Source: Lysobacter alkalisoli | Lineage (GTDB): Bacteria; Pseudomonadota; Gammaproteobacteria; Xanthomonadales; Xanthomonadaceae | Length of the DNA stretch: 64,000 nt | Reading direction: 5' to 3' | Assembly: GCF_006547045.1 (NCBI RefSeq) | Contig: NZ_CP041242.1 | Coordinates: 2,366,001 to 2,430,000, forward strand | Part shown: positions 1 to 64,000 of the stretch, one piece after another | Layout of the letters: every line of letters starts with the position of its first letter | Numbering within the stretch: the stretch's first letter is position 1 | Made by a program: the position numbers and the translations under genes | Notes under the pieces: model-generated | What the model saw: the letters and a program-made list of their open reading frames with translations, nothing else | Told to the model about the DNA's origin: nothing | The model's database searches: none

Positions 1-288
1 ACAACCGACCGCCGAACCGGAAAAAAGCGCCGTGTCATCGCGGGTGTCGATGCTCATCCACGCCGGATTGCCGCCGGCCGCCACGTCGCGGGCGCGGCGC
101 TCGATCTCCGGCTCCAGGCAGCCGCCGCTGAGCCAGCCCACCTGGCCGGTCGACTCACCGAACACGGCCATCGCGCCCGGGCCGACGTAGGTGGACCCTT
201 CGGTCGCCACCACCACGGCCAACGTCGCGGCATCGCCGTCCCGGTGGGCGGCCAGGGCGGCTTCGATCACGGTACGCAAGGCAGGCAT
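1..288 (-). CDS. XdhC/CoxI family molybdenum hydroxylase maturation protein (3' end outside window)
   Basis: The first 96 residues are visible; the gene runs off the left edge. The N-terminus has the XdhC/CoxI pattern: a short helix, a strand followed by TEGSTYVGPGA, then GWLSGGCLEPEI, the conserved cysteine-containing segment of the family. XdhC proteins insert or sulfurate the molybdopterin cofactor of xanthine/aldehyde/isoquinoline oxidoreductases. The gene is divergent from the two structural subunits of such an enzyme, with an 84-bp shared upstream region, which fits the role. The ATG at 288 is the only good start in frame. Substrate class of the partner enzyme is not readable from this fragment. 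Confidence 0.88.
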   Translation of the reverse strand, partial: MPALRTVIEAALAAHRDGDAATLAVVVATEGSTYVGPGAMAVFGESTGQVGWLSGGCLEPEIERRARDVAAGGNPAWMSIDTRDDTALFSGSAVGC

Positions 289-372
289 GCACGCAGGATA
301 CGGCGTGAGGTGGCACGCCTGCATCCGAGAGCGTATGTTTGATCCACCCCAGCCACCGCCAGGGCAACGCTC

Positions 373-858
373 ATGAAACTGCACGTCAATGGTGTCGAAC
401 ACGAAGTCGATGCGCCGCCCGACATGCCGCTGCTCTGGGTGTTGCGCGACCTGATGGGACTCACCGGCACCAAGTTCGGTTGCGGTATCGCCCAATGCGG
501 CGCATGCACCGTGCATCTGGATGGCGCACCGCTGCGCGCCTGCGTCACGCCGGTGTCGGCCGTTGGTGCACGCAAGATCACTACCATCGAAGGCCTCTCC
601 AGCGACGGCGACCACCCGGTGCAGAAGGCGTGGGCGGAACTGGACGTCGTGCAATGCGGCTACTGCCAGTCCGGGCAGATCATGTCCGCCGCCGCGCTGC
701 TGGCCGCGGTGCCCTCGCCCAGCGATACCGACATCGACCAGGCCATGTCCGGCAACATCTGCCGCTGCGGCACCTACCAGCGCATCCGCGCCGCCGTGCA
801 TCGTGCCGCGGAACACTCTGCCACGAAGCCTGCCGCCGCAGAGCATGGCGAAGGCTGA
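373..858 (+). CDS. 2Fe-2S subunit of a molybdenum hydroxylase (isoquinoline 1-oxidoreductase alpha-like)
   Basis: 161 residues, the usual length for the small iron-sulfur subunit of CO/xanthine/isoquinoline dehydrogenases. A plant-type ferredoxin cluster is formed by C37, C42, C45 and C57; the second [2Fe-2S] domain has C95, C98, C130 and C132 in the CGYC...CRC arrangement. It passes electrons from the molybdopterin subunit encoded immediately downstream (45-bp gap) to an acceptor, probably the c-type cytochrome encoded third. There is no signal peptide; such subunits travel with the Tat-exported large subunit. The substrate (N-heterocycle or aldehyde) cannot be decided from sequence. Confidence 0.9.
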
Positions 859-903
859 CCTCATTCCCTGCCCGATCCGGCCCCTGGCCCGACGGAGATC
901 CGC

Positions 904-3090
904 ATGAACGCAGTCATGAATGCCTCCCGCCGCCGCTTTCTCAAGGCCAGCGCCGCAGTGGGTGGCGGCCTGGTCATCGGCTTCGTGATACCGGGCAGCA
1001 AGCGGTTCGCCGCTGCGCAGGAAAGCTCTGACCCGGCCGCCACCTCCTTCTCGCCCAATGCATTCCTGCGCATCGGCAACGACGATCGGGTGACCGTGGT
1101 GTTGGCGCATTCCGAAATGGGCCAGGGCATCTGGACCACCTTGTCGATGCTGATTGCCGAGGAGCTGGACGCCGACTGGTCGAAGATCGCGGTCGAACAC
1201 GGCCCGGCCTCGCCCGCGCTCGCCAGTCCGGTGTTCGGCATGCAGGGCACCGGCGGTTCGACCACCACCTGGTCCGAGTTCGACCGCTACCGCCGCGCCG
1301 GCGCCACCGCGCGCGCCATGCTGGTGCAGGCGGCATCCGATCGCCTCGGCGTCCCGGTCGGCGACATCCGGGTGGAGAACGGCGAAGTGATCGCCGGCAA
1401 TCAGCGCCTGCGCTTCGGTGAACTGGCCGACGAGGCCGGCCGGTTGACGCCGCCGGATCCGGCCACGCTGACGCTGAAGGAACCCGCGGACTGGAAGGTC
1501 ATCGGCAAGCCGACCAAGCGCCTGGACACGCCGGAAAAAATCACCGGCAAAGCCATCTTCGGCATGGACGTGCAGTTCGAAGGGCTGCTGACCGCCGTCG
1601 TGGCGCGTTCGCCGGTCTTCGGCGGCCGCATGAAAAGTTTCGACGACAGCGCCGCCCGTGCCGTGACCGGCGTGCGCGAGGTGGTGGCCGTGCCGAGCGG
1701 CGTGGCAGTGGTGGCCGATCATTTCTGGGCCGCCAAGCGCGGCCGCGACGCCTTGAAGGTGGAATGGGAGCCGGGCGAGTTCGCCGGCACCGACAGCGCC
1801 GCCCTCCGGACCCGGTTCAACGAGTTGGCTGGCCAGCCCGGCGCCATTGCGGCACAGGTGGGCACGCTTGCGACCGACGCTCAAGCGACCGATGACAGCA
1901 CCGTCGATGACAGCATTGTGTCGGCCGACTACGCCGTGCCCTACCTGGCGCACGCGGCGATGGAACCGCTCAACTGCACCGTGCGCATCGAGGACGACAA
2001 GTGCGAGCTGTGGATCGGCACGCAGTTCCAGACCCTCGAGCAGATGGCCGCCGCGCGTATCACCGGCCTGCCGCCGGAAAAGGTGCACGTACATACGACC
2101 TTCCTCGGCGGTGCGTTCGGCCGCCGCGCCAACTTCGCGGTGGACGTCGTCGGCGAGGCGGTCGAGATCGCCAAGGCCGTGGGCAAGCCGGTCAAGACGG
2201 TGTGGACCCGCGAAGACGACATGCGTGGCGGCTACTACCGCTCGGCCTTCGTGCAGCGCGCGCGCATCAAGCTGGACGACCAAGGCAGGCCGACGTCGTG
2301 GCACCACGTGCTGGTCGGCCAGTCGATCATGACCGGCACGCCGATGGAAGCAATGGCGGTGAAGAACGGTGTCGATCACTCCTCGATCGAAGGCGTGCCG
2401 AACTCGCCGTATGTCCTCGACACGCCCGCGCATCGCGTCGACCTGCATTCGCCGAAGACCGCGATCCCGGTGCTGTGGTGGCGCTCGGTGGGGCACAGCT
2501 ACAACGCCTTCGTGATGGAAAGCCTGGTCGACGAACTGGCCGCCAAGGCCGGGCAGGATCCACTGGCCTACCGACGGATGCTGCTGAAGGACCACCCACG
2601 TCACCTGGGTGCGCTCGACCTGGCGGCGGAAAAGTTCGACTGGGACGCCGAGCTGCCCAAAGGGCATGGTCGTGGTATCGCCGTGCATGAATCCTTCGGG
2701 AGCTTCGTCGCGCAGGCAGCAGAGATCTCGGTAGACAACGGCCAGATCCGTGTCCACCGCGTGGTCTGTGCCATCGACTGCGGGATTGCGGTCAATCCCG
2801 AGGGCATCGCGGCGCAGATGGAATCAGGCATCGTGTACGGCCTGAGCGCCGCGCTGTACGGCGCGTTGAACATCAAGGAAGGACGCGTGGTCGAGTCCAA
2901 CTTTCACGACTACCCGGTCCTGCGCATGGCGCAGATGCCCAGGGTGGAGACGCACATCGTGCCCAGCACGGAGAAATCCGGCGGTGTGGGCGAACCCGGC
3001 ACGCCACCCATCGCCCCGGCCGTGGCCAATGCGGTGTTCGCCCTGACGGGACAGCGCCTGCGCGAACTTCCACTGCGACTCAAGGCCTGA
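904..3090 (+). CDS. Molybdopterin-binding subunit of a molybdenum hydroxylase (isoquinoline 1-oxidoreductase beta-like), Tat-exported
   Basis: 728 residues. The N-terminus has a twin-arginine signal (SRRRFLK at 8-14 followed by a hydrophobic stretch), so the enzyme is exported folded with its Fe-S partner. The body is the aldehyde oxidase/xanthine dehydrogenase molybdopterin fold with motifs such as GGAFGRRANFAVD and, near the C-terminus, GVGEPGTPP carrying the catalytic glutamate. This two-subunit, FAD-less architecture is that of IorAB-type enzymes, which use a cytochrome rather than NAD as acceptor. It sits between the 2Fe-2S gene and a cytochrome c gene (13-bp gap), consistent with one operon. 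Confidence 0.9.
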   Translation: MNAVMNASRRRFLKASAAVGGGLVIGFVIPGSKRFAAAQESSDPAATSFSPNAFLRIGNDDRVTVVLAHSEMGQGIWTTLSMLIAEELDADWSKIAVEHGPASPALASPVFGMQGTGGSTTTWSEFDRYRRAGATARAMLVQAASDRLGVPVGDIRVENGEVIAGNQRLRFGELADEAGRLTPPDPATLTLKEPADWKVIGKPTKRLDTPEKITGKAIFGMDVQFEGLLTAVVARSPVFGGRMKSFDDSAARAVTGVREVVAVPSGVAVVADHFWAAKRGRDALKVEWEPGEFAGTDSAALRTRFNELAGQPGAIAAQVGTLATDAQATDDSTVDDSIVSADYAVPYLAHAAMEPLNCTVRIEDDKCELWIGTQFQTLEQMAAARITGLPPEKVHVHTTFLGGAFGRRANFAVDVVGEAVEIAKAVGKPVKTVWTREDDMRGGYYRSAFVQRARIKLDDQGRPTSWHHVLVGQSIMTGTPMEAMAVKNGVDHSSIEGVPNSPYVLDTPAHRVDLHSPKTAIPVLWWRSVGHSYNAFVMESLVDELAAKAGQDPLAYRRMLLKDHPRHLGALDLAAEKFDWDAELPKGHGRGIAVHESFGSFVAQAAEISVDNGQIRVHRVVCAIDCGIAVNPEGIAAQMESGIVYGLSAALYGALNIKEGRVVESNFHDYPVLRMAQMPRVETHIVPSTEKSGGVGEPGTPPIAPAVANAVFALTGQRLRELPLRLKA

Positions 3091-3103
3091 GGAGACGACG
3101 AGC

Positions 3104-3690
3104 ATGCGCATCCTGACCCTTGCCGTTGCCACCCTGCTGCTGTCGGCCTGCGGCCCGCGCCTCAGCCCCGAACAGAAAGCCGAGGCACTCGATGCCTTCG
3201 CCACAGTGGAGAAGGTCTTCCAGCACCCACGTTGCAGCAACTGCCACATCCCCGGTGACCAGCCGCTGCAATTCGACAACCAGGTCCCACACGCCATGAA
3301 CGTGGTGCGCGGCCCCGAGGGCAAGGGCGCACCGGGCCTGCCCTGCGCCGCCTGCCACGGCGAAGCCAACCCGCCGGCCGGCTACGACCCGCAATCGCCC
3401 CCGGGCGCGCCGCATTGGCAACTGCCGCCCCCGACCAGAAGATGGCCTGGATTGGGCTGCCCGCCGCGGAACTGTGCAAGATGATCCAGGACAAGTCGCG
3501 CAACGGCGACCGCGATTTCGCCGCCCTCACCCAGCACGTGACCGAGGACAAGCTGGTGCTGTGGGGCTGGGAGCCCGGCGGCAACCGCGCCCCCGTGGAC
3601 GTACCCCACGACGCGTTCGTCACCGCATTCAGGACCTGGGCGGATGCAGGCGGGCCCTGTCCCGAGCCTGTCGCCACTGCCGGAGGCTGA
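3104..3690 (+). pseudogene. Diheme c-type cytochrome lipoprotein, split by a one-base frameshift
   Basis: The product begins with a lipoprotein signal (LLLSACG, Cys16) and has two heme sites, CSNCH (44-48) and CAACH (81-85). Frame 1 stops at 3484 after an implausible Arg-rich tail. A second frame, starting within the run CCGCCCCCGACC near 3428-3436, continues with a sensible sequence to 3690; adding one C would give ...WQLPPPDQKMAWIG and a single protein of about 195 residues. It follows the molybdenum hydroxylase genes and would be their periplasmic electron acceptor. Either the gene is broken or one C was lost in the assembly; the intact codon usage after the shift favours a recent change or an error. 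Confidence 0.75.
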
Positions 3691-3760
3691 GCCGGCGCTT
3701 TCGAACGATCCGGCCCGCATTGCCCCCGCCCCCATTGGCCGCTAGAATCTCCACCTTCGT

Positions 3761-3836
<76 letters not shown>

Positions 3837-3848
3837 TTTTTTCCAGTA

Positions 3849-3880
3849 GAAACAGCGCGCTATCAACGCGCTGTTTCTCT
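3849..3880 (+). terminator. Rho-independent terminator after tRNA-Ala
   Basis: An 11-bp perfect stem, GAAACAGCGCG and CGCGCTGTTTC, with a 7-nt loop, followed by a T-rich stretch (TCTTTCTGT). It lies 12 bases after the tRNA CCA end. Confidence 0.8.
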
Positions 3881-3966
3881 TTCTGTCTCCGTGATGTGCC
3901 AGATATCACTGCGTTGGCCTGTACGGCAGGCATGGGCCGCGCTCCCAGAAAATGCATGCCGATCAC

Positions 3967-4371
3967 GCTGAGCCGACGCGACAGGCAGCGCAGGTTCACC
4001 CGGTTGCGGTTGCTCAACGTCCACTCGTCGCCGAGCGTGCGCCTGTACGTCAGGTCGACGATGCCGCGGTGTTCGACCGAGTCGCTGGCGCCGGCATCGT
4101 CCCTGCCGATCTAGCGGCCACCCACGCGGATCGACCAGCGTTCTGCCAGCCGGCGATCCAGCGCAATGCCGAACGCCGACTCGCGGAACGAACGCAGGTT
4201 GTCGGAGGCGAACGAAACCGATGCGTGCAGGCGGGTGCTGGCGTCGAATCGATAGCGTAGTTCGAGTTCGCGCAAGCTTTCCGTCTCCGGATCCACCGCG
4301 GATGCGCCGAAACTCGCAAGCAACGCCAGAAGGCCGGCCACGACGCGCGTCGAGCATATCGCGATGGTCAT
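3967..4371 (-). pseudogene. Decayed outer-membrane/DUF2490-like protein, internal stop and lost 3' end
   Basis: The reading frame opens with a signal peptide (residues 1-25, ending ASA) and then beta-strand-like sequence (LELRYRFDASTRLHASVSF...WSIRVGGR). An in-frame TAG at 4111-4113 interrupts it, but the same frame continues with protein-like sequence (DLTYRRTLGDEWTLSNRNRV) before dissolving near the tRNA terminator. The ATG overlaps the TGA of the upstream patatin gene (TGATG), suggesting former translational coupling. The stop replaces what was probably a Tyr codon. A truncated 86-residue product could still be made. The family call rests on general resemblance to DUF2490 proteins and is tentative. 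Confidence 0.55.
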
Positions 4372-6677
4372 CAGAACGCCTGCCCAATTTCCAGGAAGAT
4401 GACGCCGTCACCGGTTTCGCGCCAGCCGTAGCCAAGCTGCATCGGTCCGAGCCACGAGTCGAAGCCGAGGTAGACACTGCCATTGAGGATGCCGTCGCCC
4501 AGGCTCACGTCCGCGCGCCGCTCCCAGGCATTGCCGAACTCCAGCGTGCCGCCCACCTGCGCGGAGCGGCCGAAGACCTCGGCGAGCTGGTAGCTGTAAC
4601 CCACGAATACGACGGTGTAGTGCTGGCCGGTCAGCTGGTTGAGCCGGAAGCCGGCAAGGCGCGTGCGGCCACCCAGCCGGTAGCGGTCCTGGAGCGGAAG
4701 CTGGCCCGACGTGGTCACGTGGTAGCGCCCGCCAAGCTGCACCGCATGCCTGCCGAAACTCCGCGCCAGCATCGCGTCGAGGTCGAACTTGTCATACTCG
4801 GCGTCGCTGCCCAGCCAGTCACGGGAGACGGTGTAGCCCAGCGCCAGGTAGTGCCCGTGGCGCGGAAAGAACAGGCTGTCGAGGCGATCCACGTTGACGA
4901 GCGCATACAGAGCGCCCTGGTCGAACTCGAACTCCTCCAGTGCCGGGTCGCCCACTTCCACCTTCGCCTTGCCCTTGCCGAACTCCGTACCGATCGAGAG
5001 CGCGCCGTAGTTGCCGAATTCACGCGTCGCCTGCAAACGCACGCCAAGCACGCGGACATCGTAGGTAGCGAAGTTGTTGCCCGCAGCGTCGAACACGTGG
5101 ATGTTCGGATTGTCGTAGCCGACGCGGGCGTACAGCAGATTGCGGTTGGAGACGTCGAGCGGGTGGTAGTACTCCGCGCCCAGGCCGGGTTCACTGCCCA
5201 CGGAGAGGATCACCCTTCCCTCGGCGCCGAATGGCGACAGCGGCGAGAACAGGACGCCGGCCCGCAGCGTACTCTCGAATGTGCCTTCGAAATCGGAACT
5301 GTAGGTCAGTCCCAACTGCAGATAATTGGGCCCCTGCGGCTTGGCGCGCGCGCGTACCAGTACGCCGGTGCGGCCGTCCTCGCGGACCACTTCGTAGGTG
5401 ACGCTGGCCAGCGTGCCCAGGCTGTAGACGCGCAGGATCCGCGACTCCACCGCGTCCGCGTCGAGCTGCTGGCCGACCGGGATCCGCAACTGGTCCAGCA
5501 GCATCTCGTCGGCATAGCCGGTTTCGTTGTCGAGCCTGACGAACTCCACCACCGGTGCCGTCGCTTCCACGCCATGTTGCGAACGCGAAGCCGCATACAC
5601 CTCCTGCGAAGCGCCCAGCCGCGCGAGATCCGCATGCGCCGCGTCAGCCGCGCGGTCGCCGATCGCCAAGGCTTCGCCCACCTTTTCGAAATCGCCGGTG
5701 GCGACGTCATCGCCAAGCTCCGGCACGATCAGCACATCGCGATCGGCCAGCGTCTGCAGCTGCCGGCGCGTGTTGCCGGTGGTCATCATGCCGCTGATCT
5801 GCGAGACCACCTGCAGCAGGCTGGCATTGCGGTCAAGCTTGTCGAGTGGCGTGCCGACATCGACGGCGATCACGATGTCCGCACCCATGCCACGGACGAT
5901 GTCCACCGGAACCTGGTTGACCAGCCCGCCGTCGAGCAGCACGCGCCCGTCCACTTCCACCGGCTGGAAGATACCGGGCAGCGACATGCTCGCGCGCATC
6001 GCCATCGCCAGGCTGCCATGATCGAGCACCACCGCCTCGCCGGTGTTGAGGTCCGTCGCCACGGCGCGGTACGGGATGGGCAACAGGTCGAAGTCCTCGA
6101 TGGCGCTTACGCCGAGCGTGTTGCGTTCGAACATCGCCAGGATCCGTTCGCCCTGCAGCAGCCCTGGGGAAAGCCTCAACCCCTTGCGCGTGATGCCGAC
6201 GCCGACCGTGGTCAGGGAATCCCGGTCGTCCTGCTTGCGCCGATAGGAGCGCTCGGGACGTGCAAGCGAATCGTCGAACAGCCGCTTCCAGTCGGTCGAT
6301 TCCACCAGCTCGCGCAGGTCCTGCGCGGGCATGCCAGACGCATACAGCCCGCCCACCAGCGCACCCATGCTGGTGCCGGCGATGCAATCGACCGGAATGC
6401 GCAACTCCTCGATCTTGCGCAGCACGCTGATGTGCGCGATACCCCGCGCCCCTCCGCCACCCAGAGCCAGGCCGACCCGAGGGCGTACATCACCAGCTCC
6501 CCGCATACCGCAGCTGGGCGTTGCGACGCTGGACGCAGGGGATTGTTCCTGTGCTCTGGCCGCGCCTGCAGCCAGCAACAGTACCGCCAGCCAGGTCGCC
6601 ACGCCCCGGTGTCGGGACCGGAACGTGGCGTGCTCGCCTTCCAGTGACAACATCGGGTAGAAGTGCCGCCGCGCCAT
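4371..6677 (-). CDS. Patatin-like phospholipase with C-terminal Omp85-type beta-barrel (PlpD-like, type Vd autotransporter)
   Basis: 768 residues from the ATG at 6677, chosen because GGGGAGCC lies at good spacing; a longer frame adds 13 residues without a ribosome site. Order: signal peptide (to about 43), patatin domain with oxyanion loop GLALGGGGARG, nucleophile elbow GTSMG (Ser103) and LDGGLVNQVP (Asp249) forming the Ser-Asp dyad, a POTRA-like linker (about 330-410), then a 16-strand-type surface antigen D15 barrel ending in aromatic-terminated strands (...FLEIGQAF). Known PlpD-type proteins place a lipase on or outside the outer membrane. The downstream gene, now a pseudogene, is overlapped by the stop codon. 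Confidence 0.92.
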   Translation of the reverse strand: MARRHFYPMLSLEGEHATFRSRHRGVATWLAVLLLAAGAARAQEQSPASSVATPSCGMRGAGDVRPRVGLALGGGGARGIAHISVLRKIEELRIPVDCIAGTSMGALVGGLYASGMPAQDLRELVESTDWKRLFDDSLARPERSYRRKQDDRDSLTTVGVGITRKGLRLSPGLLQGERILAMFERNTLGVSAIEDFDLLPIPYRAVATDLNTGEAVVLDHGSLAMAMRASMSLPGIFQPVEVDGRVLLDGGLVNQVPVDIVRGMGADIVIAVDVGTPLDKLDRNASLLQVVSQISGMMTTGNTRRQLQTLADRDVLIVPELGDDVATGDFEKVGEALAIGDRAADAAHADLARLGASQEVYAASRSQHGVEATAPVVEFVRLDNETGYADEMLLDQLRIPVGQQLDADAVESRILRVYSLGTLASVTYEVVREDGRTGVLVRARAKPQGPNYLQLGLTYSSDFEGTFESTLRAGVLFSPLSPFGAEGRVILSVGSEPGLGAEYYHPLDVSNRNLLYARVGYDNPNIHVFDAAGNNFATYDVRVLGVRLQATREFGNYGALSIGTEFGKGKAKVEVGDPALEEFEFDQGALYALVNVDRLDSLFFPRHGHYLALGYTVSRDWLGSDAEYDKFDLDAMLARSFGRHAVQLGGRYHVTTSGQLPLQDRYRLGGRTRLAGFRLNQLTGQHYTVVFVGYSYQLAEVFGRSAQVGGTLEFGNAWERRADVSLGDGILNGSVYLGFDSWLGPMQLGYGWRETGDGVIFLEIGQAF

Positions 6678-6806
6678 CACAGGCTCCCCTGGATCAGGGC
6701 TGGACCCACCACGCACACCACGATGTCACCCTGCAATGGCTGTTTCCATGCAAGAAGGACGCGCGGCACCGAAGCAAGCAAGGCTTCGCGAAGGACGATC
6801 ACCCGG

Positions 6807-7556
6807 TCATTCCAGGATCGCCCTCGCGCCTGTCGGCTGAACCGGGCGATTGTTGGCATGACCCACCGCCTTGCCGACCATGGTCAGCTGATCGGCCGTG
6901 GCTTCGACCGTGTGCTTCAGCACGAACCAGCGCACTCCTTCCGAACATGGAGGTGTGGTCAGCGAGCCGTTGTAACGGTAGTAATCGCGATTGGCGGGCA
7001 GCAGGTCGGCCGCGGACACCTCCGGTCTCAGTGCCTCCTTGCCGTTCTCGACCTGCGGCACCTGCGGCCACACTTTCTCCAGCGGCTTGTTGCTGTGGCC
7101 CTGCTCGAACATCAGTGCCACGACAGCCAGATTGCCTTTCGCGTCGGCATGCACGAAGTGCGCTTCCATCGGGAAGGACTTTCCCTTGATGGTGTTCTCG
7201 CTGGGTGAGTGGAAGTGGAACTGCTTCAGCGCAAAGTCCGTGCCGTCCACGGTGATCTTGCTGCCCGGGTTGTAGTTGACCTGGATCGCATGGCCGTTGT
7301 TGACCACCTCGTGGCCACCCGGCTTGTAGTCGAATGCAATCCGCGGCAACTCCGCTTCGATGAAGTTGTCCAGGTCGATCGGCGATTGATTCCTGCCAAC
7401 GCCGCAGGTGCCGAAATCGGACTCGAACTCCGCCCAATGTTCCGGGCCGACTTCGCCTGCATAGCCCCAGTGGTGTGGATGCCCGCCTTCCTGCGCAGCG
7501 GTCGGCAGCGCAAGCGAAGCAACGAACAGGCTGGCAAGGAGTGATCGTGTTTTCAT
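6807..7556 (-). CDS. Periplasmic alpha-class carbonic anhydrase
   Basis: 249 residues with a cleavable signal peptide (about 22 residues, ending TAAQ). Alpha-CA hallmarks are present: NQSPIDL near the N-terminus, the zinc-binding FHFHSPSEN with its two histidines, the third ligand in EAHFVHAD, and the C-terminal GSLTTPPCSEGV. It interconverts CO2 and bicarbonate in the periplasm. It is the last gene of a long minus-strand run of envelope proteins, 30 bp after a membrane protein gene; ribosome site GAGGAACACGAC precedes the ATG. Confidence 0.95.
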   Translation of the reverse strand: MKTRSLLASLFVASLALPTAAQEGGHPHHWGYAGEVGPEHWAEFESDFGTCGVGRNQSPIDLDNFIEAELPRIAFDYKPGGHEVVNNGHAIQVNYNPGSKITVDGTDFALKQFHFHSPSENTIKGKSFPMEAHFVHADAKGNLAVVALMFEQGHSNKPLEKVWPQVPQVENGKEALRPEVSAADLLPANRDYYRYNGSLTTPPCSEGVRWFVLKHTVEATADQLTMVGKAVGHANNRPVQPTGARAILE

Positions 7557-7586
7557 GTCGTGTTCCTCGTTTGTGGGAGCAAGAAC

Positions 7587-8372
7587 CTAGTTCTCCGAAC
7601 GCAACCTGTCCTGCAGCTCGATCAACGGCTGCGGGCTCACGGTGATGAAGCCGCCTTGCGGCCGGTTCAGGTCCACGATCAACGTGACGAGCACGGCGAA
7701 CGTGAGCGTGATCGGGATGATGCCCACCAGCCTGCGCTTGCCCGACAGGCCGATCTGCAGGCCCAGGGTGCCCATCGTGAGCATGGTGATCGCCAGCAAT
7801 CCGACCCAAATCCTGCCCGGTATCCGCGCATGGACGCCGTCGGCGACACGTCGTTCGTGCACGGCGATCACGTCGTTGACCGACGCGACCACCAAGGACG
7901 TGAAACGATCGGGATCCTCATGGACCGCGGATAACACCTGTGCCCAGATCAGGTCCTGGATCTCCAGCGACCGTGCCACGCCTGCCTTCAGATCGCCGCC
8001 GGGACGCGCCGCGCGCAGGCGGACGTCCACGTACTCATCGAGCAGGCGTTTGACCTGAGGGCCGCGTGCGTCGCCAAGCAAGTCCGCCCGCCGATAGGCC
8101 GTGCCGATGTGGATCGCTTCGGTCAGCACGTCCTGTTTCCGTGCGCCGTAGTGCGTGGACGCCGTGGAAAACGTGAAGGCCAGCAGGAAGGCCAACATGC
8201 CGAGCAGCCCTCCGACGATTGGCCCGACCGATGTCTGGGCGCCTTCGTCCTGGCGGGTGCGCTGGTGGTGGCGGCCGATCAGGATGCCGGCTTCGCACGC
8301 TGCGAAGATCAGGAGCACGATGCAGAGGTAGACTCCTGCCATCGGCATCGCTTCGAGGAAATAGCGGCCCAT
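7587..8372 (-). CDS. Bestrophin-like/DUF4239-type membrane protein
   Basis: 261 residues from ATG 8372, which lies 14 bp after the preceding stop; the frame stays open upstream but with sequence unlike a protein. There are two hydrophobic segments near the N-terminus (about 8-25 and 50-70), a soluble helical middle with the family-like pattern AIHIGTAYRRADLL...LLDEYVDVRL, and two C-terminal membrane segments. This matches the DUF4239 (bestrophin-like) layout; function of that family is not established. It lies in the envelope cluster between a porin-like protein and carbonic anhydrase; a role in ion or bicarbonate flux would be guesswork. Confidence 0.7.
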   Translation of the reverse strand: MGRYFLEAMPMAGVYLCIVLLIFAACEAGILIGRHHQRTRQDEGAQTSVGPIVGGLLGMLAFLLAFTFSTASTHYGARKQDVLTEAIHIGTAYRRADLLGDARGPQVKRLLDEYVDVRLRAARPGGDLKAGVARSLEIQDLIWAQVLSAVHEDPDRFTSLVVASVNDVIAVHERRVADGVHARIPGRIWVGLLAITMLTMGTLGLQIGLSGKRRLVGIIPITLTFAVLVTLIVDLNRPQGGFITVSPQPLIELQDRLRSEN

Positions 8373-8386
8373 TGCGTGCCCTCGTG

Positions 8387-9199
8387 CTACTTCTTGGGGA
8401 ACAGCAAGGTGAAGGTGAAGCGCAGCCCCCATTCGGCGCCGCTGTCCGGCGCTTCGATGTAATAGCGGACGCCGCCCTGGTAACTCACCAGCTGCGTGCC
8501 GATGCGGCTGACCTTGCTGTAGCCGACGTTGAGCGGCACGGTCCATTGCTTGCCTTCCCAGTCGTATGTCGATTCCAGCGCGACATTGACCGTCCTTCCT
8601 TTTCCAAGGCTCTTGGCCAGGAACGGTTGCAGGTACGTGGCGTTGATGTCCGCACGATCGTCATCGCCGGTGAACGACCAGATATGGTTGAACAGTGCAC
8701 CGTACGTCCAGCCCGTGGCAGTCTGGCGGAGCGCCACACCGGTCGGACCTGCGCCCCATTTTTCGCCGCCAAGCAGGTCATCGGTCGCGGTTGGAATCAG
8801 GAGTACGGGTCCGACGCCCCATGTCCAGCCGCTAGGGGTCAGGGCCTTGGGTGAGAAGAACAGGCTCTGCGTGGTATCACCGAGCCCGAACTGCGTGCCG
8901 GCTCCTGGAAAAATGTCGTGCTGGCTGACGATCGGAAGGATGGTGCGGGAGATCATGTTCCAGTCTTCACCGATCGAGACCGGAATCACCGGCTGCAGGT
9001 TGAGGGTGAACTTGTCGCCGTCGTCGAGTGCGCCGATGCCGTCGTCGTAGTTGAGTTGCATCGGTACGCTGGTCAGGCTGGCGATCGGATTCGCCAGCTG
9101 TTTGGCCAGCGCCTCGGTGTCCTGCGCCCGCGTGACGAGTGAAGCGCAGCCCAGCGCCAGTGCAACACATGTCGGCAGATAGATACGCTGCGAATTCAT
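8387..9199 (-). CDS. Outer-membrane transporter-like beta-barrel protein (phenol-degradation MetA type)
   Basis: 270 residues: signal peptide to about residue 25 (LVTRAQ), then alternating amphipathic strands (LNLQPVIPVSIG, WTWGVGPVLLIPTAT) and an aromatic-rich end (WGLRFTFTLLFPKK). The layout fits the transporter/putative MetA-pathway family of small outer-membrane barrels. A strong GGGGG ribosome site precedes ATG 9199. The gene is followed after 14 bp by a DUF4239-like membrane protein, so the two are probably co-translated. Transported solute unknown. Confidence 0.75.
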   Translation of the reverse strand: MNSQRIYLPTCVALALGCASLVTRAQDTEALAKQLANPIASLTSVPMQLNYDDGIGALDDGDKFTLNLQPVIPVSIGEDWNMISRTILPIVSQHDIFPGAGTQFGLGDTTQSLFFSPKALTPSGWTWGVGPVLLIPTATDDLLGGEKWGAGPTGVALRQTATGWTYGALFNHIWSFTGDDDRADINATYLQPFLAKSLGKGRTVNVALESTYDWEGKQWTVPLNVGYSKVSRIGTQLVSYQGGVRYYIEAPDSGAEWGLRFTFTLLFPKK

Positions 9200-9224
9200 C
9201 GTGCTTTCCCCCTTGCCGACCGGA

Positions 9225-9698
9225 CTACTTGACGGTGTAACCGCGACCCTGCATGCACGCGCCGTAGGCGCGGTAGTAGGTGTCGAGCGATTCAGCCTTC
9301 ACCGCCTGCACTTGCTGCGCCTGCTGTGCCTGCCTCTGTCGCGAACGTCGTCCACCGGCCAGTACGCCAGCGGTGGCGCCTACCGCCGCGCCCTTGCCGG
9401 CGTCGTCGTCGACGATCTCGCCTATCACCGCACCGCCCGCGGCACCGCGCACCGCACCGCGCAGGCGCTCGCCCTGCGGACCCGTGGGCGGAGCCGGCGT
9501 TGCCGCGACGGCCGCGGGATCGATGCCGGTGTCCTGCTTCGCCCAAGCCAGGCATTGGGCGTCGTCGACGCTCTGCTGTTCCGCGTCCTGGCCCTTGCCA
9601 GGATAGGCGCTGGGCTTTTGCGCCATCACGATTCCTGGCAGACACGACATCAAGAAGACGGTTACGAGGGTGATCACGGTACGGGTCGCGTTGCGCAT
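9225..9698 (-). CDS. Exported glycine-zipper (YMGG-like) protein
   Basis: 157 residues with a signal peptide (to about 26, IVMA|Q). The central part is a glycine zipper (RGAVRGAAGGAVIGEIV, GKGAAVGATAGVLAGG), the sequence type found in small outer-membrane-associated proteins, followed by an Arg/Gln-rich stretch and a C-terminal motif YYRAYGACMQGRGYTV that is recurrent in YMGG-type proteins. Two cysteines, in DAQCLAW and GACMQG, could form a disulfide. Ribosome site CAGGAG. Function unknown. Confidence 0.75.
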   Translation of the reverse strand: MRNATRTVITLVTVFLMSCLPGIVMAQKPSAYPGKGQDAEQQSVDDAQCLAWAKQDTGIDPAAVAATPAPPTGPQGERLRGAVRGAAGGAVIGEIVDDDAGKGAAVGATAGVLAGGRRSRQRQAQQAQQVQAVKAESLDTYYRAYGACMQGRGYTVK

Positions 9699-9743
9699 CT
9701 CGATACTCCTGAGGGAAGCGGTGAAGCTGAGGCTGCGGACAAC

Positions 9744-10496
9744 TCAGAAGGTGAAGCCGTAGCCGATCATCGGCCCGCTCATGGTGATCTCCGTGCTGGT
9801 GTCTCCCGTCTCCAGTTCCACCGACAGGTAGCGGTAGCCGAACACCCACATGCCGTGCTTCATCCGGTACTGCGCCACCGCGCTGGCGTTCCAGGTTCCT
9901 TCGGTATCGCCGAAGGAACCGTCACCGCGCAACGTCAAGCCCCAGCGGTCGGACAGCGCCCAGGTGTAACGCGCACCGAACATGAAGTCGCTGTAGCTGT
10001 CGCTGCCGTCGAATGTCGAGGGGCTGAACGCCGTGTTGGCCGGAACGAACCGCACCGTCAGATCGACGTCGATGTAACGCAGGCCCGCGAACAGGTCCAA
10101 GCCGCGATAACGACCCTCGCCCGGGCTCCACACCGCCGCCAGTTCGAACAGGCGCATATCCAGGTCCGACTCGGTGTGGAACCTCGGGTGCTCGCGCTCG
10201 TCGGCCAGGCCCAGATAGGTGAAGTCCGCGAACATGCCGAAGCGGTCGCCCTGCCCTTCGATGTGGATCTGGAAAGCGCCGTCGATCTTGTCGACGATGT
10301 CGTCGAAGCCCCTGTCGGTACTGACGCCCCCCGCTGGCGGTTGAGCCCTCTCCAGATCGGTGCCGATGCTGGCCGCCCACCCATAGGGCGCCACAATCCA
10401 GTCCCAACCGTTCCCGTCCGCGGACTGCGCCTGCAGAGAGATGGCCATCAGGCAGAGCGCTGCGGTACCGAACGTTGCTTGTCGGATCACGTTCAT
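9744..10496 (-). CDS. Outer-membrane beta-barrel protein
   Basis: 250 residues: signal peptide ending around AQSADG, then an 8- to 12-strand barrel pattern with repeated aromatic girdle residues (WDWIVAPYGWAASIG, LDLFAGLRYIDVDLTVRF, MWVFGYRYLSVELE) and the terminal strand GPMIGYGFTF ending in Phe, the BAM recognition signature. It resembles hypothetical outer-membrane proteins of Proteobacteria without a named substrate. Ribosome site GAGGAGATCTAATA precedes the ATG. Part of the minus-strand envelope run. Confidence 0.8.
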   Translation of the reverse strand: MNVIRQATFGTAALCLMAISLQAQSADGNGWDWIVAPYGWAASIGTDLERAQPPAGGVSTDRGFDDIVDKIDGAFQIHIEGQGDRFGMFADFTYLGLADEREHPRFHTESDLDMRLFELAAVWSPGEGRYRGLDLFAGLRYIDVDLTVRFVPANTAFSPSTFDGSDSYSDFMFGARYTWALSDRWGLTLRGDGSFGDTEGTWNASAVAQYRMKHGMWVFGYRYLSVELETGDTSTEITMSGPMIGYGFTF

Positions 10497-10602
10497 TATT
10501 AGATCTCCTCAGGTTTGGGCCGGCGTGCTGCCCGGCGTCGCTTGTGTGTCATCGGACTGTCTGACGGCCAGGGGTCGTGCTGCACAGAACCGTGGATTCC
10601 AT

Positions 10603-11817
10603 TCACATCATCATCTCCAGTACGCGCCGCACCAGTTCCACGAATGGAATGACGGTGAGCACTAGCGGGAAGAACGGCGCGGAAGTTGCAACGACCAGAC
10701 GGAACAGCGTTCGCCAGTCGAACGGCACCGATCGCATGCCGCTCAGGATGTCGCTGCTGCTGGCGAGATCGGCCAGCGACTGGATGTCGGCGCTGCCGAG
10801 CAGTACGTCGGCCTCAGGTGGCGCACCCTGCATCCATCTGCGCTCGAAATCGCGCGCATAGGCCGTGGCCAGCATTCCGAACTCATGCATCGCCCTGCGG
10901 CGCGCCTGCCCGAGGCCCGATGTGAAGAACAGCAGAGGACCGATGATCTGCGCGACCAGAAAGGTCACCAGCAGTGCAATCTCACCCTGAAACTCTGTGG
11001 CTGTGCCGGTGCCTGTCAGCACGCGGCTGAAGACGATCCCGGACAAGAGCACGCTCTGTGCGACAAGCAAGGGGGCGAACGCAAACACGCTGTCGCCCAG
11101 GAAACCCAGGCCTCCGGCGCGGTCCGGGTGGAGTGCCTTCAGGTCGAGCGGCAGCCGCGATACCTGCCAGAGGAACCGCCACCAGATCGCCAGGCGGAAG
11201 TACCAGCGCAGCAGCAGAAACTGGAAGATCGGAATGCTTGCATGGGCGAGCCAGACGCCCGCCCCTGTGAGCTCGCTGCGGCCGGCATCTACGCGCGCAT
11301 ACCATGTGTCGACATGCAGCGCGAGGCCGTTCTTCCACAGCACCGGCCCCAGCACGAAGACCAGAATCAGCAAAGCAACTTCCACTATCGTCGAGTTGCG
11401 CAGGCGCATCGCTGCGGCGAGGGCTTCGTCAAAGCGCGGCCGAGACGACAAGGCGACTATGTCGCGTTCGCGGAACTCATCGACGATCCGCCACAGTCGC
11501 TGATGCACGACCAGCTCCGCCACCAACAGGATCGGAATGGCGATCAGGAACCGGGCATACGCTTCCACGTCGGCCAGGAACGGTACGGCCACCCCGCCAA
11601 CGGCGTGACCTTCGACTAGGCTCAGTGCAAGCAGCGGCAGCCACGCCAGCGCCGTAATCACCAGCACGCGCCGGAGCATGAGCCCTAGAGGTACCCGTGC
11701 AAGCCGGGTTCTGAGCAGCAGCTGATACAGCGGCCCGCCCAGGACCAACGAGAAGTCCCCAGTGGAAGCAGGAGTGCTGGCGCTACCGTTCGCTGGAGAT
11801 GGCAATGGTTTGATCAT
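10603..11817 (-). CDS. Multi-pass inner-membrane protein of unknown function
   Basis: 404 residues with about six predicted membrane segments (about 46-66, 80-100, 145-165, 190-210, 245-265, 280-305) and a final hydrophobic stretch near the C-terminus. No signature of a transporter or enzyme is recognised. The cytoplasmic loops carry RRPRFD-like basic segments. It is the next gene after the sulfatase in transcription order (92 bp), so it may serve the sulfatase cluster, but that is inference. The ribosome site before ATG 11817 is weak. Confidence 0.7.
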   Translation of the reverse strand: MIKPLPSPANGSASTPASTGDFSLVLGGPLYQLLLRTRLARVPLGLMLRRVLVITALAWLPLLALSLVEGHAVGGVAVPFLADVEAYARFLIAIPILLVAELVVHQRLWRIVDEFRERDIVALSSRPRFDEALAAAMRLRNSTIVEVALLILVFVLGPVLWKNGLALHVDTWYARVDAGRSELTGAGVWLAHASIPIFQFLLLRWYFRLAIWWRFLWQVSRLPLDLKALHPDRAGGLGFLGDSVFAFAPLLVAQSVLLSGIVFSRVLTGTGTATEFQGEIALLVTFLVAQIIGPLLFFTSGLGQARRRAMHEFGMLATAYARDFERRWMQGAPPEADVLLGSADIQSLADLASSSDILSGMRSVPFDWRTLFRLVVATSAPFFPLVLTVIPFVELVRRVLEMMM

Positions 11818-11909
11818 TCTGCGTCAGGATCATCCATGCCTGGAATCAGCCCCTGTTTCCCGGCTGGAAAGCGCCGGCAACCGACATTCGGCTACCGGCG
11901 GGTTCTGTC

Positions 11910-14234
11910 CTAAGTTGCCTCGACGTACTTCACATGCACCTGATCGATGGTGCCGTTGAACTTGAACGGCGCCTTGTCGCAGTAGTCGAGCGAAACCGGC
12001 GAGCCGAGCGCAACGCCGATGTCGAGGCAGTCGTTGGCGGTGAACAGCAACGGCGCGCTGACCGGGACCGTGCCCTCGGCTACCGCTTTTCCGTTCACCT
12101 TCAAGGTCACCTTCAAAGGACCGGCTGGCCGGCGTTCGACGTAGTCGGTCTCCACCTCGATCCTGACCTTGCCCGATGGCAACCTGTCCTTGGCGCGGAT
12201 CTTGGTACGCTGGATGAGGAACAGGTTGTACTCGTAGCAGAGGATGCCGTCTTCCACGAAGCAGGTGAGCCCGCCCGCGGCCGAGCCAAGCTTGTACAAC
12301 ACGCCGTTGGCATCGGCCGGAATGTCGGCATCGATGGTGACCACGTTCGGCTTGTTGCCAAGCGCAGGCGCACAGAACTCCGGCATGCGCGTCGTACTGC
12401 CGGAGAGCGTCCACTCCTTGTACGGCGGCGCGATGCGCATCTCCGGATGCAGCGCCGCAACCCACAGTCCTCCGCCGACAGGAAGCACTTTGTTGCGCGT
12501 GGCCTCGATCAGGAAGATGTCCTTGAGTTGTGCAAGCTTTTCCGGATTCGTCGCCGCGAGGTCGTTGGCCTGGCTCCAATCCTCGTCCAGGTTGTAGAGC
12601 TCCCAGTCGTCGTCGTCGGGCGTCCATTCGTGAATGCCCGGCGGCAAGCCCGCCAGCCAGGGCGTACGTGGCCCGAAGGCTGAGGCCATCCATCCGTCGT
12701 GGTAGATGGCTCGGCTGCCCATGATCTCGAAGTACTGCGTGAGCAACTGCCCCTCGGCCTTCGGATCATTGAATGAGTAGGCAAAGCTGGTCCCGTCGAT
12801 GGGATCCTGCGGGATGCCATTCACCACGCGTGGCGGCGTGATGCCGATTACCTCGTAGATCGTGGGGACCAGGTCGTTGCAATGGTGGAACTGGGCCCTG
12901 GGAGTCGCGTCCGGCTTGATCTTTGCGGGCCAGCGCACTGCCATTGGATTGCGCGTTCCGCCGAAGTGCGAAGCAAGCAACTTGGTGCCCTTGTAGGGCG
13001 TGCTGCCGGCCCACGCCCATCCGGCATGGTACTGGTTGTCGGTCTTCGGAGAGCCCAGCACGTCAAGGCCGCCGAGCTCCTCGAGCGCCGCGATGTGCTG
13101 CTGCACCGTCGTAGGAATGCCGTTCTGGGCCAGCAGTTCGCTGATGGTTCCGTTCTGACCCTCGGACGAGGAACCGTTGTCGCCCCAGATGTAGAACACC
13201 AGCGTGTTCTCGGCGTAGCCGAGCCTGTCGACTTCATCGAGCAAGCGGCCCACCTGCACGTCCACGTGTTCGGCATAACCGGCAGCCACCTCCATCAGAC
13301 GGCGCTGGAATGGCCGCTCGCTTTCCGGAATGCTCTCCCACGAGGCCATCGTTGGATGGCGTGGCGTCAACTGCGTGTTCTGGGGAATCCAGCCTTTTTC
13401 CTTCGCGCGCTTGAACACACGCTCCCGGTAGGCATCCCAGCCGTCGTCGAACTTGCCCTTGTAGCGGTCTGCCCATTCCTTCGTGACATGGTGCGGACCG
13501 TGGATGGCGCCGCTTGCCCAGTACATGTAGAACGGCTTGTCTGGTTGCATCGCGCGGTGCTTCTGCAACCAGTCGATTGCGTCGTCGGCAAGATCCTCGC
13601 TGAGGTGGTAACCCTCCTCCGGAGTTCTTGGCGGCAGCACTACTGTGGTGTTGCGCACGAGGTTGGGTTCGTACTGGGATGCTTCTCCCGCCAGGAACCC
13701 GTAGAAATACTCGAAGCCCTGACCGGTGGGCCAACTATCGAACGGTCCGGCGACCGTGGTTTCTTCGGCTGGGGTGTTGTGCCATTTTCCCCACGCGGCG
13801 GTTGCATAGCCGTAGCATTTCAGGACTTCCGCCGCCAGCGCGCTACTTTTCGGGATGTGCCCGGAATAGCCGTCCCAATCGTTGGCGAGTTCGGCGATCT
13901 GGCCGTTTCCGATGCGGTGGTGATTTCGCCCGGACAGGAGCGAGGCACGCGTTGGCGAGCACATGGCCGTCGTATGGAAACGGTTGTAGGTGATACCTTC
14001 TGCGACGATGCGGTCCAGCGATCTGGTTTGCACCTCGCCGCCGAAGGTAATGGGCAATCCAGGGCCGGCATCGTCGATGAGGATGATCAGGATGTTGGGT
14101 GCGTCTTCTGGCAGATGCCGCTCCGCCGGGGCAGGCTTGTAGACGGACTCCTGCATGGTGCGGCCCGCAGTGCTTCCGGATGCCTTGGGCGGAAACGGCA
14201 GGGAGTCCTGCCTCGCAATCTTCTTGTCGCTCAT
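11910..14234 (-). CDS. Type I (formylglycine) sulfatase, arylsulfatase family
   Basis: 774 residues, alkaline-phosphatase superfamily. The metal-binding IDDAG (about 53-57) and the C-x-P-x-R motif CSPTR (Cys92-Arg96) are present; Cys92 is the residue oxidised to formylglycine. Further family motifs are GKWHN and, later, WGDNGSSSEGQNG for the distal metal site. The C-terminal third (about 560-774) is a beta-rich domain common in large arylsulfatases. No export signal is visible. The formylglycine-generating enzyme is encoded four genes upstream in the same orientation, explaining how the active site is made. Substrate not deducible. Ribosome site CAGGAG. Confidence 0.92.
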   Translation of the reverse strand: MSDKKIARQDSLPFPPKASGSTAGRTMQESVYKPAPAERHLPEDAPNILIILIDDAGPGLPITFGGEVQTRSLDRIVAEGITYNRFHTTAMCSPTRASLLSGRNHHRIGNGQIAELANDWDGYSGHIPKSSALAAEVLKCYGYATAAWGKWHNTPAEETTVAGPFDSWPTGQGFEYFYGFLAGEASQYEPNLVRNTTVVLPPRTPEEGYHLSEDLADDAIDWLQKHRAMQPDKPFYMYWASGAIHGPHHVTKEWADRYKGKFDDGWDAYRERVFKRAKEKGWIPQNTQLTPRHPTMASWESIPESERPFQRRLMEVAAGYAEHVDVQVGRLLDEVDRLGYAENTLVFYIWGDNGSSSEGQNGTISELLAQNGIPTTVQQHIAALEELGGLDVLGSPKTDNQYHAGWAWAGSTPYKGTKLLASHFGGTRNPMAVRWPAKIKPDATPRAQFHHCNDLVPTIYEVIGITPPRVVNGIPQDPIDGTSFAYSFNDPKAEGQLLTQYFEIMGSRAIYHDGWMASAFGPRTPWLAGLPPGIHEWTPDDDDWELYNLDEDWSQANDLAATNPEKLAQLKDIFLIEATRNKVLPVGGGLWVAALHPEMRIAPPYKEWTLSGSTTRMPEFCAPALGNKPNVVTIDADIPADANGVLYKLGSAAGGLTCFVEDGILCYEYNLFLIQRTKIRAKDRLPSGKVRIEVETDYVERRPAGPLKVTLKVNGKAVAEGTVPVSAPLLFTANDCLDIGVALGSPVSLDYCDKAPFKFNGTIDQVHVKYVEAT

Positions 14235-14298
14235 GGGGTCTCTCCTGCGTTGCTCGTACCAAGTGATGACGGCTGGGGTGTCGGCGAGTTGCTGGAAG

Positions 14299-14682
14299 TC
14301 ATCGATATGCCCTGCGCGAGAGGCGCGTCACCAGTCCACGCACGATCAGGTAAGGCACGATCGCCAGGACGATCGCTACGATGATTGCCTCGCCCGGATA
14401 GACGAAGCGCGCCACGATGAACTGGTAAACGACATCGAGCACGAGCGCGAGGACGAATATCTTTCCAACGCTCTTCCATCCGTCCTTGACCATGTCCCTA
14501 CGATGGGCAGGTTCGGTCAGCAGCGCCCAGAAGTACGGCGGCTTGCCAGTCCTCGCATCCTTCAGGCCCGCGATCGTCGCGAAGATCAAAGCCATGATGG
14601 GTTGCAGCAGGAGCCTGAACTTCATTGGTCCGCTGATCCGATCGCCCATGTTTTCGACGAAGCGCACCCAGATGTCGTCCAT
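14299..14682 (-). CDS. Small inner-membrane protein of unknown function
   Basis: 127 residues with hydrophobic segments at about 24-40, 72-90 and 95-115 and a positively charged end (TRLSRRAYR). No family recognised with confidence. It lies 9 bp from the neighbouring DUF202 gene and 64 bp from the sulfatase gene, so it belongs to the same transcription unit. Ribosome site TAGGAAC before ATG 14682. Confidence 0.7.
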   Translation of the reverse strand: MDDIWVRFVENMGDRISGPMKFRLLLQPIMALIFATIAGLKDARTGKPPYFWALLTEPAHRRDMVKDGWKSVGKIFVLALVLDVVYQFIVARFVYPGEAIIVAIVLAIVPYLIVRGLVTRLSRRAYR

Positions 14683-14691
14683 ATCGAGTTC

Positions 14692-15183
14692 CTACTGTTG
14701 GATGAACAACCAGAACGCCGTGAATCCGCCTGCAAGCACCAGCAGCACGGTGAGCATGATCACCGCGCGATGCAGTGGCCTGAACCGTGCGGTCTCGATG
14801 TCCTGGTTGACGTGCCAGTAGCGGTATAGCGACCAAACGATCAACGCCAAGCCGATGACGACCATACCGGCGCCCGCGTGCTCGGAGCTGCGCAGCATCG
14901 GCCCGGTCTGGTCCGAGGCCAGCTTTCCGTGCTCCTGCAGGAAAATGCTGAAGCGATTGATGGTTATTCCGAAGCCGATCAGCGAGATCGATGTCCGCAA
15001 ATAGGCCACGTGCGTGCGCTCGTTGGCCAGATGCGAGCGCAGGTCGGCCAGCCCGGTGCGCTTGATCGACAGCCTGGTGCGGTGCGTCGACAGCAGCGTC
15101 GACGCGGTGCCGCTGTCCTTGCCTTCGATCGAGCGCGCCAGGTCCTCGGGCAGGCCGGGATTGGATGGCTGGGACTCGTTCAC
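14692..15183 (-). CDS. DUF202 (YidH-like) membrane protein
   Basis: 163 residues starting at GTG 15183. The segment LANERTHVAYLRTSISLIGFG is the DUF202 signature, followed by two further membrane helices. The GTG overlaps the TGA of the upstream gene as GTGA, which decides this start over the longer open frame. Function of DUF202 is unknown; the neighbour is another small membrane protein of unknown function (DUF1622), and the pair probably acts together. Confidence 0.82.
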   Translation of the reverse strand: MNESQPSNPGLPEDLARSIEGKDSGTASTLLSTHRTRLSIKRTGLADLRSHLANERTHVAYLRTSISLIGFGITINRFSIFLQEHGKLASDQTGPMLRSSEHAGAGMVVIGLALIVWSLYRYWHVNQDIETARFRPLHRAVIMLTVLLVLAGGFTAFWLFIQQ

Positions 15184-15527
15184 GCGGCCTCCTGCACATG
15201 CGATGCGGCCTCGAGATCGCGCTCGAGGAAATAGTTGAGGAAGGTGCGGATCACCGCGATCGCACCAAGCTGGCCGATCGCCTGCCAGTCCGGAGTGATG
15301 GCGGTACGCACGACATCGGCGGCAAGCATGAATTCCAGCCCCAGCAACAGCCAGCGTGCCAGGCCCAGCCAGGCAGCCCGGCGCATCCCATGGCTGACGT
15401 GTCCGCGCAGCATCGGCCACAGCGACCGGTACGCCGCCTCCAGGCCACCGACGGCGACGACCAGGATCGAAATCGCTTCCAATGTAAGCGCGACGTACTC
15501 GGCCAAGGTTTTGAAGACTTCTTCCAA
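15180..15527 (-). CDS. DUF1622 membrane protein
   Basis: About 115 residues from TTG 15527, which has GGGGAG at seven bases; an ATG at 15575 would overlap the end of the upstream maturase gene by about 40 bases and adds unlikely sequence. Hydrophobic helices at the N-terminus (EYVALTLEAISILVVAVGG) and centre (WLLLGLEFMLAADVV), then the DUF1622 pattern AIGQLGAIAVIRTFLNYFL. Coupled to the DUF202 gene by a GTGA overlap. Confidence 0.78.
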   Translation of the reverse strand: MEEVFKTLAEYVALTLEAISILVVAVGGLEAAYRSLWPMLRGHVSHGMRRAAWLGLARWLLLGLEFMLAADVVRTAITPDWQAIGQLGAIAVIRTFLNYFLERDLEAASHVQEAA

Positions 15528-15531
15528 AGCA

Positions 15532-16518
15532 CTACTCCCCGGATGTGACGCTGCGGACAACGCAACGAAAACCAAGATGCGAGGTGGACGTGTCCACCGG
15601 CTGCGACATGCGTGCGGCCGGGCGATAGCGCTGGCAGTAGTTCGGTGCGCACAAATGCGAACCGCCCTTCATGACCTTGCGTGGAATACGGATGTGCGGC
15701 TGCGCAGGGTCGTAGCTGGCATCACGTGCGCCTCCACGAGGATTGCTGGGGATGCAGCAGGCCTTGAGTGCAGCTTGCGGATGACGCGGGCTGTACCAGT
15801 CGCAGGTCCATTCCCAGACGTTGCCGATCAGGTCTACCAGCCCATAGGCACTGGCCGGATAGGCGCCCACGGGTGACGTACCAATGTGTCCGTCCTCGGC
15901 CAGGTTCTGCCAAGGGAATTCGCCTTGCCAGGTGTTGGCCAGGTGTTTGCCGCCCGGCGCGAGTTCATCGCCCCAGGCGTACTCGCTGTCGCCGCCACCG
16001 CCGCGCGCCGCCCATTCGAACTCGGCTTCGGTAGGGAGCTGCTTGCCTGCCCACCTTGCGTACGCTTCGATGTCGGCATAGGCGACATGCACGACGGGAT
16101 GATCGTCGCGGCCGTCGATCGAACTGTCCGGCCCTTGCGGGTGCCGCCAGTCGGCGCCGGGAACCAGCTGCCACCACTGGTAGTGATCGTGCAGCCCCAC
16201 ACGATGCGGTGGCGGCACGAACACCACCGATGCCGCCACCAGCAACGCCGGGTCGGCGTTCGGGTAGTCGGCCTCGTTCGGAGGGACTTCGCAGAAGGTG
16301 ACGTAGCCGGTGGCCTCGACGAAACGCCGGAACTGGGCATTGGTCACCGGCGCGATATCCATCCAGAATCCGTCTACTTCGACCGGATGTGCTGGCGCTT
16401 CCTCCGGATAGTGGTAATCCGAGCCCATGCGGAACTCGCCGGGCGGCACCCAGACCATGCCGGGCGCGGGTGCTTCATCAAGCGTCGCCACGTTGGCGGG
16501 CCGGGTCACGGCATTCAT
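15532..16518 (-). CDS. Formylglycine-generating enzyme (SUMF1/FGE family)
   Basis: 328 residues from ATG 16518 (ribosome site CAGGAG). The FGE-sulfatase fold is clear: MVWVPPGEFRMGS near the N-terminus, LPTEAEFEWAARGG, GNVWEWTCDWY, and the copper-binding cysteines Cys290 and Cys295 in LCAPNYCQRYR. FGE oxidises the Cys of C-x-P-x-R motifs to formylglycine using O2. Cys290/Cys295 are the residues that distinguish true FGE from EgtB- or kinase-linked FGE-like domains. The client is almost certainly the sulfatase at 11910-14234, four genes downstream. No export signal, so maturation is cytoplasmic. Confidence 0.94.
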   Translation of the reverse strand: MNAVTRPANVATLDEAPAPGMVWVPPGEFRMGSDYHYPEEAPAHPVEVDGFWMDIAPVTNAQFRRFVEATGYVTFCEVPPNEADYPNADPALLVAASVVFVPPPHRVGLHDHYQWWQLVPGADWRHPQGPDSSIDGRDDHPVVHVAYADIEAYARWAGKQLPTEAEFEWAARGGGGDSEYAWGDELAPGGKHLANTWQGEFPWQNLAEDGHIGTSPVGAYPASAYGLVDLIGNVWEWTCDWYSPRHPQAALKACCIPSNPRGGARDASYDPAQPHIRIPRKVMKGGSHLCAPNYCQRYRPAARMSQPVDTSTSHLGFRCVVRSVTSGE

Positions 16519-16691
16519 GGCTATTCTCCTGTGGCCGGACGCGCGAACGCACCTGGTCGTACTGCGACAGGCACTCGAACAGCGCTCGTGCGGCGTCGCG
16601 TTCGTCGCCTGCGATCTGCGCGGGGGTGCCGAACGCGTCAAGGCGCGCCCGGTGCGGCGATACGGCCAGCCCTCGCGGGCACTTTGTGAAG

Positions 16692-16952
16692 CTAGCGGGC
16701 ATAGGGAACCTGCACCGCCTGCTCGAATCGCACGATCGCGCGCAGCTTGTTCTCGACCTGCAGGTAGCGCGCGGCCTTGACCACCGGCACCGCCTTCCTG
16801 AGCTTGCGGAACGTGCGATCCATCTGCCTGGCCTCGTCTTTTTCGATATCCAGCGCTTCGTCGGCGCTGTAACCGGGATTCCCGGTTTCCTGCGACCAGG
16901 CCGGGGCGGCGGTGAACGCGGCGATCAGACCCAAACGAGCCAGTGCAAGCAT
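16692..16952 (-). CDS. Small exported protein of unknown function
   Basis: 86 residues; signal peptide to about residue 20 (PAWS|Q), then a helical, charged body (IEKDEARQMDRTFRKLRKAV). Ribosome site CAAGGAG at good spacing before ATG 16952. No family recognised. It lies between the DUF4136 lipoprotein gene and the maturase gene; the 173 bp between it and the maturase hold no convincing gene. Confidence 0.65.
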   Translation of the reverse strand: MLALARLGLIAAFTAAPAWSQETGNPGYSADEALDIEKDEARQMDRTFRKLRKAVPVVKAARYLQVENKLRAIVRFEQAVQVPYAR

Positions 16953-17006
16953 GAGGTGCTCCTTGACGAATCGATGGAGGGATTGATGGATGGCACGCGA
17001 CCCAGC

Positions 17007-17564
17007 TCAGCCTCCGGCCTTGAACGGATACTTCGCGAAGATCTCGGCTACAGCGGCGCGGATCGCGGCCTGACGGTCTTCCTGCGATTTCCTGGTGACG
17101 CGGCCGACGGCCACCCCTTCCCACACCAGCTGCTTGTGCTGCGCATCGATGAGATCGACGTTGAGCGTGCCCTCGACGTACTGGTCCACGTGGGTCTCGT
17201 ACCCGCCCCACCCGCTGTAGAAGCCACGCCGGTAGCCGTAGTACATCGGTGCTACAGGGACCTGGCTGATGTCGGTGCGCTGCGCCAACCGACCGTTGAA
17301 GTTGACCAGCAGGTCGGCGCCGGTCTCCGCGTACGTATAGCCGCGCGCTTCCATTTCCCCGCGCACGGCGGCCTTCAGTGTCTGCGTGATCAATGATTCG
17401 TAACCGGCCTGGTCAGTACCCAGCGGCTCGTAGAAGCCAAAGCTTCGGTAAGCGGCGAAGTTGGCACTGCGGTCGTAGTCCGAGGTGATCTTGGGCCCGG
17501 TAGCGCAAGCCACCAACAGAAGCGAAAGCCCGGCCGTCAGAACGATGCGCGAAAATGACTTCAT
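17007..17564 (-). CDS. DUF4136 lipoprotein
   Basis: 185 residues from ATG 17564 (GGGAG upstream). Lipobox LLLVACAT places it in an envelope membrane. The DUF4136 pattern is present: SDYDRSANFAAYRSFGF at the start, ADLLVNFNGRL in the middle, GTLNVDLIDAQHKQLVWEG near the end. Function unknown; usually envelope-associated. First gene of the minus-strand accessory run. Confidence 0.85.
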   Translation of the reverse strand: MKSFSRIVLTAGLSLLLVACATGPKITSDYDRSANFAAYRSFGFYEPLGTDQAGYESLITQTLKAAVRGEMEARGYTYAETGADLLVNFNGRLAQRTDISQVPVAPMYYGYRRGFYSGWGGYETHVDQYVEGTLNVDLIDAQHKQLVWEGVAVGRVTRKSQEDRQAAIRAAVAEIFAKYPFKAGG

Positions 17565-17774
17565 CTCCGTCTCCCAACGCAAGGAACCAATGCATCGCAT
17601 GTCCATCGCACTGCTGCGGCTGGCGTCAGTACCAGAACGATCACAGTGAGCATCGTTTCGATTGAACGGAGATGACCCATGTCATGCCCTCGCTGGCAGT
17701 CGAACCGGATCCCGATGGCTGCGTGCTTGCAGCTGTGATGGGCAGGCTAGGCCGGGGCGGAGCGGGGCGTAATT

Positions 17775-17789
17775 GGACCTTGATCCCAT
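17775..17789 (-). promoter_or_regulatory. Copy 1 of a semi-palindromic element, possible regulator site
   Basis: GGACCTTGATCCCAT is the exact reverse complement of the 15 bases at 18688-18702. The core GGGATC..GGTCC is itself an imperfect palindrome. Position upstream of two response-regulator genes suggests an operator for the FixJ-like regulator; this is inference from position and symmetry only. Confidence 0.45.
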
Positions 17790-17847
17790 TCAGGCATATT
17801 CTCGGGTCGGCCGCCTCGACACGAATCCGACCAGCGGTCGCCAGGGG

Positions 17848-17862
17848 TGGGACCAAGGGCCT
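17848..17862 (+). promoter_or_regulatory. Copy 2 (variant) of the semi-palindromic element
   Basis: TGGGACCAAGGGCCT differs from the 18688 copy at a few positions (TGGGAyCAAGGkCC) and lies about 144 bp before the start of the FixJ-like regulator, in the same relation as the 18688 copy has to the second receiver gene. Confidence 0.4.
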
Positions 17863-18005
17863 ACTGTGCAACACGGCCATGCACGCGCATGCTGCCTTAT
17901 TGGCGCATTACACCCGTGTCGTCCGGACCGTGGCCGATTGCAGTCGCCGATATCGTTGTAGTACTGGCGGGAGAAATCTGATGTCGTTCCGGGGAGCGCA
18001 GGACC

Positions 18006-18635
18006 TTGGATTGCACTGATGCCAGCGTACTGTTGATCGACGACGATGCAGCCGTGCGCAACGGCCTGGTCCGGCTGATTCGTTCGGCCGGATGGAACGC
18101 GACGCCGTTCGCGTCCGCGGAAGAGTTTCTCGCCTCCGACGCTACCGATGACCTGGGCTGCATCGTGCTCGACATCCGCATGCCCGGACTCACCGGCCCG
18201 GAGTTGCACGCCTGGATGCGCGAGCACGACATTTCGTTGCCCGTGATCTATCTTTCCGGCTTTTGCGACATCCGCACGAGCGTCCAGGCAATGAAACTGG
18301 GGGCTTCCGATGTGCTCGAGAAGCCCGCCGATGCCGATGTCCTGCTGCAGGCGATCGCTGCCGCCGTCGAACGCCATCGTCAAGACTGTTCCCGCCGCCA
18401 GGCCTCCGATGCGTTCGGCACCCGGCTCGGAACGCTGTCCGTGCGCGAACGCGAGGTCATGAACCACGTGATCCTCGGGCGGCTGAACAAACAGATCGCC
18501 GCCGACCTTGGCATCTCCGAGAAGACGGTGAAGGTGCACCGCGGCCGGATGATGGCGAAGATGCGTGTGCGCTCCGTCGCCGAACTGGTTCACCAATGCG
18601 ACCAGTTCGGTATCGCGGAGCCGGAAGCAGCCTGA
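18006..18635 (+). CDS. FixJ/LuxR-type response regulator
   Basis: 209 residues from TTG 18006 (GGGGAGCGCAGGACC upstream; no in-frame ATG or GTG fits better). Receiver domain at 1-120 with acidic residues D12-D14, phospho-acceptor Asp56 in CIVLDIRMPG and the conserved Lys in LEKPADAD. A LuxR-type helix-turn-helix spans about 137-200 (LSVREREVMNHVILGRLNKQ...ISEKTVKVHRG). FixJ-type proteins activate transcription when phosphorylated by a PAS kinase, and one is encoded 700 bp downstream. Semi-palindromic repeats in front of this gene and the next suggest autoregulation. Confidence 0.9.
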   Translation: MDCTDASVLLIDDDAAVRNGLVRLIRSAGWNATPFASAEEFLASDATDDLGCIVLDIRMPGLTGPELHAWMREHDISLPVIYLSGFCDIRTSVQAMKLGASDVLEKPADADVLLQAIAAAVERHRQDCSRRQASDAFGTRLGTLSVREREVMNHVILGRLNKQIAADLGISEKTVKVHRGRMMAKMRVRSVAELVHQCDQFGIAEPEAA

Positions 18636-18687
18636 GGGCTTCCCAGCTCACCCGGTCTGCCCGACAGAACCTGGAGCGCCCCATCGG

Positions 18688-18702
18688 ATGGGATCAAGGT
18701 CC
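18688..18702 (+). promoter_or_regulatory. Copy 3 of the semi-palindromic element
   Basis: ATGGGATCAAGGTCC, exact inverted copy of 17775-17789, sits 125 bp before the single-domain receiver gene. With the flanking CC it reads GGGATCAAGGTCCC, an imperfect dyad. Confidence 0.45.
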
Positions 18703-18827
18703 CATACTCTTTCACCTCCCGGCCGGACTAGTGTCCAGTGGGGCAAGACTTGCGCCAGCTTCTCCCAGCCTACGCCAGTCCTGACCGAACCGTCGGCATT
18801 GCCCCAGGACGCGACAGGAGACCCGAG

Positions 18828-19220
18828 GTGGTCAAGCGCGAAGTAGCAGCCACGGTGGTCTACATCGTCGACGACGACGCTGCCGTGCGCGAAGGTTTCG
18901 CCCGGCTCCTCCGTTCGGCGGGGCTGGCCCCACGCCCCTATGGATCGCCGGAGCAGTTCCTTGAGGAAGTAATCAATACCCCGGACGCCTGTGTGCTGCT
19001 GGACATCACCATGCCACGCATGACCGGCGCCGACGTCCAGGCACGCCTGTCCAGTCTTGAGATCGCCTTGCCGGTGATCACCGTCTCGGCCCGCGACGAT
19101 GCCGAGACGCGATCCTGGGCGCGCGAGCTCGGGGCGCGCATGTTCCTGCGCAAACCGGTCGACGACCAGGCCCTTATCGATGCGATCAACTGGGTGACCG
19201 GCAGCAACCACGACCGTTGA
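18828..19220 (+). CDS. Stand-alone receiver-domain response regulator
   Basis: 130 residues from GTG 18828, chosen because AGGAG lies seven bases upstream; an open frame extends further but without receiver-like sequence. Receiver motifs: DDD at 15-17, phospho-acceptor Asp59 in CVLLDITMPRMTG, Ser/Thr in TVSARDD and Lys in LRKPVDD. There is no output domain, so it probably acts by protein contact or as a phosphate sink in the adjacent FixJ-like pathway. Histidine kinase follows after 107 bp. Confidence 0.88.
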   Translation: MVKREVAATVVYIVDDDAAVREGFARLLRSAGLAPRPYGSPEQFLEEVINTPDACVLLDITMPRMTGADVQARLSSLEIALPVITVSARDDAETRSWARELGARMFLRKPVDDQALIDAINWVTGSNHDR

Positions 19221-19327
19221 ACCCGGGACGACAAGTCCCGCGATGACGGACACATAGGAGATTCTTTCCCCGGAGGTCGGCGCTAGACTGGCGCCTGTCC
19301 CGGCGCGGGCCGGGCAGGGGATCAACT

Positions 19328-21586
19328 ATGGACTGGGTCGACATTCTCTGGCCGTTGATGGGAGGGGTGAGCCTGACCCTCGGCCTCATCCACGTGCTGA
19401 TCTGGTTCCGGCTGCGCAACCAGCCCGCATTCCTGATGTTTGCCCTGGCTGCAGGCGCGATCGCAGTGTTGTCGGTCTTCGAACTGTCCCTGATGCGCGC
19501 CCAGACACCACAGCAGTACGCGGCGATACTGCGCCAGGCACAACTGCCGGTCCTGCTGGTGCTCGTTTCCCTGATCGGATTCGTCCTCCTGCATTTCCGT
19601 GCAGGCCGGCCATGGCTGGGATTCACCGCGTTCGCGTTGCGCGTGGGCAGCCTGCTCCCCGGCCTGGTCTCGGGAGGAAGCCTCAGATTCCTCAATATCG
19701 AGGAACTGCGGCAGGTCGAACTTTGGGGAGGGGCCGTCGTGGCGGTGCCCGTCGGCAATGCGAGCCCTTGGCTGCTGCTCGCCCAGGCCAGCGAGCTGGT
19801 CCTGGTGCTGTTCCTCGCGGATGCGATCGCATCGGTCTGGCGACGTACGCGAGACCACTCTGAGCGACGACGCGCCATGCTCGTGTGCGGAAGCATGATC
19901 GTGTTCGTGCTGATCGCCGGTGCCCTGGCGTCGCTGGTGGCGTTCGGCCGCGTGCATGCGCCGCTGATGGTCAACATCCCGTTCCTCGGTGTGCTCATCG
20001 TGATGAGTCTCGAGCTGGGCGGGCGCGTCGCGCGCTCGTTCTGGCTCGAGCGCCGGCTGGAGGAGAGCCAGTCGACGCTGCGCGGCAGCGAGGAGCGCTT
20101 CCGGTCAACGGCGGAGGCCGTCGGACTCGGCTTGTGGATCTGGGACGCCCAAAGCAGCCAGACGTGGCTCACCGAAGTGGGCAGTGCCATGATCGGCATG
20201 CCAGTGGGCGAAAGGTTGAGCCGTGAATCGCTGCTGTCTCGCATCCATCCCGGAGACCGCGCCGCGCTCCTTCAGGCGCGAGACGACGCCCTACTCCACA
20301 CCGGCAGGTTCGAGTGTGAGTACAGGCTACCGCAGCCAGGCGGTGGCGTCCGCTGGATCGCCGCCAGCGGTCGCGTCGAGTACGACCCGTTGGGCGCGCC
20401 CAAGTGCCTGCGTGGCGTGATCATCGACATCAGCGAACGGCGTCAGGCCGAAGAACTCTTCCGTGTCGTGTTCGAGAACTCCCCTATCGCCAAACTGATG
20501 GTCGATGGTGACGGCTGCATCGTGCTCGCCAATATCCAGGCGGCGCGCGTGTTCGGCCACGACCGGGCGGACCTTCTGGATCAGCACATCGACCGGCTGG
20601 TGCCGGAGCTCCGCGCGGAACGCTCGCACCGTGGCGTGTGGGTCATGGACACTCCTGGCATCCCCCCCGCGCGTGAGCTGCCTGGATACCGCAAGGACGG
20701 AAGCAACGTCCCGATAGAGGTGACTGTCAGTCCGATCGTCGTCGACGGCAAGCAGTTCGTGCTCGCTTCCATCCATGACATCAGCAAACGCGTGAGCATC
20801 CAGAATGAAGTGGCGGTCCAGCGCGAGGAGCTCACTCACCTCTCGCGCATCGCCCTTCTGGGCGAGATGTCAGGCTCGCTGGCCCATGAGCTCAATCAGC
20901 CGCTGACGGCGGTGTTGAGCAACGCCCAGGCCGCATTGCGCTTCCTCGACAACGATCGACCGGACCTGCACGAAGTGCACGCGTGCCTGACACAGATCGT
21001 CGAGAGCGACAAACGTGCGGGCGAAATCATCCGCCGGCTGCGCGCGATGCTCCGCAAGGAGCAGGTCAGCTACGAGGAGCTGCAGGTCAACGATGTCGTA
21101 CACGACGTCCTGCGCCTGATCAACAGCGACCTGTTGAACCGCAACGTGTCCGTACGCCTGAATCTGGCGTCGCCACTTCCTTCGGTCAGCGGCGACCGGG
21201 TGCAGCTGCAGCAGGTGTTGCTGAACCTGGTGATCAATGCGTGCGATGCGATGGACCAGATCGAGACCGACCGTGCCCTGGCGATCCTGACCCGGAGCAC
21301 GGAGGATCCCGGTGTCGAGATCCTGGTCAGCGACGTTGGACGGGGCATTCCGCCCGACGACCTGGAAGGCGTATTCGCCCCATTCACGACGAGCAAGCCG
21401 CAGGGGCTGGGTCTAGGACTGGCGGTCTGCCGAACCATCATCCACGCACACCACGGCACGCTCGTGGCAGTCAACAACCCGGGCGTGGGCGCCACCTTGA
21501 AGATCCTGTTGCCGGCGTGTTCTGCCGGATCCGACGAAGCATTTCGTAATGCTCCCGGTTCTCGAGAATTCCAAAAGTCGAGTTAG
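19328..21586 (+). CDS. Membrane PAS sensor histidine kinase (FixL-like output)
   Basis: 752 residues. Residues 1-235 contain about seven membrane helices forming a sensory module. Two PAS/PAC domains follow (about 260-375, with the PAC end GVIIDISERRQAEE, and about 380-495, ending ASIHDISKRV). The dimerisation domain has LLGEMSGSLAHELNQPL with His520, the FixL/NtrB-type H-box, and the HATPase domain shows the N box (NLVINACDAMD), DVGRGIPPDD and GLGLGLAVC. It likely phosphorylates the FixJ-like regulator and the lone receiver encoded upstream. The stimulus is unknown; no heme-ligating PAS pattern was identified. Confidence 0.9.
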   Translation: MDWVDILWPLMGGVSLTLGLIHVLIWFRLRNQPAFLMFALAAGAIAVLSVFELSLMRAQTPQQYAAILRQAQLPVLLVLVSLIGFVLLHFRAGRPWLGFTAFALRVGSLLPGLVSGGSLRFLNIEELRQVELWGGAVVAVPVGNASPWLLLAQASELVLVLFLADAIASVWRRTRDHSERRRAMLVCGSMIVFVLIAGALASLVAFGRVHAPLMVNIPFLGVLIVMSLELGGRVARSFWLERRLEESQSTLRGSEERFRSTAEAVGLGLWIWDAQSSQTWLTEVGSAMIGMPVGERLSRESLLSRIHPGDRAALLQARDDALLHTGRFECEYRLPQPGGGVRWIAASGRVEYDPLGAPKCLRGVIIDISERRQAEELFRVVFENSPIAKLMVDGDGCIVLANIQAARVFGHDRADLLDQHIDRLVPELRAERSHRGVWVMDTPGIPPARELPGYRKDGSNVPIEVTVSPIVVDGKQFVLASIHDISKRVSIQNEVAVQREELTHLSRIALLGEMSGSLAHELNQPLTAVLSNAQAALRFLDNDRPDLHEVHACLTQIVESDKRAGEIIRRLRAMLRKEQVSYEELQVNDVVHDVLRLINSDLLNRNVSVRLNLASPLPSVSGDRVQLQQVLLNLVINACDAMDQIETDRALAILTRSTEDPGVEILVSDVGRGIPPDDLEGVFAPFTTSKPQGLGLGLAVCRTIIHAHHGTLVAVNNPGVGATLKILLPACSAGSDEAFRNAPGSREFQKSS

Positions 21587-21759
21587 GTGGAAGCGTGCGA
21601 AAGATGGTTCCATACGCGTTACCACTCGTTCAGGCCAGGTAACGAGGCCTTAACGCCGATCGGCAATCGCGATCGGCCGCCGCCGCTTCGGCAATGACCG
21701 TTCACCCTGGCTTGACCCGGTGCCATCGATGGTAGTTGGCAAAGCGCCGGTCCATTCGC

Positions 21760-23706
21760 ATGACACCGCAAGAGCTAGCCTCCTCCCACGCGTTCGCGGC
21801 AGTTGCACGCCATCCCTGGTGGAGCGCCGCCGCGGTACTGGCCGCGGCCATCGTCGTGCTGGTGCTGGCGTGGGACTGGAACTGGTTCAAGGGTCCCGTT
21901 GAACGGATCGTCCAGGCACGCACCCAGCGCAGTTTCGAGATCGGCGGAGATCTGGACGTGAAGCCCGGTCGCGTCACCCTGGTCCGCGCCGATGCATTGC
22001 AGTTGGGCAACGCCGCGTGGTCGGAGCATCCGGGCATGGCCAGTGCCGAACGTCTGGAGTTGCGGCTGCAGACGTTGCCGCTGCTCATTGGTCGCGTGCG
22101 CGCGCCCGAGATCCGGCTGACGAAGCCACGATTGCTCCTGGAAGCCAATCCCGAGGGTGGTGGCAACTGGGATTTCGCGACCGGTGGTGATGGCGACCCG
22201 ATCCGGCTGCGCAGGCTGTGGATCGACGACGGCCGACTCCGGTTCCTGGATGCGTCGCACAAGACCGATATCGACCTGGCTGTCTCCAGCAGCAAACCGC
22301 CGCCCGGGACCTCCGTCGCCCCCATCGGGATTGCCGGCGGCGGCCACTGGAAAGGGGCCGCGTTCGAGCTCGAAGGCCATGCCCAATCACCGTTGGCATT
22401 GCAGGACGACGACCCGTCCTATCGCATCGATCTCCAGGCACGGGCCGGCGACACCCGGGCGCACGCGCGCGGCGAGCTGGTCGACCCGCTGCGGTTGCAA
22501 GGCTTCGATCTGCGCTTGAAGTTGTCGGGGCAGGATCTGGAGGACCTCTATCCACTGATCGGTATCGCGCTGCCGCCGACGCCCCCCTACACGCTCGACG
22601 GCCGCTTCAGCCGCGACGATGACACCTGGCATTACGACGGCTTCAGCGGCACGGTCGGCGACAGCGACCTTGCCGGCTCCGCCAGTGTCACCGTCGGCGG
22701 CACCCGCCCTTACCTGCGTGCCGACCTGGTGTCGAAGCGGCTGGATTTCGATGACCTCGCCGGTTTTGTCGGCGGCACGCCACGACTGGATGCCGACGGG
22801 AGCGGTGATGGAGGCGGCCGGCCGGAACCGGACCGGCGCAACAGCGGCAACCGTGTGCTGCCGGACACGCCCTATGAGCTGGACAAACTGCGGGCCATGG
22901 ACGCACAGGTGCGCCTGCGCGCGCTTCGCATCAACGCGCCGCGATTGCCACTGGACGGGATGGATGCCCGCCTCAAACTCGAGGCTGGCGTGCTGCAGTT
23001 GCAACCGCTGGACTTCGGCGTCGCCGGCGGACATGTCCGCGCCGACATCCACATGGACGCGCGCCAGGACACCATCCGCACCCGGGTGGACGGCGAGGTC
23101 CGCAGCCTCGACCTCGGCAAGCTGTTCCCCGACGTCCGGCTTACGCAGGATGCCATCGGCAAGATCGGCGGCAGTCTCAAGATCTCGGGCACCGGCAATT
23201 CGGTGGCGCAGATCCTCGGCAGCGCGGATGGCGACGTCGCGATCGGCATGGGCCGCGGCCAGATCAGCAACCTGCTGCTCGAATATGCGGGCCTGGATAT
23301 CGCCGAGGCGCTGCGCTTCCTCCTGACCGGGGATCGCAAGGTGCCGATCCGCTGCGCGTTCGGGGACTTCGCGGTCAAGGACGGCATCATGGACGCGCGC
23401 ACGCTGGCCTTCGACACGACCGACACGCTCATCGTCGGTAAAGGCAACATCAACCTGCGCGAGGAAACGTTCGACCTCGAACTGCGCCCGCGTCCGAAGG
23501 ACCGCAGCATCCTGGCGCTGCGCTCGCCGCTGGTACTCGAAGGCACGTTCCGCGATCCCGACTTCCACCCTGACATGGGGCGGCTTGGCGTGCGCGGCGC
23601 GATCGCGCTCACCCTGGGCAGCATCGCCCCTCCCGCTGCCCTGCTCGCCATGTTGGAACTCGGAGGGGGGCAAGACCATGATTGCGGCGGCCAATACGCC
23701 AAGTGA
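21760..23706 (+). CDS. AsmA-family envelope protein
   Basis: 648 residues from ATG 21760; a TTG at 21736 would add eight residues. One N-terminal membrane helix (about 25-45, AAAVLAAAIVVLVLAW) precedes a long periplasmic beta-rich region with AsmA features: FKGPVERIVQARTQRSFEIGGDL at the start and the C-terminal segment GKGNINLREETFDLELRPRP with LRSPLVLEGTF. AsmA/TamB/YhdP-type proteins act between inner and outer membrane, probably in lipid transfer or outer-membrane assembly. Monocistronic by spacing. Confidence 0.87.
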   Translation: MTPQELASSHAFAAVARHPWWSAAAVLAAAIVVLVLAWDWNWFKGPVERIVQARTQRSFEIGGDLDVKPGRVTLVRADALQLGNAAWSEHPGMASAERLELRLQTLPLLIGRVRAPEIRLTKPRLLLEANPEGGGNWDFATGGDGDPIRLRRLWIDDGRLRFLDASHKTDIDLAVSSSKPPPGTSVAPIGIAGGGHWKGAAFELEGHAQSPLALQDDDPSYRIDLQARAGDTRAHARGELVDPLRLQGFDLRLKLSGQDLEDLYPLIGIALPPTPPYTLDGRFSRDDDTWHYDGFSGTVGDSDLAGSASVTVGGTRPYLRADLVSKRLDFDDLAGFVGGTPRLDADGSGDGGGRPEPDRRNSGNRVLPDTPYELDKLRAMDAQVRLRALRINAPRLPLDGMDARLKLEAGVLQLQPLDFGVAGGHVRADIHMDARQDTIRTRVDGEVRSLDLGKLFPDVRLTQDAIGKIGGSLKISGTGNSVAQILGSADGDVAIGMGRGQISNLLLEYAGLDIAEALRFLLTGDRKVPIRCAFGDFAVKDGIMDARTLAFDTTDTLIVGKGNINLREETFDLELRPRPKDRSILALRSPLVLEGTFRDPDFHPDMGRLGVRGAIALTLGSIAPPAALLAMLELGGGQDHDCGGQYAK

Positions 23707-23966
23707 CCCCCTGCCGCAGCCTGCAATGACCCACGCGGGGCCGGTGGCAATGGTGAACTTTTCCTTCTCGTCGACTTGCCGCCACGTTAATGGCCCCGGA
23801 GGCAGGCTGGTTCCGGCGATGCTGCGGAGAAATCGTCATCAGCTGACGTGAGCCCGCCGGCAAGAAGAAGCACAAACGGACTCCGGGCAACCGGCACGAT
23901 GAAGCAACGGTTGAGCGCCTTGGGTCCGGATGTCGTCATCCCGTCATATCCGCACAGGAGCCCGCG

Positions 23967-25382
23967 ATGAATCCCCCGCTCTCCATCCTGGTGCCTGGCG
24001 CACTGTCCACGACGCTCGCCGCGATCGTGCTCGGTGCCTGCAGCAGCCGTGGCGTTCCACCCGACGATTCCACGCAGAACCAGCAACCGCCACCCACCGC
24101 CACCTATGCGGCGGGCACCGGCCCGAACCCCGAGTTGCCGGACCCGCGGTCCTCGCTGATCCCCACCGTCGACATTGCGCCTGCGGTGGGCTGGGCGGAC
24201 GATGCGCAACCGACGCCCGCGGACGGCTTCGCGGTCACTGCATTCGCCCGCGGCCTCGACCATCCACGCACTGTCCACGTGTTGCCCAACGGCGATGTGC
24301 TGGTGGCCGAAAGCAATGCGCCGCCGAGGGAAGTGGACAAGGGCCTGAAACGCCGGGCGATGGATGCGGTGATGAAGCGCGCGGGCGCAGGCGTGCCCAG
24401 CGCCGATCGCATCACGCTGCTGCGCGACGCGGACGGAGACGGCGTCGCCGAGATGCGTACGGCGTTCCTGGAGAACCTGACATCGCCGTTCGGCATGGCG
24501 CTGGTAGGAGACACGCTGTATGTCGCCAATGCCGACGCACTGGTGAAAGTGCCCTATGCCGAAGGCACGACCCGGATCACCAGCTCGCCGATCGAAGTCG
24601 CCCCGCTACCCGGCGGCCCGCTCAATCACCACTGGACCAAGGCGCTCATTGCGAGCCCAGACGGCAGCAAGCTGTACGTCGGCGTAGGCTCCAACAGCAA
24701 CATCGGCGAGAACGGCATGGAGATGGAAGTCGATCGCGCCGCGATACTCGAGGTCGACGCCGCCAGCGGCGAAACCCGGGTATTCGCTTCCGGTCTGCGC
24801 AACCCGACCGCACTGGACTGGAACCCGGATACCGGCGCCTTGTGGACGGTGGTGAACGAGCGCGACGAACTCGGCAATGACCTGGTGCCGGACTACCTCA
24901 CCTCGGTGCAGGAGGGCGGATTCTATGGCTGGCCCTACAGCTATTTCGGCCCGCATACGGACCCGCGCATAGACAATGATGAGCAACGGCCCGACCTGGT
25001 GGCGAAGGCGATCGTGCCGGACTATGCGCTGGGGTCGCACGTGGCGCCGCTGGGACTTGCGTTCCACACGACCGACCCGGGATCGCAGCAGGCGCTGCCG
25101 GCACGCTATCGCAATGGCGCCTTCCTCGGCCTGCATGGCTCGTGGAACCGCAGCCCGAAATCCGGTTACAAGGTGGTGTTCGTGCCGTTTTCCGACGGAA
25201 GACCGGCAGGGCCGATGGAAGACATCCTGGGCGGCTTCGTCAACACCGACGGTGAAGCGCAGGGCCGGCCGGTCGGTGTAGCCATCGATGCACGCGGGGC
25301 CGTACTGGTGGCCGACGATGTCGGCAATGCGGTCTGGCGGATCACGGCAGCCTCACCGACGGTGACCGCGCCGACGCCCTGA
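23967..25382 (+). CDS. PQQ-dependent sugar (sorbosone-type) dehydrogenase lipoprotein
   Basis: 471 residues with lipobox IVLGACSS. The six-bladed glucose/sorbosone dehydrogenase propeller is recognisable: RGLDHPRTVHVLPNGDVLVAES, GPLNHHWTKALIASPDGSKLY, VGSNSNIGENG, FASGLRNPTALDWNPDTGAL, and GAFLGLHGSWNRSPKSGYKV. Such enzymes oxidise sugars or aldehydes in the periplasm using PQQ and pass electrons to the respiratory chain. PQQ synthesis genes are not in this window. No partner cytochrome adjoins it. Confidence 0.88.
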   Translation: MNPPLSILVPGALSTTLAAIVLGACSSRGVPPDDSTQNQQPPPTATYAAGTGPNPELPDPRSSLIPTVDIAPAVGWADDAQPTPADGFAVTAFARGLDHPRTVHVLPNGDVLVAESNAPPREVDKGLKRRAMDAVMKRAGAGVPSADRITLLRDADGDGVAEMRTAFLENLTSPFGMALVGDTLYVANADALVKVPYAEGTTRITSSPIEVAPLPGGPLNHHWTKALIASPDGSKLYVGVGSNSNIGENGMEMEVDRAAILEVDAASGETRVFASGLRNPTALDWNPDTGALWTVVNERDELGNDLVPDYLTSVQEGGFYGWPYSYFGPHTDPRIDNDEQRPDLVAKAIVPDYALGSHVAPLGLAFHTTDPGSQQALPARYRNGAFLGLHGSWNRSPKSGYKVVFVPFSDGRPAGPMEDILGGFVNTDGEAQGRPVGVAIDARGAVLVADDVGNAVWRITAASPTVTAPTP

Positions 25383-25497
25383 ATGCCCTTGCGTTTCAGG
25401 CGTGGAAGCGGATGGCGATGGCAGTTCGGCCCTCGTCATGCCGGCGATGCCACCTGTCACCCCTGTCTACCCTAGACCGTCGATTCGGAGAATGTCC

Positions 25498-26652
25498 GTG
25501 AGCGGCAACGACAGCACTATCGGCTCGCACGCCGCGGCAGGCGACCGGGACCGGCCGAAGACCGCGCCAGCCTCCGGCAGTCCGGCTCACGGCCGCATCG
25601 AGACGATCGACTTCGCCCGTGGACTCGCGGTGTGCCTGATGATCCTCAGCCACGGCGTCAACGGCCTGCTGGAGTTCGACGACTTCACCGACTGGGGCAT
25701 GGTGCCGTTGCATGCGATCACCAAGTTCTCGTCATCGCTGTTCATCATGGTGTTCGGCATCGCTCTGGCGGTTGCGTTCGTGCCGAAGACCGGTGCACCG
25801 GACTGGCCACGACGGCGCAACAGGCTGTTGTGGCGCGGGCTGGTGGTGCTGTTCTGGTACAAGGTGCTGACGGTCGTGGAGATGTACGCGCAGCACGATC
25901 GCGAAGCGATCCTCGACACGCTGCGGTATCGCAACTTTCCCTCCTACGCCGAGATCCTCGGCTTCTACGCCATCGCCTTGTTGTGGATTCCGTGGCTGTT
26001 GCCACTGTGGGCACGTACGCCGGCGCTGCTGCGTTGGGCAAGTCCGGCGCTGCTGGCGCTGGCGTCGTGGTGGCTGCTCGAGAACTTCGACTTCCGGGGC
26101 GTGCCGCAGCTGCAGGCGATCCTGGTCGAGCATCCCGACTACTACACGTGGGGCCAGTTTTCACGCGGACCGCTGGTCCTGCTCGGCCTGCTGATCGGGG
26201 GCCTGTTGTTGCGCTGCCATGACCGGACGCACGCGCGCATGGCGCTGGCCGGCGCGCTGGCACTGATCTCGGCGGCGCTGTTGATCGCTTTCGTTTCCCT
26301 GGCCGGCGACAGCCTCGACGACCGGCTCCAGGGCATCGCGCGCAACGCCGGCAAGCACCCCCCGGAACTGATGTTCATGCTGTTCAGCCTGGGCGGTGCC
26401 TCTGCATTGCTGGCACTGGCGGTGGCCGGCGGCGATTGGCTGGCACGGGTGCTGCGCCCGGTCACCCTCATCGGCAGCGACGCGTTGATGGCCTTCGTGT
26501 TCCACATCGCGGTGATCTTCATCCTGTTCCGCGACATGCTGGGGTATCTCCACACAGTCTCCTATCAGTTCGCATTGACCCTGAGCCTTGGCCTGATCCT
26601 GGCCACGTCGGCATGGATCTGGCTGCTGCAGAGGGTTCAGCGCAGATCATGA
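25498..26652 (+). CDS. Membrane acyltransferase-like protein (HGSNAT/DUF1624 type)
   Basis: About 384 residues from GTG 25498, which has GGAG at seven bases; ATG 25492 is too close to that site. After a polar N-terminus come IETIDFARGLAVCLMILSHG and about ten membrane segments. The RG.....M...H arrangement in the first helix is typical of the heparan-alpha-glucosaminide N-acetyltransferase-like and acyltransferase-3-like membrane families, where the His is catalytic. Acyl acceptor unknown. The stop overlaps the next start (ATGA), so it is co-translated with a beta-lactamase-like hydrolase. Confidence 0.75.
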   Translation: MSGNDSTIGSHAAAGDRDRPKTAPASGSPAHGRIETIDFARGLAVCLMILSHGVNGLLEFDDFTDWGMVPLHAITKFSSSLFIMVFGIALAVAFVPKTGAPDWPRRRNRLLWRGLVVLFWYKVLTVVEMYAQHDREAILDTLRYRNFPSYAEILGFYAIALLWIPWLLPLWARTPALLRWASPALLALASWWLLENFDFRGVPQLQAILVEHPDYYTWGQFSRGPLVLLGLLIGGLLLRCHDRTHARMALAGALALISAALLIAFVSLAGDSLDDRLQGIARNAGKHPPELMFMLFSLGGASALLALAVAGGDWLARVLRPVTLIGSDALMAFVFHIAVIFILFRDMLGYLHTVSYQFALTLSLGLILATSAWIWLLQRVQRRS

Positions 26653-27788
26653 TCATGCGCGTAGCATCCACACCGATGATCGGGACACGATGCATCCTCC
26701 TCGGCATCCTGCTGCTGGTCTCGGCTGGACAAGCAGGTGCCCCGCCTCCCCTGGCGATGCCGGAGCCGCCGTGGGCGGATCCGCTGCGTGCCAGGCTCGA
26801 AGCCGTCGAGGCGCGCCTCCCGGGCGAGATCGGCGTCTACGTCCACCATGTCGGTCGCGACGAGTCGTTCTCGTACCGCGCCGGCGAGAACTGGTACCTG
26901 GCGTCCGGGATCAAGGTGCCGGTGGCGATTGCGGTGTGGCGCCGTATCGAAGACGGCGAACTGACCCTCGATACGCACATCCGGCTTCAGGCCAACGACT
27001 TCGTCGACGGTGCGGGACAGACCAACTGGCATCGCGCCGGCACGCCGCTGCGTGTCGACTACCTGCTTCAGCAGATGCTGGTCTACAGCGACAACACTGC
27101 CACCGATGTGCTGATCCGCAGTGTCGGCCTGGATGCCGTGAATGCAGTGGCGGCCGAATTGCTGGAGGGAGACGGTCTGGTGATCACCAGCCTGGCCGAC
27201 GTCCGCCGCCTCGCGTACGGCATGTTCCACGCCGGCGCCGCGGATCTCGATTCGCAGGACCTGCTCTCCCTGCGTCGGGCCGCGGCCGGCCCCACGCGCA
27301 TGCACCGGCTCGCGGAACTGCTGGGAGTGACGCCCGCGGACTTCCTGCATCCTGACATCGACAGTGCCTTCGAGGCCTACTACGCCACCCACGTCAATAC
27401 CGCACCGCTGCGCGACTTCGGTCGCATGCTGGTGACGGTGGCAAATGGGCTGGCGCTCGGACAGGAGGGAACCACCTACCTGCTCGACACGATGACGCGG
27501 GCAAAGACCGGCGAGAAGCGCATCAAGGCCGGATTGCCTCCCGAGGCGCGCTTCGCGCACAAGACCGGGACCCAGCACCGTCGCGCATGCGATCTGGGCA
27601 TCGTCTTGATGCCGGCGGGCGACACCATCGAGCAGGTGGTGATCGTAGCGTGCGTGCGCGGCCCGGCGTCCGTTGCCCAAAGCGAGCGCGCGCTGCGTGA
27701 AGTGGGCGCCGCCGTCACCGCCTCCGGGGTGCTGGCACGGACGACACCGGTAACCGGAGCCACGATCCCGCATCCGGAGTCCCGATGA
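26649..27788 (+). CDS. Serine hydrolase, class A beta-lactamase-like (first of a pair)
   Basis: 379 residues from ATG 26649, fixed by the ATGA overlap with the preceding gene. Signal peptide ends near SAGQAG. The three active-site motifs of class A beta-lactamases/DD-peptidases are present: S-x-x-K as ASGIKVPVA, S-D-N as VYSDNTATD, and K-T-G as AHKTGTQ. The Glu166 region is not recognisable, so true beta-lactamase activity is uncertain; peptidoglycan or ester hydrolysis is an alternative. It overlaps its paralogue downstream, again through ATGA. Confidence 0.85.
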   Translation: MIMRVASTPMIGTRCILLGILLLVSAGQAGAPPPLAMPEPPWADPLRARLEAVEARLPGEIGVYVHHVGRDESFSYRAGENWYLASGIKVPVAIAVWRRIEDGELTLDTHIRLQANDFVDGAGQTNWHRAGTPLRVDYLLQQMLVYSDNTATDVLIRSVGLDAVNAVAAELLEGDGLVITSLADVRRLAYGMFHAGAADLDSQDLLSLRRAAAGPTRMHRLAELLGVTPADFLHPDIDSAFEAYYATHVNTAPLRDFGRMLVTVANGLALGQEGTTYLLDTMTRAKTGEKRIKAGLPPEARFAHKTGTQHRRACDLGIVLMPAGDTIEQVVIVACVRGPASVAQSERALREVGAAVTASGVLARTTPVTGATIPHPESR

Positions 27789-28912
27789 AGGTCATTTCGA
27801 TGCGCCGCCTGCCCACCATGCTTTGCGCCGTAATCGTCGCCGCCGTAGTAGTCCTGGCGGGATGCCGCCCCGGGCAACAGGAACCGGAGCACGGCTCCAT
27901 CGAGGTGCCCACTGGCGCACCCGTACCGCCATGGGCGGAACCGCTCGATACCGCCGCCGCCCGCATCGATGAAGCCATGCCCGGCAGTTTCGGCATCCAT
28001 GTGCGCCATCTCGACACCGCCACCGACAACCAGGCCGGCAGCCTGGATCGCGGTGGCGACCGCCGCTGGTACCTGTCGTCGACCATCAAGGTGCCGGTGG
28101 CGATCGCCGTGCTCGAGCGCGTCGATGCCGGCGACCTGGCGCTGGACGAGGAGCTTGTGCTGTCGGAAACCGATTACGTCGACGGCGCGGGCGACCTGCT
28201 CATGCAGGATCCCGGTACGCGCTACAGCATCGCGACACTGCTGGAGAAGTCGTTGCAGGACAGCGACAGCACCGCTACCGACATGCTGATCCGGCTGATC
28301 GGCGAGGACGTGCTGAACCGGCGCATCGCGGACTGGACAGGAGGCGGCTTCGGTCCGATCACCACCATCGTGCAGGTGCGCTACGACGCCTATGGTGCGC
28401 TGCATCCCGGCGTCGCCGAGCTGTCCAACATGGATCTGGTGCGACTGCGCAACAGCAGGGCCGGTGAGGCGCGGCTGGTCGCGCTGGCAAAGGCGCTTGG
28501 TGTGCCGCGCGATGAGCTCGACACCCGCGACCTCGATGACGTGTTCGGCAGGTACTACGAGACCGGCAGGAATTCCGCCACGCTGGAAGCCTACGCACTG
28601 ATGCTGGAGAAACTCGTCACCGGCGAACTGTTGTCGGAAGCAAGCACACGACGCATCCTCGATCACATGCGCGCCATCACCACCGGCGACCGCAGGATCC
28701 AGGCCGGCCTTCCGTCCGGGACCGACTTCGCGCAGAAGACCGGGACCCAGGTCGCACGCGCCTGCAATGTGGGTGTGCTCGATCCGGACAAGGGAGCCGG
28801 AGGCGCCACCGTCGTGGTCGCCTGCGCGGAGGACTTCGAGGATCTCGCCCAGGCTGAACGCGCCTTCCGGGAATTCGGACAGGCGCTGGGCGAAACCGGG
28901 CTGGCAAGGTAG
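27785..28912 (+). CDS. Serine hydrolase, class A beta-lactamase-like lipoprotein (second of a pair)
   Basis: 375 residues with a lipobox (VVLAGCRP), so membrane-anchored, unlike its soluble paralogue. Motifs: S-x-x-K as SSTIKVPVA, K-T-G as AQKTGTQ, but the S-D-N motif reads SDS (QDSDSTATD). The Asn to Ser change occurs in some class A enzymes and alters substrate handling. The ORF starts inside the stop of the first hydrolase (ATGA), pointing to duplication followed by divergence within an operon. Confidence 0.84.
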   Translation: MKVISMRRLPTMLCAVIVAAVVVLAGCRPGQQEPEHGSIEVPTGAPVPPWAEPLDTAAARIDEAMPGSFGIHVRHLDTATDNQAGSLDRGGDRRWYLSSTIKVPVAIAVLERVDAGDLALDEELVLSETDYVDGAGDLLMQDPGTRYSIATLLEKSLQDSDSTATDMLIRLIGEDVLNRRIADWTGGGFGPITTIVQVRYDAYGALHPGVAELSNMDLVRLRNSRAGEARLVALAKALGVPRDELDTRDLDDVFGRYYETGRNSATLEAYALMLEKLVTGELLSEASTRRILDHMRAITTGDRRIQAGLPSGTDFAQKTGTQVARACNVGVLDPDKGAGGATVVVACAEDFEDLAQAERAFREFGQALGETGLAR

Positions 28913-29008
28913 GCCATCGGCCATGCGGCAGCGCGCGGAGCGACGATCCAGACGCGGCCCACACGGGGCAGCCGATAGCATCACCGAAGTTCGTCATCGC
29001 GACGGGAC

Positions 29009-29643
29009 ATGAACAGACCGCCCCCTGCCCTGGACCGGAAGCCCCCGTCAAGGGCCTGGAAGATCTGCTCGACCTCCTGTCGGGCAAGGCGGAGCAGGAT
29101 TCCCGGATCGAAGTTTCGGACATGCTGGGGGCCGTAGGGCAGCGTTCTTTCGGTCCGATGCTGCTGGTGCCGGGGCTGACCGTGCTCTCGCCATTGAGTG
29201 CCGTTCCGGGGTTGCCGACCGCGATGGCGATCATCGTCGCTCTGGTGGCGACGCAACTGTTGTTGCAGCGTCGCTGTTTCTGGTTGCCCGGCTGGGTGCT
29301 GCGGCGCTCGATCGACACGCGAATACTGCTCAAGGCGCTGCGTGCGCTGAGACCGGTGGCGCGCGTCGCCGACCGGATGACGCGGCCACGATTGCAGATA
29401 CTGGCCGGTACCGACGGCATCACCGGCTATCCCGTCGCGCTGCTGTGCCTGCTGATCGCGCTGACGATGCCACCGCTGGAGCTGATTCCCTTCGCCAACT
29501 CGCTCGCCGGTGCAGCACTCACCATCTTCGGCCTGGCACTCATCACCCGGGACGGCCTGCTGGTGCTGTTGGCGGGCGCGGTCTGTGCTGCCATCGTGTG
29601 GCTGGTCGCCGGCAACCTGTCCGCTCTGGACCTGTTCGCCTGA
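29009..29643 (+). CDS. ExoD-family membrane protein, apparent frameshift near the start
   Basis: The ExoD pattern is clear from about 29060 (GLEDLLDLLSGKAEQDSR, MLGAVGQRSFGPMLL, WLPGWVLRRSI) through several membrane helices to the stop at 29643. In this frame no ATG or GTG exists before 29122, which would cut the conserved N-terminus. ATG 29009 (preceded by GACGGGAC) is one base out of frame; adding a C to the run in GACCGCCCCCTG would join it to the ExoD frame. So either one C was lost or translation starts at 29122 giving 173 residues. ExoD proteins are linked to exopolysaccharide synthesis in rhizobia; role here unknown. Confidence 0.72.
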
Positions 29644-29677
29644 GCGATCGCCACAACGCGTGACGATATCGCCCCGC

Positions 29678-30070
29678 CTATGCCAGTGCCCGCTCGATGT
29701 CCTCGAGCGGCGCGTTGGTCAGTGTCTTGGCCGTTTCCGACAGCAGGCGCTGCATGGTTTCCTTGTGCAGCATCGGCCGTACCCGCCCCAACGTATGCGG
29801 ATCCGCCATCAGCACCAGATGCGCATAGCGGCCCTTCAGTGCGCCATCGTTCAGCCCCCGCGCCAGTTGCTTGGCAAAGGTGGCCTCGTTGATCTGCATT
29901 CCACTCGATTCGGCCGGCATCGATCCGCCGGGACCGTCATCGTTCATGTTCATGAGTTCGAGCAGATCCTCCTGCTTCAGCGTCAGGCTGCGCTCGTCAC
30001 CGACATTGCGGAATACCCGCGCGTGGGTGCCATCGGCGACCACGACCAACGTTCCGGCAGGAATCTTCAT
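29678..30070 (-). CDS. Host attachment (AtsE/baeRF-like) family protein
   Basis: 130 residues. The start TLVVVADGTHARVFRN and the end HKETMQRLLSETAKTLTNAPLEDIERAL match the Host_attach family found widely in Proteobacteria and related in fold to archaeal/eukaryotic release factor domains. The name comes from a plant-attachment phenotype; biochemical function is unknown. It lies 126 bp beyond the end of the large protease operon, same strand, and is convergent with the ExoD gene. Whether it belongs to the operon is unclear. Confidence 0.82.
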   Translation of the reverse strand: MKIPAGTLVVVADGTHARVFRNVGDERSLTLKQEDLLELMNMNDDGPGGSMPAESSGMQINEATFAKQLARGLNDGALKGRYAHLVLMADPHTLGRVRPMLHKETMQRLLSETAKTLTNAPLEDIERALA

Positions 30071-30195
30071 CTTGACCTCCTCGATCGATCGGGCATTGCG
30101 TGCGTCACCGGAAGTCTAGGGGGGTGACCGTGATGAATACGCCACACCATCCGGCTCATTCCTTGCCGATGCCATAACAACGGGACGATATCCGA

Positions 30196-31779
30196 TCAAC
30201 CGGTGAGTGCGGCGTCCCCCGTCGATGCGGAGTCTGTCGATGCTGAATTCGCTGCGCCGCCGGTCTCCGTCGCCGGGCGGCCCGCGGCATCGCCCGAACC
30301 GCTGGTGCCGCCGCCTTCCCCGCCGCCCGTGGTGGTGCCGGAACCGCCTTCGCCGGAGCCGGAGGTGGCGTCCGTGCCGCCTGCACCGGCTCCGGAGCTA
30401 TCTCCCCCACCACCCGAACCGCTTGAACCGCCTGAACCACCCTCTCCACCCGACCCGCCAGAGCCGCCGGAGCCGCCTGCGCCTGCGGCACCGCCTGCGT
30501 CGCCGCCCGCATTGGGCTCGGGAACCTCCAGTGGCGTATCGGCCATCGAGGTACGTCCGGCCCCGTCGATGGCCGTATCCATGGCGCTGCGCCGGGCTCG
30601 CTCGGACTCGTGCTGGGCCTGCAGGCGCGCGGTGCGGGCGGCGGTCGGGTCGACCTCGGCCGAGGGGTTGATGGAGGCGTTGCGGATCCGGTCAGCCTGG
30701 GCCTGCGCGGCCATGCGATTGAGCGGCAGATAGTCGCTGCGGAAATTCAGTTCCACCGACGAATTGAGTTCCAGGTCGGTGTTCATCTCCTCGGTGCTCT
30801 GCGACCGCTGGGTGGACACGTAGCCGATGTTGTTCTCGATCTCGGCACTGGCGCCCCACGGCCCCACGCCGAACTTGCCGGCGGCACGGACGCGGTTCTG
30901 CAGGCTGAACTGGCTGCCGCGGTCCTCGCTGGCGGCACTGCGGGTGTCGACGTGGAAACGCATCGCGGCGTTGATCCGGCCGCTGTCGATGACGATCCGC
31001 TGCATCCCCATCATCACCATGGTCGCCAGCATCTGCTGGCGCTGCCGGGCGAGAAAACGGCGCGCCAACGGCACCAGCTGTTCGGGATTGCTGGCATCCA
31101 CCGATTCCTCCGGCGGGATGCCCAGCGTCGCGCGGACCCTCTCCTCGCCGGGCATGGACGCACCGCTTTTCAGGCGCAGGCGTGTTTCGGCGATGTCCTC
31201 GGGGTCGGGCTCGTCGTCGGGGTCGGGCAGTTCGAACTCGATCGAGTCCGGGAAGTGATCGGCGACCCATTGCCGCACCTGCACCAGGCCGAACTGGCTC
31301 TGCTCGAAGCCTTCGGCCGATGCCGACACCGAGTTGAGCAACTGCACGTACTGCTGCATCTGCTGGGTGCTGGAATCGATCATGGCGCTGAATACGCCGT
31401 TGATGAGATCGGTGACGAAGCGCGGAAACGACACCGCGTTGAGCACGTTGCGGGTGGTGCTGGCGATGCGATCGGCGGCTTCGCCGAAGCCGGGTTGCGA
31501 CTGCGCGCGGGCCAGTGGCGCGGTGCGTCGCACGCGGTCACCTTGCATGCGGTTATCTTGCATGTCCTGCTGCGCCTGCCCTTCCTCGGCGACCAGATCG
31601 GCCGCCAGGGCCGAGACCTTGACCATCGCCCGGGCCAGCGAACGACGCTCGTCGGTCGACAGGTTGCGGTAGTTCGGCGAACGCTCCAGCACCTCGCGCA
31701 CGGCACCACGTATCCACGGTGCCGGTGCGGCCTGCGGGGCCGGTCCCGTGGGCGCGACATGGGCCGCCACGGCATTCAT
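30196..31779 (-). CDS. Paralogue A of an unrecognised four-member family; Gly/Ser-rich tail
   Basis: 527 residues, no signal peptide or membrane helix. Three blocks are shared with the genes at 32694, 33969 and 41424: FPRFVTDLINGVF...IDSSTQQM (from about 118), RQQMLATMVMMGMQRIVI (mid) and LNSSVELNFRSDYLPLNRM (late). A helical N-terminal domain (VREVLERSPNYRNLSTDERR) is shared with B and C only. The last ~110 residues are low-complexity Gly/Ser with few charges, unlike the others. The start lies one base after the stop of the upstream gene. Last gene of the multi-protease operon. No function assigned. Confidence 0.75.
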   Translation of the reverse strand: MNAVAAHVAPTGPAPQAAPAPWIRGAVREVLERSPNYRNLSTDERRSLARAMVKVSALAADLVAEEGQAQQDMQDNRMQGDRVRRTAPLARAQSQPGFGEAADRIASTTRNVLNAVSFPRFVTDLINGVFSAMIDSSTQQMQQYVQLLNSVSASAEGFEQSQFGLVQVRQWVADHFPDSIEFELPDPDDEPDPEDIAETRLRLKSGASMPGEERVRATLGIPPEESVDASNPEQLVPLARRFLARQRQQMLATMVMMGMQRIVIDSGRINAAMRFHVDTRSAASEDRGSQFSLQNRVRAAGKFGVGPWGASAEIENNIGYVSTQRSQSTEEMNTDLELNSSVELNFRSDYLPLNRMAAQAQADRIRNASINPSAEVDPTAARTARLQAQHESERARRSAMDTAIDGAGRTSMADTPLEVPEPNAGGDAGGAAGAGGSGGSGGSGGEGGSGGSSGSGGGGDSSGAGAGGTDATSGSGEGGSGTTTGGGEGGGTSGSGDAAGRPATETGGAANSASTDSASTGDAALTG

Positions 31780-31780
31780 G

Positions 31781-32680
31781 TCAGGCCGCCGCGGGCAATG
31801 CAGTGGAGATCACCGGGACTTGCGACGGGGCTTTCGACGCATGAATCCGGCCCGACAGCCAGCGCTGCGCGGCGCCGATCAGCTCGAAGTCGTTCGGATC
31901 CAGCAGTGGCGCCTGCGCGGTCACGTTGTCGGCCAGCCACAACAGCACCGTCTGGCCGGCACGCCCCTGGTCGACGTAGCGCTGCACCATGCCCGCGCCC
32001 TGCCCCTGGCGTTGACCGGCGACGGCCACCAGTTGCCACAGCGACTGCACGCCGAAGGCAGTCTGTAGCAGCCGGTCGCGCATGAAGCCGAGCGCCAGGT
32101 TGATGGTGTCGACGATGTCGCGCGCGGCGATCGCCGCCATCGGATCGACGCGCTGCGCCAGGAACTCGCCGAGGGTCCCCGCGGCGGCTTCGAGCGCCAC
32201 GCGCTCGCGCAGGTCGCCACCATCGGCCTGGGCGACGATGGCTTCGCACAGGCGCGCCATCAGGGTGTCGAAGTACGGCATCTCGATGACGCGATTGAAG
32301 ATGGCGCGACGCTCGTTGGCGTCCAGCCGTTCACGCCGGCTCCGCCAGAAATTGTTGATCAGGGTGGCGGACGGTCCCAGCGGCTGGATGATCGCGCCGC
32401 TGGCGAACAGGCCGGCGATCAGCTCCGCCGTCGACAACAGCCCGGCATCCTCGAGCGCGCTGGAGAAATACAGCGGCGCGGCGGCCTGCAGGCGCCCTCG
32501 GTCCTGTGGCCCGGGCGAACCGGGCGGCAGGTCGATCGCGCCCAGGTCCGACATCGCCCAGGCCATCGCGGCATGCCCAGGCGCGAGCGCGGACATCGCC
32601 ACCGCCAGCGAGCGCATCAGTCCCGAATGTTCGTAGTTCGGATACAGGCAGATATCCGGCGGTGGCGGTAACAGGCGCAT
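31781..32680 (-). CDS. Unrecognised protein, short paralogue of the 704-residue operon protein
   Basis: 299 residues, mostly alpha-helical, no signal peptide. Its middle and end match the C-terminal half of the protein at 36598-38712: ELIAGLFASGAIIQPLG against ERIVELFRSGLLPLG, RERLDANERRAIFNRVI against VDRITEGERRDLYMRVF, QTAFGVQSLWQLV against RQAFGARDIWQVV, and LLDPNDFELIGAAQRWL against TIEPNDWDLVQACEQWL. It therefore represents the core unit of that family without the N-terminal coiled coil. Ribosome site GGAGG before ATG 32680; 13 bp after paralogue B. Confidence 0.72.
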   Translation of the reverse strand: MRLLPPPPDICLYPNYEHSGLMRSLAVAMSALAPGHAAMAWAMSDLGAIDLPPGSPGPQDRGRLQAAAPLYFSSALEDAGLLSTAELIAGLFASGAIIQPLGPSATLINNFWRSRRERLDANERRAIFNRVIEMPYFDTLMARLCEAIVAQADGGDLRERVALEAAAGTLGEFLAQRVDPMAAIAARDIVDTINLALGFMRDRLLQTAFGVQSLWQLVAVAGQRQGQGAGMVQRYVDQGRAGQTVLLWLADNVTAQAPLLDPNDFELIGAAQRWLSGRIHASKAPSQVPVISTALPAAA

Positions 32681-32693
32681 GCGCGGCCTCCGC

Positions 32694-33941
32694 TCAGCGA
32701 TTGCCCGAGGTACCGGCGCCGCCGCGTGCCGCCGGGATGTAGTTCGGATCGACCGGGGTCGAGTTGCCCTGGATCGCGGCGATCATCGCCGGCGATGCCA
32801 GCTTCTCCATCGGGAAGTAGTCCGACTTGAAGTTGACCCGCACCTCGCCGGTGAGCTTGGCCTTCATCTCCTGCTTGGATTCGGACTCCTCGTTCACGGA
32901 CGAGGACACGGTGGTCATGTGCGTCTGCACATTGGTGTTCTTGGTCGCCGCGCCGCCCCAGCCGAAATGTGCGCCGGCCACGGTGGTGTTGCGGTTGTAG
33001 CTGGTGTCGCGGTCGTACAGCGAAGCGGCAGCGCTGCGCTTGGCTTCGTCGGAGGCGCGGAAGTCGAACACCACCTTGGCATTGATCGCGCCGTCGGTAA
33101 CCACGATGCGATTGATGCCAAGGATCACCATCGACGACAGCAATTGCTGGCGGCTGCGCGCCATCTGCATCCGCGCGGCCTGCGCCAGGCGTCCTTCCTG
33201 TTCGGGATCGGACAGGTCGGTGATGGCCTGCGCGATCTGCATCTCCTGGCTCACCCGTGTCATCACCCCCTCTGCATTGTCCTCGTTGACAACGGCCAGG
33301 CGGGGGCCACCGGCATCGTCGAATCCGTCGCCGCCGCTGGTGTCGATGCGCAAGTCACCTGGAAAACGATCGACCAGCCAGTCGCGGGCGTTGTTGAGGC
33401 TGATGTTGTCGGAGGCGAACTGGTCGACGGTCTGCGACACCGATTTGAGCAGTTCGCCATACGCCCGCATCTGCTGGATCGTGGCATCGACGATGGCCTG
33501 GAACACGTTCTGGATCAGGCCACCAACGAACTCCGGAAAATCCACCGCGCCAATGTACTTGCGGAAGTTGTCCGCACCCTGCTCGACCGAGCCGGCCTCG
33601 AAGTCGCTGCCTGCGAAGGTACCGATCTTTTCCGATGCCTTGCCCTTGGCGGCATCGACCTCGCCCGCCAGCGCCCGCGCCAGGCCGTCGTCACGAGACT
33701 CGCCCTTGGCCAGGATGCCCTGCCCGGGCGTGAGTTCCTGTTTGGCCAGGCCGTCGGGGTTGGACATGTACGACGCCACCCGGACCATGTTGCGGGCGAG
33801 CGCCTGCTGCTCGGCGACCGGCAGCGCGCGGAAACCGGGCGAGGATTCGAGCAGCCTGCGCACCTGCGGCCGAACCGCGGACAGGGTTTCGTCGTCCAGC
33901 CAGGCCGGGCTTGCTGCTGCGCTTCGCACGGGTTCGCTCAT
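32694..33941 (-). CDS. Paralogue B of an unrecognised four-member family
   Basis: 415 residues. Shared blocks: VRRLLESSPGFRALPVAEQQ (N-terminal helices), DFPEFVGGLIQNVFQAIVD (from about 134), RQQLLSSMVILGINRIVV and LTGEVRVNFKSDYFPMEKL. Between the last two is a variable segment rich in Thr/Asn (RDTSYNRNTTVAGAHFGWGG). No signal peptide or catalytic signature is seen. The conserved spacing of blocks and variable inserts suggests a structural subunit. Ribosome site GGAG before ATG 33941; 27 bp from paralogue C. Confidence 0.74.
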   Translation of the reverse strand: MSEPVRSAAASPAWLDDETLSAVRPQVRRLLESSPGFRALPVAEQQALARNMVRVASYMSNPDGLAKQELTPGQGILAKGESRDDGLARALAGEVDAAKGKASEKIGTFAGSDFEAGSVEQGADNFRKYIGAVDFPEFVGGLIQNVFQAIVDATIQQMRAYGELLKSVSQTVDQFASDNISLNNARDWLVDRFPGDLRIDTSGGDGFDDAGGPRLAVVNEDNAEGVMTRVSQEMQIAQAITDLSDPEQEGRLAQAARMQMARSRQQLLSSMVILGINRIVVTDGAINAKVVFDFRASDEAKRSAAASLYDRDTSYNRNTTVAGAHFGWGGAATKNTNVQTHMTTVSSSVNEESESKQEMKAKLTGEVRVNFKSDYFPMEKLASPAMIAAIQGNSTPVDPNYIPAARGGAGTSGNR

Positions 33942-33968
33942 GGCGGTCTCTCCGTGTCGTGTCCGGGG

Positions 33969-35330
33969 TCAGGGCGTCGTCGCCGGCGGTGTCGTCGGGG
34001 AAGCCCCCGGGCTGGCCGGCGAAGCTGCCGGCTGCGGCGGCGCCGGCCGCCCGGCCATGGTCTTGACCATGCCCGGCTGTGCGTTCATCTGGATCGCCGC
34101 GATCGACTCGGGGTTGGCCAGCTTGTCCAGCGGCATGTAGTCGCTCTTGAAGTTGACCTCGACCTGGCCGGCAAGGCTGGCGCGCGCCTGCAGCGAGGCA
34201 TCGTTCTGCAGCTGCGACGTGCTCATCATCTTGATGATCGGTTGTTCGCTGTGCTTGTAGTTGCCCTTGGAGTAATAGCTGGCATCGCGGTTGCTGCCTT
34301 CATAGCCTGCTTCCTTGCTGTAGGTGAAACTGCGTTCACCGCCCTGGTAATCGCTCTCGTACTCGCCTTCTCCACTGCGGAGCTTGGCGATATTGCCGTA
34401 GGCATCGCGCTGGTGGTCCATCTTGGTGGCGCTGTGGCGGTACTTGAGGTTGTCGCGCGCCTGGAAGTCGTACATCACCTTGGCCGAGATGCGGCCGTCG
34501 GTGACCACGATGCGGTTGATGCCCAGCATCACCAGGGTGGCCAGCAGCTGCTGCCGTCCGGTGGCGATCTGGGTGCGCGCGGCCGGCACCAGCAAGGCTT
34601 CGACCAGTTCGTCGTCGAGCCGGGTGATCGGCTTGTCGAGCGGCAGCGACTGATTGATGCGCTCGACCGCGGCGCGTTCGTCCACGTCCTGGCGCACCAC
34701 CACCCGCGGCTCGTTGGCTGCCTGCCCACCCTCGTCGCCGAAGCCGCCGAAGTCGCCCCATTCGTTGTTGCCCATCTGCAACTGGAAGATATCGGGGAAC
34801 TGCTCGACCAGGTGATCGCGGCCCTGGTTCTGGGTGGTGTTGTCGTCGCGGAATTGATTGAGGCTCTTGGACACATCGGCGACCAGCTTGGCGTAGGCCT
34901 CCATCTGCTGGATCGACGAGGTGACGATGGAATGGAACACGCCGTCGATCAGGCCGCTGACGAACTCGGGGAAGTTCACCGCCTGCATCAACGCGCCGGC
35001 CTGCTGCACGCCGGTCTTCAGCGCGGTGCCGAACTCCGGCTGATCGTCCGTCGGCAACGGCTCGCTGTCGTTTCCGGCGAGCGCGCGCACCTGCGGGCTG
35101 AGCTGGTTGGGCTTCAGGCGGACGCCGTCCGGCTCGGCCAGGTAGCTGCCGACCTGCACCAGGCCCTTGGCCAGCGCTTCACGTTTCTCCGGCGCAAGCT
35201 CCTGGAAGGACTCGGCCTGTTCGAGCATCTGCCGCACCTTGCGACGCACGACATCGGTGGTTTCCCGGCTGGCCATGGGGGCGGCGGTGGCACGGGCCGC
35301 GGGAGCTGACTTTGGGAATATGGCGGACAT
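33969..35330 (-). CDS. Paralogue C of an unrecognised four-member family
   Basis: 453 residues from ATG 35330 (GGAG eight bases upstream; the open frame continues upstream but without similarity). Blocks: VRQMLEQAESFQELAPEKRE, NFPEFVSGLIDGVFHSIVT (from about 119), RQQLLATLVMLGINRIVV and LAGQVEVNFKSDYMPLDKL. The variable segment is Tyr/Ser/Lys-rich (YGNIAKLRSGEGEYESDYQG). The tail is Pro/Ala-rich. About 170 bp separate it from the upstream gene, the largest gap but one inside the operon. Confidence 0.74.
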   Translation of the reverse strand: MSAIFPKSAPAARATAAPMASRETTDVVRRKVRQMLEQAESFQELAPEKREALAKGLVQVGSYLAEPDGVRLKPNQLSPQVRALAGNDSEPLPTDDQPEFGTALKTGVQQAGALMQAVNFPEFVSGLIDGVFHSIVTSSIQQMEAYAKLVADVSKSLNQFRDDNTTQNQGRDHLVEQFPDIFQLQMGNNEWGDFGGFGDEGGQAANEPRVVVRQDVDERAAVERINQSLPLDKPITRLDDELVEALLVPAARTQIATGRQQLLATLVMLGINRIVVTDGRISAKVMYDFQARDNLKYRHSATKMDHQRDAYGNIAKLRSGEGEYESDYQGGERSFTYSKEAGYEGSNRDASYYSKGNYKHSEQPIIKMMSTSQLQNDASLQARASLAGQVEVNFKSDYMPLDKLANPESIAAIQMNAQPGMVKTMAGRPAPPQPAASPASPGASPTTPPATTP

Positions 35331-35501
35331 GGCCTGTGCTCCAGTGATTCGGCAGTTCTGAGTCGGCTGTTGGTTCCCGCAACGGCGGGAACCGGGCTTG
35401 TGTTTCATCCGCCGCCCTGTGCGTGCGCGCACCGGCAGCGGGCAGTTCTGCAGCGAGCAGTTCCGGCAACGTCGGCGGGACTGCATCCGCCTGACGCTTG
35501 T

Positions 35502-36557
35502 CTATTGCAGTGCACGCGCCTCCTCGATCTGCTCGCGCATCTCGAACTCGATCGGCCGCACGTACAGGCTGATCCGCGCCGGCGAGCTCGGCGTCACCCG
35601 GATGCTGAGTACGGAAAAGTGCCCCTGCTCGTTGGCTTCCATCCCGAAGGCTTCCAGCCAGCGCGACAACGCAGCCAGCTGGCGTGGACGCTCGGCCAGG
35701 CCGAGCTTGAGCAGGTCGAGGAAGCGGCCTGGCAGATCCGGGATCGAGGCCAGCAGGATCTCCAGCTTCATCTCGATACCGTCGGGCGTATTCCGCATCC
35801 CGATCAGCACCCCGCCAGAGGGGAGCTCGAAGCGGCCGCCCAGGGCCACGCCGACGATCCGCATCAGGCTCGGCAACTGGTGGCCGATGCCGAGACGGTT
35901 CATCAGCGGTCCCAGCGCGGCAACCGTCAACGGTCCCCGGTGCAGGAAGGTCACCCGCTGGCTCCCGGCTTCGCGCTTGCATCCGATCGAGGTGAAGATC
36001 GGCATCAGGCTCGGCATCTCGTTCATGGCCTGCCGGGTCAGTTGCGCCAGTGCCGGTGCGAGCGCATCGATCTGGCTGGGCAACAGTTCGTAGTAGATCT
36101 TGGCCGCGTACAGCCCGTCCTCGTCGAAGGCGCTGCCGAACCAGGCGCCATAGCTCATCCAGCCCAGGCCACCGAAGCCACGCCACTCCTCGCTGAGCGA
36201 GTCGAACCAGCGCAGTGCGTCGCGGCCGAACACCGGGCAGACCAGGCGCCGCATCTCGCGGGTGGCCTCGTCGCGCCTGGCCACCGGTGTTGCGGCGGGC
36301 CCGAGTGGCTCGATGGTGAAGCGCAGGGTATCCGGCTCGGCCTCGGAGAACGACGGCTCGTACGGCACCGCCCCGGGGGTGAGGGCATTGCGCGCATAGG
36401 CGACGTCGTCCTCCGGCAGGCTGAAAGTGCGATCGATCAGCGAATCCAGGTAAGGCAGCGGGTCGCGCGTTCCGAGCGCGCGTGCCGCCGATCTCAACGA
36501 CTGCTTGACCTGGGCTGCCATCGGCCGTTTGCCGTTGTGGCTGCGTGGCATGTTCAT
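35502..36557 (-). CDS. Unrecognised operon protein (351 residues)
   Basis: 351 residues, soluble, no signal peptide. Alternating helix and paired strands recur: LRFTIEPLG, YAAKIYYELLP, RVTFLHRG, GGVLIGMRNTPDGIEMKLEI, and RISLYVRPIEFE at the end. The repeated basic/tyrosine strands recall the ABBA-type aromatic prenyltransferase fold, but overall similarity cannot be judged by eye and this is weak. Start MNMPRSHNG has GGGAG at good spacing. Between the 704-residue protein (40 bp) and paralogue C. Confidence 0.68.
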   Translation of the reverse strand: MNMPRSHNGKRPMAAQVKQSLRSAARALGTRDPLPYLDSLIDRTFSLPEDDVAYARNALTPGAVPYEPSFSEAEPDTLRFTIEPLGPAATPVARRDEATREMRRLVCPVFGRDALRWFDSLSEEWRGFGGLGWMSYGAWFGSAFDEDGLYAAKIYYELLPSQIDALAPALAQLTRQAMNEMPSLMPIFTSIGCKREAGSQRVTFLHRGPLTVAALGPLMNRLGIGHQLPSLMRIVGVALGGRFELPSGGVLIGMRNTPDGIEMKLEILLASIPDLPGRFLDLLKLGLAERPRQLAALSRWLEAFGMEANEQGHFSVLSIRVTPSSPARISLYVRPIEFEMREQIEEARALQ

Positions 36558-36597
36558 GGCATATCTCCCATGGCTCCGGGACGACCGGCGACCGTGT

Positions 36598-38712
36598 TCA
36601 CAGCGGCGGCAACGCGCCGTTGAGGCTGCCGCCGATGCCGCCGGTCAACGAATCCAGCGCATCGCGCGCGAACGCCGGCATCTCGATCGGCTTGCTGGTG
36701 ATGACAGGCGACTCCACGGGCTGCGCGTACCGTTCGATGTTGTCGTCCTGCACGCCACCCACTGCCAGCCACTGCTCGCAGGCCTGCACCAGGTCCCAGT
36801 CGTTGGGTTCGATCGTGGGCTGGTCGCTGCCGCGCAGCTGCGGGTTGGTCAGTGCGGCGAGCGAGATCACCTCGCCGAAACGTCCGCCCAGTCGCTGCCG
36901 ATGATTGGCCAGCCAGCGGATGATCACCGCGCCTGCATGGGCCTGGGTCCGGTAGCGGTGGGAGTTGCGCGGGCCGCCGAGGTAGTTGGCATTGACCTGA
37001 TCGACCACCTGCCAGATGTCGCGGGCACCGAACGCCTGCCGGATCTCGGGGTCGCCGAGCTTCTCCAGGTACTCCCGGATCATCGCCTGCAGCTCGGTCG
37101 CGGCGAAATAGGCGATGCCGTAGCCGTGCAGCGACAGGTTGGCGCCCAGGTCGCGGCCGGCCTTGCGCACCTGCTCCTGCGACACCGCCACCGGGATGTT
37201 GCTGCGCAACAAGTTGTTGACGGTGAGCTGCCGTGCGAACGACGACACTGCCGAGACGAAGCGCAACCACAGCTCGTTGAACTCGCGGTTGGGCTGGTTG
37301 CCGTTGGGGTCGCCGCCGGGTGCGCCGAACACACGCATGTAGAGGTCGCGACGCTCGCCCTCGGTGATGCGATCCACCGAACGCTTGTAGTAGTTGAACA
37401 GGTAGTCGCCTGCCTTGCCGCGTCCGAGCGGCAGCAACCCTGAGCGGAACAGTTCGACGATGCGCTCGACCACCTGTGGCAGGTGCATCTCCTCCAGCAT
37501 CCACGAGAAGTAGATCGCCTGCACGGCATGCAGGTTCTCGCGGATGATCTCGACGTCGGTGCCCTCGTCCAGGTCCGGCAGCATGATCTCCATCGACGAC
37601 GGCGGCGCACCGGCAACCACGCCGGTGTCCATGTCGTAGGCGTTCTGGATGCGGCTTGCGAGCCAGGCATCGTTGGAGCTGACCTTCTCGGTGGCCAGGC
37701 GGCGCACCACTGCAGCCACATTGCGACTGCTCAACGCACAGATGGTCTCCGACATGCTGGGCGAGAACGCCGCCTGGGTAGCGCGGATGCCCGCCGCGAC
37801 GGACGCGTCGCTGGCTTCGGCCCGGGCTTCCTTGGCGACCTCCTTCGCTTCCCTGGCCAGGGTGGCCGCGCTCTTGGCCTGCGCCTCGGCCGTCTCGGCC
37901 GCCTTGGCGGCAACACCGACGGCACGGGTGGCGGCCCTGATCGCTTTCTGGTCGCGAGGCGTAGCCTTCCTGACCGCTTCCAGCGCGGCCTCCTTGTCCT
38001 TGAGCGTGCGGGCCAGCGCCTGCGCCGACTCCTTGGCTGCCTGCGCGGCGCGTTCGGCCTCGGCGGCACGGGTGGCAGCACCTTGCGCAGCGGTGACCGC
38101 GGTGCGCTTTCCGGCGACATGGTCGAGCAGCTCGGCGCGGCTCTGCGGGTCGCCACCAGGATCGACGCAACCCACGATGGCGGCATCGACCAGGCCGGCA
38201 TCGACCTGCGACTTCAGGCTCACCTCATAGCGCTGGCTCAGGTGCGCGTAGACAGCGTCGAACAGATCGCGGTAGCGGCGATACTCGCCCTGTGCATTGC
38301 TGATGCGCTGCACGAAGTCCGGACGCGAGGCATCGGTGTAGCCATCGATCTGCAGCAAGCCGCAGATCGAAGCGATCTCGCGCTCGTTCTTCTCGAGTGG
38401 ATCGAGCAGGTTGCCCAGCATGCGCTGGCTGCCAAGCAGGCCATACTCATGCACGAAAGCGTTGTCGCGTCGCAATTCCTTCCAGTCCTTCTGCTGGTGC
38501 GTTGCGGCGACCAGCCGATAGAACGGATCGACTACCACGTCGCTGGCCAGTTGCCTGCGGATCGTGGTCAGTTCGTCGAGCTCTTTGCTATTCAACCCGC
38601 CGCTGGTGTCGGCGGTCTTGTCTTTGGTTTCCAGGACTTGTTGGCGGGCACGCAGCTCCTGACGCTTCTTCAGCTCGCGCTCGCCCAGGTCGACCAGCAG
38701 GATACGTTTCAT
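36598..38712 (-). CDS. Unrecognised 704-residue protein with central Ala-rich coiled coil
   Basis: The N-terminus is charged and helical (MKRILLVDLGERELKKRQEL). Residues about 200-310 form a long Ala/Glu/Lys/Arg coiled coil (AAEAERAAQAAKESAQAL). The C-terminal half (about 390-680) is homologous to the 299-residue protein at 31781-32680. No signal peptide, enzyme motif or membrane helix. A structural or scaffold role is plausible. ATG 38712 overlaps the stop of a 40-codon gene (ATGA), so translation is probably coupled to it. Confidence 0.72.
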   Translation of the reverse strand: MKRILLVDLGERELKKRQELRARQQVLETKDKTADTSGGLNSKELDELTTIRRQLASDVVVDPFYRLVAATHQQKDWKELRRDNAFVHEYGLLGSQRMLGNLLDPLEKNEREIASICGLLQIDGYTDASRPDFVQRISNAQGEYRRYRDLFDAVYAHLSQRYEVSLKSQVDAGLVDAAIVGCVDPGGDPQSRAELLDHVAGKRTAVTAAQGAATRAAEAERAAQAAKESAQALARTLKDKEAALEAVRKATPRDQKAIRAATRAVGVAAKAAETAEAQAKSAATLAREAKEVAKEARAEASDASVAAGIRATQAAFSPSMSETICALSSRNVAAVVRRLATEKVSSNDAWLASRIQNAYDMDTGVVAGAPPSSMEIMLPDLDEGTDVEIIRENLHAVQAIYFSWMLEEMHLPQVVERIVELFRSGLLPLGRGKAGDYLFNYYKRSVDRITEGERRDLYMRVFGAPGGDPNGNQPNREFNELWLRFVSAVSSFARQLTVNNLLRSNIPVAVSQEQVRKAGRDLGANLSLHGYGIAYFAATELQAMIREYLEKLGDPEIRQAFGARDIWQVVDQVNANYLGGPRNSHRYRTQAHAGAVIIRWLANHRQRLGGRFGEVISLAALTNPQLRGSDQPTIEPNDWDLVQACEQWLAVGGVQDDNIERYAQPVESPVITSKPIEMPAFARDALDSLTGGIGGSLNGALPPL

Positions 38713-38831
38713 GACTGTTCTCTCTCATCTGGAACGGAGTGGGTGGAGCGGGCGTTTCGCACGGCTCTTGATATGGCTGCCGCGGCGCCCACCGGTTCAC
38801 GGGGCTTGCTGGAACTTCGTTTGCTCGCCAT
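38709..38831 (-). CDS. Small 40-residue basic protein gene
   Basis: This 40-codon frame is preceded by a strong ribosome site (GCCGAGGAGAACCCC before the ATG) and ends in TGA overlapping the next ATG (ATGA). The product is Ser/Arg/Ala-rich (MASKRSSSKPREPVG... ending VPDEREQS) with a short central helix. It fills most of what would otherwise be a 173-bp gap between subtilisin and the 704-residue gene. The coupling and ribosome site are the evidence; no homologue is known to me. It may be a leader peptide tuning translation of the next gene. Confidence 0.55.
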   Translation of the reverse strand: MASKRSSSKPREPVGAAAAISRAVRNARSTHSVPDEREQS

Positions 38832-38885
38832 GGGGTTCTCCTCGGCAGCGGTGCGGTGGTGCGTATTGCAGGGGTCTTGCAGTTG

Positions 38886-40400
38886 TCAGGCCGCGACGGA
38901 CGCGGGGTGTGGTTCGACTTCCTCGATCTCGTCCGGTGCATGGCCAGAGCCCTCGGCCATGTCCCGGTCGATGCGGCGGTCGAGCTGGTGCAACGCGGCC
39001 ATCGCATCGACCATGCCATGGCCGCATCCCTCCACGCCGGCGCGGGAGAACGGGCGTGCTGTCTCGACCAGTACTTCACGCGCCTCATGACTGTCGATCG
39101 GCCAGGCCCGGCGCTGCGCACGCGATGCCAGCAGGGCGCAGACCGCGGCCACGAACGGCGAAGCAAAACTGGTACCGGTGGCGCTCTGGTAGCCCCGCAG
39201 ACCGCAGGTCAGGATGTCGCGGCCCGGCGCGCACAGCGCGACATGTCCGCCGCGGGTGCTGAACGCCGCCGGTTGCTGGCTGCGATCGATCGCACCGACC
39301 GCGATCACGCCGTCGTGCGCGGCCGGATAGAAGCGCTCGTCGAGGCCGGAATTGCCGCTGGCCGCGACCAGGATCACCCCACGCGCCAGTGCATAGCGGA
39401 TGATTTCCTCATGCGGGCGCGGCGCATCGGCCGACAATGCCGACTCGGGGGTGCCAAAACTCATGTTGATGACCTTCACATTGAGGTCGATCAGCCGCTT
39501 CATGCCGGCATCGATATTGTCGAGCGCGCCGACACCGAAGCGTTTGTCGCCCGGCCCCAGCGCCGCACCCAGCACGCGCACCGGCGTCAACCCGCATGCG
39601 CCGGCGCCACCTGGCGGGATGTCGCGTCCATGCGCGGCGAGGATGCCGGCGCAACCGGTGCCGTGGCCGACCTCGTCCTGTGGCTCGTTGCCACGGCGGC
39701 GGTAGTTGCCGACCAGGGTGAGGCCGCCGACCAGTGCGGGATCGAGATCCACGCTGTCGAAACCCGCACGCAGCCTGGCGTCGAGTTCCTCATGTTCGAG
39801 CGCGACACCGGTATCGGCCAGGCCGACCACGGTGGCCGCGTCGCCCGGTTCATAGGCCAGCGCCTGCGACAGGTGGATCAGCTCACGCGCCCAGTGCGGG
39901 TCCTGCACCTTGCGAGGATCTACCCGGGTCGCGTCGGCCATGCCCTCGTCGGCAGCGAACGGCCCAGCGAACGGCCCATGGCACAGGTGGTCGGCGCAGA
40001 CCCGATCGACCACCGGCACCTCGGCCAAGGCCTGCAGCAGTGCCGGCACCCCGGCGGGGTCGCGCACCTCGATACGCAGCACGCGGGCGACGCCGGTGAT
40101 CTGTTCGACATCGTCGAATCGCCTTGCTCCCGGCACCGACCGTTCCACACGTCGCCTGCGCGCGCTGTGCAGGCGGGTGACGCGGAACACGTCGCCGTGG
40201 TGGCGCAGCAGGCGATCGATCACACCGCCATCGATGTGGTCCGCCTTCTCGGTGCCGTACCCGATCACCGCACGCAGGCCGGGAATATGTTCGGGCACCT
40301 CGCCCAACTTCAGTGTCAGCAGCAGTCGGCCCGGTATCTGCCATGGTCGACGCAATCTCATACCCTGCGCGAAGGACGTCATGGTGGCCGGCGTGTTCAT
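38886..40400 (-). CDS. Subtilisin-like serine peptidase (S8), no export signal
   Basis: 504 residues from ATG 40400, set by the ATGA overlap with the upstream gene. Catalytic triad Asp196 (GLADTGVAL), His246 (EVGHGTGCAGI) and Ser411 (SATGTSFASP), with oxyanion Asn in AASGNSG. The ~180 residues before the catalytic domain are not a standard signal plus I9 propeptide, and the N-terminus has no hydrophobic core, so the protease appears cytoplasmic or released by another route. It is one of four protease domains encoded in this operon. Confidence 0.9.
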   Translation of the reverse strand: MNTPATMTSFAQGMRLRRPWQIPGRLLLTLKLGEVPEHIPGLRAVIGYGTEKADHIDGGVIDRLLRHHGDVFRVTRLHSARRRRVERSVPGARRFDDVEQITGVARVLRIEVRDPAGVPALLQALAEVPVVDRVCADHLCHGPFAGPFAADEGMADATRVDPRKVQDPHWARELIHLSQALAYEPGDAATVVGLADTGVALEHEELDARLRAGFDSVDLDPALVGGLTLVGNYRRRGNEPQDEVGHGTGCAGILAAHGRDIPPGGAGACGLTPVRVLGAALGPGDKRFGVGALDNIDAGMKRLIDLNVKVINMSFGTPESALSADAPRPHEEIIRYALARGVILVAASGNSGLDERFYPAAHDGVIAVGAIDRSQQPAAFSTRGGHVALCAPGRDILTCGLRGYQSATGTSFASPFVAAVCALLASRAQRRAWPIDSHEAREVLVETARPFSRAGVEGCGHGMVDAMAALHQLDRRIDRDMAEGSGHAPDEIEEVEPHPASVAA

Positions 40401-41170
40401 GGCGTGCTCCACTGGCCAAGATGGCCTTCACAGAGTTCCACGCGCGCGACTTCACCATCGCCGAAATCGAGCTCGGCCTCGCACCCCAGCTGGCTGGCCA
40501 GCGGCGCAAGCACGATGCCGCCCTCGGCCGATTCCACCACCGGGACGGCCTGCCCCGCGGCGCGCACCAGCGGCAGGCGGCCGCCGCGCAATGAGGGCGT
40601 GCTCAGGTGCACGCGCTGGCCGGCGGCACCATTCCCGTTGCGTTCGACCCGGGTCACCCGCGGCGCCGACGCGTTCATCAGCGCCTGCTGCAGGCGGTTG
40701 ACCGGCATTCGCGACAGCCGCGCGATCACGTCGGTACCCGCGGACTCCTTCAACTCGTTGAGCTGGGTGACGGTGCGCACGCCGATCCGCTCCAGGCGCC
40801 GCTGATCGTCCTCGCTGATTCGGTCGCCCATTGCCTCGCGCAGGCTGAACTTCGGGTCTTCGGCTTTGTAGTCGACCGCATTCTCCTCGATCATCGGCTT
40901 GGTGATCGTGGTCAATGCGAGCTTGATCGTGCTGGCCTCGGTCTCGCCGGGGCCGGCCGGGCGCAGGAACACGTCCTCGTCGACCATCTGCACGAACGCG
41001 CGCAGGTCCAGCGACACTTCCTTGACCGCGAAGGTCAGCGGCAACTTGCCGATGCGCGCCTTGATCGCCATCGATGCCTGCGCCTTGTCCAACTGCTCGG
41101 TCAGGGCCTGGATGAACAGGTCGAAGGGAATGCCGCTGTCGCGGACGAGGGCGGGAATCTGCGCGCTCAT
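40397..41170 (-). CDS. Probable trypsin-co-occurring-domain protein with helix-hairpin-helix-like segment
   Basis: 257 residues. Residues 1-100 (PFDLFIQALTEQLDKAQASM, LPLTFAVKEVSLDLRAFVQ, TIKLALTTITKP) resemble the small beta-rich trypsin co-occurring (Trypco) domains that accompany trypsin-like proteases in conflict-type operons. Residues about 118-168 (ISEDDQRRLERIGVRTVTQL...MPVNRLQQALMNAS) look like a helix-hairpin-helix unit. The tail is beta-rich. Overlaps by ATGA with genes on both sides, so stoichiometric production with the neighbours is likely. The Trypco call is inference. Confidence 0.6.
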   Translation of the reverse strand: MSAQIPALVRDSGIPFDLFIQALTEQLDKAQASMAIKARIGKLPLTFAVKEVSLDLRAFVQMVDEDVFLRPAGPGETEASTIKLALTTITKPMIEENAVDYKAEDPKFSLREAMGDRISEDDQRRLERIGVRTVTQLNELKESAGTDVIARLSRMPVNRLQQALMNASAPRVTRVERNGNGAAGQRVHLSTPSLRGGRLPLVRAAGQAVPVVESAEGGIVLAPLASQLGCEAELDFGDGEVARVELCEGHLGQWSTP

Positions 41171-41427
41171 GACCGTCCGCCCCCGGTTTCATCTGTTGCA
41201 TGGCCCCAGGACAGCCGCAGCTTCGACGGCGAGGCCATCCAGTCGTTGACTTCGCGGCTGCGCGGCACGTCCGCCAGCAGCACGCAGCCGCCATCGCGCA
41301 GCACCGGCCGCAGTTCCAGCGGCAGGGTCATCTCGACCTGCGCCAGCTGCACGCCTCCACGGGCTTCGACAGCCAGCAGTCCGTCGTGCAACTCATTCAA
41401 CAGGTGGGAGAGTTCGCGCAGCATCAC
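41167..41427 (-). CDS. Small operon protein, possible Trypco-like domain
   Basis: 86 residues: one helix (ELSHLLNELHDGLLAVEARG) followed by strands (VEMTLPLELRPVLRDGGCVLLADVP) and NDWMASPSKLRLSW. The helix plus two-strand order is like the N-terminus of the next gene, so the two may be related adaptors. ATGA overlaps join it to paralogue D upstream and to the 257-residue protein downstream. Function unknown. Confidence 0.62.
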   Translation of the reverse strand: MMLRELSHLLNELHDGLLAVEARGGVQLAQVEMTLPLELRPVLRDGGCVLLADVPRSREVNDWMASPSKLRLSWGHATDETGGGRS

Positions 41428-42410
41428 GCACCTCCTTCAGTCGGTGGTGTCGGAGCCACGGCCGGCGCTGCCGGCGCTGGAGCGGTTGCCGCGGCCGCGG
41501 GCTGCGCCCGCATCGCCGGCGAATGGCGCTGCACCAGTGCGGCTTTGGCCGGCTCGACCATGCGGTCGAGCGGCAGCGTCTCGCTGACGAAGTTCAGCTT
41601 GACCTCACCGAACAGGTCGGCACGCACGTTGGATTCGTTCTGGGCGTTGACGGCGACGGTCGATACCATCGTCGAACTCTGGCCTTCGTAGCTCAGGCTC
41701 CCGCGCTCGCCCCAGTTGGCCACCGCCTTGGGGTCGGTGCCGGCGGCGTAGCCGACCTTGGCCGCGTCCTGGGCGGCAGCACGGAACATCACCTTGCTGG
41801 TGATGCTGCCGTCGCGTACGACGACCCGATTCATGCCGAGCATCACCATGGTCGCCAGCAGTTGCTGGCGCTCGCCACCGACCTTCAATCTCACCTGCGG
41901 CAGGATCTGTTCCTCCAACAGCTCGGTGGTCAGGGTTTCGTTCTCGATGCCGTACTCGGCCAGCCAGGCGGGTTCCAGGTCGTCGCTGCGAGGGGCCAGT
42001 TGCGGCTCGATCCGCTCACCGCCATCGGGCAACAGAAGTTGCACGTCGCCGGGGTAGCGCGTGGCCAGCCAGTCGCGGGCCTGGTTGGGGCTGACGTTCT
42101 CCTCGGTGAACTGCTCCAGCGTCTTGGCCACCGCAGTGACCAGGCTGGAATAGCTCTCCATCTGTCGGATCGAGGCATCGACGATCGCATCGAAGGTGCC
42201 GTGCACAAGCTGGGCGACGAAGCCGGGGAAGTCGATCTCGTTGACCATCGCACCGGTCCGCCGGGCGATGGTCTCGGTGGCCTGCGGCTTGGGCGTCGCC
42301 GGAGTCCCCGCGGCTTGGCCGTTGCCGGCCGTTTCACCGCTGAGCGCGCGGGCAGGGGCGCCGTTGCGGGGCGGGAAGATCCTGCTGCCAGTGCCGTTGT
42401 GCTCGGACAC
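41424..42410 (-). CDS. Paralogue D of an unrecognised four-member family (short form)
   Basis: 328 residues from GTG 42410 (AGGA seven bases upstream, inside the end of the preceding gene's trailer). Blocks: DFPGFVAQLVHGTFDAIVD (from about 60), RQQLLATMVMLGMNRVVV and LFGEVKLNFVSETLPLDRM. It lacks the N-terminal helical domain shared by A, B and C; instead there is a Pro/Ala/Thr-rich lead of ~45 residues. It is the first paralogue in transcription order and directly follows the multi-domain protease gene by 10 bp. Confidence 0.74.
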   Translation of the reverse strand: MSEHNGTGSRIFPPRNGAPARALSGETAGNGQAAGTPATPKPQATETIARRTGAMVNEIDFPGFVAQLVHGTFDAIVDASIRQMESYSSLVTAVAKTLEQFTEENVSPNQARDWLATRYPGDVQLLLPDGGERIEPQLAPRSDDLEPAWLAEYGIENETLTTELLEEQILPQVRLKVGGERQQLLATMVMLGMNRVVVRDGSITSKVMFRAAAQDAAKVGYAAGTDPKAVANWGERGSLSYEGQSSTMVSTVAVNAQNESNVRADLFGEVKLNFVSETLPLDRMVEPAKAALVQRHSPAMRAQPAAAATAPAPAAPAVAPTPPTEGGA

Positions 42411-42420
42411 GATGCATTCC

Positions 42421-45400
42421 TCAGGCCGTGGTCACCCAGTGGTTCCGGCGCTCGTAGCGACCATCGCCCAGCAGGCGCAGCTCGATTCGTGCCACCGGGC
42501 TGCCTTCGGCCAGGCCGACGAAGCGGTAGTCGATACCGACCTTCAACACCGCGACCTCGCCGGCATCGGCCTCGTCCTCGATCCGCGCCATCACGTCGAC
42601 ACCGTGGTCGAGCTCGAGCGATGCTGCCGGGACGGGATTGGTCTCGTTCTGGACCGGCTCGTCATGAGCCTGTTCTGGCGCCTGGCTCCCATCGCTCGTG
42701 GCGGGCTCGGCAGCGACGATACGCACGTCGCCAACCGCCCCCTGCACGGCCCGGAAGCTCACCGTCAGCGGCAACGGGGCCGGCTGTCCCTCCAGCGCGG
42801 GCCAGTCGCCAAGCTCGACATGCACCTCGACCGGTTCGGCGTCGGCGGCATCGGCCGACTGCACCGCCGGCGATTTCAAGCCTTCGAGCTGCTCCAGCGC
42901 CCAGGTACTGGCACCGCGTTGGCCCCGCTGCACGTGCATGCGGGTACCGGCGATCCGGCTGGGCTCGATCGGTTCGATGTGCTCTTTGTTGGGCGCGTCG
43001 CCAGCGCCATTCACTCCGCTCTCAAGCGCGTGCACCCGGGCCGGGGGCCGCGCCAGACGCAGGCGTCCGCGACGCGCAGCAAGCGATTGCGAAATCGCGG
43101 CCGCTTCATGTGTCGGCCTGGACGAACGCTCGGGCAGATACAGCACTCGCCAATTGCCATAGCCGGGCTCGGCCATGTTGCCGAAGTCGGCGGCGAAATC
43201 GGCGAACGACAGCCAGTCTTCGTAACCGCCGTTGGGTGGGTTGAACGCGACTGGATCGGCATCGAACGCCACCCGGGTGTCCCAGGGGTTGAGCACCTTG
43301 ACCTCGGACGCGGCCGGATCATCGAGGTCGCCGCGGATGCCCGCGACCACCACCGCATGCGGTGCACCGACGATCACCACCCACAACGGGCCATGCAGGC
43401 TCAGCCAGCGCGCCCATTCGCGGGGCGTGTGGTAGAGACTGGCGTTCGACGGCTCTTCGACGAACTCGAACCTGTAGCGATCGCGGACGGCATTGAGCAG
43501 ATCCCAGCCGTATGACGTCGCCAGCGAGGCGCCGACCTCGTTGGCCAGTGTCTCCGGCGCGAACGAGGCCAATCCGCGGTACGACAGCAGCATTGCCATC
43601 GCTGCCGCCCAGCACGAGTTCTTGTCGGGTTGTGGGATCAGTTCGACCGGGTAGTCGCCCGGTCCGTACTGATGTCCAACGAGCTCGCTGCCGGGAGCAG
43701 TCGCGTCTGCATCGGCATCGGGGGCGGGCATGGTGGAGCCTGCGGCAGGTTCCATCGGCACTTCGTTCGATGCAGCCTCGTCGGCTCCGGCTTCCACCGC
43801 GTCGGCTTCCACCGGCCCCGCCTCCACCGCACCACCTGCACTCAACGAGAACGTCAGCGGCTGTCCCCACCCGGAAGCGGTACTGCGTATCCAGCGCAGC
43901 TTCTCCTGGGTGATCCTGCAACCACGGTTGGTACGGTCGTCATTGGCAGCCACGTGCACACCGACGAGATGCGCGACCGGGTGCTCGCCCTCCTCGATCC
44001 AGTACACAGGCGACCCACTGGTGCCGGCCAGCGTCTGCAGATCGTAGGTGAAGCTGCCCTCCGTCGGAATCTCGCGGATGTGGCCACCATGAGCATGCTG
44101 CCTGTTCTCGTCGATGTTGTTGTTGACGAATTCCTCGATGGCGCTTGTCGCATGCCACCAGGCGGCATAGCCGCTCACCACGACGCCTTCGGGCCGGCTC
44201 TCCATCAGTTCTTCGACCAGGTTGAAGTAACTGGGCGACCTCGCATTGCCATTGTTTGCGGCGTGCTTGGCCGGGACCCGGATCAGCGCCATGTCGTTGT
44301 CGTGCCCGTCGACGCCATACGACGGGTGCTTGACGAAATTGGAGGAAGCAACGCGGAATCGGCCGAACGGTTCGCTCGTACTGCCGGTACCACCGCCGTT
44401 CTTGCCCGGCACGATGATCAGCTCACTCTGTCCATCGACCACGTGTGCCGCCGTCAGCAACAACCGCGGAGCGATGAAGAAGGCGGTACCCATATGCGCG
44501 CCTTCGGCCGAGCCGTCGGGCCGCCGTACCTGGCATATCGCCGAATAGGGCGGCTTGGTGGTATCCGTCACGCCCAGGAACCACATGGCGCCACGGGCGA
44601 AGTGGCCGATCTGGACGAGCAGCGCGTCCCACCAGCTGCTGGGCTGGTCGTAAGGTTCCACCAGGAAGGGCCTGGCATATGCACGTGGCGATACGTGTGC
44701 CGGCGCTCGCATGTTCATGCCGTTACCCAGCGCGAAGCTCCGGGCCCGGCCCTCGATCCAGTCGATCTTGTCCGGGGTGATGAAGCAGCCGCGGTTGAGC
44801 CCTTCAGCAACCGGTGTACCACTGACATGTACCGCGCAGATCAACGCCTGCAGGCTGCCGCCCGAAGCGTCGATGGTATAGACGGGAGACCCGCTGGCAC
44901 CCGCAAGGGTCAGGATCGGATAGTCGATCGTCTCCGGTGTCGGCCTCCTGCGAATGGACCCGCCATGCACATGCTGCTTGTCACGGTCGATGATGCGGTT
45001 CAGCTCGGGCACCCTGCGAGAACTGGCCGAATAGCCGCATATCGCCAAGGGCATGGCCTCCGACGGTGTCATCCGCATGAAGCGGAAAAACTGGCCGTTG
45101 GGCGCCGCGATCGGCACGTTGTCGATCACTGCCAGATCCTTGGCCCAATCTCCGTCGCCAGAATAGCCCGGGGCAACGCGCCAGGACGATGAAGCGACCG
45201 TGGTGTCGCCGAATGGGCGCTCGCCGGCCCCATTGCGGCCGGGGATGATCTGGCAGCGGCTCATCCCGTGCAGGTTGTGTGCGCAGGTGAGGATGCGATT
45301 CCGGCCGATGTAGAAACCGGTGCCCTGGTACCGACTGCCGTCCGGTGCGGTGATCTTGAGTTGGCAGATCGCCGAGTGCGGGAAGTGGCGCGTTTTCGCG

Positions 45401-46893
45401 ACGCCCGCGAACCACGCCTCACGCTCCAGGCTGAAAGCGCTCTGCGTGCATTGCAACGCCGTGGCGGTGTCTTTGGCGTCGTAGAACGGCTCGATGATTT
45501 CCTGCGCGCGCGCATAGGCGCGGCGGCCCGTATGGGCGCCGAGCCCCTGGGCCGTGGGCGCGGGCGCCGCGTCCGGCTCGTAGCAGGTCCGCGACGTGAC
45601 CATGCCCATGTAGTAGTCCCAGTCCCAGACCGCGTTCGGGCAGCCGGTATGGGTGGTGCTCGTGTCGGCCTCGGAATGGCCAAGGATGTGGGTGCGGTCG
45701 ACCGGAATTCCGTATTGGTCGCACAGCCAGGTGACCAGCGCGGCCGAGGCGCACATCTGTGCCGGCGTCGGGTTGAGCCCGCGAGTGTTGGCGACATGTT
45801 CGATACCGATACTGGTGCCATTGGCCGAGCGCGCGTGCCAGGCGACGTCGGCGTGACGCACCATCTGCACGACCTCGCCGTCCTGGCCGATCACGTAGTG
45901 CGCGCTGACATTGGCATCGGGATTCTGGAACCAGCCGATAGTGCCATTGATGTTGGCTCCGCCATCGGTGATATGAATGACGACACGCTCGATGTTTCGA
46001 CCGCTCGAAGTGGTGCGGTAATTGCTGCTGTGCGCCGCCACGAATCGACTGGCCTGCGGATACTCGGGCGCGGGCGCGTTCAGTGCACGCGCGCTGCGCG
46101 CCATCGCCTGTGCGGTGGCGAGATCGTCAGGAATCGGGCCTTCGATGCCATGCCGGCTGTCTTCGTCGTCCGTACCGGCATTGAATGCCCGGGCACGGCC
46201 GAGAGATGCCGCCGGTGCCGGCACGGCGGCCTCGCCACCGCCGTTGCCGTTGCCGTTGCCGGGAGCGGCTGTAGCAGCTGTCTCATCCTGCTGCCACAGC
46301 TCATCCGGATAACCGTCGCTGTAGGGTGCGGCCTGTTCCGGTACCGCGGCGGCGCCGTTGTGGCCGCTCGCAGCGCCATTGCCGTTTACGACGTTGCCAT
46401 TGCCGCCTCGGGGCGATGCGTTGACCAGTGCGTCGCCGCCCCAGCTCAATGCGTGGCCATTGCCGCCATAGCCATTGGCTCCATTGCGTGCGGTACGGCG
46501 CAACCCACGCTCGGTAAGTCCGGACAGGCTGACGTACATGCGCCCCTCGTCCGGGATCTTCACCGAGATCGGCCGGCTGCGGTCCTTGTCCTGATAGGTC
46601 GCAAGACCAAAGTACAGGCGCGACTGGCCTACGAAGCGCGCCACCACACCGGGCGGTACCAGGTACACCGATTCGCGTCCGCCGGGGACGTAGCGGTTGC
46701 CGGCCGGTCCGGTCGCCAGCAACTGGCTGGTGAAGAAGTTCCGGCTCGTGCGCCGCCCCTGGTTTTCGGCCTTGAGCAGTTCCGGATCGGTAGCCAGGCC
46801 GATCTCGAACAGGGGGAGGTCGGTGCGTACGGTGAAACCCAGCACGCTGAAGCGATCGTCGATCGATTCGCGGTTGGCTCGGATGACTGCCAT
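42421..46893 (-). CDS. Giant multi-domain hydrolase: amidase, two trypsin-like and one papain-like domain
   Basis: 1490 residues from ATG 46893 (AAGGAG six bases upstream). Order: conserved N-terminal domain (1-130); Gly/Asn-rich linker (~135-240); N-acetylmuramoyl-L-alanine amidase/PGRP domain (~295-440, His307 in VVIHIT and THTGCPN for zinc); V8/trypsin-like domain 1 (~500-700, His539 in LTCAHNL, Ser669 in GASGSPVY); trypsin-like domain 2 (~780-990, His817 in LTAAHVV, Ser961 in GTSGSPVYW); papain-like domain (~1075-1240, Cys1094 in NSCWAAAMAM, His1179 in GAPHAVVV, VLNPWD); beta-rich tail. All catalytic residues look intact. No signal peptide is visible. I know no named protein with this set. 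Confidence 0.88.
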   Translation of the reverse strand: MAVIRANRESIDDRFSVLGFTVRTDLPLFEIGLATDPELLKAENQGRRTSRNFFTSQLLATGPAGNRYVPGGRESVYLVPPGVVARFVGQSRLYFGLATYQDKDRSRPISVKIPDEGRMYVSLSGLTERGLRRTARNGANGYGGNGHALSWGGDALVNASPRGGNGNVVNGNGAASGHNGAAAVPEQAAPYSDGYPDELWQQDETAATAAPGNGNGNGGGEAAVPAPAASLGRARAFNAGTDDEDSRHGIEGPIPDDLATAQAMARSARALNAPAPEYPQASRFVAAHSSNYRTTSSGRNIERVVIHITDGGANINGTIGWFQNPDANVSAHYVIGQDGEVVQMVRHADVAWHARSANGTSIGIEHVANTRGLNPTPAQMCASAALVTWLCDQYGIPVDRTHILGHSEADTSTTHTGCPNAVWDWDYYMGMVTSRTCYEPDAAPAPTAQGLGAHTGRRAYARAQEIIEPFYDAKDTATALQCTQSAFSLEREAWFAGVAKTRHFPHSAICQLKITAPDGSRYQGTGFYIGRNRILTCAHNLHGMSRCQIIPGRNGAGERPFGDTTVASSSWRVAPGYSGDGDWAKDLAVIDNVPIAAPNGQFFRFMRMTPSEAMPLAICGYSASSRRVPELNRIIDRDKQHVHGGSIRRRPTPETIDYPILTLAGASGSPVYTIDASGGSLQALICAVHVSGTPVAEGLNRGCFITPDKIDWIEGRARSFALGNGMNMRAPAHVSPRAYARPFLVEPYDQPSSWWDALLVQIGHFARGAMWFLGVTDTTKPPYSAICQVRRPDGSAEGAHMGTAFFIAPRLLLTAAHVVDGQSELIIVPGKNGGGTGSTSEPFGRFRVASSNFVKHPSYGVDGHDNDMALIRVPAKHAANNGNARSPSYFNLVEELMESRPEGVVVSGYAAWWHATSAIEEFVNNNIDENRQHAHGGHIREIPTEGSFTYDLQTLAGTSGSPVYWIEEGEHPVAHLVGVHVAANDDRTNRGCRITQEKLRWIRSTASGWGQPLTFSLSAGGAVEAGPVEADAVEAGADEAASNEVPMEPAAGSTMPAPDADADATAPGSELVGHQYGPGDYPVELIPQPDKNSCWAAAMAMLLSYRGLASFAPETLANEVGASLATSYGWDLLNAVRDRYRFEFVEEPSNASLYHTPREWARWLSLHGPLWVVIVGAPHAVVVAGIRGDLDDPAASEVKVLNPWDTRVAFDADPVAFNPPNGGYEDWLSFADFAADFGNMAEPGYGNWRVLYLPERSSRPTHEAAAISQSLAARRGRLRLARPPARVHALESGVNGAGDAPNKEHIEPIEPSRIAGTRMHVQRGQRGASTWALEQLEGLKSPAVQSADAADAEPVEVHVELGDWPALEGQPAPLPLTVSFRAVQGAVGDVRIVAAEPATSDGSQAPEQAHDEPVQNETNPVPAASLELDHGVDVMARIEDEADAGEVAVLKVGIDYRFVGLAEGSPVARIELRLLGDGRYERRNHWVTTA

Positions 46894-46912
46894 GGCGGAC
46901 TCCTTGGGCTGC

Positions 46913-47257
46913 TCACTTGCTCGGAGTGGATCGCGTGCCGTTCCGGCGAACGTCGGCGTCATGCCCGGCTGGAGTACCGATACATTCACCCAGCGCCAGC
47001 GCGACCGATTCGTCGTCGGCATCGTTGATGACGGAGGAAACGCGTTCCCAGAAACGCTGCTGGGCATCGATGCCGATGCCTTCCAGATGGGGCTTCATGA
47101 AATCGACCACCGTCTCGAGGTGGCGGAAGAACACACGCTGCCCGGACTGCACGTGCTCGATCGAACCACGCCACTCGGCGGCCACGACATCGTCGTTCCG
47201 ATGTTCGTTCCATACACGAACGATGAAGGCCGCGGTTCGATCCTCGAGCAATGTCAT
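46913..47257 (-). CDS. Small conserved operon protein of unknown function
   Basis: 114 residues. The core (FIVRVWNEHR...EWRGSIEHVQSGQRVFFRHLETVVDFMKPHL) is a compact alpha/beta sequence of the kind found as short stand-alone proteins near proteases and regulators in several phyla. Its stop is 19 bp before the giant hydrolase start, so it is co-transcribed and first in the run after the regulator gap. No catalytic motif. The last ~25 residues are disordered. Confidence 0.7.
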   Translation of the reverse strand: MTLLEDRTAAFIVRVWNEHRNDDVVAAEWRGSIEHVQSGQRVFFRHLETVVDFMKPHLEGIGIDAQQRFWERVSSVINDADDESVALALGECIGTPAGHDADVRRNGTRSTPSK

Positions 47258-47496
47258 GACGAACGTCCATGCAGTGAGGCTTGGGCCGATCCTGCGCCCG
47301 CCCTCTCACCCTGGCGTCACCGCTGCATCACACCTGTATCACGGCAGAATTCCGCCTTGTGATGGCCAAGTGACGATGGACTGTCGCGGACAGCACACAC
47401 CTGACAGCGCGCACGCATCCCGCCTGCACACAGGACCGGCAGGAAGGATGCACGACATCCACCCTCACCAGCTCCGGGCATGGGCCATCAATGCAG

Positions 47497-48450
47497 CTAT
47501 TGCCGCAGGAACCTCAGGCTCAACTGCAGCTGGGCATCGGCGGTCGACAACTGGCGCCGTGTCGAGTCGATCAGATCACAGGCTTCGGCCAAGCTGGCTG
47601 GCGTGGCCAGCGAGCGGGAACTGTCCCTGGCCCGAACAGGCCCTTCGGGCCGCATCACAGCCACATCACGCTCTACCGATGCCATCGCGCCAATCGCACT
47701 CTCGGCTATCTGCCGGTAGACCTCCATCGTTTCGCGCATGGGCTGGATCGCCAGCTCCCTGCGCAACAGTTCACGGCAGCATTCGAACTGCTGCAACGCC
47801 TGTGCGCGCTGCCCGCTTGACACGTACAACAGCATCAGCTCCCTGTGCACGTCCTCGCGCAGCGCGTCGTTGTCGAGGATCGCCTGGGCATAACCGATTG
47901 CCTCGTCGTAGTCGCGACGGATGCGTGCCACCTGCATCAGCCGCCCGAGTGCATTGAGGTAATCGCGACGATGCTTCTCGCGCTCACGCAGGGCCCAGTC
48001 GTCGGTCACCTCCAGCAGGATGTCCGACTTGTACATCGCCACCCCGCGGCGCAAGCCGTCGATATCCGCATCGCTGAGGCTCTCCGTCGGCCTGGAAAGC
48101 CCCGGCGACACCTGTTTCTTGAACTCCTCCACGTCCAGCCAGACCCCGGCCGGACCGTTCAGGCTGATCGCGCCACGGCGGTCGCTGACGATCAGGTCCC
48201 CGTGCTTGAGTGGCGGCCGCTCCACCATGCGTCGCAAACGCCACAACGCGGTATTGAACGAGCCCGGCGTCGACGACGACGTGCGCTCCGGCCACAGACT
48301 GGCGAGCAGCTCCGAACGGCTGAAGAAGCGCCCGTGACCCAACGCGAGATACGCCAGCAGATTGGCGCAGCGGCCGGAAATGGCCACGGCTTCACCGTCG
48401 GCGCCATCGGTGGCGACGGAAAATGAACCGAACATCCGTATCCTGAGCAT
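47497..48450 (-). CDS. BTAD/SARP-type transcriptional regulator
   Basis: 317 residues from ATG 48450; the ATG at 48459 lies too close to GGAG. A winged-helix DNA-binding domain (MLRIRMFGSFSVATDG, ELLASLWPERTSSSTPGSFNTALWRLRR) is followed by the bacterial transcriptional activation domain with helical repeats (ALREDVHRELMLLYVSSGQRAQALQQFE). No ATPase or sensor domain. Such regulators control secondary metabolism in actinomycetes and conflict-type operons elsewhere. It is transcribed toward the protease operon with a 239-bp gap, which may hold a separate promoter under its control. Confidence 0.87.
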   Translation of the reverse strand: MLRIRMFGSFSVATDGADGEAVAISGRCANLLAYLALGHGRFFSRSELLASLWPERTSSSTPGSFNTALWRLRRMVERPPLKHGDLIVSDRRGAISLNGPAGVWLDVEEFKKQVSPGLSRPTESLSDADIDGLRRGVAMYKSDILLEVTDDWALREREKHRRDYLNALGRLMQVARIRRDYDEAIGYAQAILDNDALREDVHRELMLLYVSSGQRAQALQQFECCRELLRRELAIQPMRETMEVYRQIAESAIGAMASVERDVAVMRPEGPVRARDSSRSLATPASLAEACDLIDSTRRQLSTADAQLQLSLRFLRQ

Positions 48451-48791
48451 TCCCGGCATCTCCAGTCATGCTGCTCGAGGCGATGACGAACGGCACGCGC
48501 CGCCTGCCCTGTTCGTCCTGCACTGCCCCATCAATGCAATAGCGGCCAGACGACATGCAAGGCGAGTCTCCTCGCCTTCGTGACATGTTTCTCATATCCG
48601 CACATGGGATGGGAAGCCCGCCCCCATGCTGGCCTCCGGAAGCCCCGCTGACCGTTCATCATGGGTGCAAGCTGCCTTTACCTGCGTTCGCGTTTGCAAG
48701 CGAAATGGGACAACATCGGGTAAGAATCCCTTCCCCGTAAGCGACGACAGGCAACAGGCGTGCTGGGGACAGGATTCCACGGGAGGACGCA
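48451..48791. other. Intergenic region between divergent BTAD and XRE regulators
   Basis: 341 bp without a credible gene. It must contain both divergent promoters. The only structure noticed is a short dyad at 48687-48704, listed separately. Confidence 0.5.
48687..48704. promoter_or_regulatory. Candidate operator of the XRE regulator
   Basis: TTCGCGTTTGCAAGCGAA centres on the palindrome TTGCAA, with a 12-bp core CGTTTGCAAGCG matching its own reverse complement at 10 of 12 positions. It lies ~90 bp before the XRE gene start, a common place for autoregulatory sites. Confidence 0.3.
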
Positions 48792-49151
48792 TTGAGCGCA
48801 CTATCTCTGAGAGTGAGGAAGGCCCGTGTCCAGGCGGCGCTGTCCCAGGCCGAGCTTGCGCGCAAGATCGGCGTCAGGCGCAGCGCGGTGACCCAATGGG
48901 AACACCCGACCGGCACCACCCCCAGCGTCGACCACCTGATCAAGCTGGCGCTGGAAACCGGGGTCAATTTCGAGTGGCTGGCCACCGGACGCGGCCCGAC
49001 GCACTGCGAAGGCAATGAGCCGATACCGGCGGTGATCATCGACGACTATGCCCGCGACGAGCACGAAAGCCTGGCCCTGACCCAGTTCCGCCGCCTCGCC
49101 CCGAGCCGGCGCCGGATGGCGCTGGAGATCCTGGAGATCCTCGCCCGCTGA
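48792..49151 (+). CDS. XRE-family helix-turn-helix transcriptional regulator
   Basis: 119 residues from TTG 48792 with GGGAGGA upstream. N-terminal HTH_3 domain (LRVRKARVQAALSQAELARKI...RRSAVTQWEHP) is followed by TPSVDHLIKLALETGVNFEWLATGRG, the typical end of short Cro/C1-like regulators. The C-terminal ~45 residues are a helical extension. Divergent from the BTAD regulator; it could control that promoter, but it is equally likely to be independent. Confidence 0.87.
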   Translation: MSALSLRVRKARVQAALSQAELARKIGVRRSAVTQWEHPTGTTPSVDHLIKLALETGVNFEWLATGRGPTHCEGNEPIPAVIIDDYARDEHESLALTQFRRLAPSRRRMALEILEILAR

Positions 49152-49219
49152 TGCCCGCCCGGCGAGCCCGGCCAATGGATTTCCGCCCGGCCGCCGGTTC
49201 ATGCGAAAATGCCCGCTTC

Positions 49220-49296
49220 GGCCCCGTAGCTCAGCTGGATAGAGCGTCCCCCTCCTAAGGGGAAGGTCGCACGTTCGAATCGTGCCGGGGTCGCCA
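49220..49296 (+). tRNA. tRNA-Arg (anticodon CCT)
   Basis: 77 nt with encoded CCA. Acceptor GGCCCCG pairs with CGGGGTC; D arm GCTC/GAGC; anticodon stem TCCCC/GGGGA with loop CTCCTAA giving CCT, which reads AGG. T arm GCACG/CGTGC with loop TTCGAAT. Confidence 0.96.
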
Positions 49297-49306
49297 ACAT
49301 GCGAGT

Positions 49307-49367
49307 GGAGAGTGGAGAGGAGTGAGGGACGAGAGACAACTCTCCGGCTCGCTTCGCTCCACTCTCC
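49307..49367 (+). repeat. Inverted repeat between tRNA-Arg and aldehyde dehydrogenase
   Basis: GGAGAGTGGAG (49307-49317) and CTCCACTCTCC (49357-49367) form a perfect 11-bp dyad with a 39-nt loop, followed by TTTTCTC. It may terminate the tRNA transcript or be one of the short intergenic repeats of this bacterial group. The next gene starts 38 bp later. Confidence 0.45.
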
Positions 49368-49405
49368 TTTTCTCTATCCCTCGAACGAATCAGCAGGAGC
49401 TGTCG

Positions 49406-50938
49406 ATGTCGCATCCCGTCCTTACCGCCCTTGGCCTGTCCGGCACCGAGTCCGGCACCTTCCTCGGCAATGGCGAGTGGTCGAAGACCACCGATGCCGG
49501 TGTGCTGGAGCCGGTGAACCCGACCGACGGCCAGGTGCTGGCGAAGGTGAACGCTTCCTCGCAGGCCGACTACGACACCATCGTCGAGCGCGCCCAGGCC
49601 GCGTTCAAGGTCTGGCGCACCACCCCGGCCCCGCGCCGCGGCGAGGCGATCCGCCTGTGCGCCGAGGCCCTGCGCGAGCACAAGGACGCGCTGGGCTCGC
49701 TGGTCGCGCTGGAGATGGGCAAGTCCAAGCCCGAGGGCGACGGCGAAGTGCAGGAGATGATCGACATCGGCGAATTCGCCGTCGGCCTGTCGCGCCAGCT
49801 GTACGGCCTGACCATGCACTCCGAGCGCCCCGGCCACCGCATGTACGAGCAGTGGCACCCGCTGGGCCTGGTCGGGATCATCTCGGCGTTCAACTTCCCG
49901 GTCGCGGTGTGGGCCTGGAACAGCTTCATCGCCGCGATCTGCGGTGACATCAGCATCTGGAAACCGTCGCCCAAGACCCCGCTGTCGGCGATCGCCTCGA
50001 TGAAGATCTGCAACGAGGCGCTGCGCAAGGGCGGCTTCCCCGACATCTTCTTCCTGTTCAACGATTCCGGCAGCGAGCTGGCGCAGCACTTCGTCGACGA
50101 CAAGCGCATCGCCCTGGTCAGCTTCACCGGCTCGACCAAGGTCGGCCGCCAGGTCGGCGAGCGCGTCGCCCGCCGCATGGGCCGTTCGCTGCTGGAGCTG
50201 GGCGGCAACAACGCGATGATCGTCGACGCCAGCGCCGACCTGAAGCTGGCGATCCCGGCGATCGTGTTCGGCGCCGTCGGCACCGCCGGCCAGCGCTGCA
50301 CCACCACCCGTCGCGTGTTCATCCACGAATCCATCCATGACGACGTGCTGGCCAAGCTGGTCACCGCCTACAAGCAGGTCGAAGGCAAGATCGGCGACCC
50401 GACCGACCCGGCCAACCTGATGGGCCCGCTCAACAGCGCCGACGCGGTCGACGCCTACCTCGATGCGATCGAGCGCGCCAAGGCCGCCGGCGGCACCGTC
50501 GAGACCGGCGGCGCGAAGCTGGATCGCCCGGGCAACTTCGTCCTGCCGACGATCGTGACCGGCCTGTCCAACGACGCCGAGATCGTCCAGCACGAGACCT
50601 TCGCGCCGATCCTGTACGTGATGAAGTTCAGCAAGCTGGAAGACGCAATCGACATGCAGAACGCGGTCCCGCAGGGCCTGTCGTCGGCGATCTTCACCGA
50701 GAACCTGAAGGCGGCCGAAGCGTTCCTGTCGGCGGCCGGCAGCGATTGCGGCATCGCCAACGTCAACATCGGCACCTCGGGCGCGGAGATCGGCGGCGCC
50801 TTCGGCGGCGAGAAGGAAACCGGCGGCGGCCGCGAGTCCGGCTCCGACGCCTGGAGGGCCTACATGCGCCGGCAGACCAACACCATCAACTACTCGGACG
50901 CGCTGCCGCTGGCCCAAGGCATCAAGTTCGACCTGTAA
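49406..50938 (+). CDS. Aldehyde dehydrogenase, probable alpha-aminoadipic semialdehyde dehydrogenase type
   Basis: 510 residues from ATG 49406 (AGGAG upstream). NAD-dependent ALDH fold: [14 protein letters not shown] and [10 protein letters not shown] for cofactor binding, [16 protein letters not shown], catalytic Glu in [11 protein letters not shown] and catalytic Cys in [12 protein letters not shown]. The length and segments such as [21 protein letters not shown] are those of the ALDH7 (antiquitin/AmaB) group, which oxidises aminoadipic semialdehyde in lysine/pipecolate breakdown. No lysine-degradation partner is adjacent, so the substrate is inferred from family only. Confidence 0.88.
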
Positions 50939-50953
50939 GCAGGGAGACGCGCC

Positions 50954-51721
50954 GTGCGCCTGGCCGTCGTCTCGGACATCCATGGCAACCTGCCCGCGCT
51001 GGAGGCGGTGATCGCCGACATCCGCGGGCGGGATTGCGACATCGTGGTCAACCTGGGCGACATCCTGTCCGGCCCGTTGTGGCCGGCGGAAACCGCGGAC
51101 CTGCTGCTGGCGCACGACTGGCCCACGATCCGCGGCAACCACGAGCGCGAACTGCTGGAAACCCCGCGCGAGGCGATGGGCACGTCCGATGCCCACGCCT
51201 TCGACGCCCTGCGCGAGGCGCATCGCGCCTGGCTCGCGACCCTGCCAGCAACCCGCTGGCTGGCCGACGACGGCCCCGGCGCCGAGGTATTCCTCTGCCA
51301 CGGCACCCCGGACGACGACATGGGCTACTTCGTCGAATCGCCGGCTCCGGGCCAGGCGCGCGCGGCCACCGTCGATGAAGTCGCCGTACGTGCCGGCGAC
51401 TGCCGGGCGCCGGTGATCCTGTGCGGCCATACCCATCGCCCACGCATCGTGCCGCTGGCGGACGACCGGCTCGTGGTGAATCCCGGCAGCGTCGGCCTGC
51501 CCGCCATCCATGTCCGTGCCGGCGTGCCGCACGCCATCGAGACCGGCTCGCCGCATGCCCGCTATGCGCTGCTCGAGCGTGGCGCCAGACGCTGGCAAGC
51601 CCGGATCATCGATGTCGAGTACGATCATCGTGCTGCTGCAAGGAAGGCAACGCAGAACGGCCGTCCGGACTGGGCGCATGCCCTCCAGACCGGCCGCATT
51701 CCCCCGGAGAGCCATCACTAG
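50954..51721 (+). CDS. Metallophosphoesterase (YfcE/DNA-repair exonuclease-like)
   Basis: 255 residues from GTG 50954 (GGGAG seven bases upstream). Calcineurin-like motifs in order: SDIHGN, NLGDILSGP, IRGNHERE, LCHGTPDDD and CGHTHRP. A dinuclear-metal phosphodiesterase is certain; the substrate is not. It lies 15 bp after the aldehyde dehydrogenase and ends directly before pyrD, so the three may be co-transcribed. Confidence 0.9.
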   Translation: MRLAVVSDIHGNLPALEAVIADIRGRDCDIVVNLGDILSGPLWPAETADLLLAHDWPTIRGNHERELLETPREAMGTSDAHAFDALREAHRAWLATLPATRWLADDGPGAEVFLCHGTPDDDMGYFVESPAPGQARAATVDEVAVRAGDCRAPVILCGHTHRPRIVPLADDRLVVNPGSVGLPAIHVRAGVPHAIETGSPHARYALLERGARRWQARIIDVEYDHRAAARKATQNGRPDWAHALQTGRIPPESHH

Positions 51722-52783
51722 ATGTACGCCCTTGCCCGCCCCTTCCTGTTCCGCCTCGACGCCGAACGTGCCCATGGCATGACCCTGCGATCGCTGGAGC
51801 GGGCATACCGGATGGGGCTGACGCCACTGTTCGCCCCGCATTCGGCACCGCTGCACACGCGCGCATTCGGGCTGACCTTCCCCAACCCGGTCGGTCTGGC
51901 CGCCGGGCTGGACAAGAACGGCGAACACATCGACGCGCTGTTCGCGCTCGGTTTCGGCTTCGTCGAGATCGGCACGGTCACGCCCAAGGCGCAGGAGGGC
52001 AACCCCAGGCCGCGCATGTTCCGCCTGCCCGAGCACAAGGCGGTCATCAACCGGCTCGGCTTCAACAACCAGGGCGTCGACGCGCTGGTACGCAACGTCG
52101 AGAAGGCGCGCCACCGCGACCGCGGCATCCTCGGCATCAACATCGGCAAGAACAAGACCACGCCCAACGAGATCGCCGAGGGCGACTACATGTATTGCCT
52201 GTCGCGGGTCTACCCGCTGGCGGACTACGTGACGGTCAACATCTCCTCGCCCAACACCGCCGGCCTGCGCGAGCTGCAGGAAGAGCAGCAGTTGCGGCGC
52301 CTGATCAGCATCCTGCGCGAAGAACAGGAGCGGCTTGGCGCCAAGCACGGCAGGCGCGTGCCGATGCTGGTCAAGATCGCCCCCGACCTGAGCGACGCCG
52401 ACATCGACGCCTGTGCACGCGTGTTGACCGAGCTGGAAGTCGACGGCGTGATCGCCACCAACACCACCCTCGCCCGCACCGCGATCGAAGGCCACCCGCT
52501 GGCCGGGGAAGCCGGTGGCCTGTCCGGCCGGCCGTTGATGGGCCAGGCCACCACCGTGCTGCGGATGATGCGCACCCGCCTGCCCGAGTCGATCCCGCTG
52601 ATCGGCGTCGGCGGCATCCTCAGCGGCGCCGATGCGGTCACCAAAACCGCCGCCGGGGCGACCCTGGTGCAGTGCTACAGCGGCCTGGTCTACCGTGGCC
52701 CGACGCTGGTCCACGAATGCGTGGAGGCCATGCGCCGGCGCAAGGAGGCCCCGAGCAGCGGGCCGTTGAAGCCGGATCGCTGA
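51722..52783 (+). CDS. pyrD: Dihydroorotate dehydrogenase (quinone), class 2
   Basis: 353 residues. Fourth step of pyrimidine synthesis: dihydroorotate to orotate with FMN, electrons to quinone. The N-terminal extension ([21 protein letters not shown]) is the membrane-associating helix pair of class 2 enzymes. [17 protein letters not shown], catalytic Ser in [31 protein letters not shown] and [11 protein letters not shown] bind FMN and substrate. It starts immediately after the TAG of the metallophosphoesterase gene. Confidence 0.97.
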
Positions 52784-52846
52784 GTTGTCGATGGGCGTGA
52801 GTCAAACCGCTGTCGTCACCCACGCGCAGACGCGGACCCAGCCGTC

Positions 52847-52942
52847 GTCATCCCGGCGAAAGCCGGGACCCATTGTGTTCGCGCAAGGGGTCTCTGCCAG
52901 CACGGAAGAACCAAGCTGGATCCCGGCTTTCGCCGGGATGAC
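52847..52942. repeat. Paired inverted palindromic repeat upstream of murB
   Basis: GTCATCCCGGCGAAAGCCGG(GACC) at 52847-52870 and its near-exact inverse, ending CGCCGGGATGAC, at 52918-52942 flank a ~47-bp non-repeated core. The same unit recurs at 54081-54176. Each half can fold on itself. The right half ends nine bases before the murB start codon, so it also supplies the sequence where a ribosome site would be. Confidence 0.85.
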
Positions 52943-52951
52943 GAGAATGGC

Positions 52952-54052
52952 ATGACCCACCCCATCACCATCCTCCACGACGCCCCGCTGCAGTCGCGCA
53001 ACACCTTCGGCGTCGCCGCGCGCGCGCCGTTGCTGGCGGAAGTGGCCGATGCCGCCGCACTGCCGGAGCTGCTTGCCCGCCCCGAGTTCAACATGCAGCC
53101 GCCGCTGATCCTCGGCAGCGGCAGCAACCTGCTGTTCGCGGCCGACCCGGACATGCCGGTCATCGCACTGACCGGCCAGCAGGTGTCATATGCAAGCCCC
53201 TCTCCCGTTCACGGGAGAGGGGTTGGGGTGAGGGTGCGGGCCGATGCAGGCGTCGTTTGGCACACCTTCGTGATGGACATGCTCGCGCGCGGCCTGGGCG
53301 GGCTGGAGAACCTGGCCCTGATCCCCGGCACCGTCGGCGCCGCGCCGATCCAGAACATCGGTGCCTACGGGGTCGAGGCGTGCGAATACATCCACGCCGT
53401 CGAAGCCTTCGAGCCCGCCAGCGGTGAACTGCACCGCCTCGACCGCGACGCCTGCGCCTTCGCCTACCGCGACAGCCTGTTCAAGCGCGAGCGCGACCGC
53501 TTCATCGTCACCGCGGTCGAGTTCGACCTGCCGCGAGCGGATGCCGACCACGCGCTGAAACTCGACTACGCCGGCATCGGCGACGAGCTGGCCGCGATGG
53601 GCATCGACAGCCCCACCGCCCTCGACGTCGCCAATGCCGTCATCGCCATCCGCCGCCGCAAACTGCCCGACCCGGCGGTGACCGGCAACGCCGGCAGCTT
53701 CTTCAAGAACCCGATCGTGCCGGCCGCGCAGGCCGAAGCGCTGCAACGCGAACACCCGCGCCTGCCGGTGTATCCGGTCGCACCTTTCCCGGCCGATGCC
53801 GCCGCGCATGACGTCCACCACGGCGCGCGCTGCAAACTCTCGGCTGCCTGGCTGATCGATGCCTGTGGCTGGAAGGGGCATCGCGACGGCGACGCCGGTA
53901 TCGCCGAATCGCACGCACTGGTGCTGGTCAACCACGGCAACGCCACCGGCACGCAACTGCTCGAGCTCGCCCGCCGCGTCGCTTCCTCGGTGCACGAACG
54001 CTTCGGCGTCGCCATCGAGCCCGAACCCAGGATCGTGGGGGCAACGTGGTGA
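52952..54052 (+). CDS. murB: UDP-N-acetylenolpyruvoylglucosamine reductase, with an in-frame repeat insertion
   Basis: 366 residues, type I MurB: reduces UDP-GlcNAc-enolpyruvate to UDP-MurNAc with NADPH and FAD in cell-wall synthesis. Motifs: NTFGVAARA, ILGSGSNLLF, GLENLALIPGTVGAAPIQNI, AYRDSLFKRE, catalytic Ser in GNAGSFFKNP, and a glutamate near the end. Between strands that bind FAD (after LTGQQVS), ~14 extra residues YASPSPVHGRGVGV are encoded by a palindromic repeat (53197-53235). The reading frame is kept and the downstream motifs are intact, so the enzyme is probably functional with a surface loop. Confidence 0.94.
   Translation: MTHPITILHDAPLQSRNTFGVAARAPLLAEVADAAALPELLARPEFNMQPPLILGSGSNLLFAADPDMPVIALTGQQVSYASPSPVHGRGVGVRVRADAGVVWHTFVMDMLARGLGGLENLALIPGTVGAAPIQNIGAYGVEACEYIHAVEAFEPASGELHRLDRDACAFAYRDSLFKRERDRFIVTAVEFDLPRADADHALKLDYAGIGDELAAMGIDSPTALDVANAVIAIRRRKLPDPAVTGNAGSFFKNPIVPAAQAEALQREHPRLPVYPVAPFPADAAAHDVHHGARCKLSAAWLIDACGWKGHRDGDAGIAESHALVLVNHGNATGTQLLELARRVASSVHERFGVAIEPEPRIVGATW
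53197..53235. repeat. Palindromic repeat inserted inside murB
   Basis: CCCCTCTCCCGT and ACGGGAGAGGGG (12-bp perfect stem, 2-nt loop) followed by TTGGGGTGAGGGT. This is a typical intergenic repeat of Xanthomonadaceae and related groups, here within coding sequence. Confidence 0.85.
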
Positions 54053-54080
54053 CCTTGCATGCCATCCAGACGCCAGTCTC

Positions 54081-54176
54081 GTCATCCCGGCGAAAGCCGG
54101 GATCCATTTTTGTTTTCAGCGCGCGCTCGGCAACCGAGCCAAGATCAACATGGATCCCGGCTTTCGCCGGGATGAC
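54081..54176. repeat. Second copy of the paired inverted palindromic repeat
   Basis: GTCATCCCGGCGAAAGCCGG (from 54081) and its inverse at 54152-54176, with a different ~46-bp core. It lies between murB and the EamA transporter; its right end is 15 bases before the transporter start. Confidence 0.85.
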
Positions 54177-54191
54177 GACAGCAGACACCCC

Positions 54192-55091
54192 ATGACCACC
54201 CACGCCCGCGCCGCGCTGCTGATGCTCGGCAGCACCATCTTCTTCGCCTTCATGGTGATCGCGATCAAGCTGGCGTCCGAGACCCTGCACACCTTCGAGG
54301 TCGCGTTCTTCCGCAACTTCTTCGGCATGGTCGCCACCCTGCCGCTGCTGATGCACCACGGCATCGGCATTCTCAAGACCGACCAGCTGCCGCGCTACGT
54401 GTTCCGCTGCGTGGTCGGCGTGGTGTCGATGTTCTGCGGTTTCTGGGCCATCGGCCACCTGCCGCTGGCGCAGGCCGTTTCGCTGTCGTACTCCACTCCG
54501 CTGTTCGTGACCGTGCTGGCGGTGTTCTGGCTTGGCGAGCAGGTCCGCATGCGGCGCTGGGCCGCGGTGGTGGTCGGCTTCATCGGCGTGCTGGTCATCG
54601 TCCGCCCCGGCACCGAGGGCTTCAGCGCCGGCACCCTGGTCGCGGTGACCGCGGCGGTGCTCAGCAGCATCGTCGCGATCCAGATCAAGCAGCTCTCCAA
54701 CACCGAACCGGCCGATCGCATCGTCATCTACACCACCCTGCTATGGGTGCCGATGTCGCTGCTGCCCGCCCTCGCGGTGTGGGAATGGCCACGCGGCATA
54801 ACCTGGCTGTGGATCATCGCCTCCGGCGCGCTCGGCACCGGCGGCCACATGCTGTGGACCCGCGCGCTCAAGCTGGGCGAAGTCTCCGCACTGACCCCGA
54901 TCAGCTTCATGCAGCTGCCCATCGTCGCCATACTCGGCTGGCTGCTGTTCGACCAGGGCGTCGACCGCTGGACCCTCACCGGTGCCGCCATCATCCTCGC
55001 CGCCAACGCCTACATCGCCCACCGCGAGGCGGTGCTGGCCCGCCGCCACGCTACCCAGGCACCGGCCGAGGCCGTCAAGCCCGGCGAGTAG
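54192..55091 (+). CDS. DMT-superfamily transporter (EamA)
   Basis: 299 residues with ten membrane helices in two EamA repeats (AALLMLGSTIFFAFMVIAIK ... and SAGTLVAVTAAVLSSIVAIQ). Family members export amino acids or metabolites; substrate unknown. ATG 54192 is the first residue with membrane-type sequence; no ribosome site is evident because a palindromic repeat ends 15 bases upstream. The longer open frame upstream covers murB and is not used. Confidence 0.9.
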   Translation: MTTHARAALLMLGSTIFFAFMVIAIKLASETLHTFEVAFFRNFFGMVATLPLLMHHGIGILKTDQLPRYVFRCVVGVVSMFCGFWAIGHLPLAQAVSLSYSTPLFVTVLAVFWLGEQVRMRRWAAVVVGFIGVLVIVRPGTEGFSAGTLVAVTAAVLSSIVAIQIKQLSNTEPADRIVIYTTLLWVPMSLLPALAVWEWPRGITWLWIIASGALGTGGHMLWTRALKLGEVSALTPISFMQLPIVAILGWLLFDQGVDRWTLTGAAIILAANAYIAHREAVLARRHATQAPAEAVKPGE

Positions 55092-55168
55092 CCCACGGAC
55101 TGGCCGATCCGCGGTACGGCCGGCGTTCCCCCGCATGACGGTCCTTCCCGGACCGGCGAGGAGACGAC

Positions 55169-55648
55169 ATGTCCCTGCACCCGCTTCATCGGCCCTGGCC
55201 GATCATTCTGATCGTTGTTCTGGCCGCACTCGCACTGCCGACCGCGCTGCTGGCGGCCGAGCCCACCCTTGAGCCCTCCGTGCACCACCGTGCCGATGAC
55301 CCGGCGCTGAGCTGGGGGCCCTGCCCGGAGTTCCTGCCGCCCGGCTGTGCGATCGCGGTGCTGCACGGCGACCCGGCACAGCCCAACGCCGATGTATTCT
55401 TCCGCGTCCCGGGCGGCGCCGACATCGCCGAGCACTGGCACAGCTCGGCCGAACGCATGGTGCTGGTCGCCGGCGAACTGCACGTGACCTATCAGGACGA
55501 GCCCACGCGGATACTGACCACCGGCTCCTACGCCTATGGCCCGCCCCGCCGCGCGCACAAGGCACATTGCGCCGGCAGTGGCGACTGCGTGCTGTTCATT
55601 GCCTTCGAAGGCCCGGTGGATGCGGTCCCGGTGCCCGCCGGCGACTGA
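55169..55648 (+). CDS. Exported cupin-domain protein
   Basis: 159 residues; signal peptide ends near LLAA|E. One cupin barrel: VFFRVPGGADIAEHWHSSAERMVLV holds the metal-binding H-x-H...E set and GSYAYGPPRRAHKAHC the second motif. Two cysteine pairs (GPCPEFLPPGC, CAGSGDC) probably form disulfides. Small metal-dependent cupins of this kind have varied or unknown activity. Ribosome site GAGGAG. Confidence 0.8.
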   Translation: MSLHPLHRPWPIILIVVLAALALPTALLAAEPTLEPSVHHRADDPALSWGPCPEFLPPGCAIAVLHGDPAQPNADVFFRVPGGADIAEHWHSSAERMVLVAGELHVTYQDEPTRILTTGSYAYGPPRRAHKAHCAGSGDCVLFIAFEGPVDAVPVPAGD

Positions 55649-55706
55649 TCGCAACGACGCGGATCAAACTGCCGGCGTGACAGCACCCCACGCCCTGCCC
55701 ACCCGG

Positions 55707-55982
55707 CTAGCTTGCCGCGTCGCCCTCCGGCGCAGGCTGCAGTTCCACCGCCAACGCCTCCAGCTCGGCGATCTCCGCCTCCAGCGCATCGTGCAACTCA
55801 CCCTGGCGCGTCATCAGATCCTCAATCTTGTCGGCCTGCTTCAGCTTCGACAGCTCACCGTCGAACAACAACCACTGCGCGGTCAGCTGCTCGACGTAGT
55901 TCTTCGAGTAATGCCGCATCTCCTTGAGCTGCGACAACGTCGCGTTGACATGCTCCAGCGGGCTCTTGTTTTCCGCAGTCAT
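55707..55982 (-). CDS. Small coiled-coil protein of unknown function
   Basis: 91 residues from ATG 55982 (AAGGAGG ribosome site). Entirely helical with heptad-like hydrophobic spacing (VNATLSQLKEMRHYSKNYVE, LHDALEAEIAELEALAVEL). No signal peptide. No family recognised; may be a regulatory or scaffold protein. Confidence 0.7.
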   Translation of the reverse strand: MTAENKSPLEHVNATLSQLKEMRHYSKNYVEQLTAQWLLFDGELSKLKQADKIEDLMTRQGELHDALEAEIAELEALAVELQPAPEGDAAS

Positions 55983-56158
55983 GGCGACCTCCTTTGCTTG
56001 CAAGGGTCGCCTGCAGGGTAGGACCGTGAAGCTGGATGGGGGCCGAATGCGGCCATTGACGGAGCCTGGTGCCTCGACCACGGATCGTTGTCACTCATAG
56101 GCGGACTGATCTCATCCCCGTACCCGTCCCGAAGCCGTCATAGGGCCGGAACATGTCT

Positions 56159-57691
56159 CTATGAGCCCCTCGCAGTGATCTTGGAGGCCGATACGCACAT
56201 CGCAGTAGGCGGTCCGAACCAAGTGGTGAGTGCATCCAGTAACCCTCGCTGGGTGCCGTCTCCCACCCACGCCACATATCCGTCCGGCCTAATCAACACG
56301 GCAGTGGGAGCAGTGACCGGCCCGAGTGCCGGAAGCTCCCACGCGCCGGCGTAGGCAGCGTCGACCAACTGAACCCGATCTGCCCATGGAGTGATGTCGA
56401 ATCGGCCGGGCTCATCGAGGTTAAGCAGTACCGGCCGGGCATCGTGCAGCAGAGTGAATGCCCGCAGCGGGCCGTTGGCGGTGACCAGGTCGAGATCGGG
56501 CATGCGGCGCCCGAGCAGCGGGTGCCCCTCGCCCAGGTCATAGCGGATGTCCAAGCCGGACATCATCGCGGCGAATCGTCTGCGCGGCTCATCCATGCTC
56601 AGCAGCTCGGACACGGTGTCGCGCAGCGCCTCGATGCGGTCGTCGACGCGCATGAGCGCGACCTGAGCCATCGTATTGCGCAGCACGCGGGCACCGACTG
56701 GGTGGCGCTCGGCATGGTAACTATCGAGGAGGTTTTCCGGCGATGTCCGCTTGACCACTTGAGCCAGCTTCCATCCCAGGTTCATCGCGTCCTGCACACC
56801 GGTGTTGAGGCCCTGTCCGCCGACCGGGGAATGCACATGCGCCGCATCGCCTGCCAATAGAACCCGTCCAGCGCGGTAGGTCGCGGCCTGCCGGGTCATG
56901 TCGGTGAACCTGGAGATCCAGGAGGGGCTGTGGATCCCGTAATCGGTTCCGTAGACGGCGACGAGGCCCTCGCTGAGGTCGCGCAGGGTGGGCTCGCTCG
57001 TGCCGACGCTTGATTCGGTCAGCATGACCCCGATCGTTCCGCCTGGCTTGTAAACGACCTCGCCGTCTTTGATCTCGTACTCGACCTTGCCGAGGGCGTG
57101 CATGCCCGAAGGTGTGTGGCGGACACCCAATTCCGGCTCCTCGGTCATCTCGACCTGGGCAATCAGGCTGCTGGTCGTCGGATCCCACCCGGGAAATTCG
57201 ATGCCGGCCACCTTGCGGACCAGGCTGCGTCCTCCGTCGCACCCGACGAGATATTCGGCCCGAAGCGAGCGGCCGTCGGACAGCTCGACGTCGACACCGG
57301 CGTCGTCCTGCGCGAGACCGGTTACCTCATGTCCGCGATAGAACGCCACCGCCAACTCGCCGGCCCAACCGGCCAGGATTCGCTCGATGTGGTTCTGCCA
57401 CAGCCCGAGCCCGTAGGGATACCTGGTGGGAAAGTCGCTGATGTCCAAACGGACGTTGGCGAACCCCGCGACCTGCGCTTCCTGCCCCTCCGAAAGGAAC
57501 CGGTCGGCGATTCCGCGCTGAGCGAGAACCTCAATGGTGCGTGAATGCAGGCCACCCGCGCGTGAGCCGGCGAGGTCCTGGCTGGTGCGCCGCTCGACAA
57601 TGGCGACGTCGACCCCGGCCAACGCCAACTCGCCCGCCAGCATCAGCCCCGTCGGACCTCCTCCTGCGATCACCACGGCATGTTCAGTCAT
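56159..57691 (-). CDS. FAD-dependent aromatic monooxygenase (rifampicin monooxygenase-like)
   Basis: 510 residues, class A flavoprotein hydroxylase. N-terminal dinucleotide fold VVIAGGGPTGLMLAGELALA with ERRTSQDLAGSRAGGLHSRT, the DG motif LVGCDGGRSLVRK, the GD motif LLAGDAAHVHSPVGGQGLN, and a thioredoxin-like C-terminal domain. Family members hydroxylate phenolic compounds or inactivate rifamycins; which applies is undecided. The sequence is of an actinobacterial style, and the adjoining glycosyltransferase remnant suggests both came by transfer from an antibiotic-related locus. Confidence 0.85.
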   Translation of the reverse strand: MTEHAVVIAGGGPTGLMLAGELALAGVDVAIVERRTSQDLAGSRAGGLHSRTIEVLAQRGIADRFLSEGQEAQVAGFANVRLDISDFPTRYPYGLGLWQNHIERILAGWAGELAVAFYRGHEVTGLAQDDAGVDVELSDGRSLRAEYLVGCDGGRSLVRKVAGIEFPGWDPTTSSLIAQVEMTEEPELGVRHTPSGMHALGKVEYEIKDGEVVYKPGGTIGVMLTESSVGTSEPTLRDLSEGLVAVYGTDYGIHSPSWISRFTDMTRQAATYRAGRVLLAGDAAHVHSPVGGQGLNTGVQDAMNLGWKLAQVVKRTSPENLLDSYHAERHPVGARVLRNTMAQVALMRVDDRIEALRDTVSELLSMDEPRRRFAAMMSGLDIRYDLGEGHPLLGRRMPDLDLVTANGPLRAFTLLHDARPVLLNLDEPGRFDITPWADRVQLVDAAYAGAWELPALGPVTAPTAVLIRPDGYVAWVGDGTQRGLLDALTTWFGPPTAMCVSASKITARGS

Positions 57692-57822
57692 GGCCGCGCT
57701 CCGTCGGTCATGGCCACCCGTACATCACATCCCCGGGCACCGAATGCCCGCACCCGCGTCACAAGCCAAACCGTGGGTTCAATGCTCCTGCGCAGCCCAT
57801 ATTTCGACAACAACACGCTCAT
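57688..57822 (-). pseudogene. N-terminal remnant of a GT1-type glycosyltransferase
   Basis: A 44-codon frame whose product begins MSVLLSKYGLRRSIEPTVWL and continues RVRAFGA...DVRVAM, matching the start of macrolide/sterol-type glycosyltransferases (pattern MrVLLStyGsRGdveP....rlrAlGaeVRv). The conserved RGD-like loop is degraded to RRS and the rest of the gene is missing. Its TGA overlaps the monooxygenase start (ATGA). It may still be translated as a leader. Confidence 0.55.
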
Positions 57823-58290
57823 TTCGCCACTCCTCATCCGAAGACTCATTTGAGTTGGCGATTGAACGACACGACCGGGCGCTTGCCGCAAGCCCCCGGT
57901 GGTATAAGATGTTGAAAGGGGGAAGTACAAACTCCCTGGAGTACGGCTTCGTCAACCGAGGACGAACGACTGCCTGGCGAAGCCGCGTAGTCCGCCAGTA
58001 GCCGGACCATCGAACGGATGAGCTCCGTGAACTTACGCATGCGGTCGCGGGGCGCAAGGTTCTTCGCTCGCTTCAGCAAGGCCGGATCGAAAGCTGGCGA
58101 GAGCGTCACCGTCCGCATTGATTAGTCGCCGCGCGATACGAGCGCTGGCGGAGCTTGCGAAACGACAGCACGCTCGGCGGCGGAGGCACCACTTCAATCG
58201 GCAAGTCGGATGAATGGCTGCTCCTGACCGAAACCAGCCCACTTGAACCGAAGCCGGGCGAGGCCAGCCTTCGTTCGACAAGCTCGTGGC
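57823..58290. other. Region without a convincing gene, probably degenerate
   Basis: 468 bp between the glycosyltransferase remnant and the lipoprotein gene. Short open frames on the minus strand (for example 57846-58118, MRTVTLSPAFDPALLKRAKN...) have no support from a ribosome site or family resemblance, although that one begins in a protein-like way. Base composition is less GC-rich than around. I see no IS ends or tRNA. Confidence 0.45.
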
Positions 58291-58953
58291 TCACATCTCC
58301 GGAATCGCCATCAACGCCGCCTCATCCTCCGTGCTCATCTCGTTGCGCGCGGCCCTCGCCTCCAGCCGCGCCTTCTCGGCCTGATGTTGTGCGCGAATCC
58401 CGGGCGGGACGACATCAAGCTGGCGGTTCTGCTGGAACAGCGCGCGATCGCCTTCGCCAAGCTGGCAGTTGCGACTGAGGATTTCCAGCTCATCGCCAGT
58501 GCGGGCCGCGCCGCTCTGCAGGTTGACGACCACGGCGAGGGTGTCGCCGAGCGGTTCCAGTGCCATGCAGATGGCGTCGATGGTGGCGTGGCTGCGCTGC
58601 TCGTTGCGCTCGACGATGGCAAACAGGTTGGTACGGTCAACCCACACCACCGAACGCACGCCGGGCACGGTGCGGGCAGTCGCGCGGGCGGCCTCGGGGT
58701 CGATGCGACGGGAAGTGTCGGGCACCTTCATCGAACGCATCATGTCGGTGTGCAGGGCGGTGAACTGGCGCTGCACGGCTTCCTGATCGCCGGTCATGGC
58801 GGCGCCGCGCAAGGCGGCCAGGCGGGCGGCGGTTTCGATGGGATCGAGGGGCTGGCCGGCCTGTTGGGGACGCTGTGGCTCGGGCGCCTGGCTGCAAGCC
58901 GACAGCAGGATCAGCGCCCATGGCATCCACCCGACTTTGATGCTGGGTCGCAT
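58291..58953 (-). CDS. Lipoprotein of unknown function
   Basis: 220 residues from ATG 58953, preceded by a purine-rich ribosome site. Lipobox ILLSACSQ. The rest is helical plus one alpha/beta segment (VRSVVWVDRTNLFAIVERN, AICMALEPLGDTLAVVVNLQ) that looks like a small ACT- or secretin-like fold. No family recognised. Divergent from the toxin-antitoxin operon at 59073. Confidence 0.72.
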   Translation of the reverse strand: MRPSIKVGWMPWALILLSACSQAPEPQRPQQAGQPLDPIETAARLAALRGAAMTGDQEAVQRQFTALHTDMMRSMKVPDTSRRIDPEAARATARTVPGVRSVVWVDRTNLFAIVERNEQRSHATIDAICMALEPLGDTLAVVVNLQSGAARTGDELEILSRNCQLGEGDRALFQQNRQLDVVPPGIRAQHQAEKARLEARAARNEMSTEDEAALMAIPEM

Positions 58954-59037
58954 TCGCCCGCCCCCCTTCCTGCGAGGGCTTGAGGATACGGCATGAAGGT
59001 CTCCGGGAAGCCGCCCGGTTTCCCCCGCCGCGGACCA

Positions 59038-59060
59038 TGGTATAACATGAGTTATAACCA
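59038..59060 (+). promoter_or_regulatory. Palindromic operator/promoter of the AbrB-Doc operon
   Basis: GGTATAAC-ATGA-GTTATAACC is a near-perfect dyad ending 12 bases before the antitoxin start. TATAAC also resembles a -10 element. AbrB-type antitoxins bind such AT-rich palindromes and repress their own operon, so this is the likely operator. Confidence 0.65.
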
Positions 59061-59072
59061 AGGAGGCCCCGC

Positions 59073-59294
59073 ATGAAGCTCAAGATCACCACCATCGGTA
59101 ATTCCGCCGGCGTCATCCTGCCCAAGGAGTTGCTGGCGCGGCTGCGGCTGGAAAAAGGCGATGCGCTGTATGCGCTGGAGACGCCGGACGGGATCCGGCT
59201 GACGACGTTCGATCCGGAGTTGGCGGCCCAGTTGGAGGTCGCGGAACGGATCATGCGCGAAGACCGCACTGTGCTCCACAAGCTCGCCCGGTAA
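59073..59294 (+). CDS. AbrB/MazE-type antitoxin
   Basis: 73 residues with a SpoVT/AbrB swapped-hairpin domain: MKLKITTIGNSAGVILPKEL is the family signature, followed by LEKGDALYALETPDGIRLT. The C-terminal ~25 residues are helical and would bind the toxin. Ribosome site AAGGAGG. The toxin gene follows after 15 bp. Autorepression through the upstream palindrome is expected. Confidence 0.88.
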   Translation: MKLKITTIGNSAGVILPKELLARLRLEKGDALYALETPDGIRLTTFDPELAAQLEVAERIMREDRTVLHKLAR

Positions 59295-59309
59295 GCGGAG
59301 GAATCAAGG

Positions 59310-59738
59310 ATGATCATCTGGATCACCGAGGCTCTGGCGCGGGCCATCCACGAGCGCCAGTTGGCGGAGCATGGCGGCGGATCGGGTGTGCGCGACGAGG
59401 GCCTGCTGAAGTCCGCCCTCGCCCGCCCGTTGCAGGCGCACAGCTATGGCGACCCGCCCCCCGATCTGGCCGACCTGGCCGCGGCGTTGGCCCACGGCCT
59501 GGCCCGCAACCATCCGTTCGTCGATGGCAACAAGCGCACCGCCCATGTCTGTTACCGGGTGTTCCTCGCGCTCAACGGCGCCGAGTTGGACGCAAGCGAC
59601 GAGGACAAGTACCTGAAGATGCTCGCACTCGCCGAAGGCTCCCTCGACGAGGCCGGCTTCGCCGATTGGCTGCGCGGCCACGTGCGCACCGCTACGCCGC
59701 GGGTGCAGGAGCCCGCGGCGGACTACCCGGCGAAATAA
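59310..59738 (+). CDS. Doc-type death-on-curing toxin (Fic fold)
   Basis: 142 residues. Starts with the Doc pattern WITEALARAIHERQLAEHGG...RDEGLLKSAL and has the Fic active-site motif HPFVDGNKRTA, with catalytic His and the Doc-type K/R residues. Doc phosphorylates elongation factor Tu and halts translation. Here its antitoxin is AbrB-like rather than Phd, a pairing known from other chromosomes. Ribosome site GGAGGAA. Confidence 0.92.
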   Translation: MIIWITEALARAIHERQLAEHGGGSGVRDEGLLKSALARPLQAHSYGDPPPDLADLAAALAHGLARNHPFVDGNKRTAHVCYRVFLALNGAELDASDEDKYLKMLALAEGSLDEAGFADWLRGHVRTATPRVQEPAADYPAK

Positions 59739-59892
59739 GGCTTTCCTCAGCGCCGCGTCACGCCGAGCAACGCGCGCTCCTCATCCAGCAGCACAATGCT
59801 GCCCCGCTCCTTCGCGCTCAGTTCGCCGTCGGGGATGTCATGCAACCAGGGCAGAGGGACGCCACCTGGGGCGGACGGGGGCTGAACCCTTG

Positions 59893-59918
59893 CCCGGCCT
59901 TCGCTACGAAAGGCCGGG
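59893..59918. repeat. Inverted repeat overlapping the PAP2 stop
   Basis: CCCGGCCTT and AAGGCCGGG (9-bp stem, 8-nt loop CGCTACGA) span the TAG of the PAP2 gene. No T run follows on the minus strand, so it is either a weak terminator or a dispersed repeat. The 140 bp beyond it up to the toxin gene end hold no clear gene. Confidence 0.45.
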
Positions 59919-60548
59919 GCCCGGGCGGCGGAGCACGACGAGGTACACCGCCACCGCCCACACACTTGCAGCGGCCCAGCCGGCGAGGATGTCGGAGGGG
60001 TAATGCACGCCCAGGTAGGGGCGCGACAGGCCGACGAGGATGGCGAAGGCCGCCGCTGCGGCCAGCACCGGCCAGCGCCAGCGGGTGGGCCAGGCCAGCA
60101 ACACCAATACCCAGGCCAGGGTCATCGAACCCATCGCATGGCCGCTGGGAAAGCTGAAATTGTGCTCGGGCGCGATCGACTCCCACAGCGCCGGGCGCTC
60201 GCGGGCGAACAGCGGCTTGGCGGTGAGGTTGAGCAGCGCCGAACCGCCTGATGCGATGGCAACGAACAACGCCTCGCGCAACCGGCGGCGCCAGCCCAGC
60301 CACAGGGTCAGCGCGATGTTGAACGGCACCACGAAATAGAGGTACCCGGCCTGACTGATGGCGAGGAAGACGCGGTCGAGCGCAGGCGTGTGCAGGCCTT
60401 GCAGGGCGAGCAGCAGGGGTTCGTCGAAGGCCGGCGTGCCCTGCATGCCTATCAAAGCGGCCAGCATGGCGAAGACCGCCAGCGGCAGCAGCAGGCCGGT
60501 GAGGATCAGTCCCGCTGCGGATGGGCGGGTGGAACGTTCGTGGGGCAT
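59904..60548 (-). CDS. PAP2-family membrane phosphatase
   Basis: 214 residues with six membrane helices. The three phosphatase motifs are complete: KPLFARERP, FPSGHAMGS and SRPYLGVHYPSD. Substrates in the family include phosphatidic acid, phosphatidylglycerophosphate and undecaprenyl diphosphate; which applies is unknown. It is 23 bp from ispG on the same strand, and an undecaprenyl-diphosphate role would fit beside an isoprenoid gene, but that is inference. Confidence 0.88.
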   Translation of the reverse strand: MPHERSTRPSAAGLILTGLLLPLAVFAMLAALIGMQGTPAFDEPLLLALQGLHTPALDRVFLAISQAGYLYFVVPFNIALTLWLGWRRRLREALFVAIASGGSALLNLTAKPLFARERPALWESIAPEHNFSFPSGHAMGSMTLAWVLVLLAWPTRWRWPVLAAAAAFAILVGLSRPYLGVHYPSDILAGWAAASVWAVAVYLVVLRRPGPGLS

Positions 60549-60571
60549 GTCGGGCTGATGGGTGGACAGGA

Positions 60572-61843
60572 TCAGGCACCGAACTTGCGTTCGACGTAGT
60601 GGTCGATCAGCTCGACGAACTCGTGGGCGATGTTCTCGCCGCGCAGGGTCACGGTCTTTTCGCCGTCCTCGAACACCGGCGCCGACGGCGCCTCACCGGT
60701 GCCCGGCAGCGAGATGCCGATGTTGGCGTGGCGCGATTCGCCGGGGCCGTTGACCACGCAGCCCATCACCGCGAGGGTCAGGTTCTCGGCGCCGGGATGG
60801 GTGACCTTCCATTCGGGCATCTTCGCGCGCACGTGCGCCTGCACCTTCTGTGCGAGCTCCTGGAAGAAGGTGCTGGTGGTGCGGCCACAGCCCGGGCAGG
60901 CGGTGACCATCGGGGTGAACGCGCGCAGGCCCAGGGTCTGCAGCAGCTCCTGCGCGACCACGACCTCGTTGCTGCGTGCCTGTCCGGGCTCGGGGGTGAG
61001 CGAGATGCGGATGGTGTCGCCGATGCCTTCCTGCATCAGCACGGCGAGCGCGGCGCTCGACGCGACGATGCCCTTGCTACCGATGCCGGCCTCGGTCAGT
61101 CCCAGGTGCAACGCGTGGTCACCGCGGCGGGCGAGCTCGCGGTAGACGGCGATCAGTTCCTGCACGCCGCTGACCTTGGCGCTGAGGATGATGCGGTCGG
61201 CCGGCAGACCGATCTCCTCGGCGCGCGCGGCCGAGTCCAGTGCCGAGCGGATCAGCGCCTCGCGCAACACCTCGCTGGCCTCCTTCGGCTGCGGCAGCAG
61301 GTGGTTCTCGTCCATCAAGCGTGTCGCCAGCGCCTGGTCGAGCGAGCCCCAGTTGGCGCCGATGCGCACCGGCTTGCCGTGCTTGATCGCCAGTTCGATC
61401 AGGGTGGCGAACTGGCTGTCCTTCTTCTTGCCGAAACCGACGTTGCCGGGGTTGATGCGGTACTTGGCCAGCGCCTCGGCGCAGGCCGGCTCGGCGGTGA
61501 GCAGCTGGTGACCGTTGTAGTGGAAGTCGCCGATGATCGGCACCTCCACGCCCATCATCGCCAGCTTGTCGACGATGCGCGGCACTGCGGCGGCGGCCTC
61601 GGCGGTGTTGACGGTCACCCGCACCAGCTCGGAACCGGCGCGCCACAGTTCGGCCACCTGCTTGACGGTGGAGGCGACGTCGGCGGTGTCGGTGTTGGTC
61701 ATCGACTGCACCACCACCGGCGCACCGCCGCCGACCTGCACCTTGCCGACGGTCACGCCGCGGGTGTCGCGGCGCGGCGCGGCGCCGAAAGCAGGAGTGG
61801 CGCAAGGCGGGGGGCTGTTCATGGGGACTGCAGGCTGGGGCAT
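60572..61843 (-). CDS. ispG: 4-hydroxy-3-methylbut-2-en-1-yl diphosphate synthase
   Basis: 423 residues (GcpE). MEP pathway: converts MEcPP to HMBPP with a [4Fe-4S] cluster. TIM barrel with [24 protein letters not shown] and RINPGNVGF, then the cluster domain with CPGCGR and [16 protein letters not shown] providing the three cysteines. Start ATG 61843 or 61822 cannot be decided by ribosome site. Single chromosomal copy expected and essential in bacteria that lack the mevalonate route. Confidence 0.96.
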
Positions 61844-61875
61844 CCGCCTATTCTACCGGGGTGCCACGACGCAGG

Positions 61876-63201
61876 TCAGAGAATCCGCGCTCCACGCAGC
61901 ACCGGCCGGCCGTCGACCACGTCGGTCCACACGATCCGCGCCTCGTCGCCCTGAACCGCCAGTTTCGGCAGGCCGCTGGCGCGGCCACGGACATCGAGGG
62001 TGGCGACTTCGAGCTTGTACGGCGGGGCCTCCAGCCCGGCGTCGAAGCGCGCCAGTCGCAGGCGCTGGGTGTCGGTTTCCTCCATCCAGCCGACCAGCAC
62101 GTGTTCGCCGGCCAGCGCCAGGGTCGCGCGGCCGAGCACATGCGGGCCCTTTGCCACGGTAACCGGCGCCCAGAAGCGGTCGCCGGCATCGTCCGAACGG
62201 GCGATACGCACTTCAGGTACGCCGCCGGCCTGGGTGTACCAGGCCACCCAGACGGTGTTGCCGTGGGCGGCGACCACCGGGCCATTGACCGGGCAACCGG
62301 GCATCATCCAGCCGTCGCGATGCACGTCGCGCGGGCGGGTCCAGGCGCCGTCCTCGAAGCGTACGATGCGGGTGTCGCGGATCTCGCCGGCATCGCGGCC
62401 GCGATAGACCACCACCGGGCCACGGTCGGTCACCGCTGCGGCGGTAGTGCAGCAGTCGCAGGTGGAAAGGTCGAGCGGCCACTCCTCCATCCGGATCGGC
62501 CGCAACCGGCCCGGACTGTAGGTCGCGGCGCGAAGCATCATCGGCGCGCCATCACCGTGGCCGTCCTCGTCGTGCGCATCGTCGTGGCCGGTGCGGCCGG
62601 CGGCGGCCTTCTCCCGGCTGTCCAGCCAGGCAATACCAAGCTGGCCATCGGCCTGCGGCCAGAAGCTGGTGAAGCCATGGTCGCCCGGTGAGTCCACCAG
62701 GTTGACCATGCGGGGTCTCGACCAGCTCATGCCACCGTCACCGGAATGCACCAGGTCGATGCCGTAATCCATTCGTCCCGGCCCGGTGCTGCGCAGCCAG
62801 TGCGCCCACAGGGTGCCGTCGGCCAGGGCGTAGACGTGCGGGGTATCGGCCCAGTTGAGGAACCAGTTGCCGCCTTCGGCGATCGTGCGCGGCGGCATCC
62901 ATTCGCCTCCTTCGCCGGTGAGGCTGAAACGCAGCCGGTGGCGCTTGCGCTCGCTGTCGTCATCGCCGTCGTCCCCGTCGGCCGGCTCGACCCAGCCCAA
63001 CAGCCAGTGGCCGTCCGGAGCGGCCACCAGATCGGGCTGCGACGATGTGCCTTCCAGCGGCAGCTCCAATGGCTCGATGCGGGTGAAGGGCCCCGGATCG
63101 ACATCCGGCTCCGGGGCCGGCGCGCAGGCGACCAGCATCGCCAGCCATCCTGCGGCAGCGATTCGCCATCCTGATCCGATCCTGCCCGCGCGTTCGCGCA
63201 T
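61876..63201 (-). CDS. BNR/sialidase-like beta-propeller lipoprotein
   Basis: 441 residues from ATG 63201 (GAGG eight bases upstream). Lipobox AMLVACAP. Repeated propeller strands with Asp-box-like turns, such as SGDGGMSWSRP and SDDAGDRFWAP, indicate a six-bladed sialidase-like propeller, but catalytic Arg triad and nucleophile Tyr are not evident, so it is probably not a sialidase. A CDCCTT segment in the middle may bind metal. An acidic/His-rich loop (HDDAHDEDGHGDG) could also bind metal. Confidence 0.78.
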   Translation of the reverse strand: MRERAGRIGSGWRIAAAGWLAMLVACAPAPEPDVDPGPFTRIEPLELPLEGTSSQPDLVAAPDGHWLLGWVEPADGDDGDDDSERKRHRLRFSLTGEGGEWMPPRTIAEGGNWFLNWADTPHVYALADGTLWAHWLRSTGPGRMDYGIDLVHSGDGGMSWSRPRMVNLVDSPGDHGFTSFWPQADGQLGIAWLDSREKAAAGRTGHDDAHDEDGHGDGAPMMLRAATYSPGRLRPIRMEEWPLDLSTCDCCTTAAAVTDRGPVVVYRGRDAGEIRDTRIVRFEDGAWTRPRDVHRDGWMMPGCPVNGPVVAAHGNTVWVAWYTQAGGVPEVRIARSDDAGDRFWAPVTVAKGPHVLGRATLALAGEHVLVGWMEETDTQRLRLARFDAGLEAPPYKLEVATLDVRGRASGLPKLAVQGDEARIVWTDVVDGRPVLRGARIL

Positions 63202-63275
63202 CGACCCCACCTCGTTTAGTGCCTGGTGTGGATGTTATGGCATTGGCCCGCCCTGCGGTGTAGGGTGCCCCTCCC

Positions 63276-64000
63276 ATGACCGCGCCCGACACCCTCACCC
63301 CGAGCCAGCTGAATGCGCTTGCGCGCAACCTGCTGGAGGACAGCTTCCCGCTGGTCTGGGTGGAAGGCGAGCTGGGCAATGTATCGCGGCCGGCCTCGGG
63401 CCACCTCTACCTGACCCTGAAGGACGCGCGCGCGCAGGTGCGTTGCGCGATGTTCAAGCCCAAGAGCAGCTGGCTGAAGTTCCAGCCACGCGAGGGCCTG
63501 CACGTGCGCGTGCGCGGCCGGCTCACCCTGTACGAGGCGCGTGGCGACTACCAGATGGTGCTCGACCACATGGAGGAGGCCGGCGAAGGCGCGCTGCGGC
63601 GTGCGTTCGAGGAACTGAAGGCGCGGCTGCAGACCGAAGGGCTGTTCGACGAGGACCGCAAGCGTCCCCTGCCCCGTTTCGCGCGCCGGATCGGCGTGAT
63701 CACCTCGCCCAGCGGCGCGGCGGTACGCGACGTGCTCAGTGTGCTGGCGCGGCGTTTTCCGCTGGCCGAACCCGAGGTCCTGCCGGTGCCGGTGCAGGGC
63801 GAAGGGGCCGCCGCACAGATCACCGCGATGCTGAAGCATGCAGCGGCGTCCGGCCGCTACGACGTGCTGCTGCTGACCCGTGGCGGCGGCTCGCTGGAAG
63901 ACCTGTGGGCGTTCAACGACGAGGCGCTGGCGCGTGCGGTCGCCGCCTGCGAGGTACCCGTGGTGTCGGCGGTCGGGCATGAGGTCGACTTCAGCCTGAC
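63276..64000 (+). CDS. xseA: Exodeoxyribonuclease VII large subunit (3' end outside window)
   Basis: The first ~241 residues are visible. N-terminal OB fold ([31 protein letters not shown]) binds DNA; the catalytic region begins at [17 protein letters not shown] with [18 protein letters not shown], both diagnostic of XseA. Exonuclease VII degrades single-stranded DNA to oligonucleotides. ATG 63276 is the first start in frame. Divergent from the propeller lipoprotein. Confidence 0.95.

What the first reader, a model, noticed from the sequence alone, without database searches (positions are those of the whole stretch)
30196..48450. Undescribed BTAD-controlled multi-protease operon
Twelve minus-strand genes, several joined by ATGA overlaps, follow a BTAD regulator. 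They combine a 1490-residue amidase/trypsin/trypsin/papain protein, a subtilisin without export signal, four paralogues of one unknown family, two of another, and small adaptor-like proteins. Redundant proteases plus paralogous non-enzymatic subunits under one regulator suggest a dedicated protease-loaded assembly or conflict system. I cannot match it to a named system. Function is inference.
Basis: partly seen in the sequence, partly recalled or inferred. Interest (0 to 1): 0.92.

Follow-up and report, generated by a model that had tools for sequence, protein, structure and literature searches.

The report
Conserved toxin-handling gene cassette, apparently undescribed
A fixed set of about a dozen genes, found in the same order in bacteria of several phyla, seems to build a soluble machine that carries one large protein studded with wall- and protein-cutting enzymes; what the machine does is untested.

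Summary
In detail: a BTAD regulator and twelve minus-strand genes, 30196-48459. It is a widespread cassette. A genome scan kept 77 loci; 53 of 77 show the exact order A1-sm86-p257-S8-B1-DMAT-A2-A3-B2-A4; 16 more are cut by contig ends, 8 have a broken, fused, missed or extra gene, none a rival order. The four A paralogues form four clades. The ten proteins and the cargo show no consistent hydrophobic or export segment. The 351-aa unknown has a DMATS/ABBA prenyltransferase fold, with its presumed active-site residues kept in 66 of 74 loci. The 257-aa protein matches Trypco2 weakly (16 of 30 relatives). The 1490-aa protein is a modular cargo: conserved ends, WxxD and YxDG motifs in 35 of 35, shuffled peptidases and wall hydrolases. 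One cyanobacterial variant has an EndoU-bearing protein beside the core. Control differs: BTAD in one branch; a sigma-54 activator with -24/-12 sites in the other. Best reading: a soluble effector-loaded assembly, processed by S8 and possibly prenylated. Anatomy is firm; function is inferred. No named system was found in the libraries and paper searches used.

The parts
47497..48459 (-). BTAD/SARP-type transcriptional regulator (320 aa)
   Evidence: Pfam BTAD 3.3e-22, Trans_reg_C 6.3e-6
46913..47257 (-). small protein, 114 aa ('RTAAFIVRVW' type), directly upstream of the cargo gene
   Evidence: ORF, no Pfam match; relatives 4-65 bases upstream of the cargo gene in 6 loci; motif in 15 of 42 upstream stretches, none of them with the sigma-54 activator motif
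42421..46893 (-). cargo/effector, 1490 aa: N-terminal domain ~1-140, LSWGGD (W151), YSDGY (Y191), Amidase_2 298-419, trypsin ~520-720, trypsin 802-970, C70 papain 1086-1206, conserved C-terminal region from ~1325
   Evidence: Pfam; invariant columns R48 F53 W151 D154 Y191 D193 G194 over 35 cargos; catalytic-looking motifs located
41424..42410 (-). A1, paralogue of family A (328 aa)
   Evidence: own clade of 30 rows, SH-aLRT 100
41167..41427 (-). sm86, small protein (86 aa), overlaps A1 and p257 by 4 bases
   Evidence: profile hits in 73 of 108 loci held, duplicates included; no Pfam match
40397..41170 (-). p257, possible adaptor; layout Trypco2 - DUF4332-like HhH - TIG suggested by relatives
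   Evidence: window member itself has no Pfam match; Trypco2 in 16 of 30 relatives at E up to 1, best 1.7e-4, TIG and DUF4332 in 2 each; distant relative in L176: TIG 8.1e-11, Trypco2 0.0019, below its cut-off
38886..40400 (-). S8 subtilase, 504 aa, ~190-aa N-terminal extension
   Evidence: Pfam S8 5.5e-36; mycosin model 3.8e-46 and PatA 5.3e-24, both below cut-off; over 59 loci my patterns find the Ser motif in 59, the Asp motif in 57 and a narrow His pattern in 35, while a GHG triplet is in the columns conserved at 95% or more
36598..38712 (-). B1 (704 aa; C-terminal half is family B)
35502..36557 (-). DMATS/ABBA prenyltransferase-fold protein (351 aa)
   Evidence: AF2 pLDDT 89.3; Foldseek CymD 6os5 1.6e-12, TM 0.67-0.68, DMATS1 up to 0.74; residue set
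33969..35330 (-). A2, paralogue of family A (453 aa)
32694..33941 (-). A3, paralogue of family A (415 aa)
   Evidence: AF2 model poor, pLDDT 62.3
31781..32680 (-). B2 (299 aa), family B
30196..31779 (-). A4, paralogue of family A with Gly/Ser-rich tail (527 aa)

Best explanation
A conserved cassette for making, holding and releasing one modular effector. SHOWN: ten genes in fixed order, four A clades, two B proteins; no consistent hydrophobic segment in the ten proteins or the cargo; a cargo with constant ends and shuffled hydrolases; a DMATS-fold protein; two alternative control modules. INFERRED: (1) A1-A4 with B1-B2 form a soluble hetero-oligomeric scaffold in the cytoplasm. (2) The cargo docks through its N-terminal domain and the WxxD/YxDG linker motifs, helped by the small upstream protein and by p257, whose Trypco2-like part sits on the peptidase modules. 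(3) S8 cleaves scaffold or cargo to activate or free it. (4) The DMATS-fold protein prenylates a subunit or the cargo in most lineages, which could give an otherwise soluble particle membrane affinity. (5) The loaded particle is released, most likely when the cell lyses, and acts on wall and proteins of competitors, predators or other attackers. Anatomy about 0.95; soluble effector-loaded assembly about 0.5; each later step less.
For: Order in 53 of 77 loci, several phyla. Four clades, supports 96-100. No consistent hydrophobic segment over 59 loci and 20 cargos. Pfam domains over 35 cargos at E 0.001: C70 27, Trypsin_2 19, Amidase_2 17, C92 9, C39_2 8, DUF3238 7, NlpC/P60 2, M15, SLT and CHAP 1 each; WxxD and YxDG in 35 of 35. 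EndoU in a large protein beside one cyanobacterial core. DMATS fold. Weak but repeated Trypco2 match. Sigma-54 site of 10 or more of 12 in 14 of 16 activator-type loci against 4 of 26 others.
Against: No component of a known export or injection machine was recognised, so the way out is unexplained. No immunity gene was recognised. The A model is poor, so nothing about assembly rests on structure. In seven DMAT genes of one clade the presumed active-site residues are lost while the gene remains, and the four cargos of that clade read keep W and Y; so prenylation is not essential everywhere and those residues are not its only substrate. The Trypco2 match is weak, and the cargos in L121 and L127 have no recognised trypsin although p257 is next to them.
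Confidence: 0.5

Rival explanations
1. Intracellular conflict (suicide or anti-phage) system of the Trypco/VMAP style: S8 and trypsins form a cascade inside the producing cell, and wall hydrolases finish the lysis.
For: Weak Trypco2 match in 16 of 30 p257 relatives; no export signals by hydropathy; patchy distribution; Kaur 2020 'System 3' pairs trypsin, S8 and wall-peptidase effectors.
Against: No STAND, MoxR or vWA match in the cassette genes; PADLOC gives only generic or partial hits (subtilase, RT-Protease_XI, a JetC coiled coil, PDC-S45, HamA); wall hydrolases are odd effectors for the cytosol. Neighbourhood of other defence genes was not tested.
Confidence: 0.22
2. Peptide (RiPP-like) biosynthesis as in cyanobactins: S8 protease plus ABBA prenyltransferase tailoring a peptide.
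For: ABBA fold; PatA model hits the S8, far below its cut-off; residue set kept in 66 of 74.
Against: No heterocyclase or precursor recognised among the twelve genes; the large genes are paralogues and a long enzyme chain; active site lost in one clade with the rest kept.
Confidence: 0.07
3. A secretion machine akin to type VII (mycosin-like S8) or a tail-like injector.
For: Mycosin model 3.8e-46, 158 bits against a cut-off of 279; EspC model at E 0.04 in 1 of 38 A3 members; modular effectors.
Against: No membrane protein, secretion ATPase, tube, sheath or baseplate match.
Confidence: 0.1
4. An ordinary digestive-enzyme operon whose extra genes are chaperones.
For: Secreted hydrolases are common in Lysobacter (recalled).
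Against: No export signal seen on the cargo; ten-gene order fixed over phyla; four old paralogues.
Confidence: 0.08

Closest known systems
Trypco/VMAP ternary conflict systems and 'System 3' (Kaur et al. 2020, PMC7159879; passages and section 32 read)
   Same: Trypco2-like domain (weak); trypsin and S8 peptidases; wall-attacking papain-like effectors
   Different: No NTPase, vWA, VMAP, NucA or EAD1 recognised; has A and B families, DMATS fold and fixed ten-gene order
Polymorphic toxin systems (recalled)
   Same: Constant N-terminus, shuffled enzymatic domains, EndoU in one divergent relative
   Different: No secretion or RHS/CdiA scaffold and no immunity gene recognised; also a conserved C-terminus
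Bacterial DMATS-type indole prenyltransferases (CymD, PriB, IptA)
   Same: Fold, E 1.6e-12, TM about 0.7; E-R-K-Y-R-Y set mostly kept
   Different: About 15% identity; by my mapping the Lys and Tyr of the middle Arg-Lys-Tyr strand are replaced; no small-molecule cluster around it
Type VII secretion mycosin MycP (PMC5156307 seen only in a listing)
   Same: S8 domain similarity
   Different: Score under the model cut-off; no signal or TM seen; no ESX genes
DUF2589 (PF11655)
   Same: Similar order of helix, strand, Gly/Ser-rich insert, strand
   Different: hhalign P 0.017 and 0.008 for the joint A profile, other A profiles up to 0.25, best non-A control 0.037: kinship not shown

Membership tests
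Trypco/VMAP conflict systems | Trypco domain beside a trypsin-like peptidase | tested here: inconclusive
   Trypco2 in 16 of 30 p257 relatives, best 1.7e-4, window member none; Trypsin_2 in 19 of 35 cargos
Trypco/VMAP conflict systems | MoxR/vWA/VMAP or STAND NTPase core | tested here: not met
   No such Pfam match in the twelve cassette genes or the BTAD gene; the AAA+ protein of the other branch is a sigma-54 activator
DMATS prenyltransferase | ABBA barrel of five repeats | tested here: met
DMATS prenyltransferase | Family profile above cut-off | tested here: not met
   Trp_DMAT 19.2 bits against cut-off 25 in the window member; 23 of 37 members at E up to 0.1, best 1.2e-4
DMATS prenyltransferase | Pyrophosphate-binding Arg/Lys/Tyr set | tested here: inconclusive
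   60 of 74 strict, 6 near, 7 lost, 1 broken copy; mapping rests on a weak hhalign, P 0.0057, one residue by eye, and recalled roles
Cyanobactin-type RiPP pathway | Precursor peptide and heterocyclase genes | tested here: inconclusive
   None recognised by Pfam in the cassette; short peptides not searched exhaustively
Type VII secretion system | FtsK/SpoIIIE-type ATPase, WXG100 proteins, membrane channel | tested here: not met
   No such Pfam or NCBIfam match, no TM segment by hydropathy
Contractile injection/tailocin | Sheath, tube, baseplate genes | tested here: not met
   No such Pfam match; PHROGs search of nine cassette proteins and the cargo N-terminus gave two weak hits of unknown function only (A1, S8 and the cargo body not searched there)
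Polymorphic toxin system | Shared trafficking region with variable toxin domains | tested here: met
   (that the shared region traffics is inferred)
Polymorphic toxin system | Cognate immunity gene | tested here: inconclusive
   Neighbour families shared by 5 or more loci: regulators and small proteins, a second-slot protein next to the cargo, and two clusters at scattered distances; immunity genes may be non-conserved

The most novel reading that the evidence does not exclude
A new class of bacterial effector machine: a cytosol-assembled, membrane-protein-free hetero-oligomer (A1-A4, B1-B2) loaded with a modular toxin through WxxD/YxDG docking motifs, fired by an S8 protease, and made membrane-seeking by an in-house Trp/Tyr protein prenyltransferase of the DMATS fold.
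Probability: 0.15. Interest if true: 0.96.

Novelty: categorically new. Interest (0 to 1): 0.83.

Why it matters
A ten-gene order kept over several phyla is unusual and normally marks a multi-subunit machine; this one has no name in the libraries searched. It combines a toxin-like modular cargo, a natural-product prenyltransferase fold and a conflict-system-like adaptor. The invariant motifs, the two control modules and the clade with a lost active site give direct, cheap tests.

Tried and rejected
DUF2589 kinship of family A: recalled lead, tested twice by hhalign, not significant. Trp/Tyr of the cargo motifs as the sole prenylation substrate: weakened, because the four aligned cargos of the clade that lost the active site (L125, L126, L152, L153) keep both residues, as does L150 by pattern. 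Trypsin-only role for p257: cargos in L121 and L127 have no recognised trypsin. First sigma-54 scan had an index error in my script; its site scores are discarded and one search replaces it. PADLOC hits are generic or partial (A1, A2 and BTAD not searched there). Sigma-70 promoter-like sites: 0 found, 1.9 expected; terminator-like sites 11 found, 8.3 expected. The A3 model was too poor to send to a fold search. The cargo N-terminal profile matched FosB2 at E 0.002 over 56 positions: weak, not followed up. DMATS family in the own genome and 14 control genomes: none. Profiles of p257 and B2 found no solved structure at E 1, A3 none at E 10. Nine paper searches showed no description of the cassette, judged from listings except two papers read in part; the library is open-access only, without preprints. 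Rows dropped before counts: one search's residue count covers the 74 loci of the named scan with a DMAT gene; one search used the window and 34 of the 49 hits (duplicates, fragments and near relatives left out by choice); one search left out L020, L022, L100, L102, L131, L140 and L154 as cut, duplicate or fragmentary. In this second version the Trypco2 claim was lowered, and with it the conflict-system rival from 0.25 to 0.22; WxGD became WxxD (one of 35 has WGAD).
Full report
WHAT IS THERE. The window lies in a genome of the Lysobacter group: same-genus and same-family relatives that carry the cassette have contigs of the same lengths as named Lysobacter records. On the minus strand a BTAD regulator (48459-47497) is followed by twelve genes down to 30196: a 114-aa protein, a 1490-aa multi-enzyme protein, A1, an 86-aa protein, a 257-aa protein, an S8 subtilase, B1, a 351-aa protein, A2, A3, B2 and A4. 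Three junctions overlap by four bases. Transcription as one unit was not tested.

CONSERVATION. Of 60 genomes (own one included) 10 match the A profile; 8 of these have three or four strong copies (6 of 7 in the genus, plus G019 and G021) and 2 have one weak match. Of 369 genomes drawn from the class only the own genome and one weak hit match. A scan of one genome for each of 84,980 species with two peptide patterns gave 158 confirmed stretches, of which the best 80 (77 loci) were kept; the other 78 stretches were not examined. The profile of every cassette gene was then searched in these loci. 53 of 77 have the exact order A-sm86-p257-S8-B-DMAT-A-A-B-A. Of the other 24, 16 are cut by a contig end; L046 and L061 look broken, and in L061 A1, sm86, p257, S8 and a whole B1 were not found; L100, L102, L103 and L105 have a fifth A gene; L090 has B1 and DMAT in one frame; in L088 sm86 was not found. 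None has a rival order. A was the bait, so A itself is biased; the presence and order of the other genes is not. Record titles name Pseudomonadota, Acidobacteriota, Cyanobacteriota, Anaerolineae, Gemmatimonadetes, Actinomycetota, Desulfobulbus and Myxococcales; several are metagenome bins, whose labels can be wrong, but Cellulomonas and the cyanobacterium are not marked as bins. G004 has the cassette beside the same aldehyde dehydrogenase as the window; G021 has it inside a 317-kb contig while that gene is on another contig; G005 is undecided, as its cassette reaches a contig end. So it is accessory, and its place is not fixed.

THE A AND B FAMILIES. A quick tree of A1-A4 from 30 loci puts each position into one clade (SH-aLRT 100, 99, 96, 100, no bootstrap; the program warns that the long A1 and A4 branches may attract). 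So four distinct subunits are old and kept together. That suggests a smaller core with later addition of DMAT and A copies (inference). The A3 model is poor (pLDDT 62.3). A3 hits DUF6683 weakly in 20 of 38 members. A resemblance to DUF2589 is not significant.

THE DMATS-FOLD PROTEIN. AlphaFold2 gives pLDDT 89.3, and the 50 PDB hits listed by Foldseek are all DMATS-type prenyltransferases (CymD E 1.6e-12, TM 0.68). A profile alignment with five DMATS proteins from genomes of the Cellulomonas phylum is weak (P 0.0057) but pairs R79, K153, Y155, R201 and Y332 with Arg, Lys, Tyr, Arg and Tyr; E67 was paired by eye; that these bind pyrophosphate and substrate is recalled. The set of six is strict in 60 of 74 loci, conservatively changed in 6, lost in 7 (L092, L093, L095-L099) and unreadable in 1 broken copy. 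Joint keeping and a joint loss fit an active site that one clade abandoned; the gene stays there, so it may also have another role.

THE CARGO. The slot was aligned in 35 genes (window and 34 of 49 hits). All keep W-x-x-D (W-x-G-D in 34 of 35) and Y-x-D-G in a low-complexity linker behind a conserved N-terminal domain, and most keep a C-terminal region. Between them domains are shuffled: C70 27, Trypsin_2 19, Amidase_2 17, C92 9, C39_2 8, DUF3238 7, NlpC/P60 2, M15 1, SLT 1, CHAP 1. The N-terminal domain occurs once in the own genome. In L175 a 1296-aa protein near the core carries an EndoU nuclease domain (5.1e-6, 27.3 bits against a cut-off of 25.3); it and its neighbour share an LxxLEQSLxG stretch near the start, seen by eye. 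Constant ends with variable enzymes resemble toxin cargo.

NO MEMBRANE PART SEEN. A 19-residue hydropathy test of the ten proteins over 59 loci finds no consistent TM or signal peptide; single loci exceed the limit in S8 (3), B2 (2) and A4 (1), and 3 of 20 cargos do so slightly and internally. The 114-aa protein was not tested, nor were Tat or lipoprotein signals. Four of the 59 loci (L020-L023) duplicate others.

THE ADAPTOR. p257 has no Pfam match in the window; 16 of 30 relatives match Trypco2 at E up to 1 (best 1.7e-4), and 2 each match TIG and DUF4332. A distant relative in L176 has TIG at 8.1e-11 and Trypco2 at 0.0019, below its cut-off. The label is therefore a likely but weak one.

CONTROL. 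Two modules alternate. One has BTAD and the RTAAF-type small protein (window). The other has a sigma-54 activator without N-terminal sensor (Pfam in L119 and L127; annotated in B. pyrrocinia) and a DUF3467 protein (Pfam tested in L109). Of 42 upstream stretches, 16 show the activator motif; 14 of these 16 have the DUF3467-type motif and none the RTAAF type; 14 of 16 hold a -24/-12 site with at least 10 of 12 matches, 13 of them 382-518 bases before the cargo, against 4 of 26 others. Two of those four (L109, L124) have the DUF3467-type gene; L109 has an annotated sigma-54 regulator that my motif missed, and the gene at that place in L124 was not identified. Shuffles reach the single scores in 0-6 of 100 cases, so the constant place carries much of the weight. 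The window has no such site (7 of 12).

MECHANISM. From these facts I favour a soluble assembly that holds and releases a modular effector, with S8 as processing enzyme, p257 as peptidase adaptor and prenylation as an optional addition (confidence 0.5). How the cargo leaves the cell is the open point; lysis is my guess, since nothing for export was recognised. The main rival is an internal conflict system of the Trypco type (0.22).

KNOWN OR NEW. PADLOC and PHROGs give no system (ten queries each). Nine paper searches showed no description; the nearest text is Kaur et al. 2020 (PMC7159879; passages and section 32 read) and PMC10907252 (passages). The mycosin review PMC5156307 was seen only in a listing. 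I call it categorically new as a system, built partly from known folds; work outside the searched library could change that.

Noticed in passing
window 26436-29643: Two tandem beta-lactamase-2 (class A-like) genes and an ExoD gene lie beyond the 3' end of the cassette.
   Followed up: partly
L175 265-15421: Cyanobacterial variant: S8, B, single A, weak sm86, p257 and an EndoU-bearing large protein; two neighbouring proteins share an LxxLEQSLxG stretch.
   Followed up: partly
L110 7576-19100: Tolypothrix plasmid carries a related core without DMAT, beside an IS701 transposase.
   Followed up: partly
L090 5483-8509: Cellulomonas copy has B1 and the DMATS-fold protein in one open frame.
   Followed up: no
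L061 and L046: Copies in Cupriavidus necator A5-1 and Ramlibacter montanisoli appear broken by frame changes or sequence errors; L061 also lacks the upstream half.
   Followed up: no
L100, L102, L103, L105: Five A genes instead of four, and a second weak cargo-profile hit about 3 kb downstream of the last A gene.
   Followed up: no
L109 22092-26689: In B. pyrrocinia the cassette is followed by an adenylate/guanylate cyclase gene and a patatin-like gene.
   Followed up: no
L165-L174: DUF2589 genes often come in adjacent unlike pairs (4 of the 5 genomes that had any); the one paper found naming the family was not opened.
   Followed up: partly
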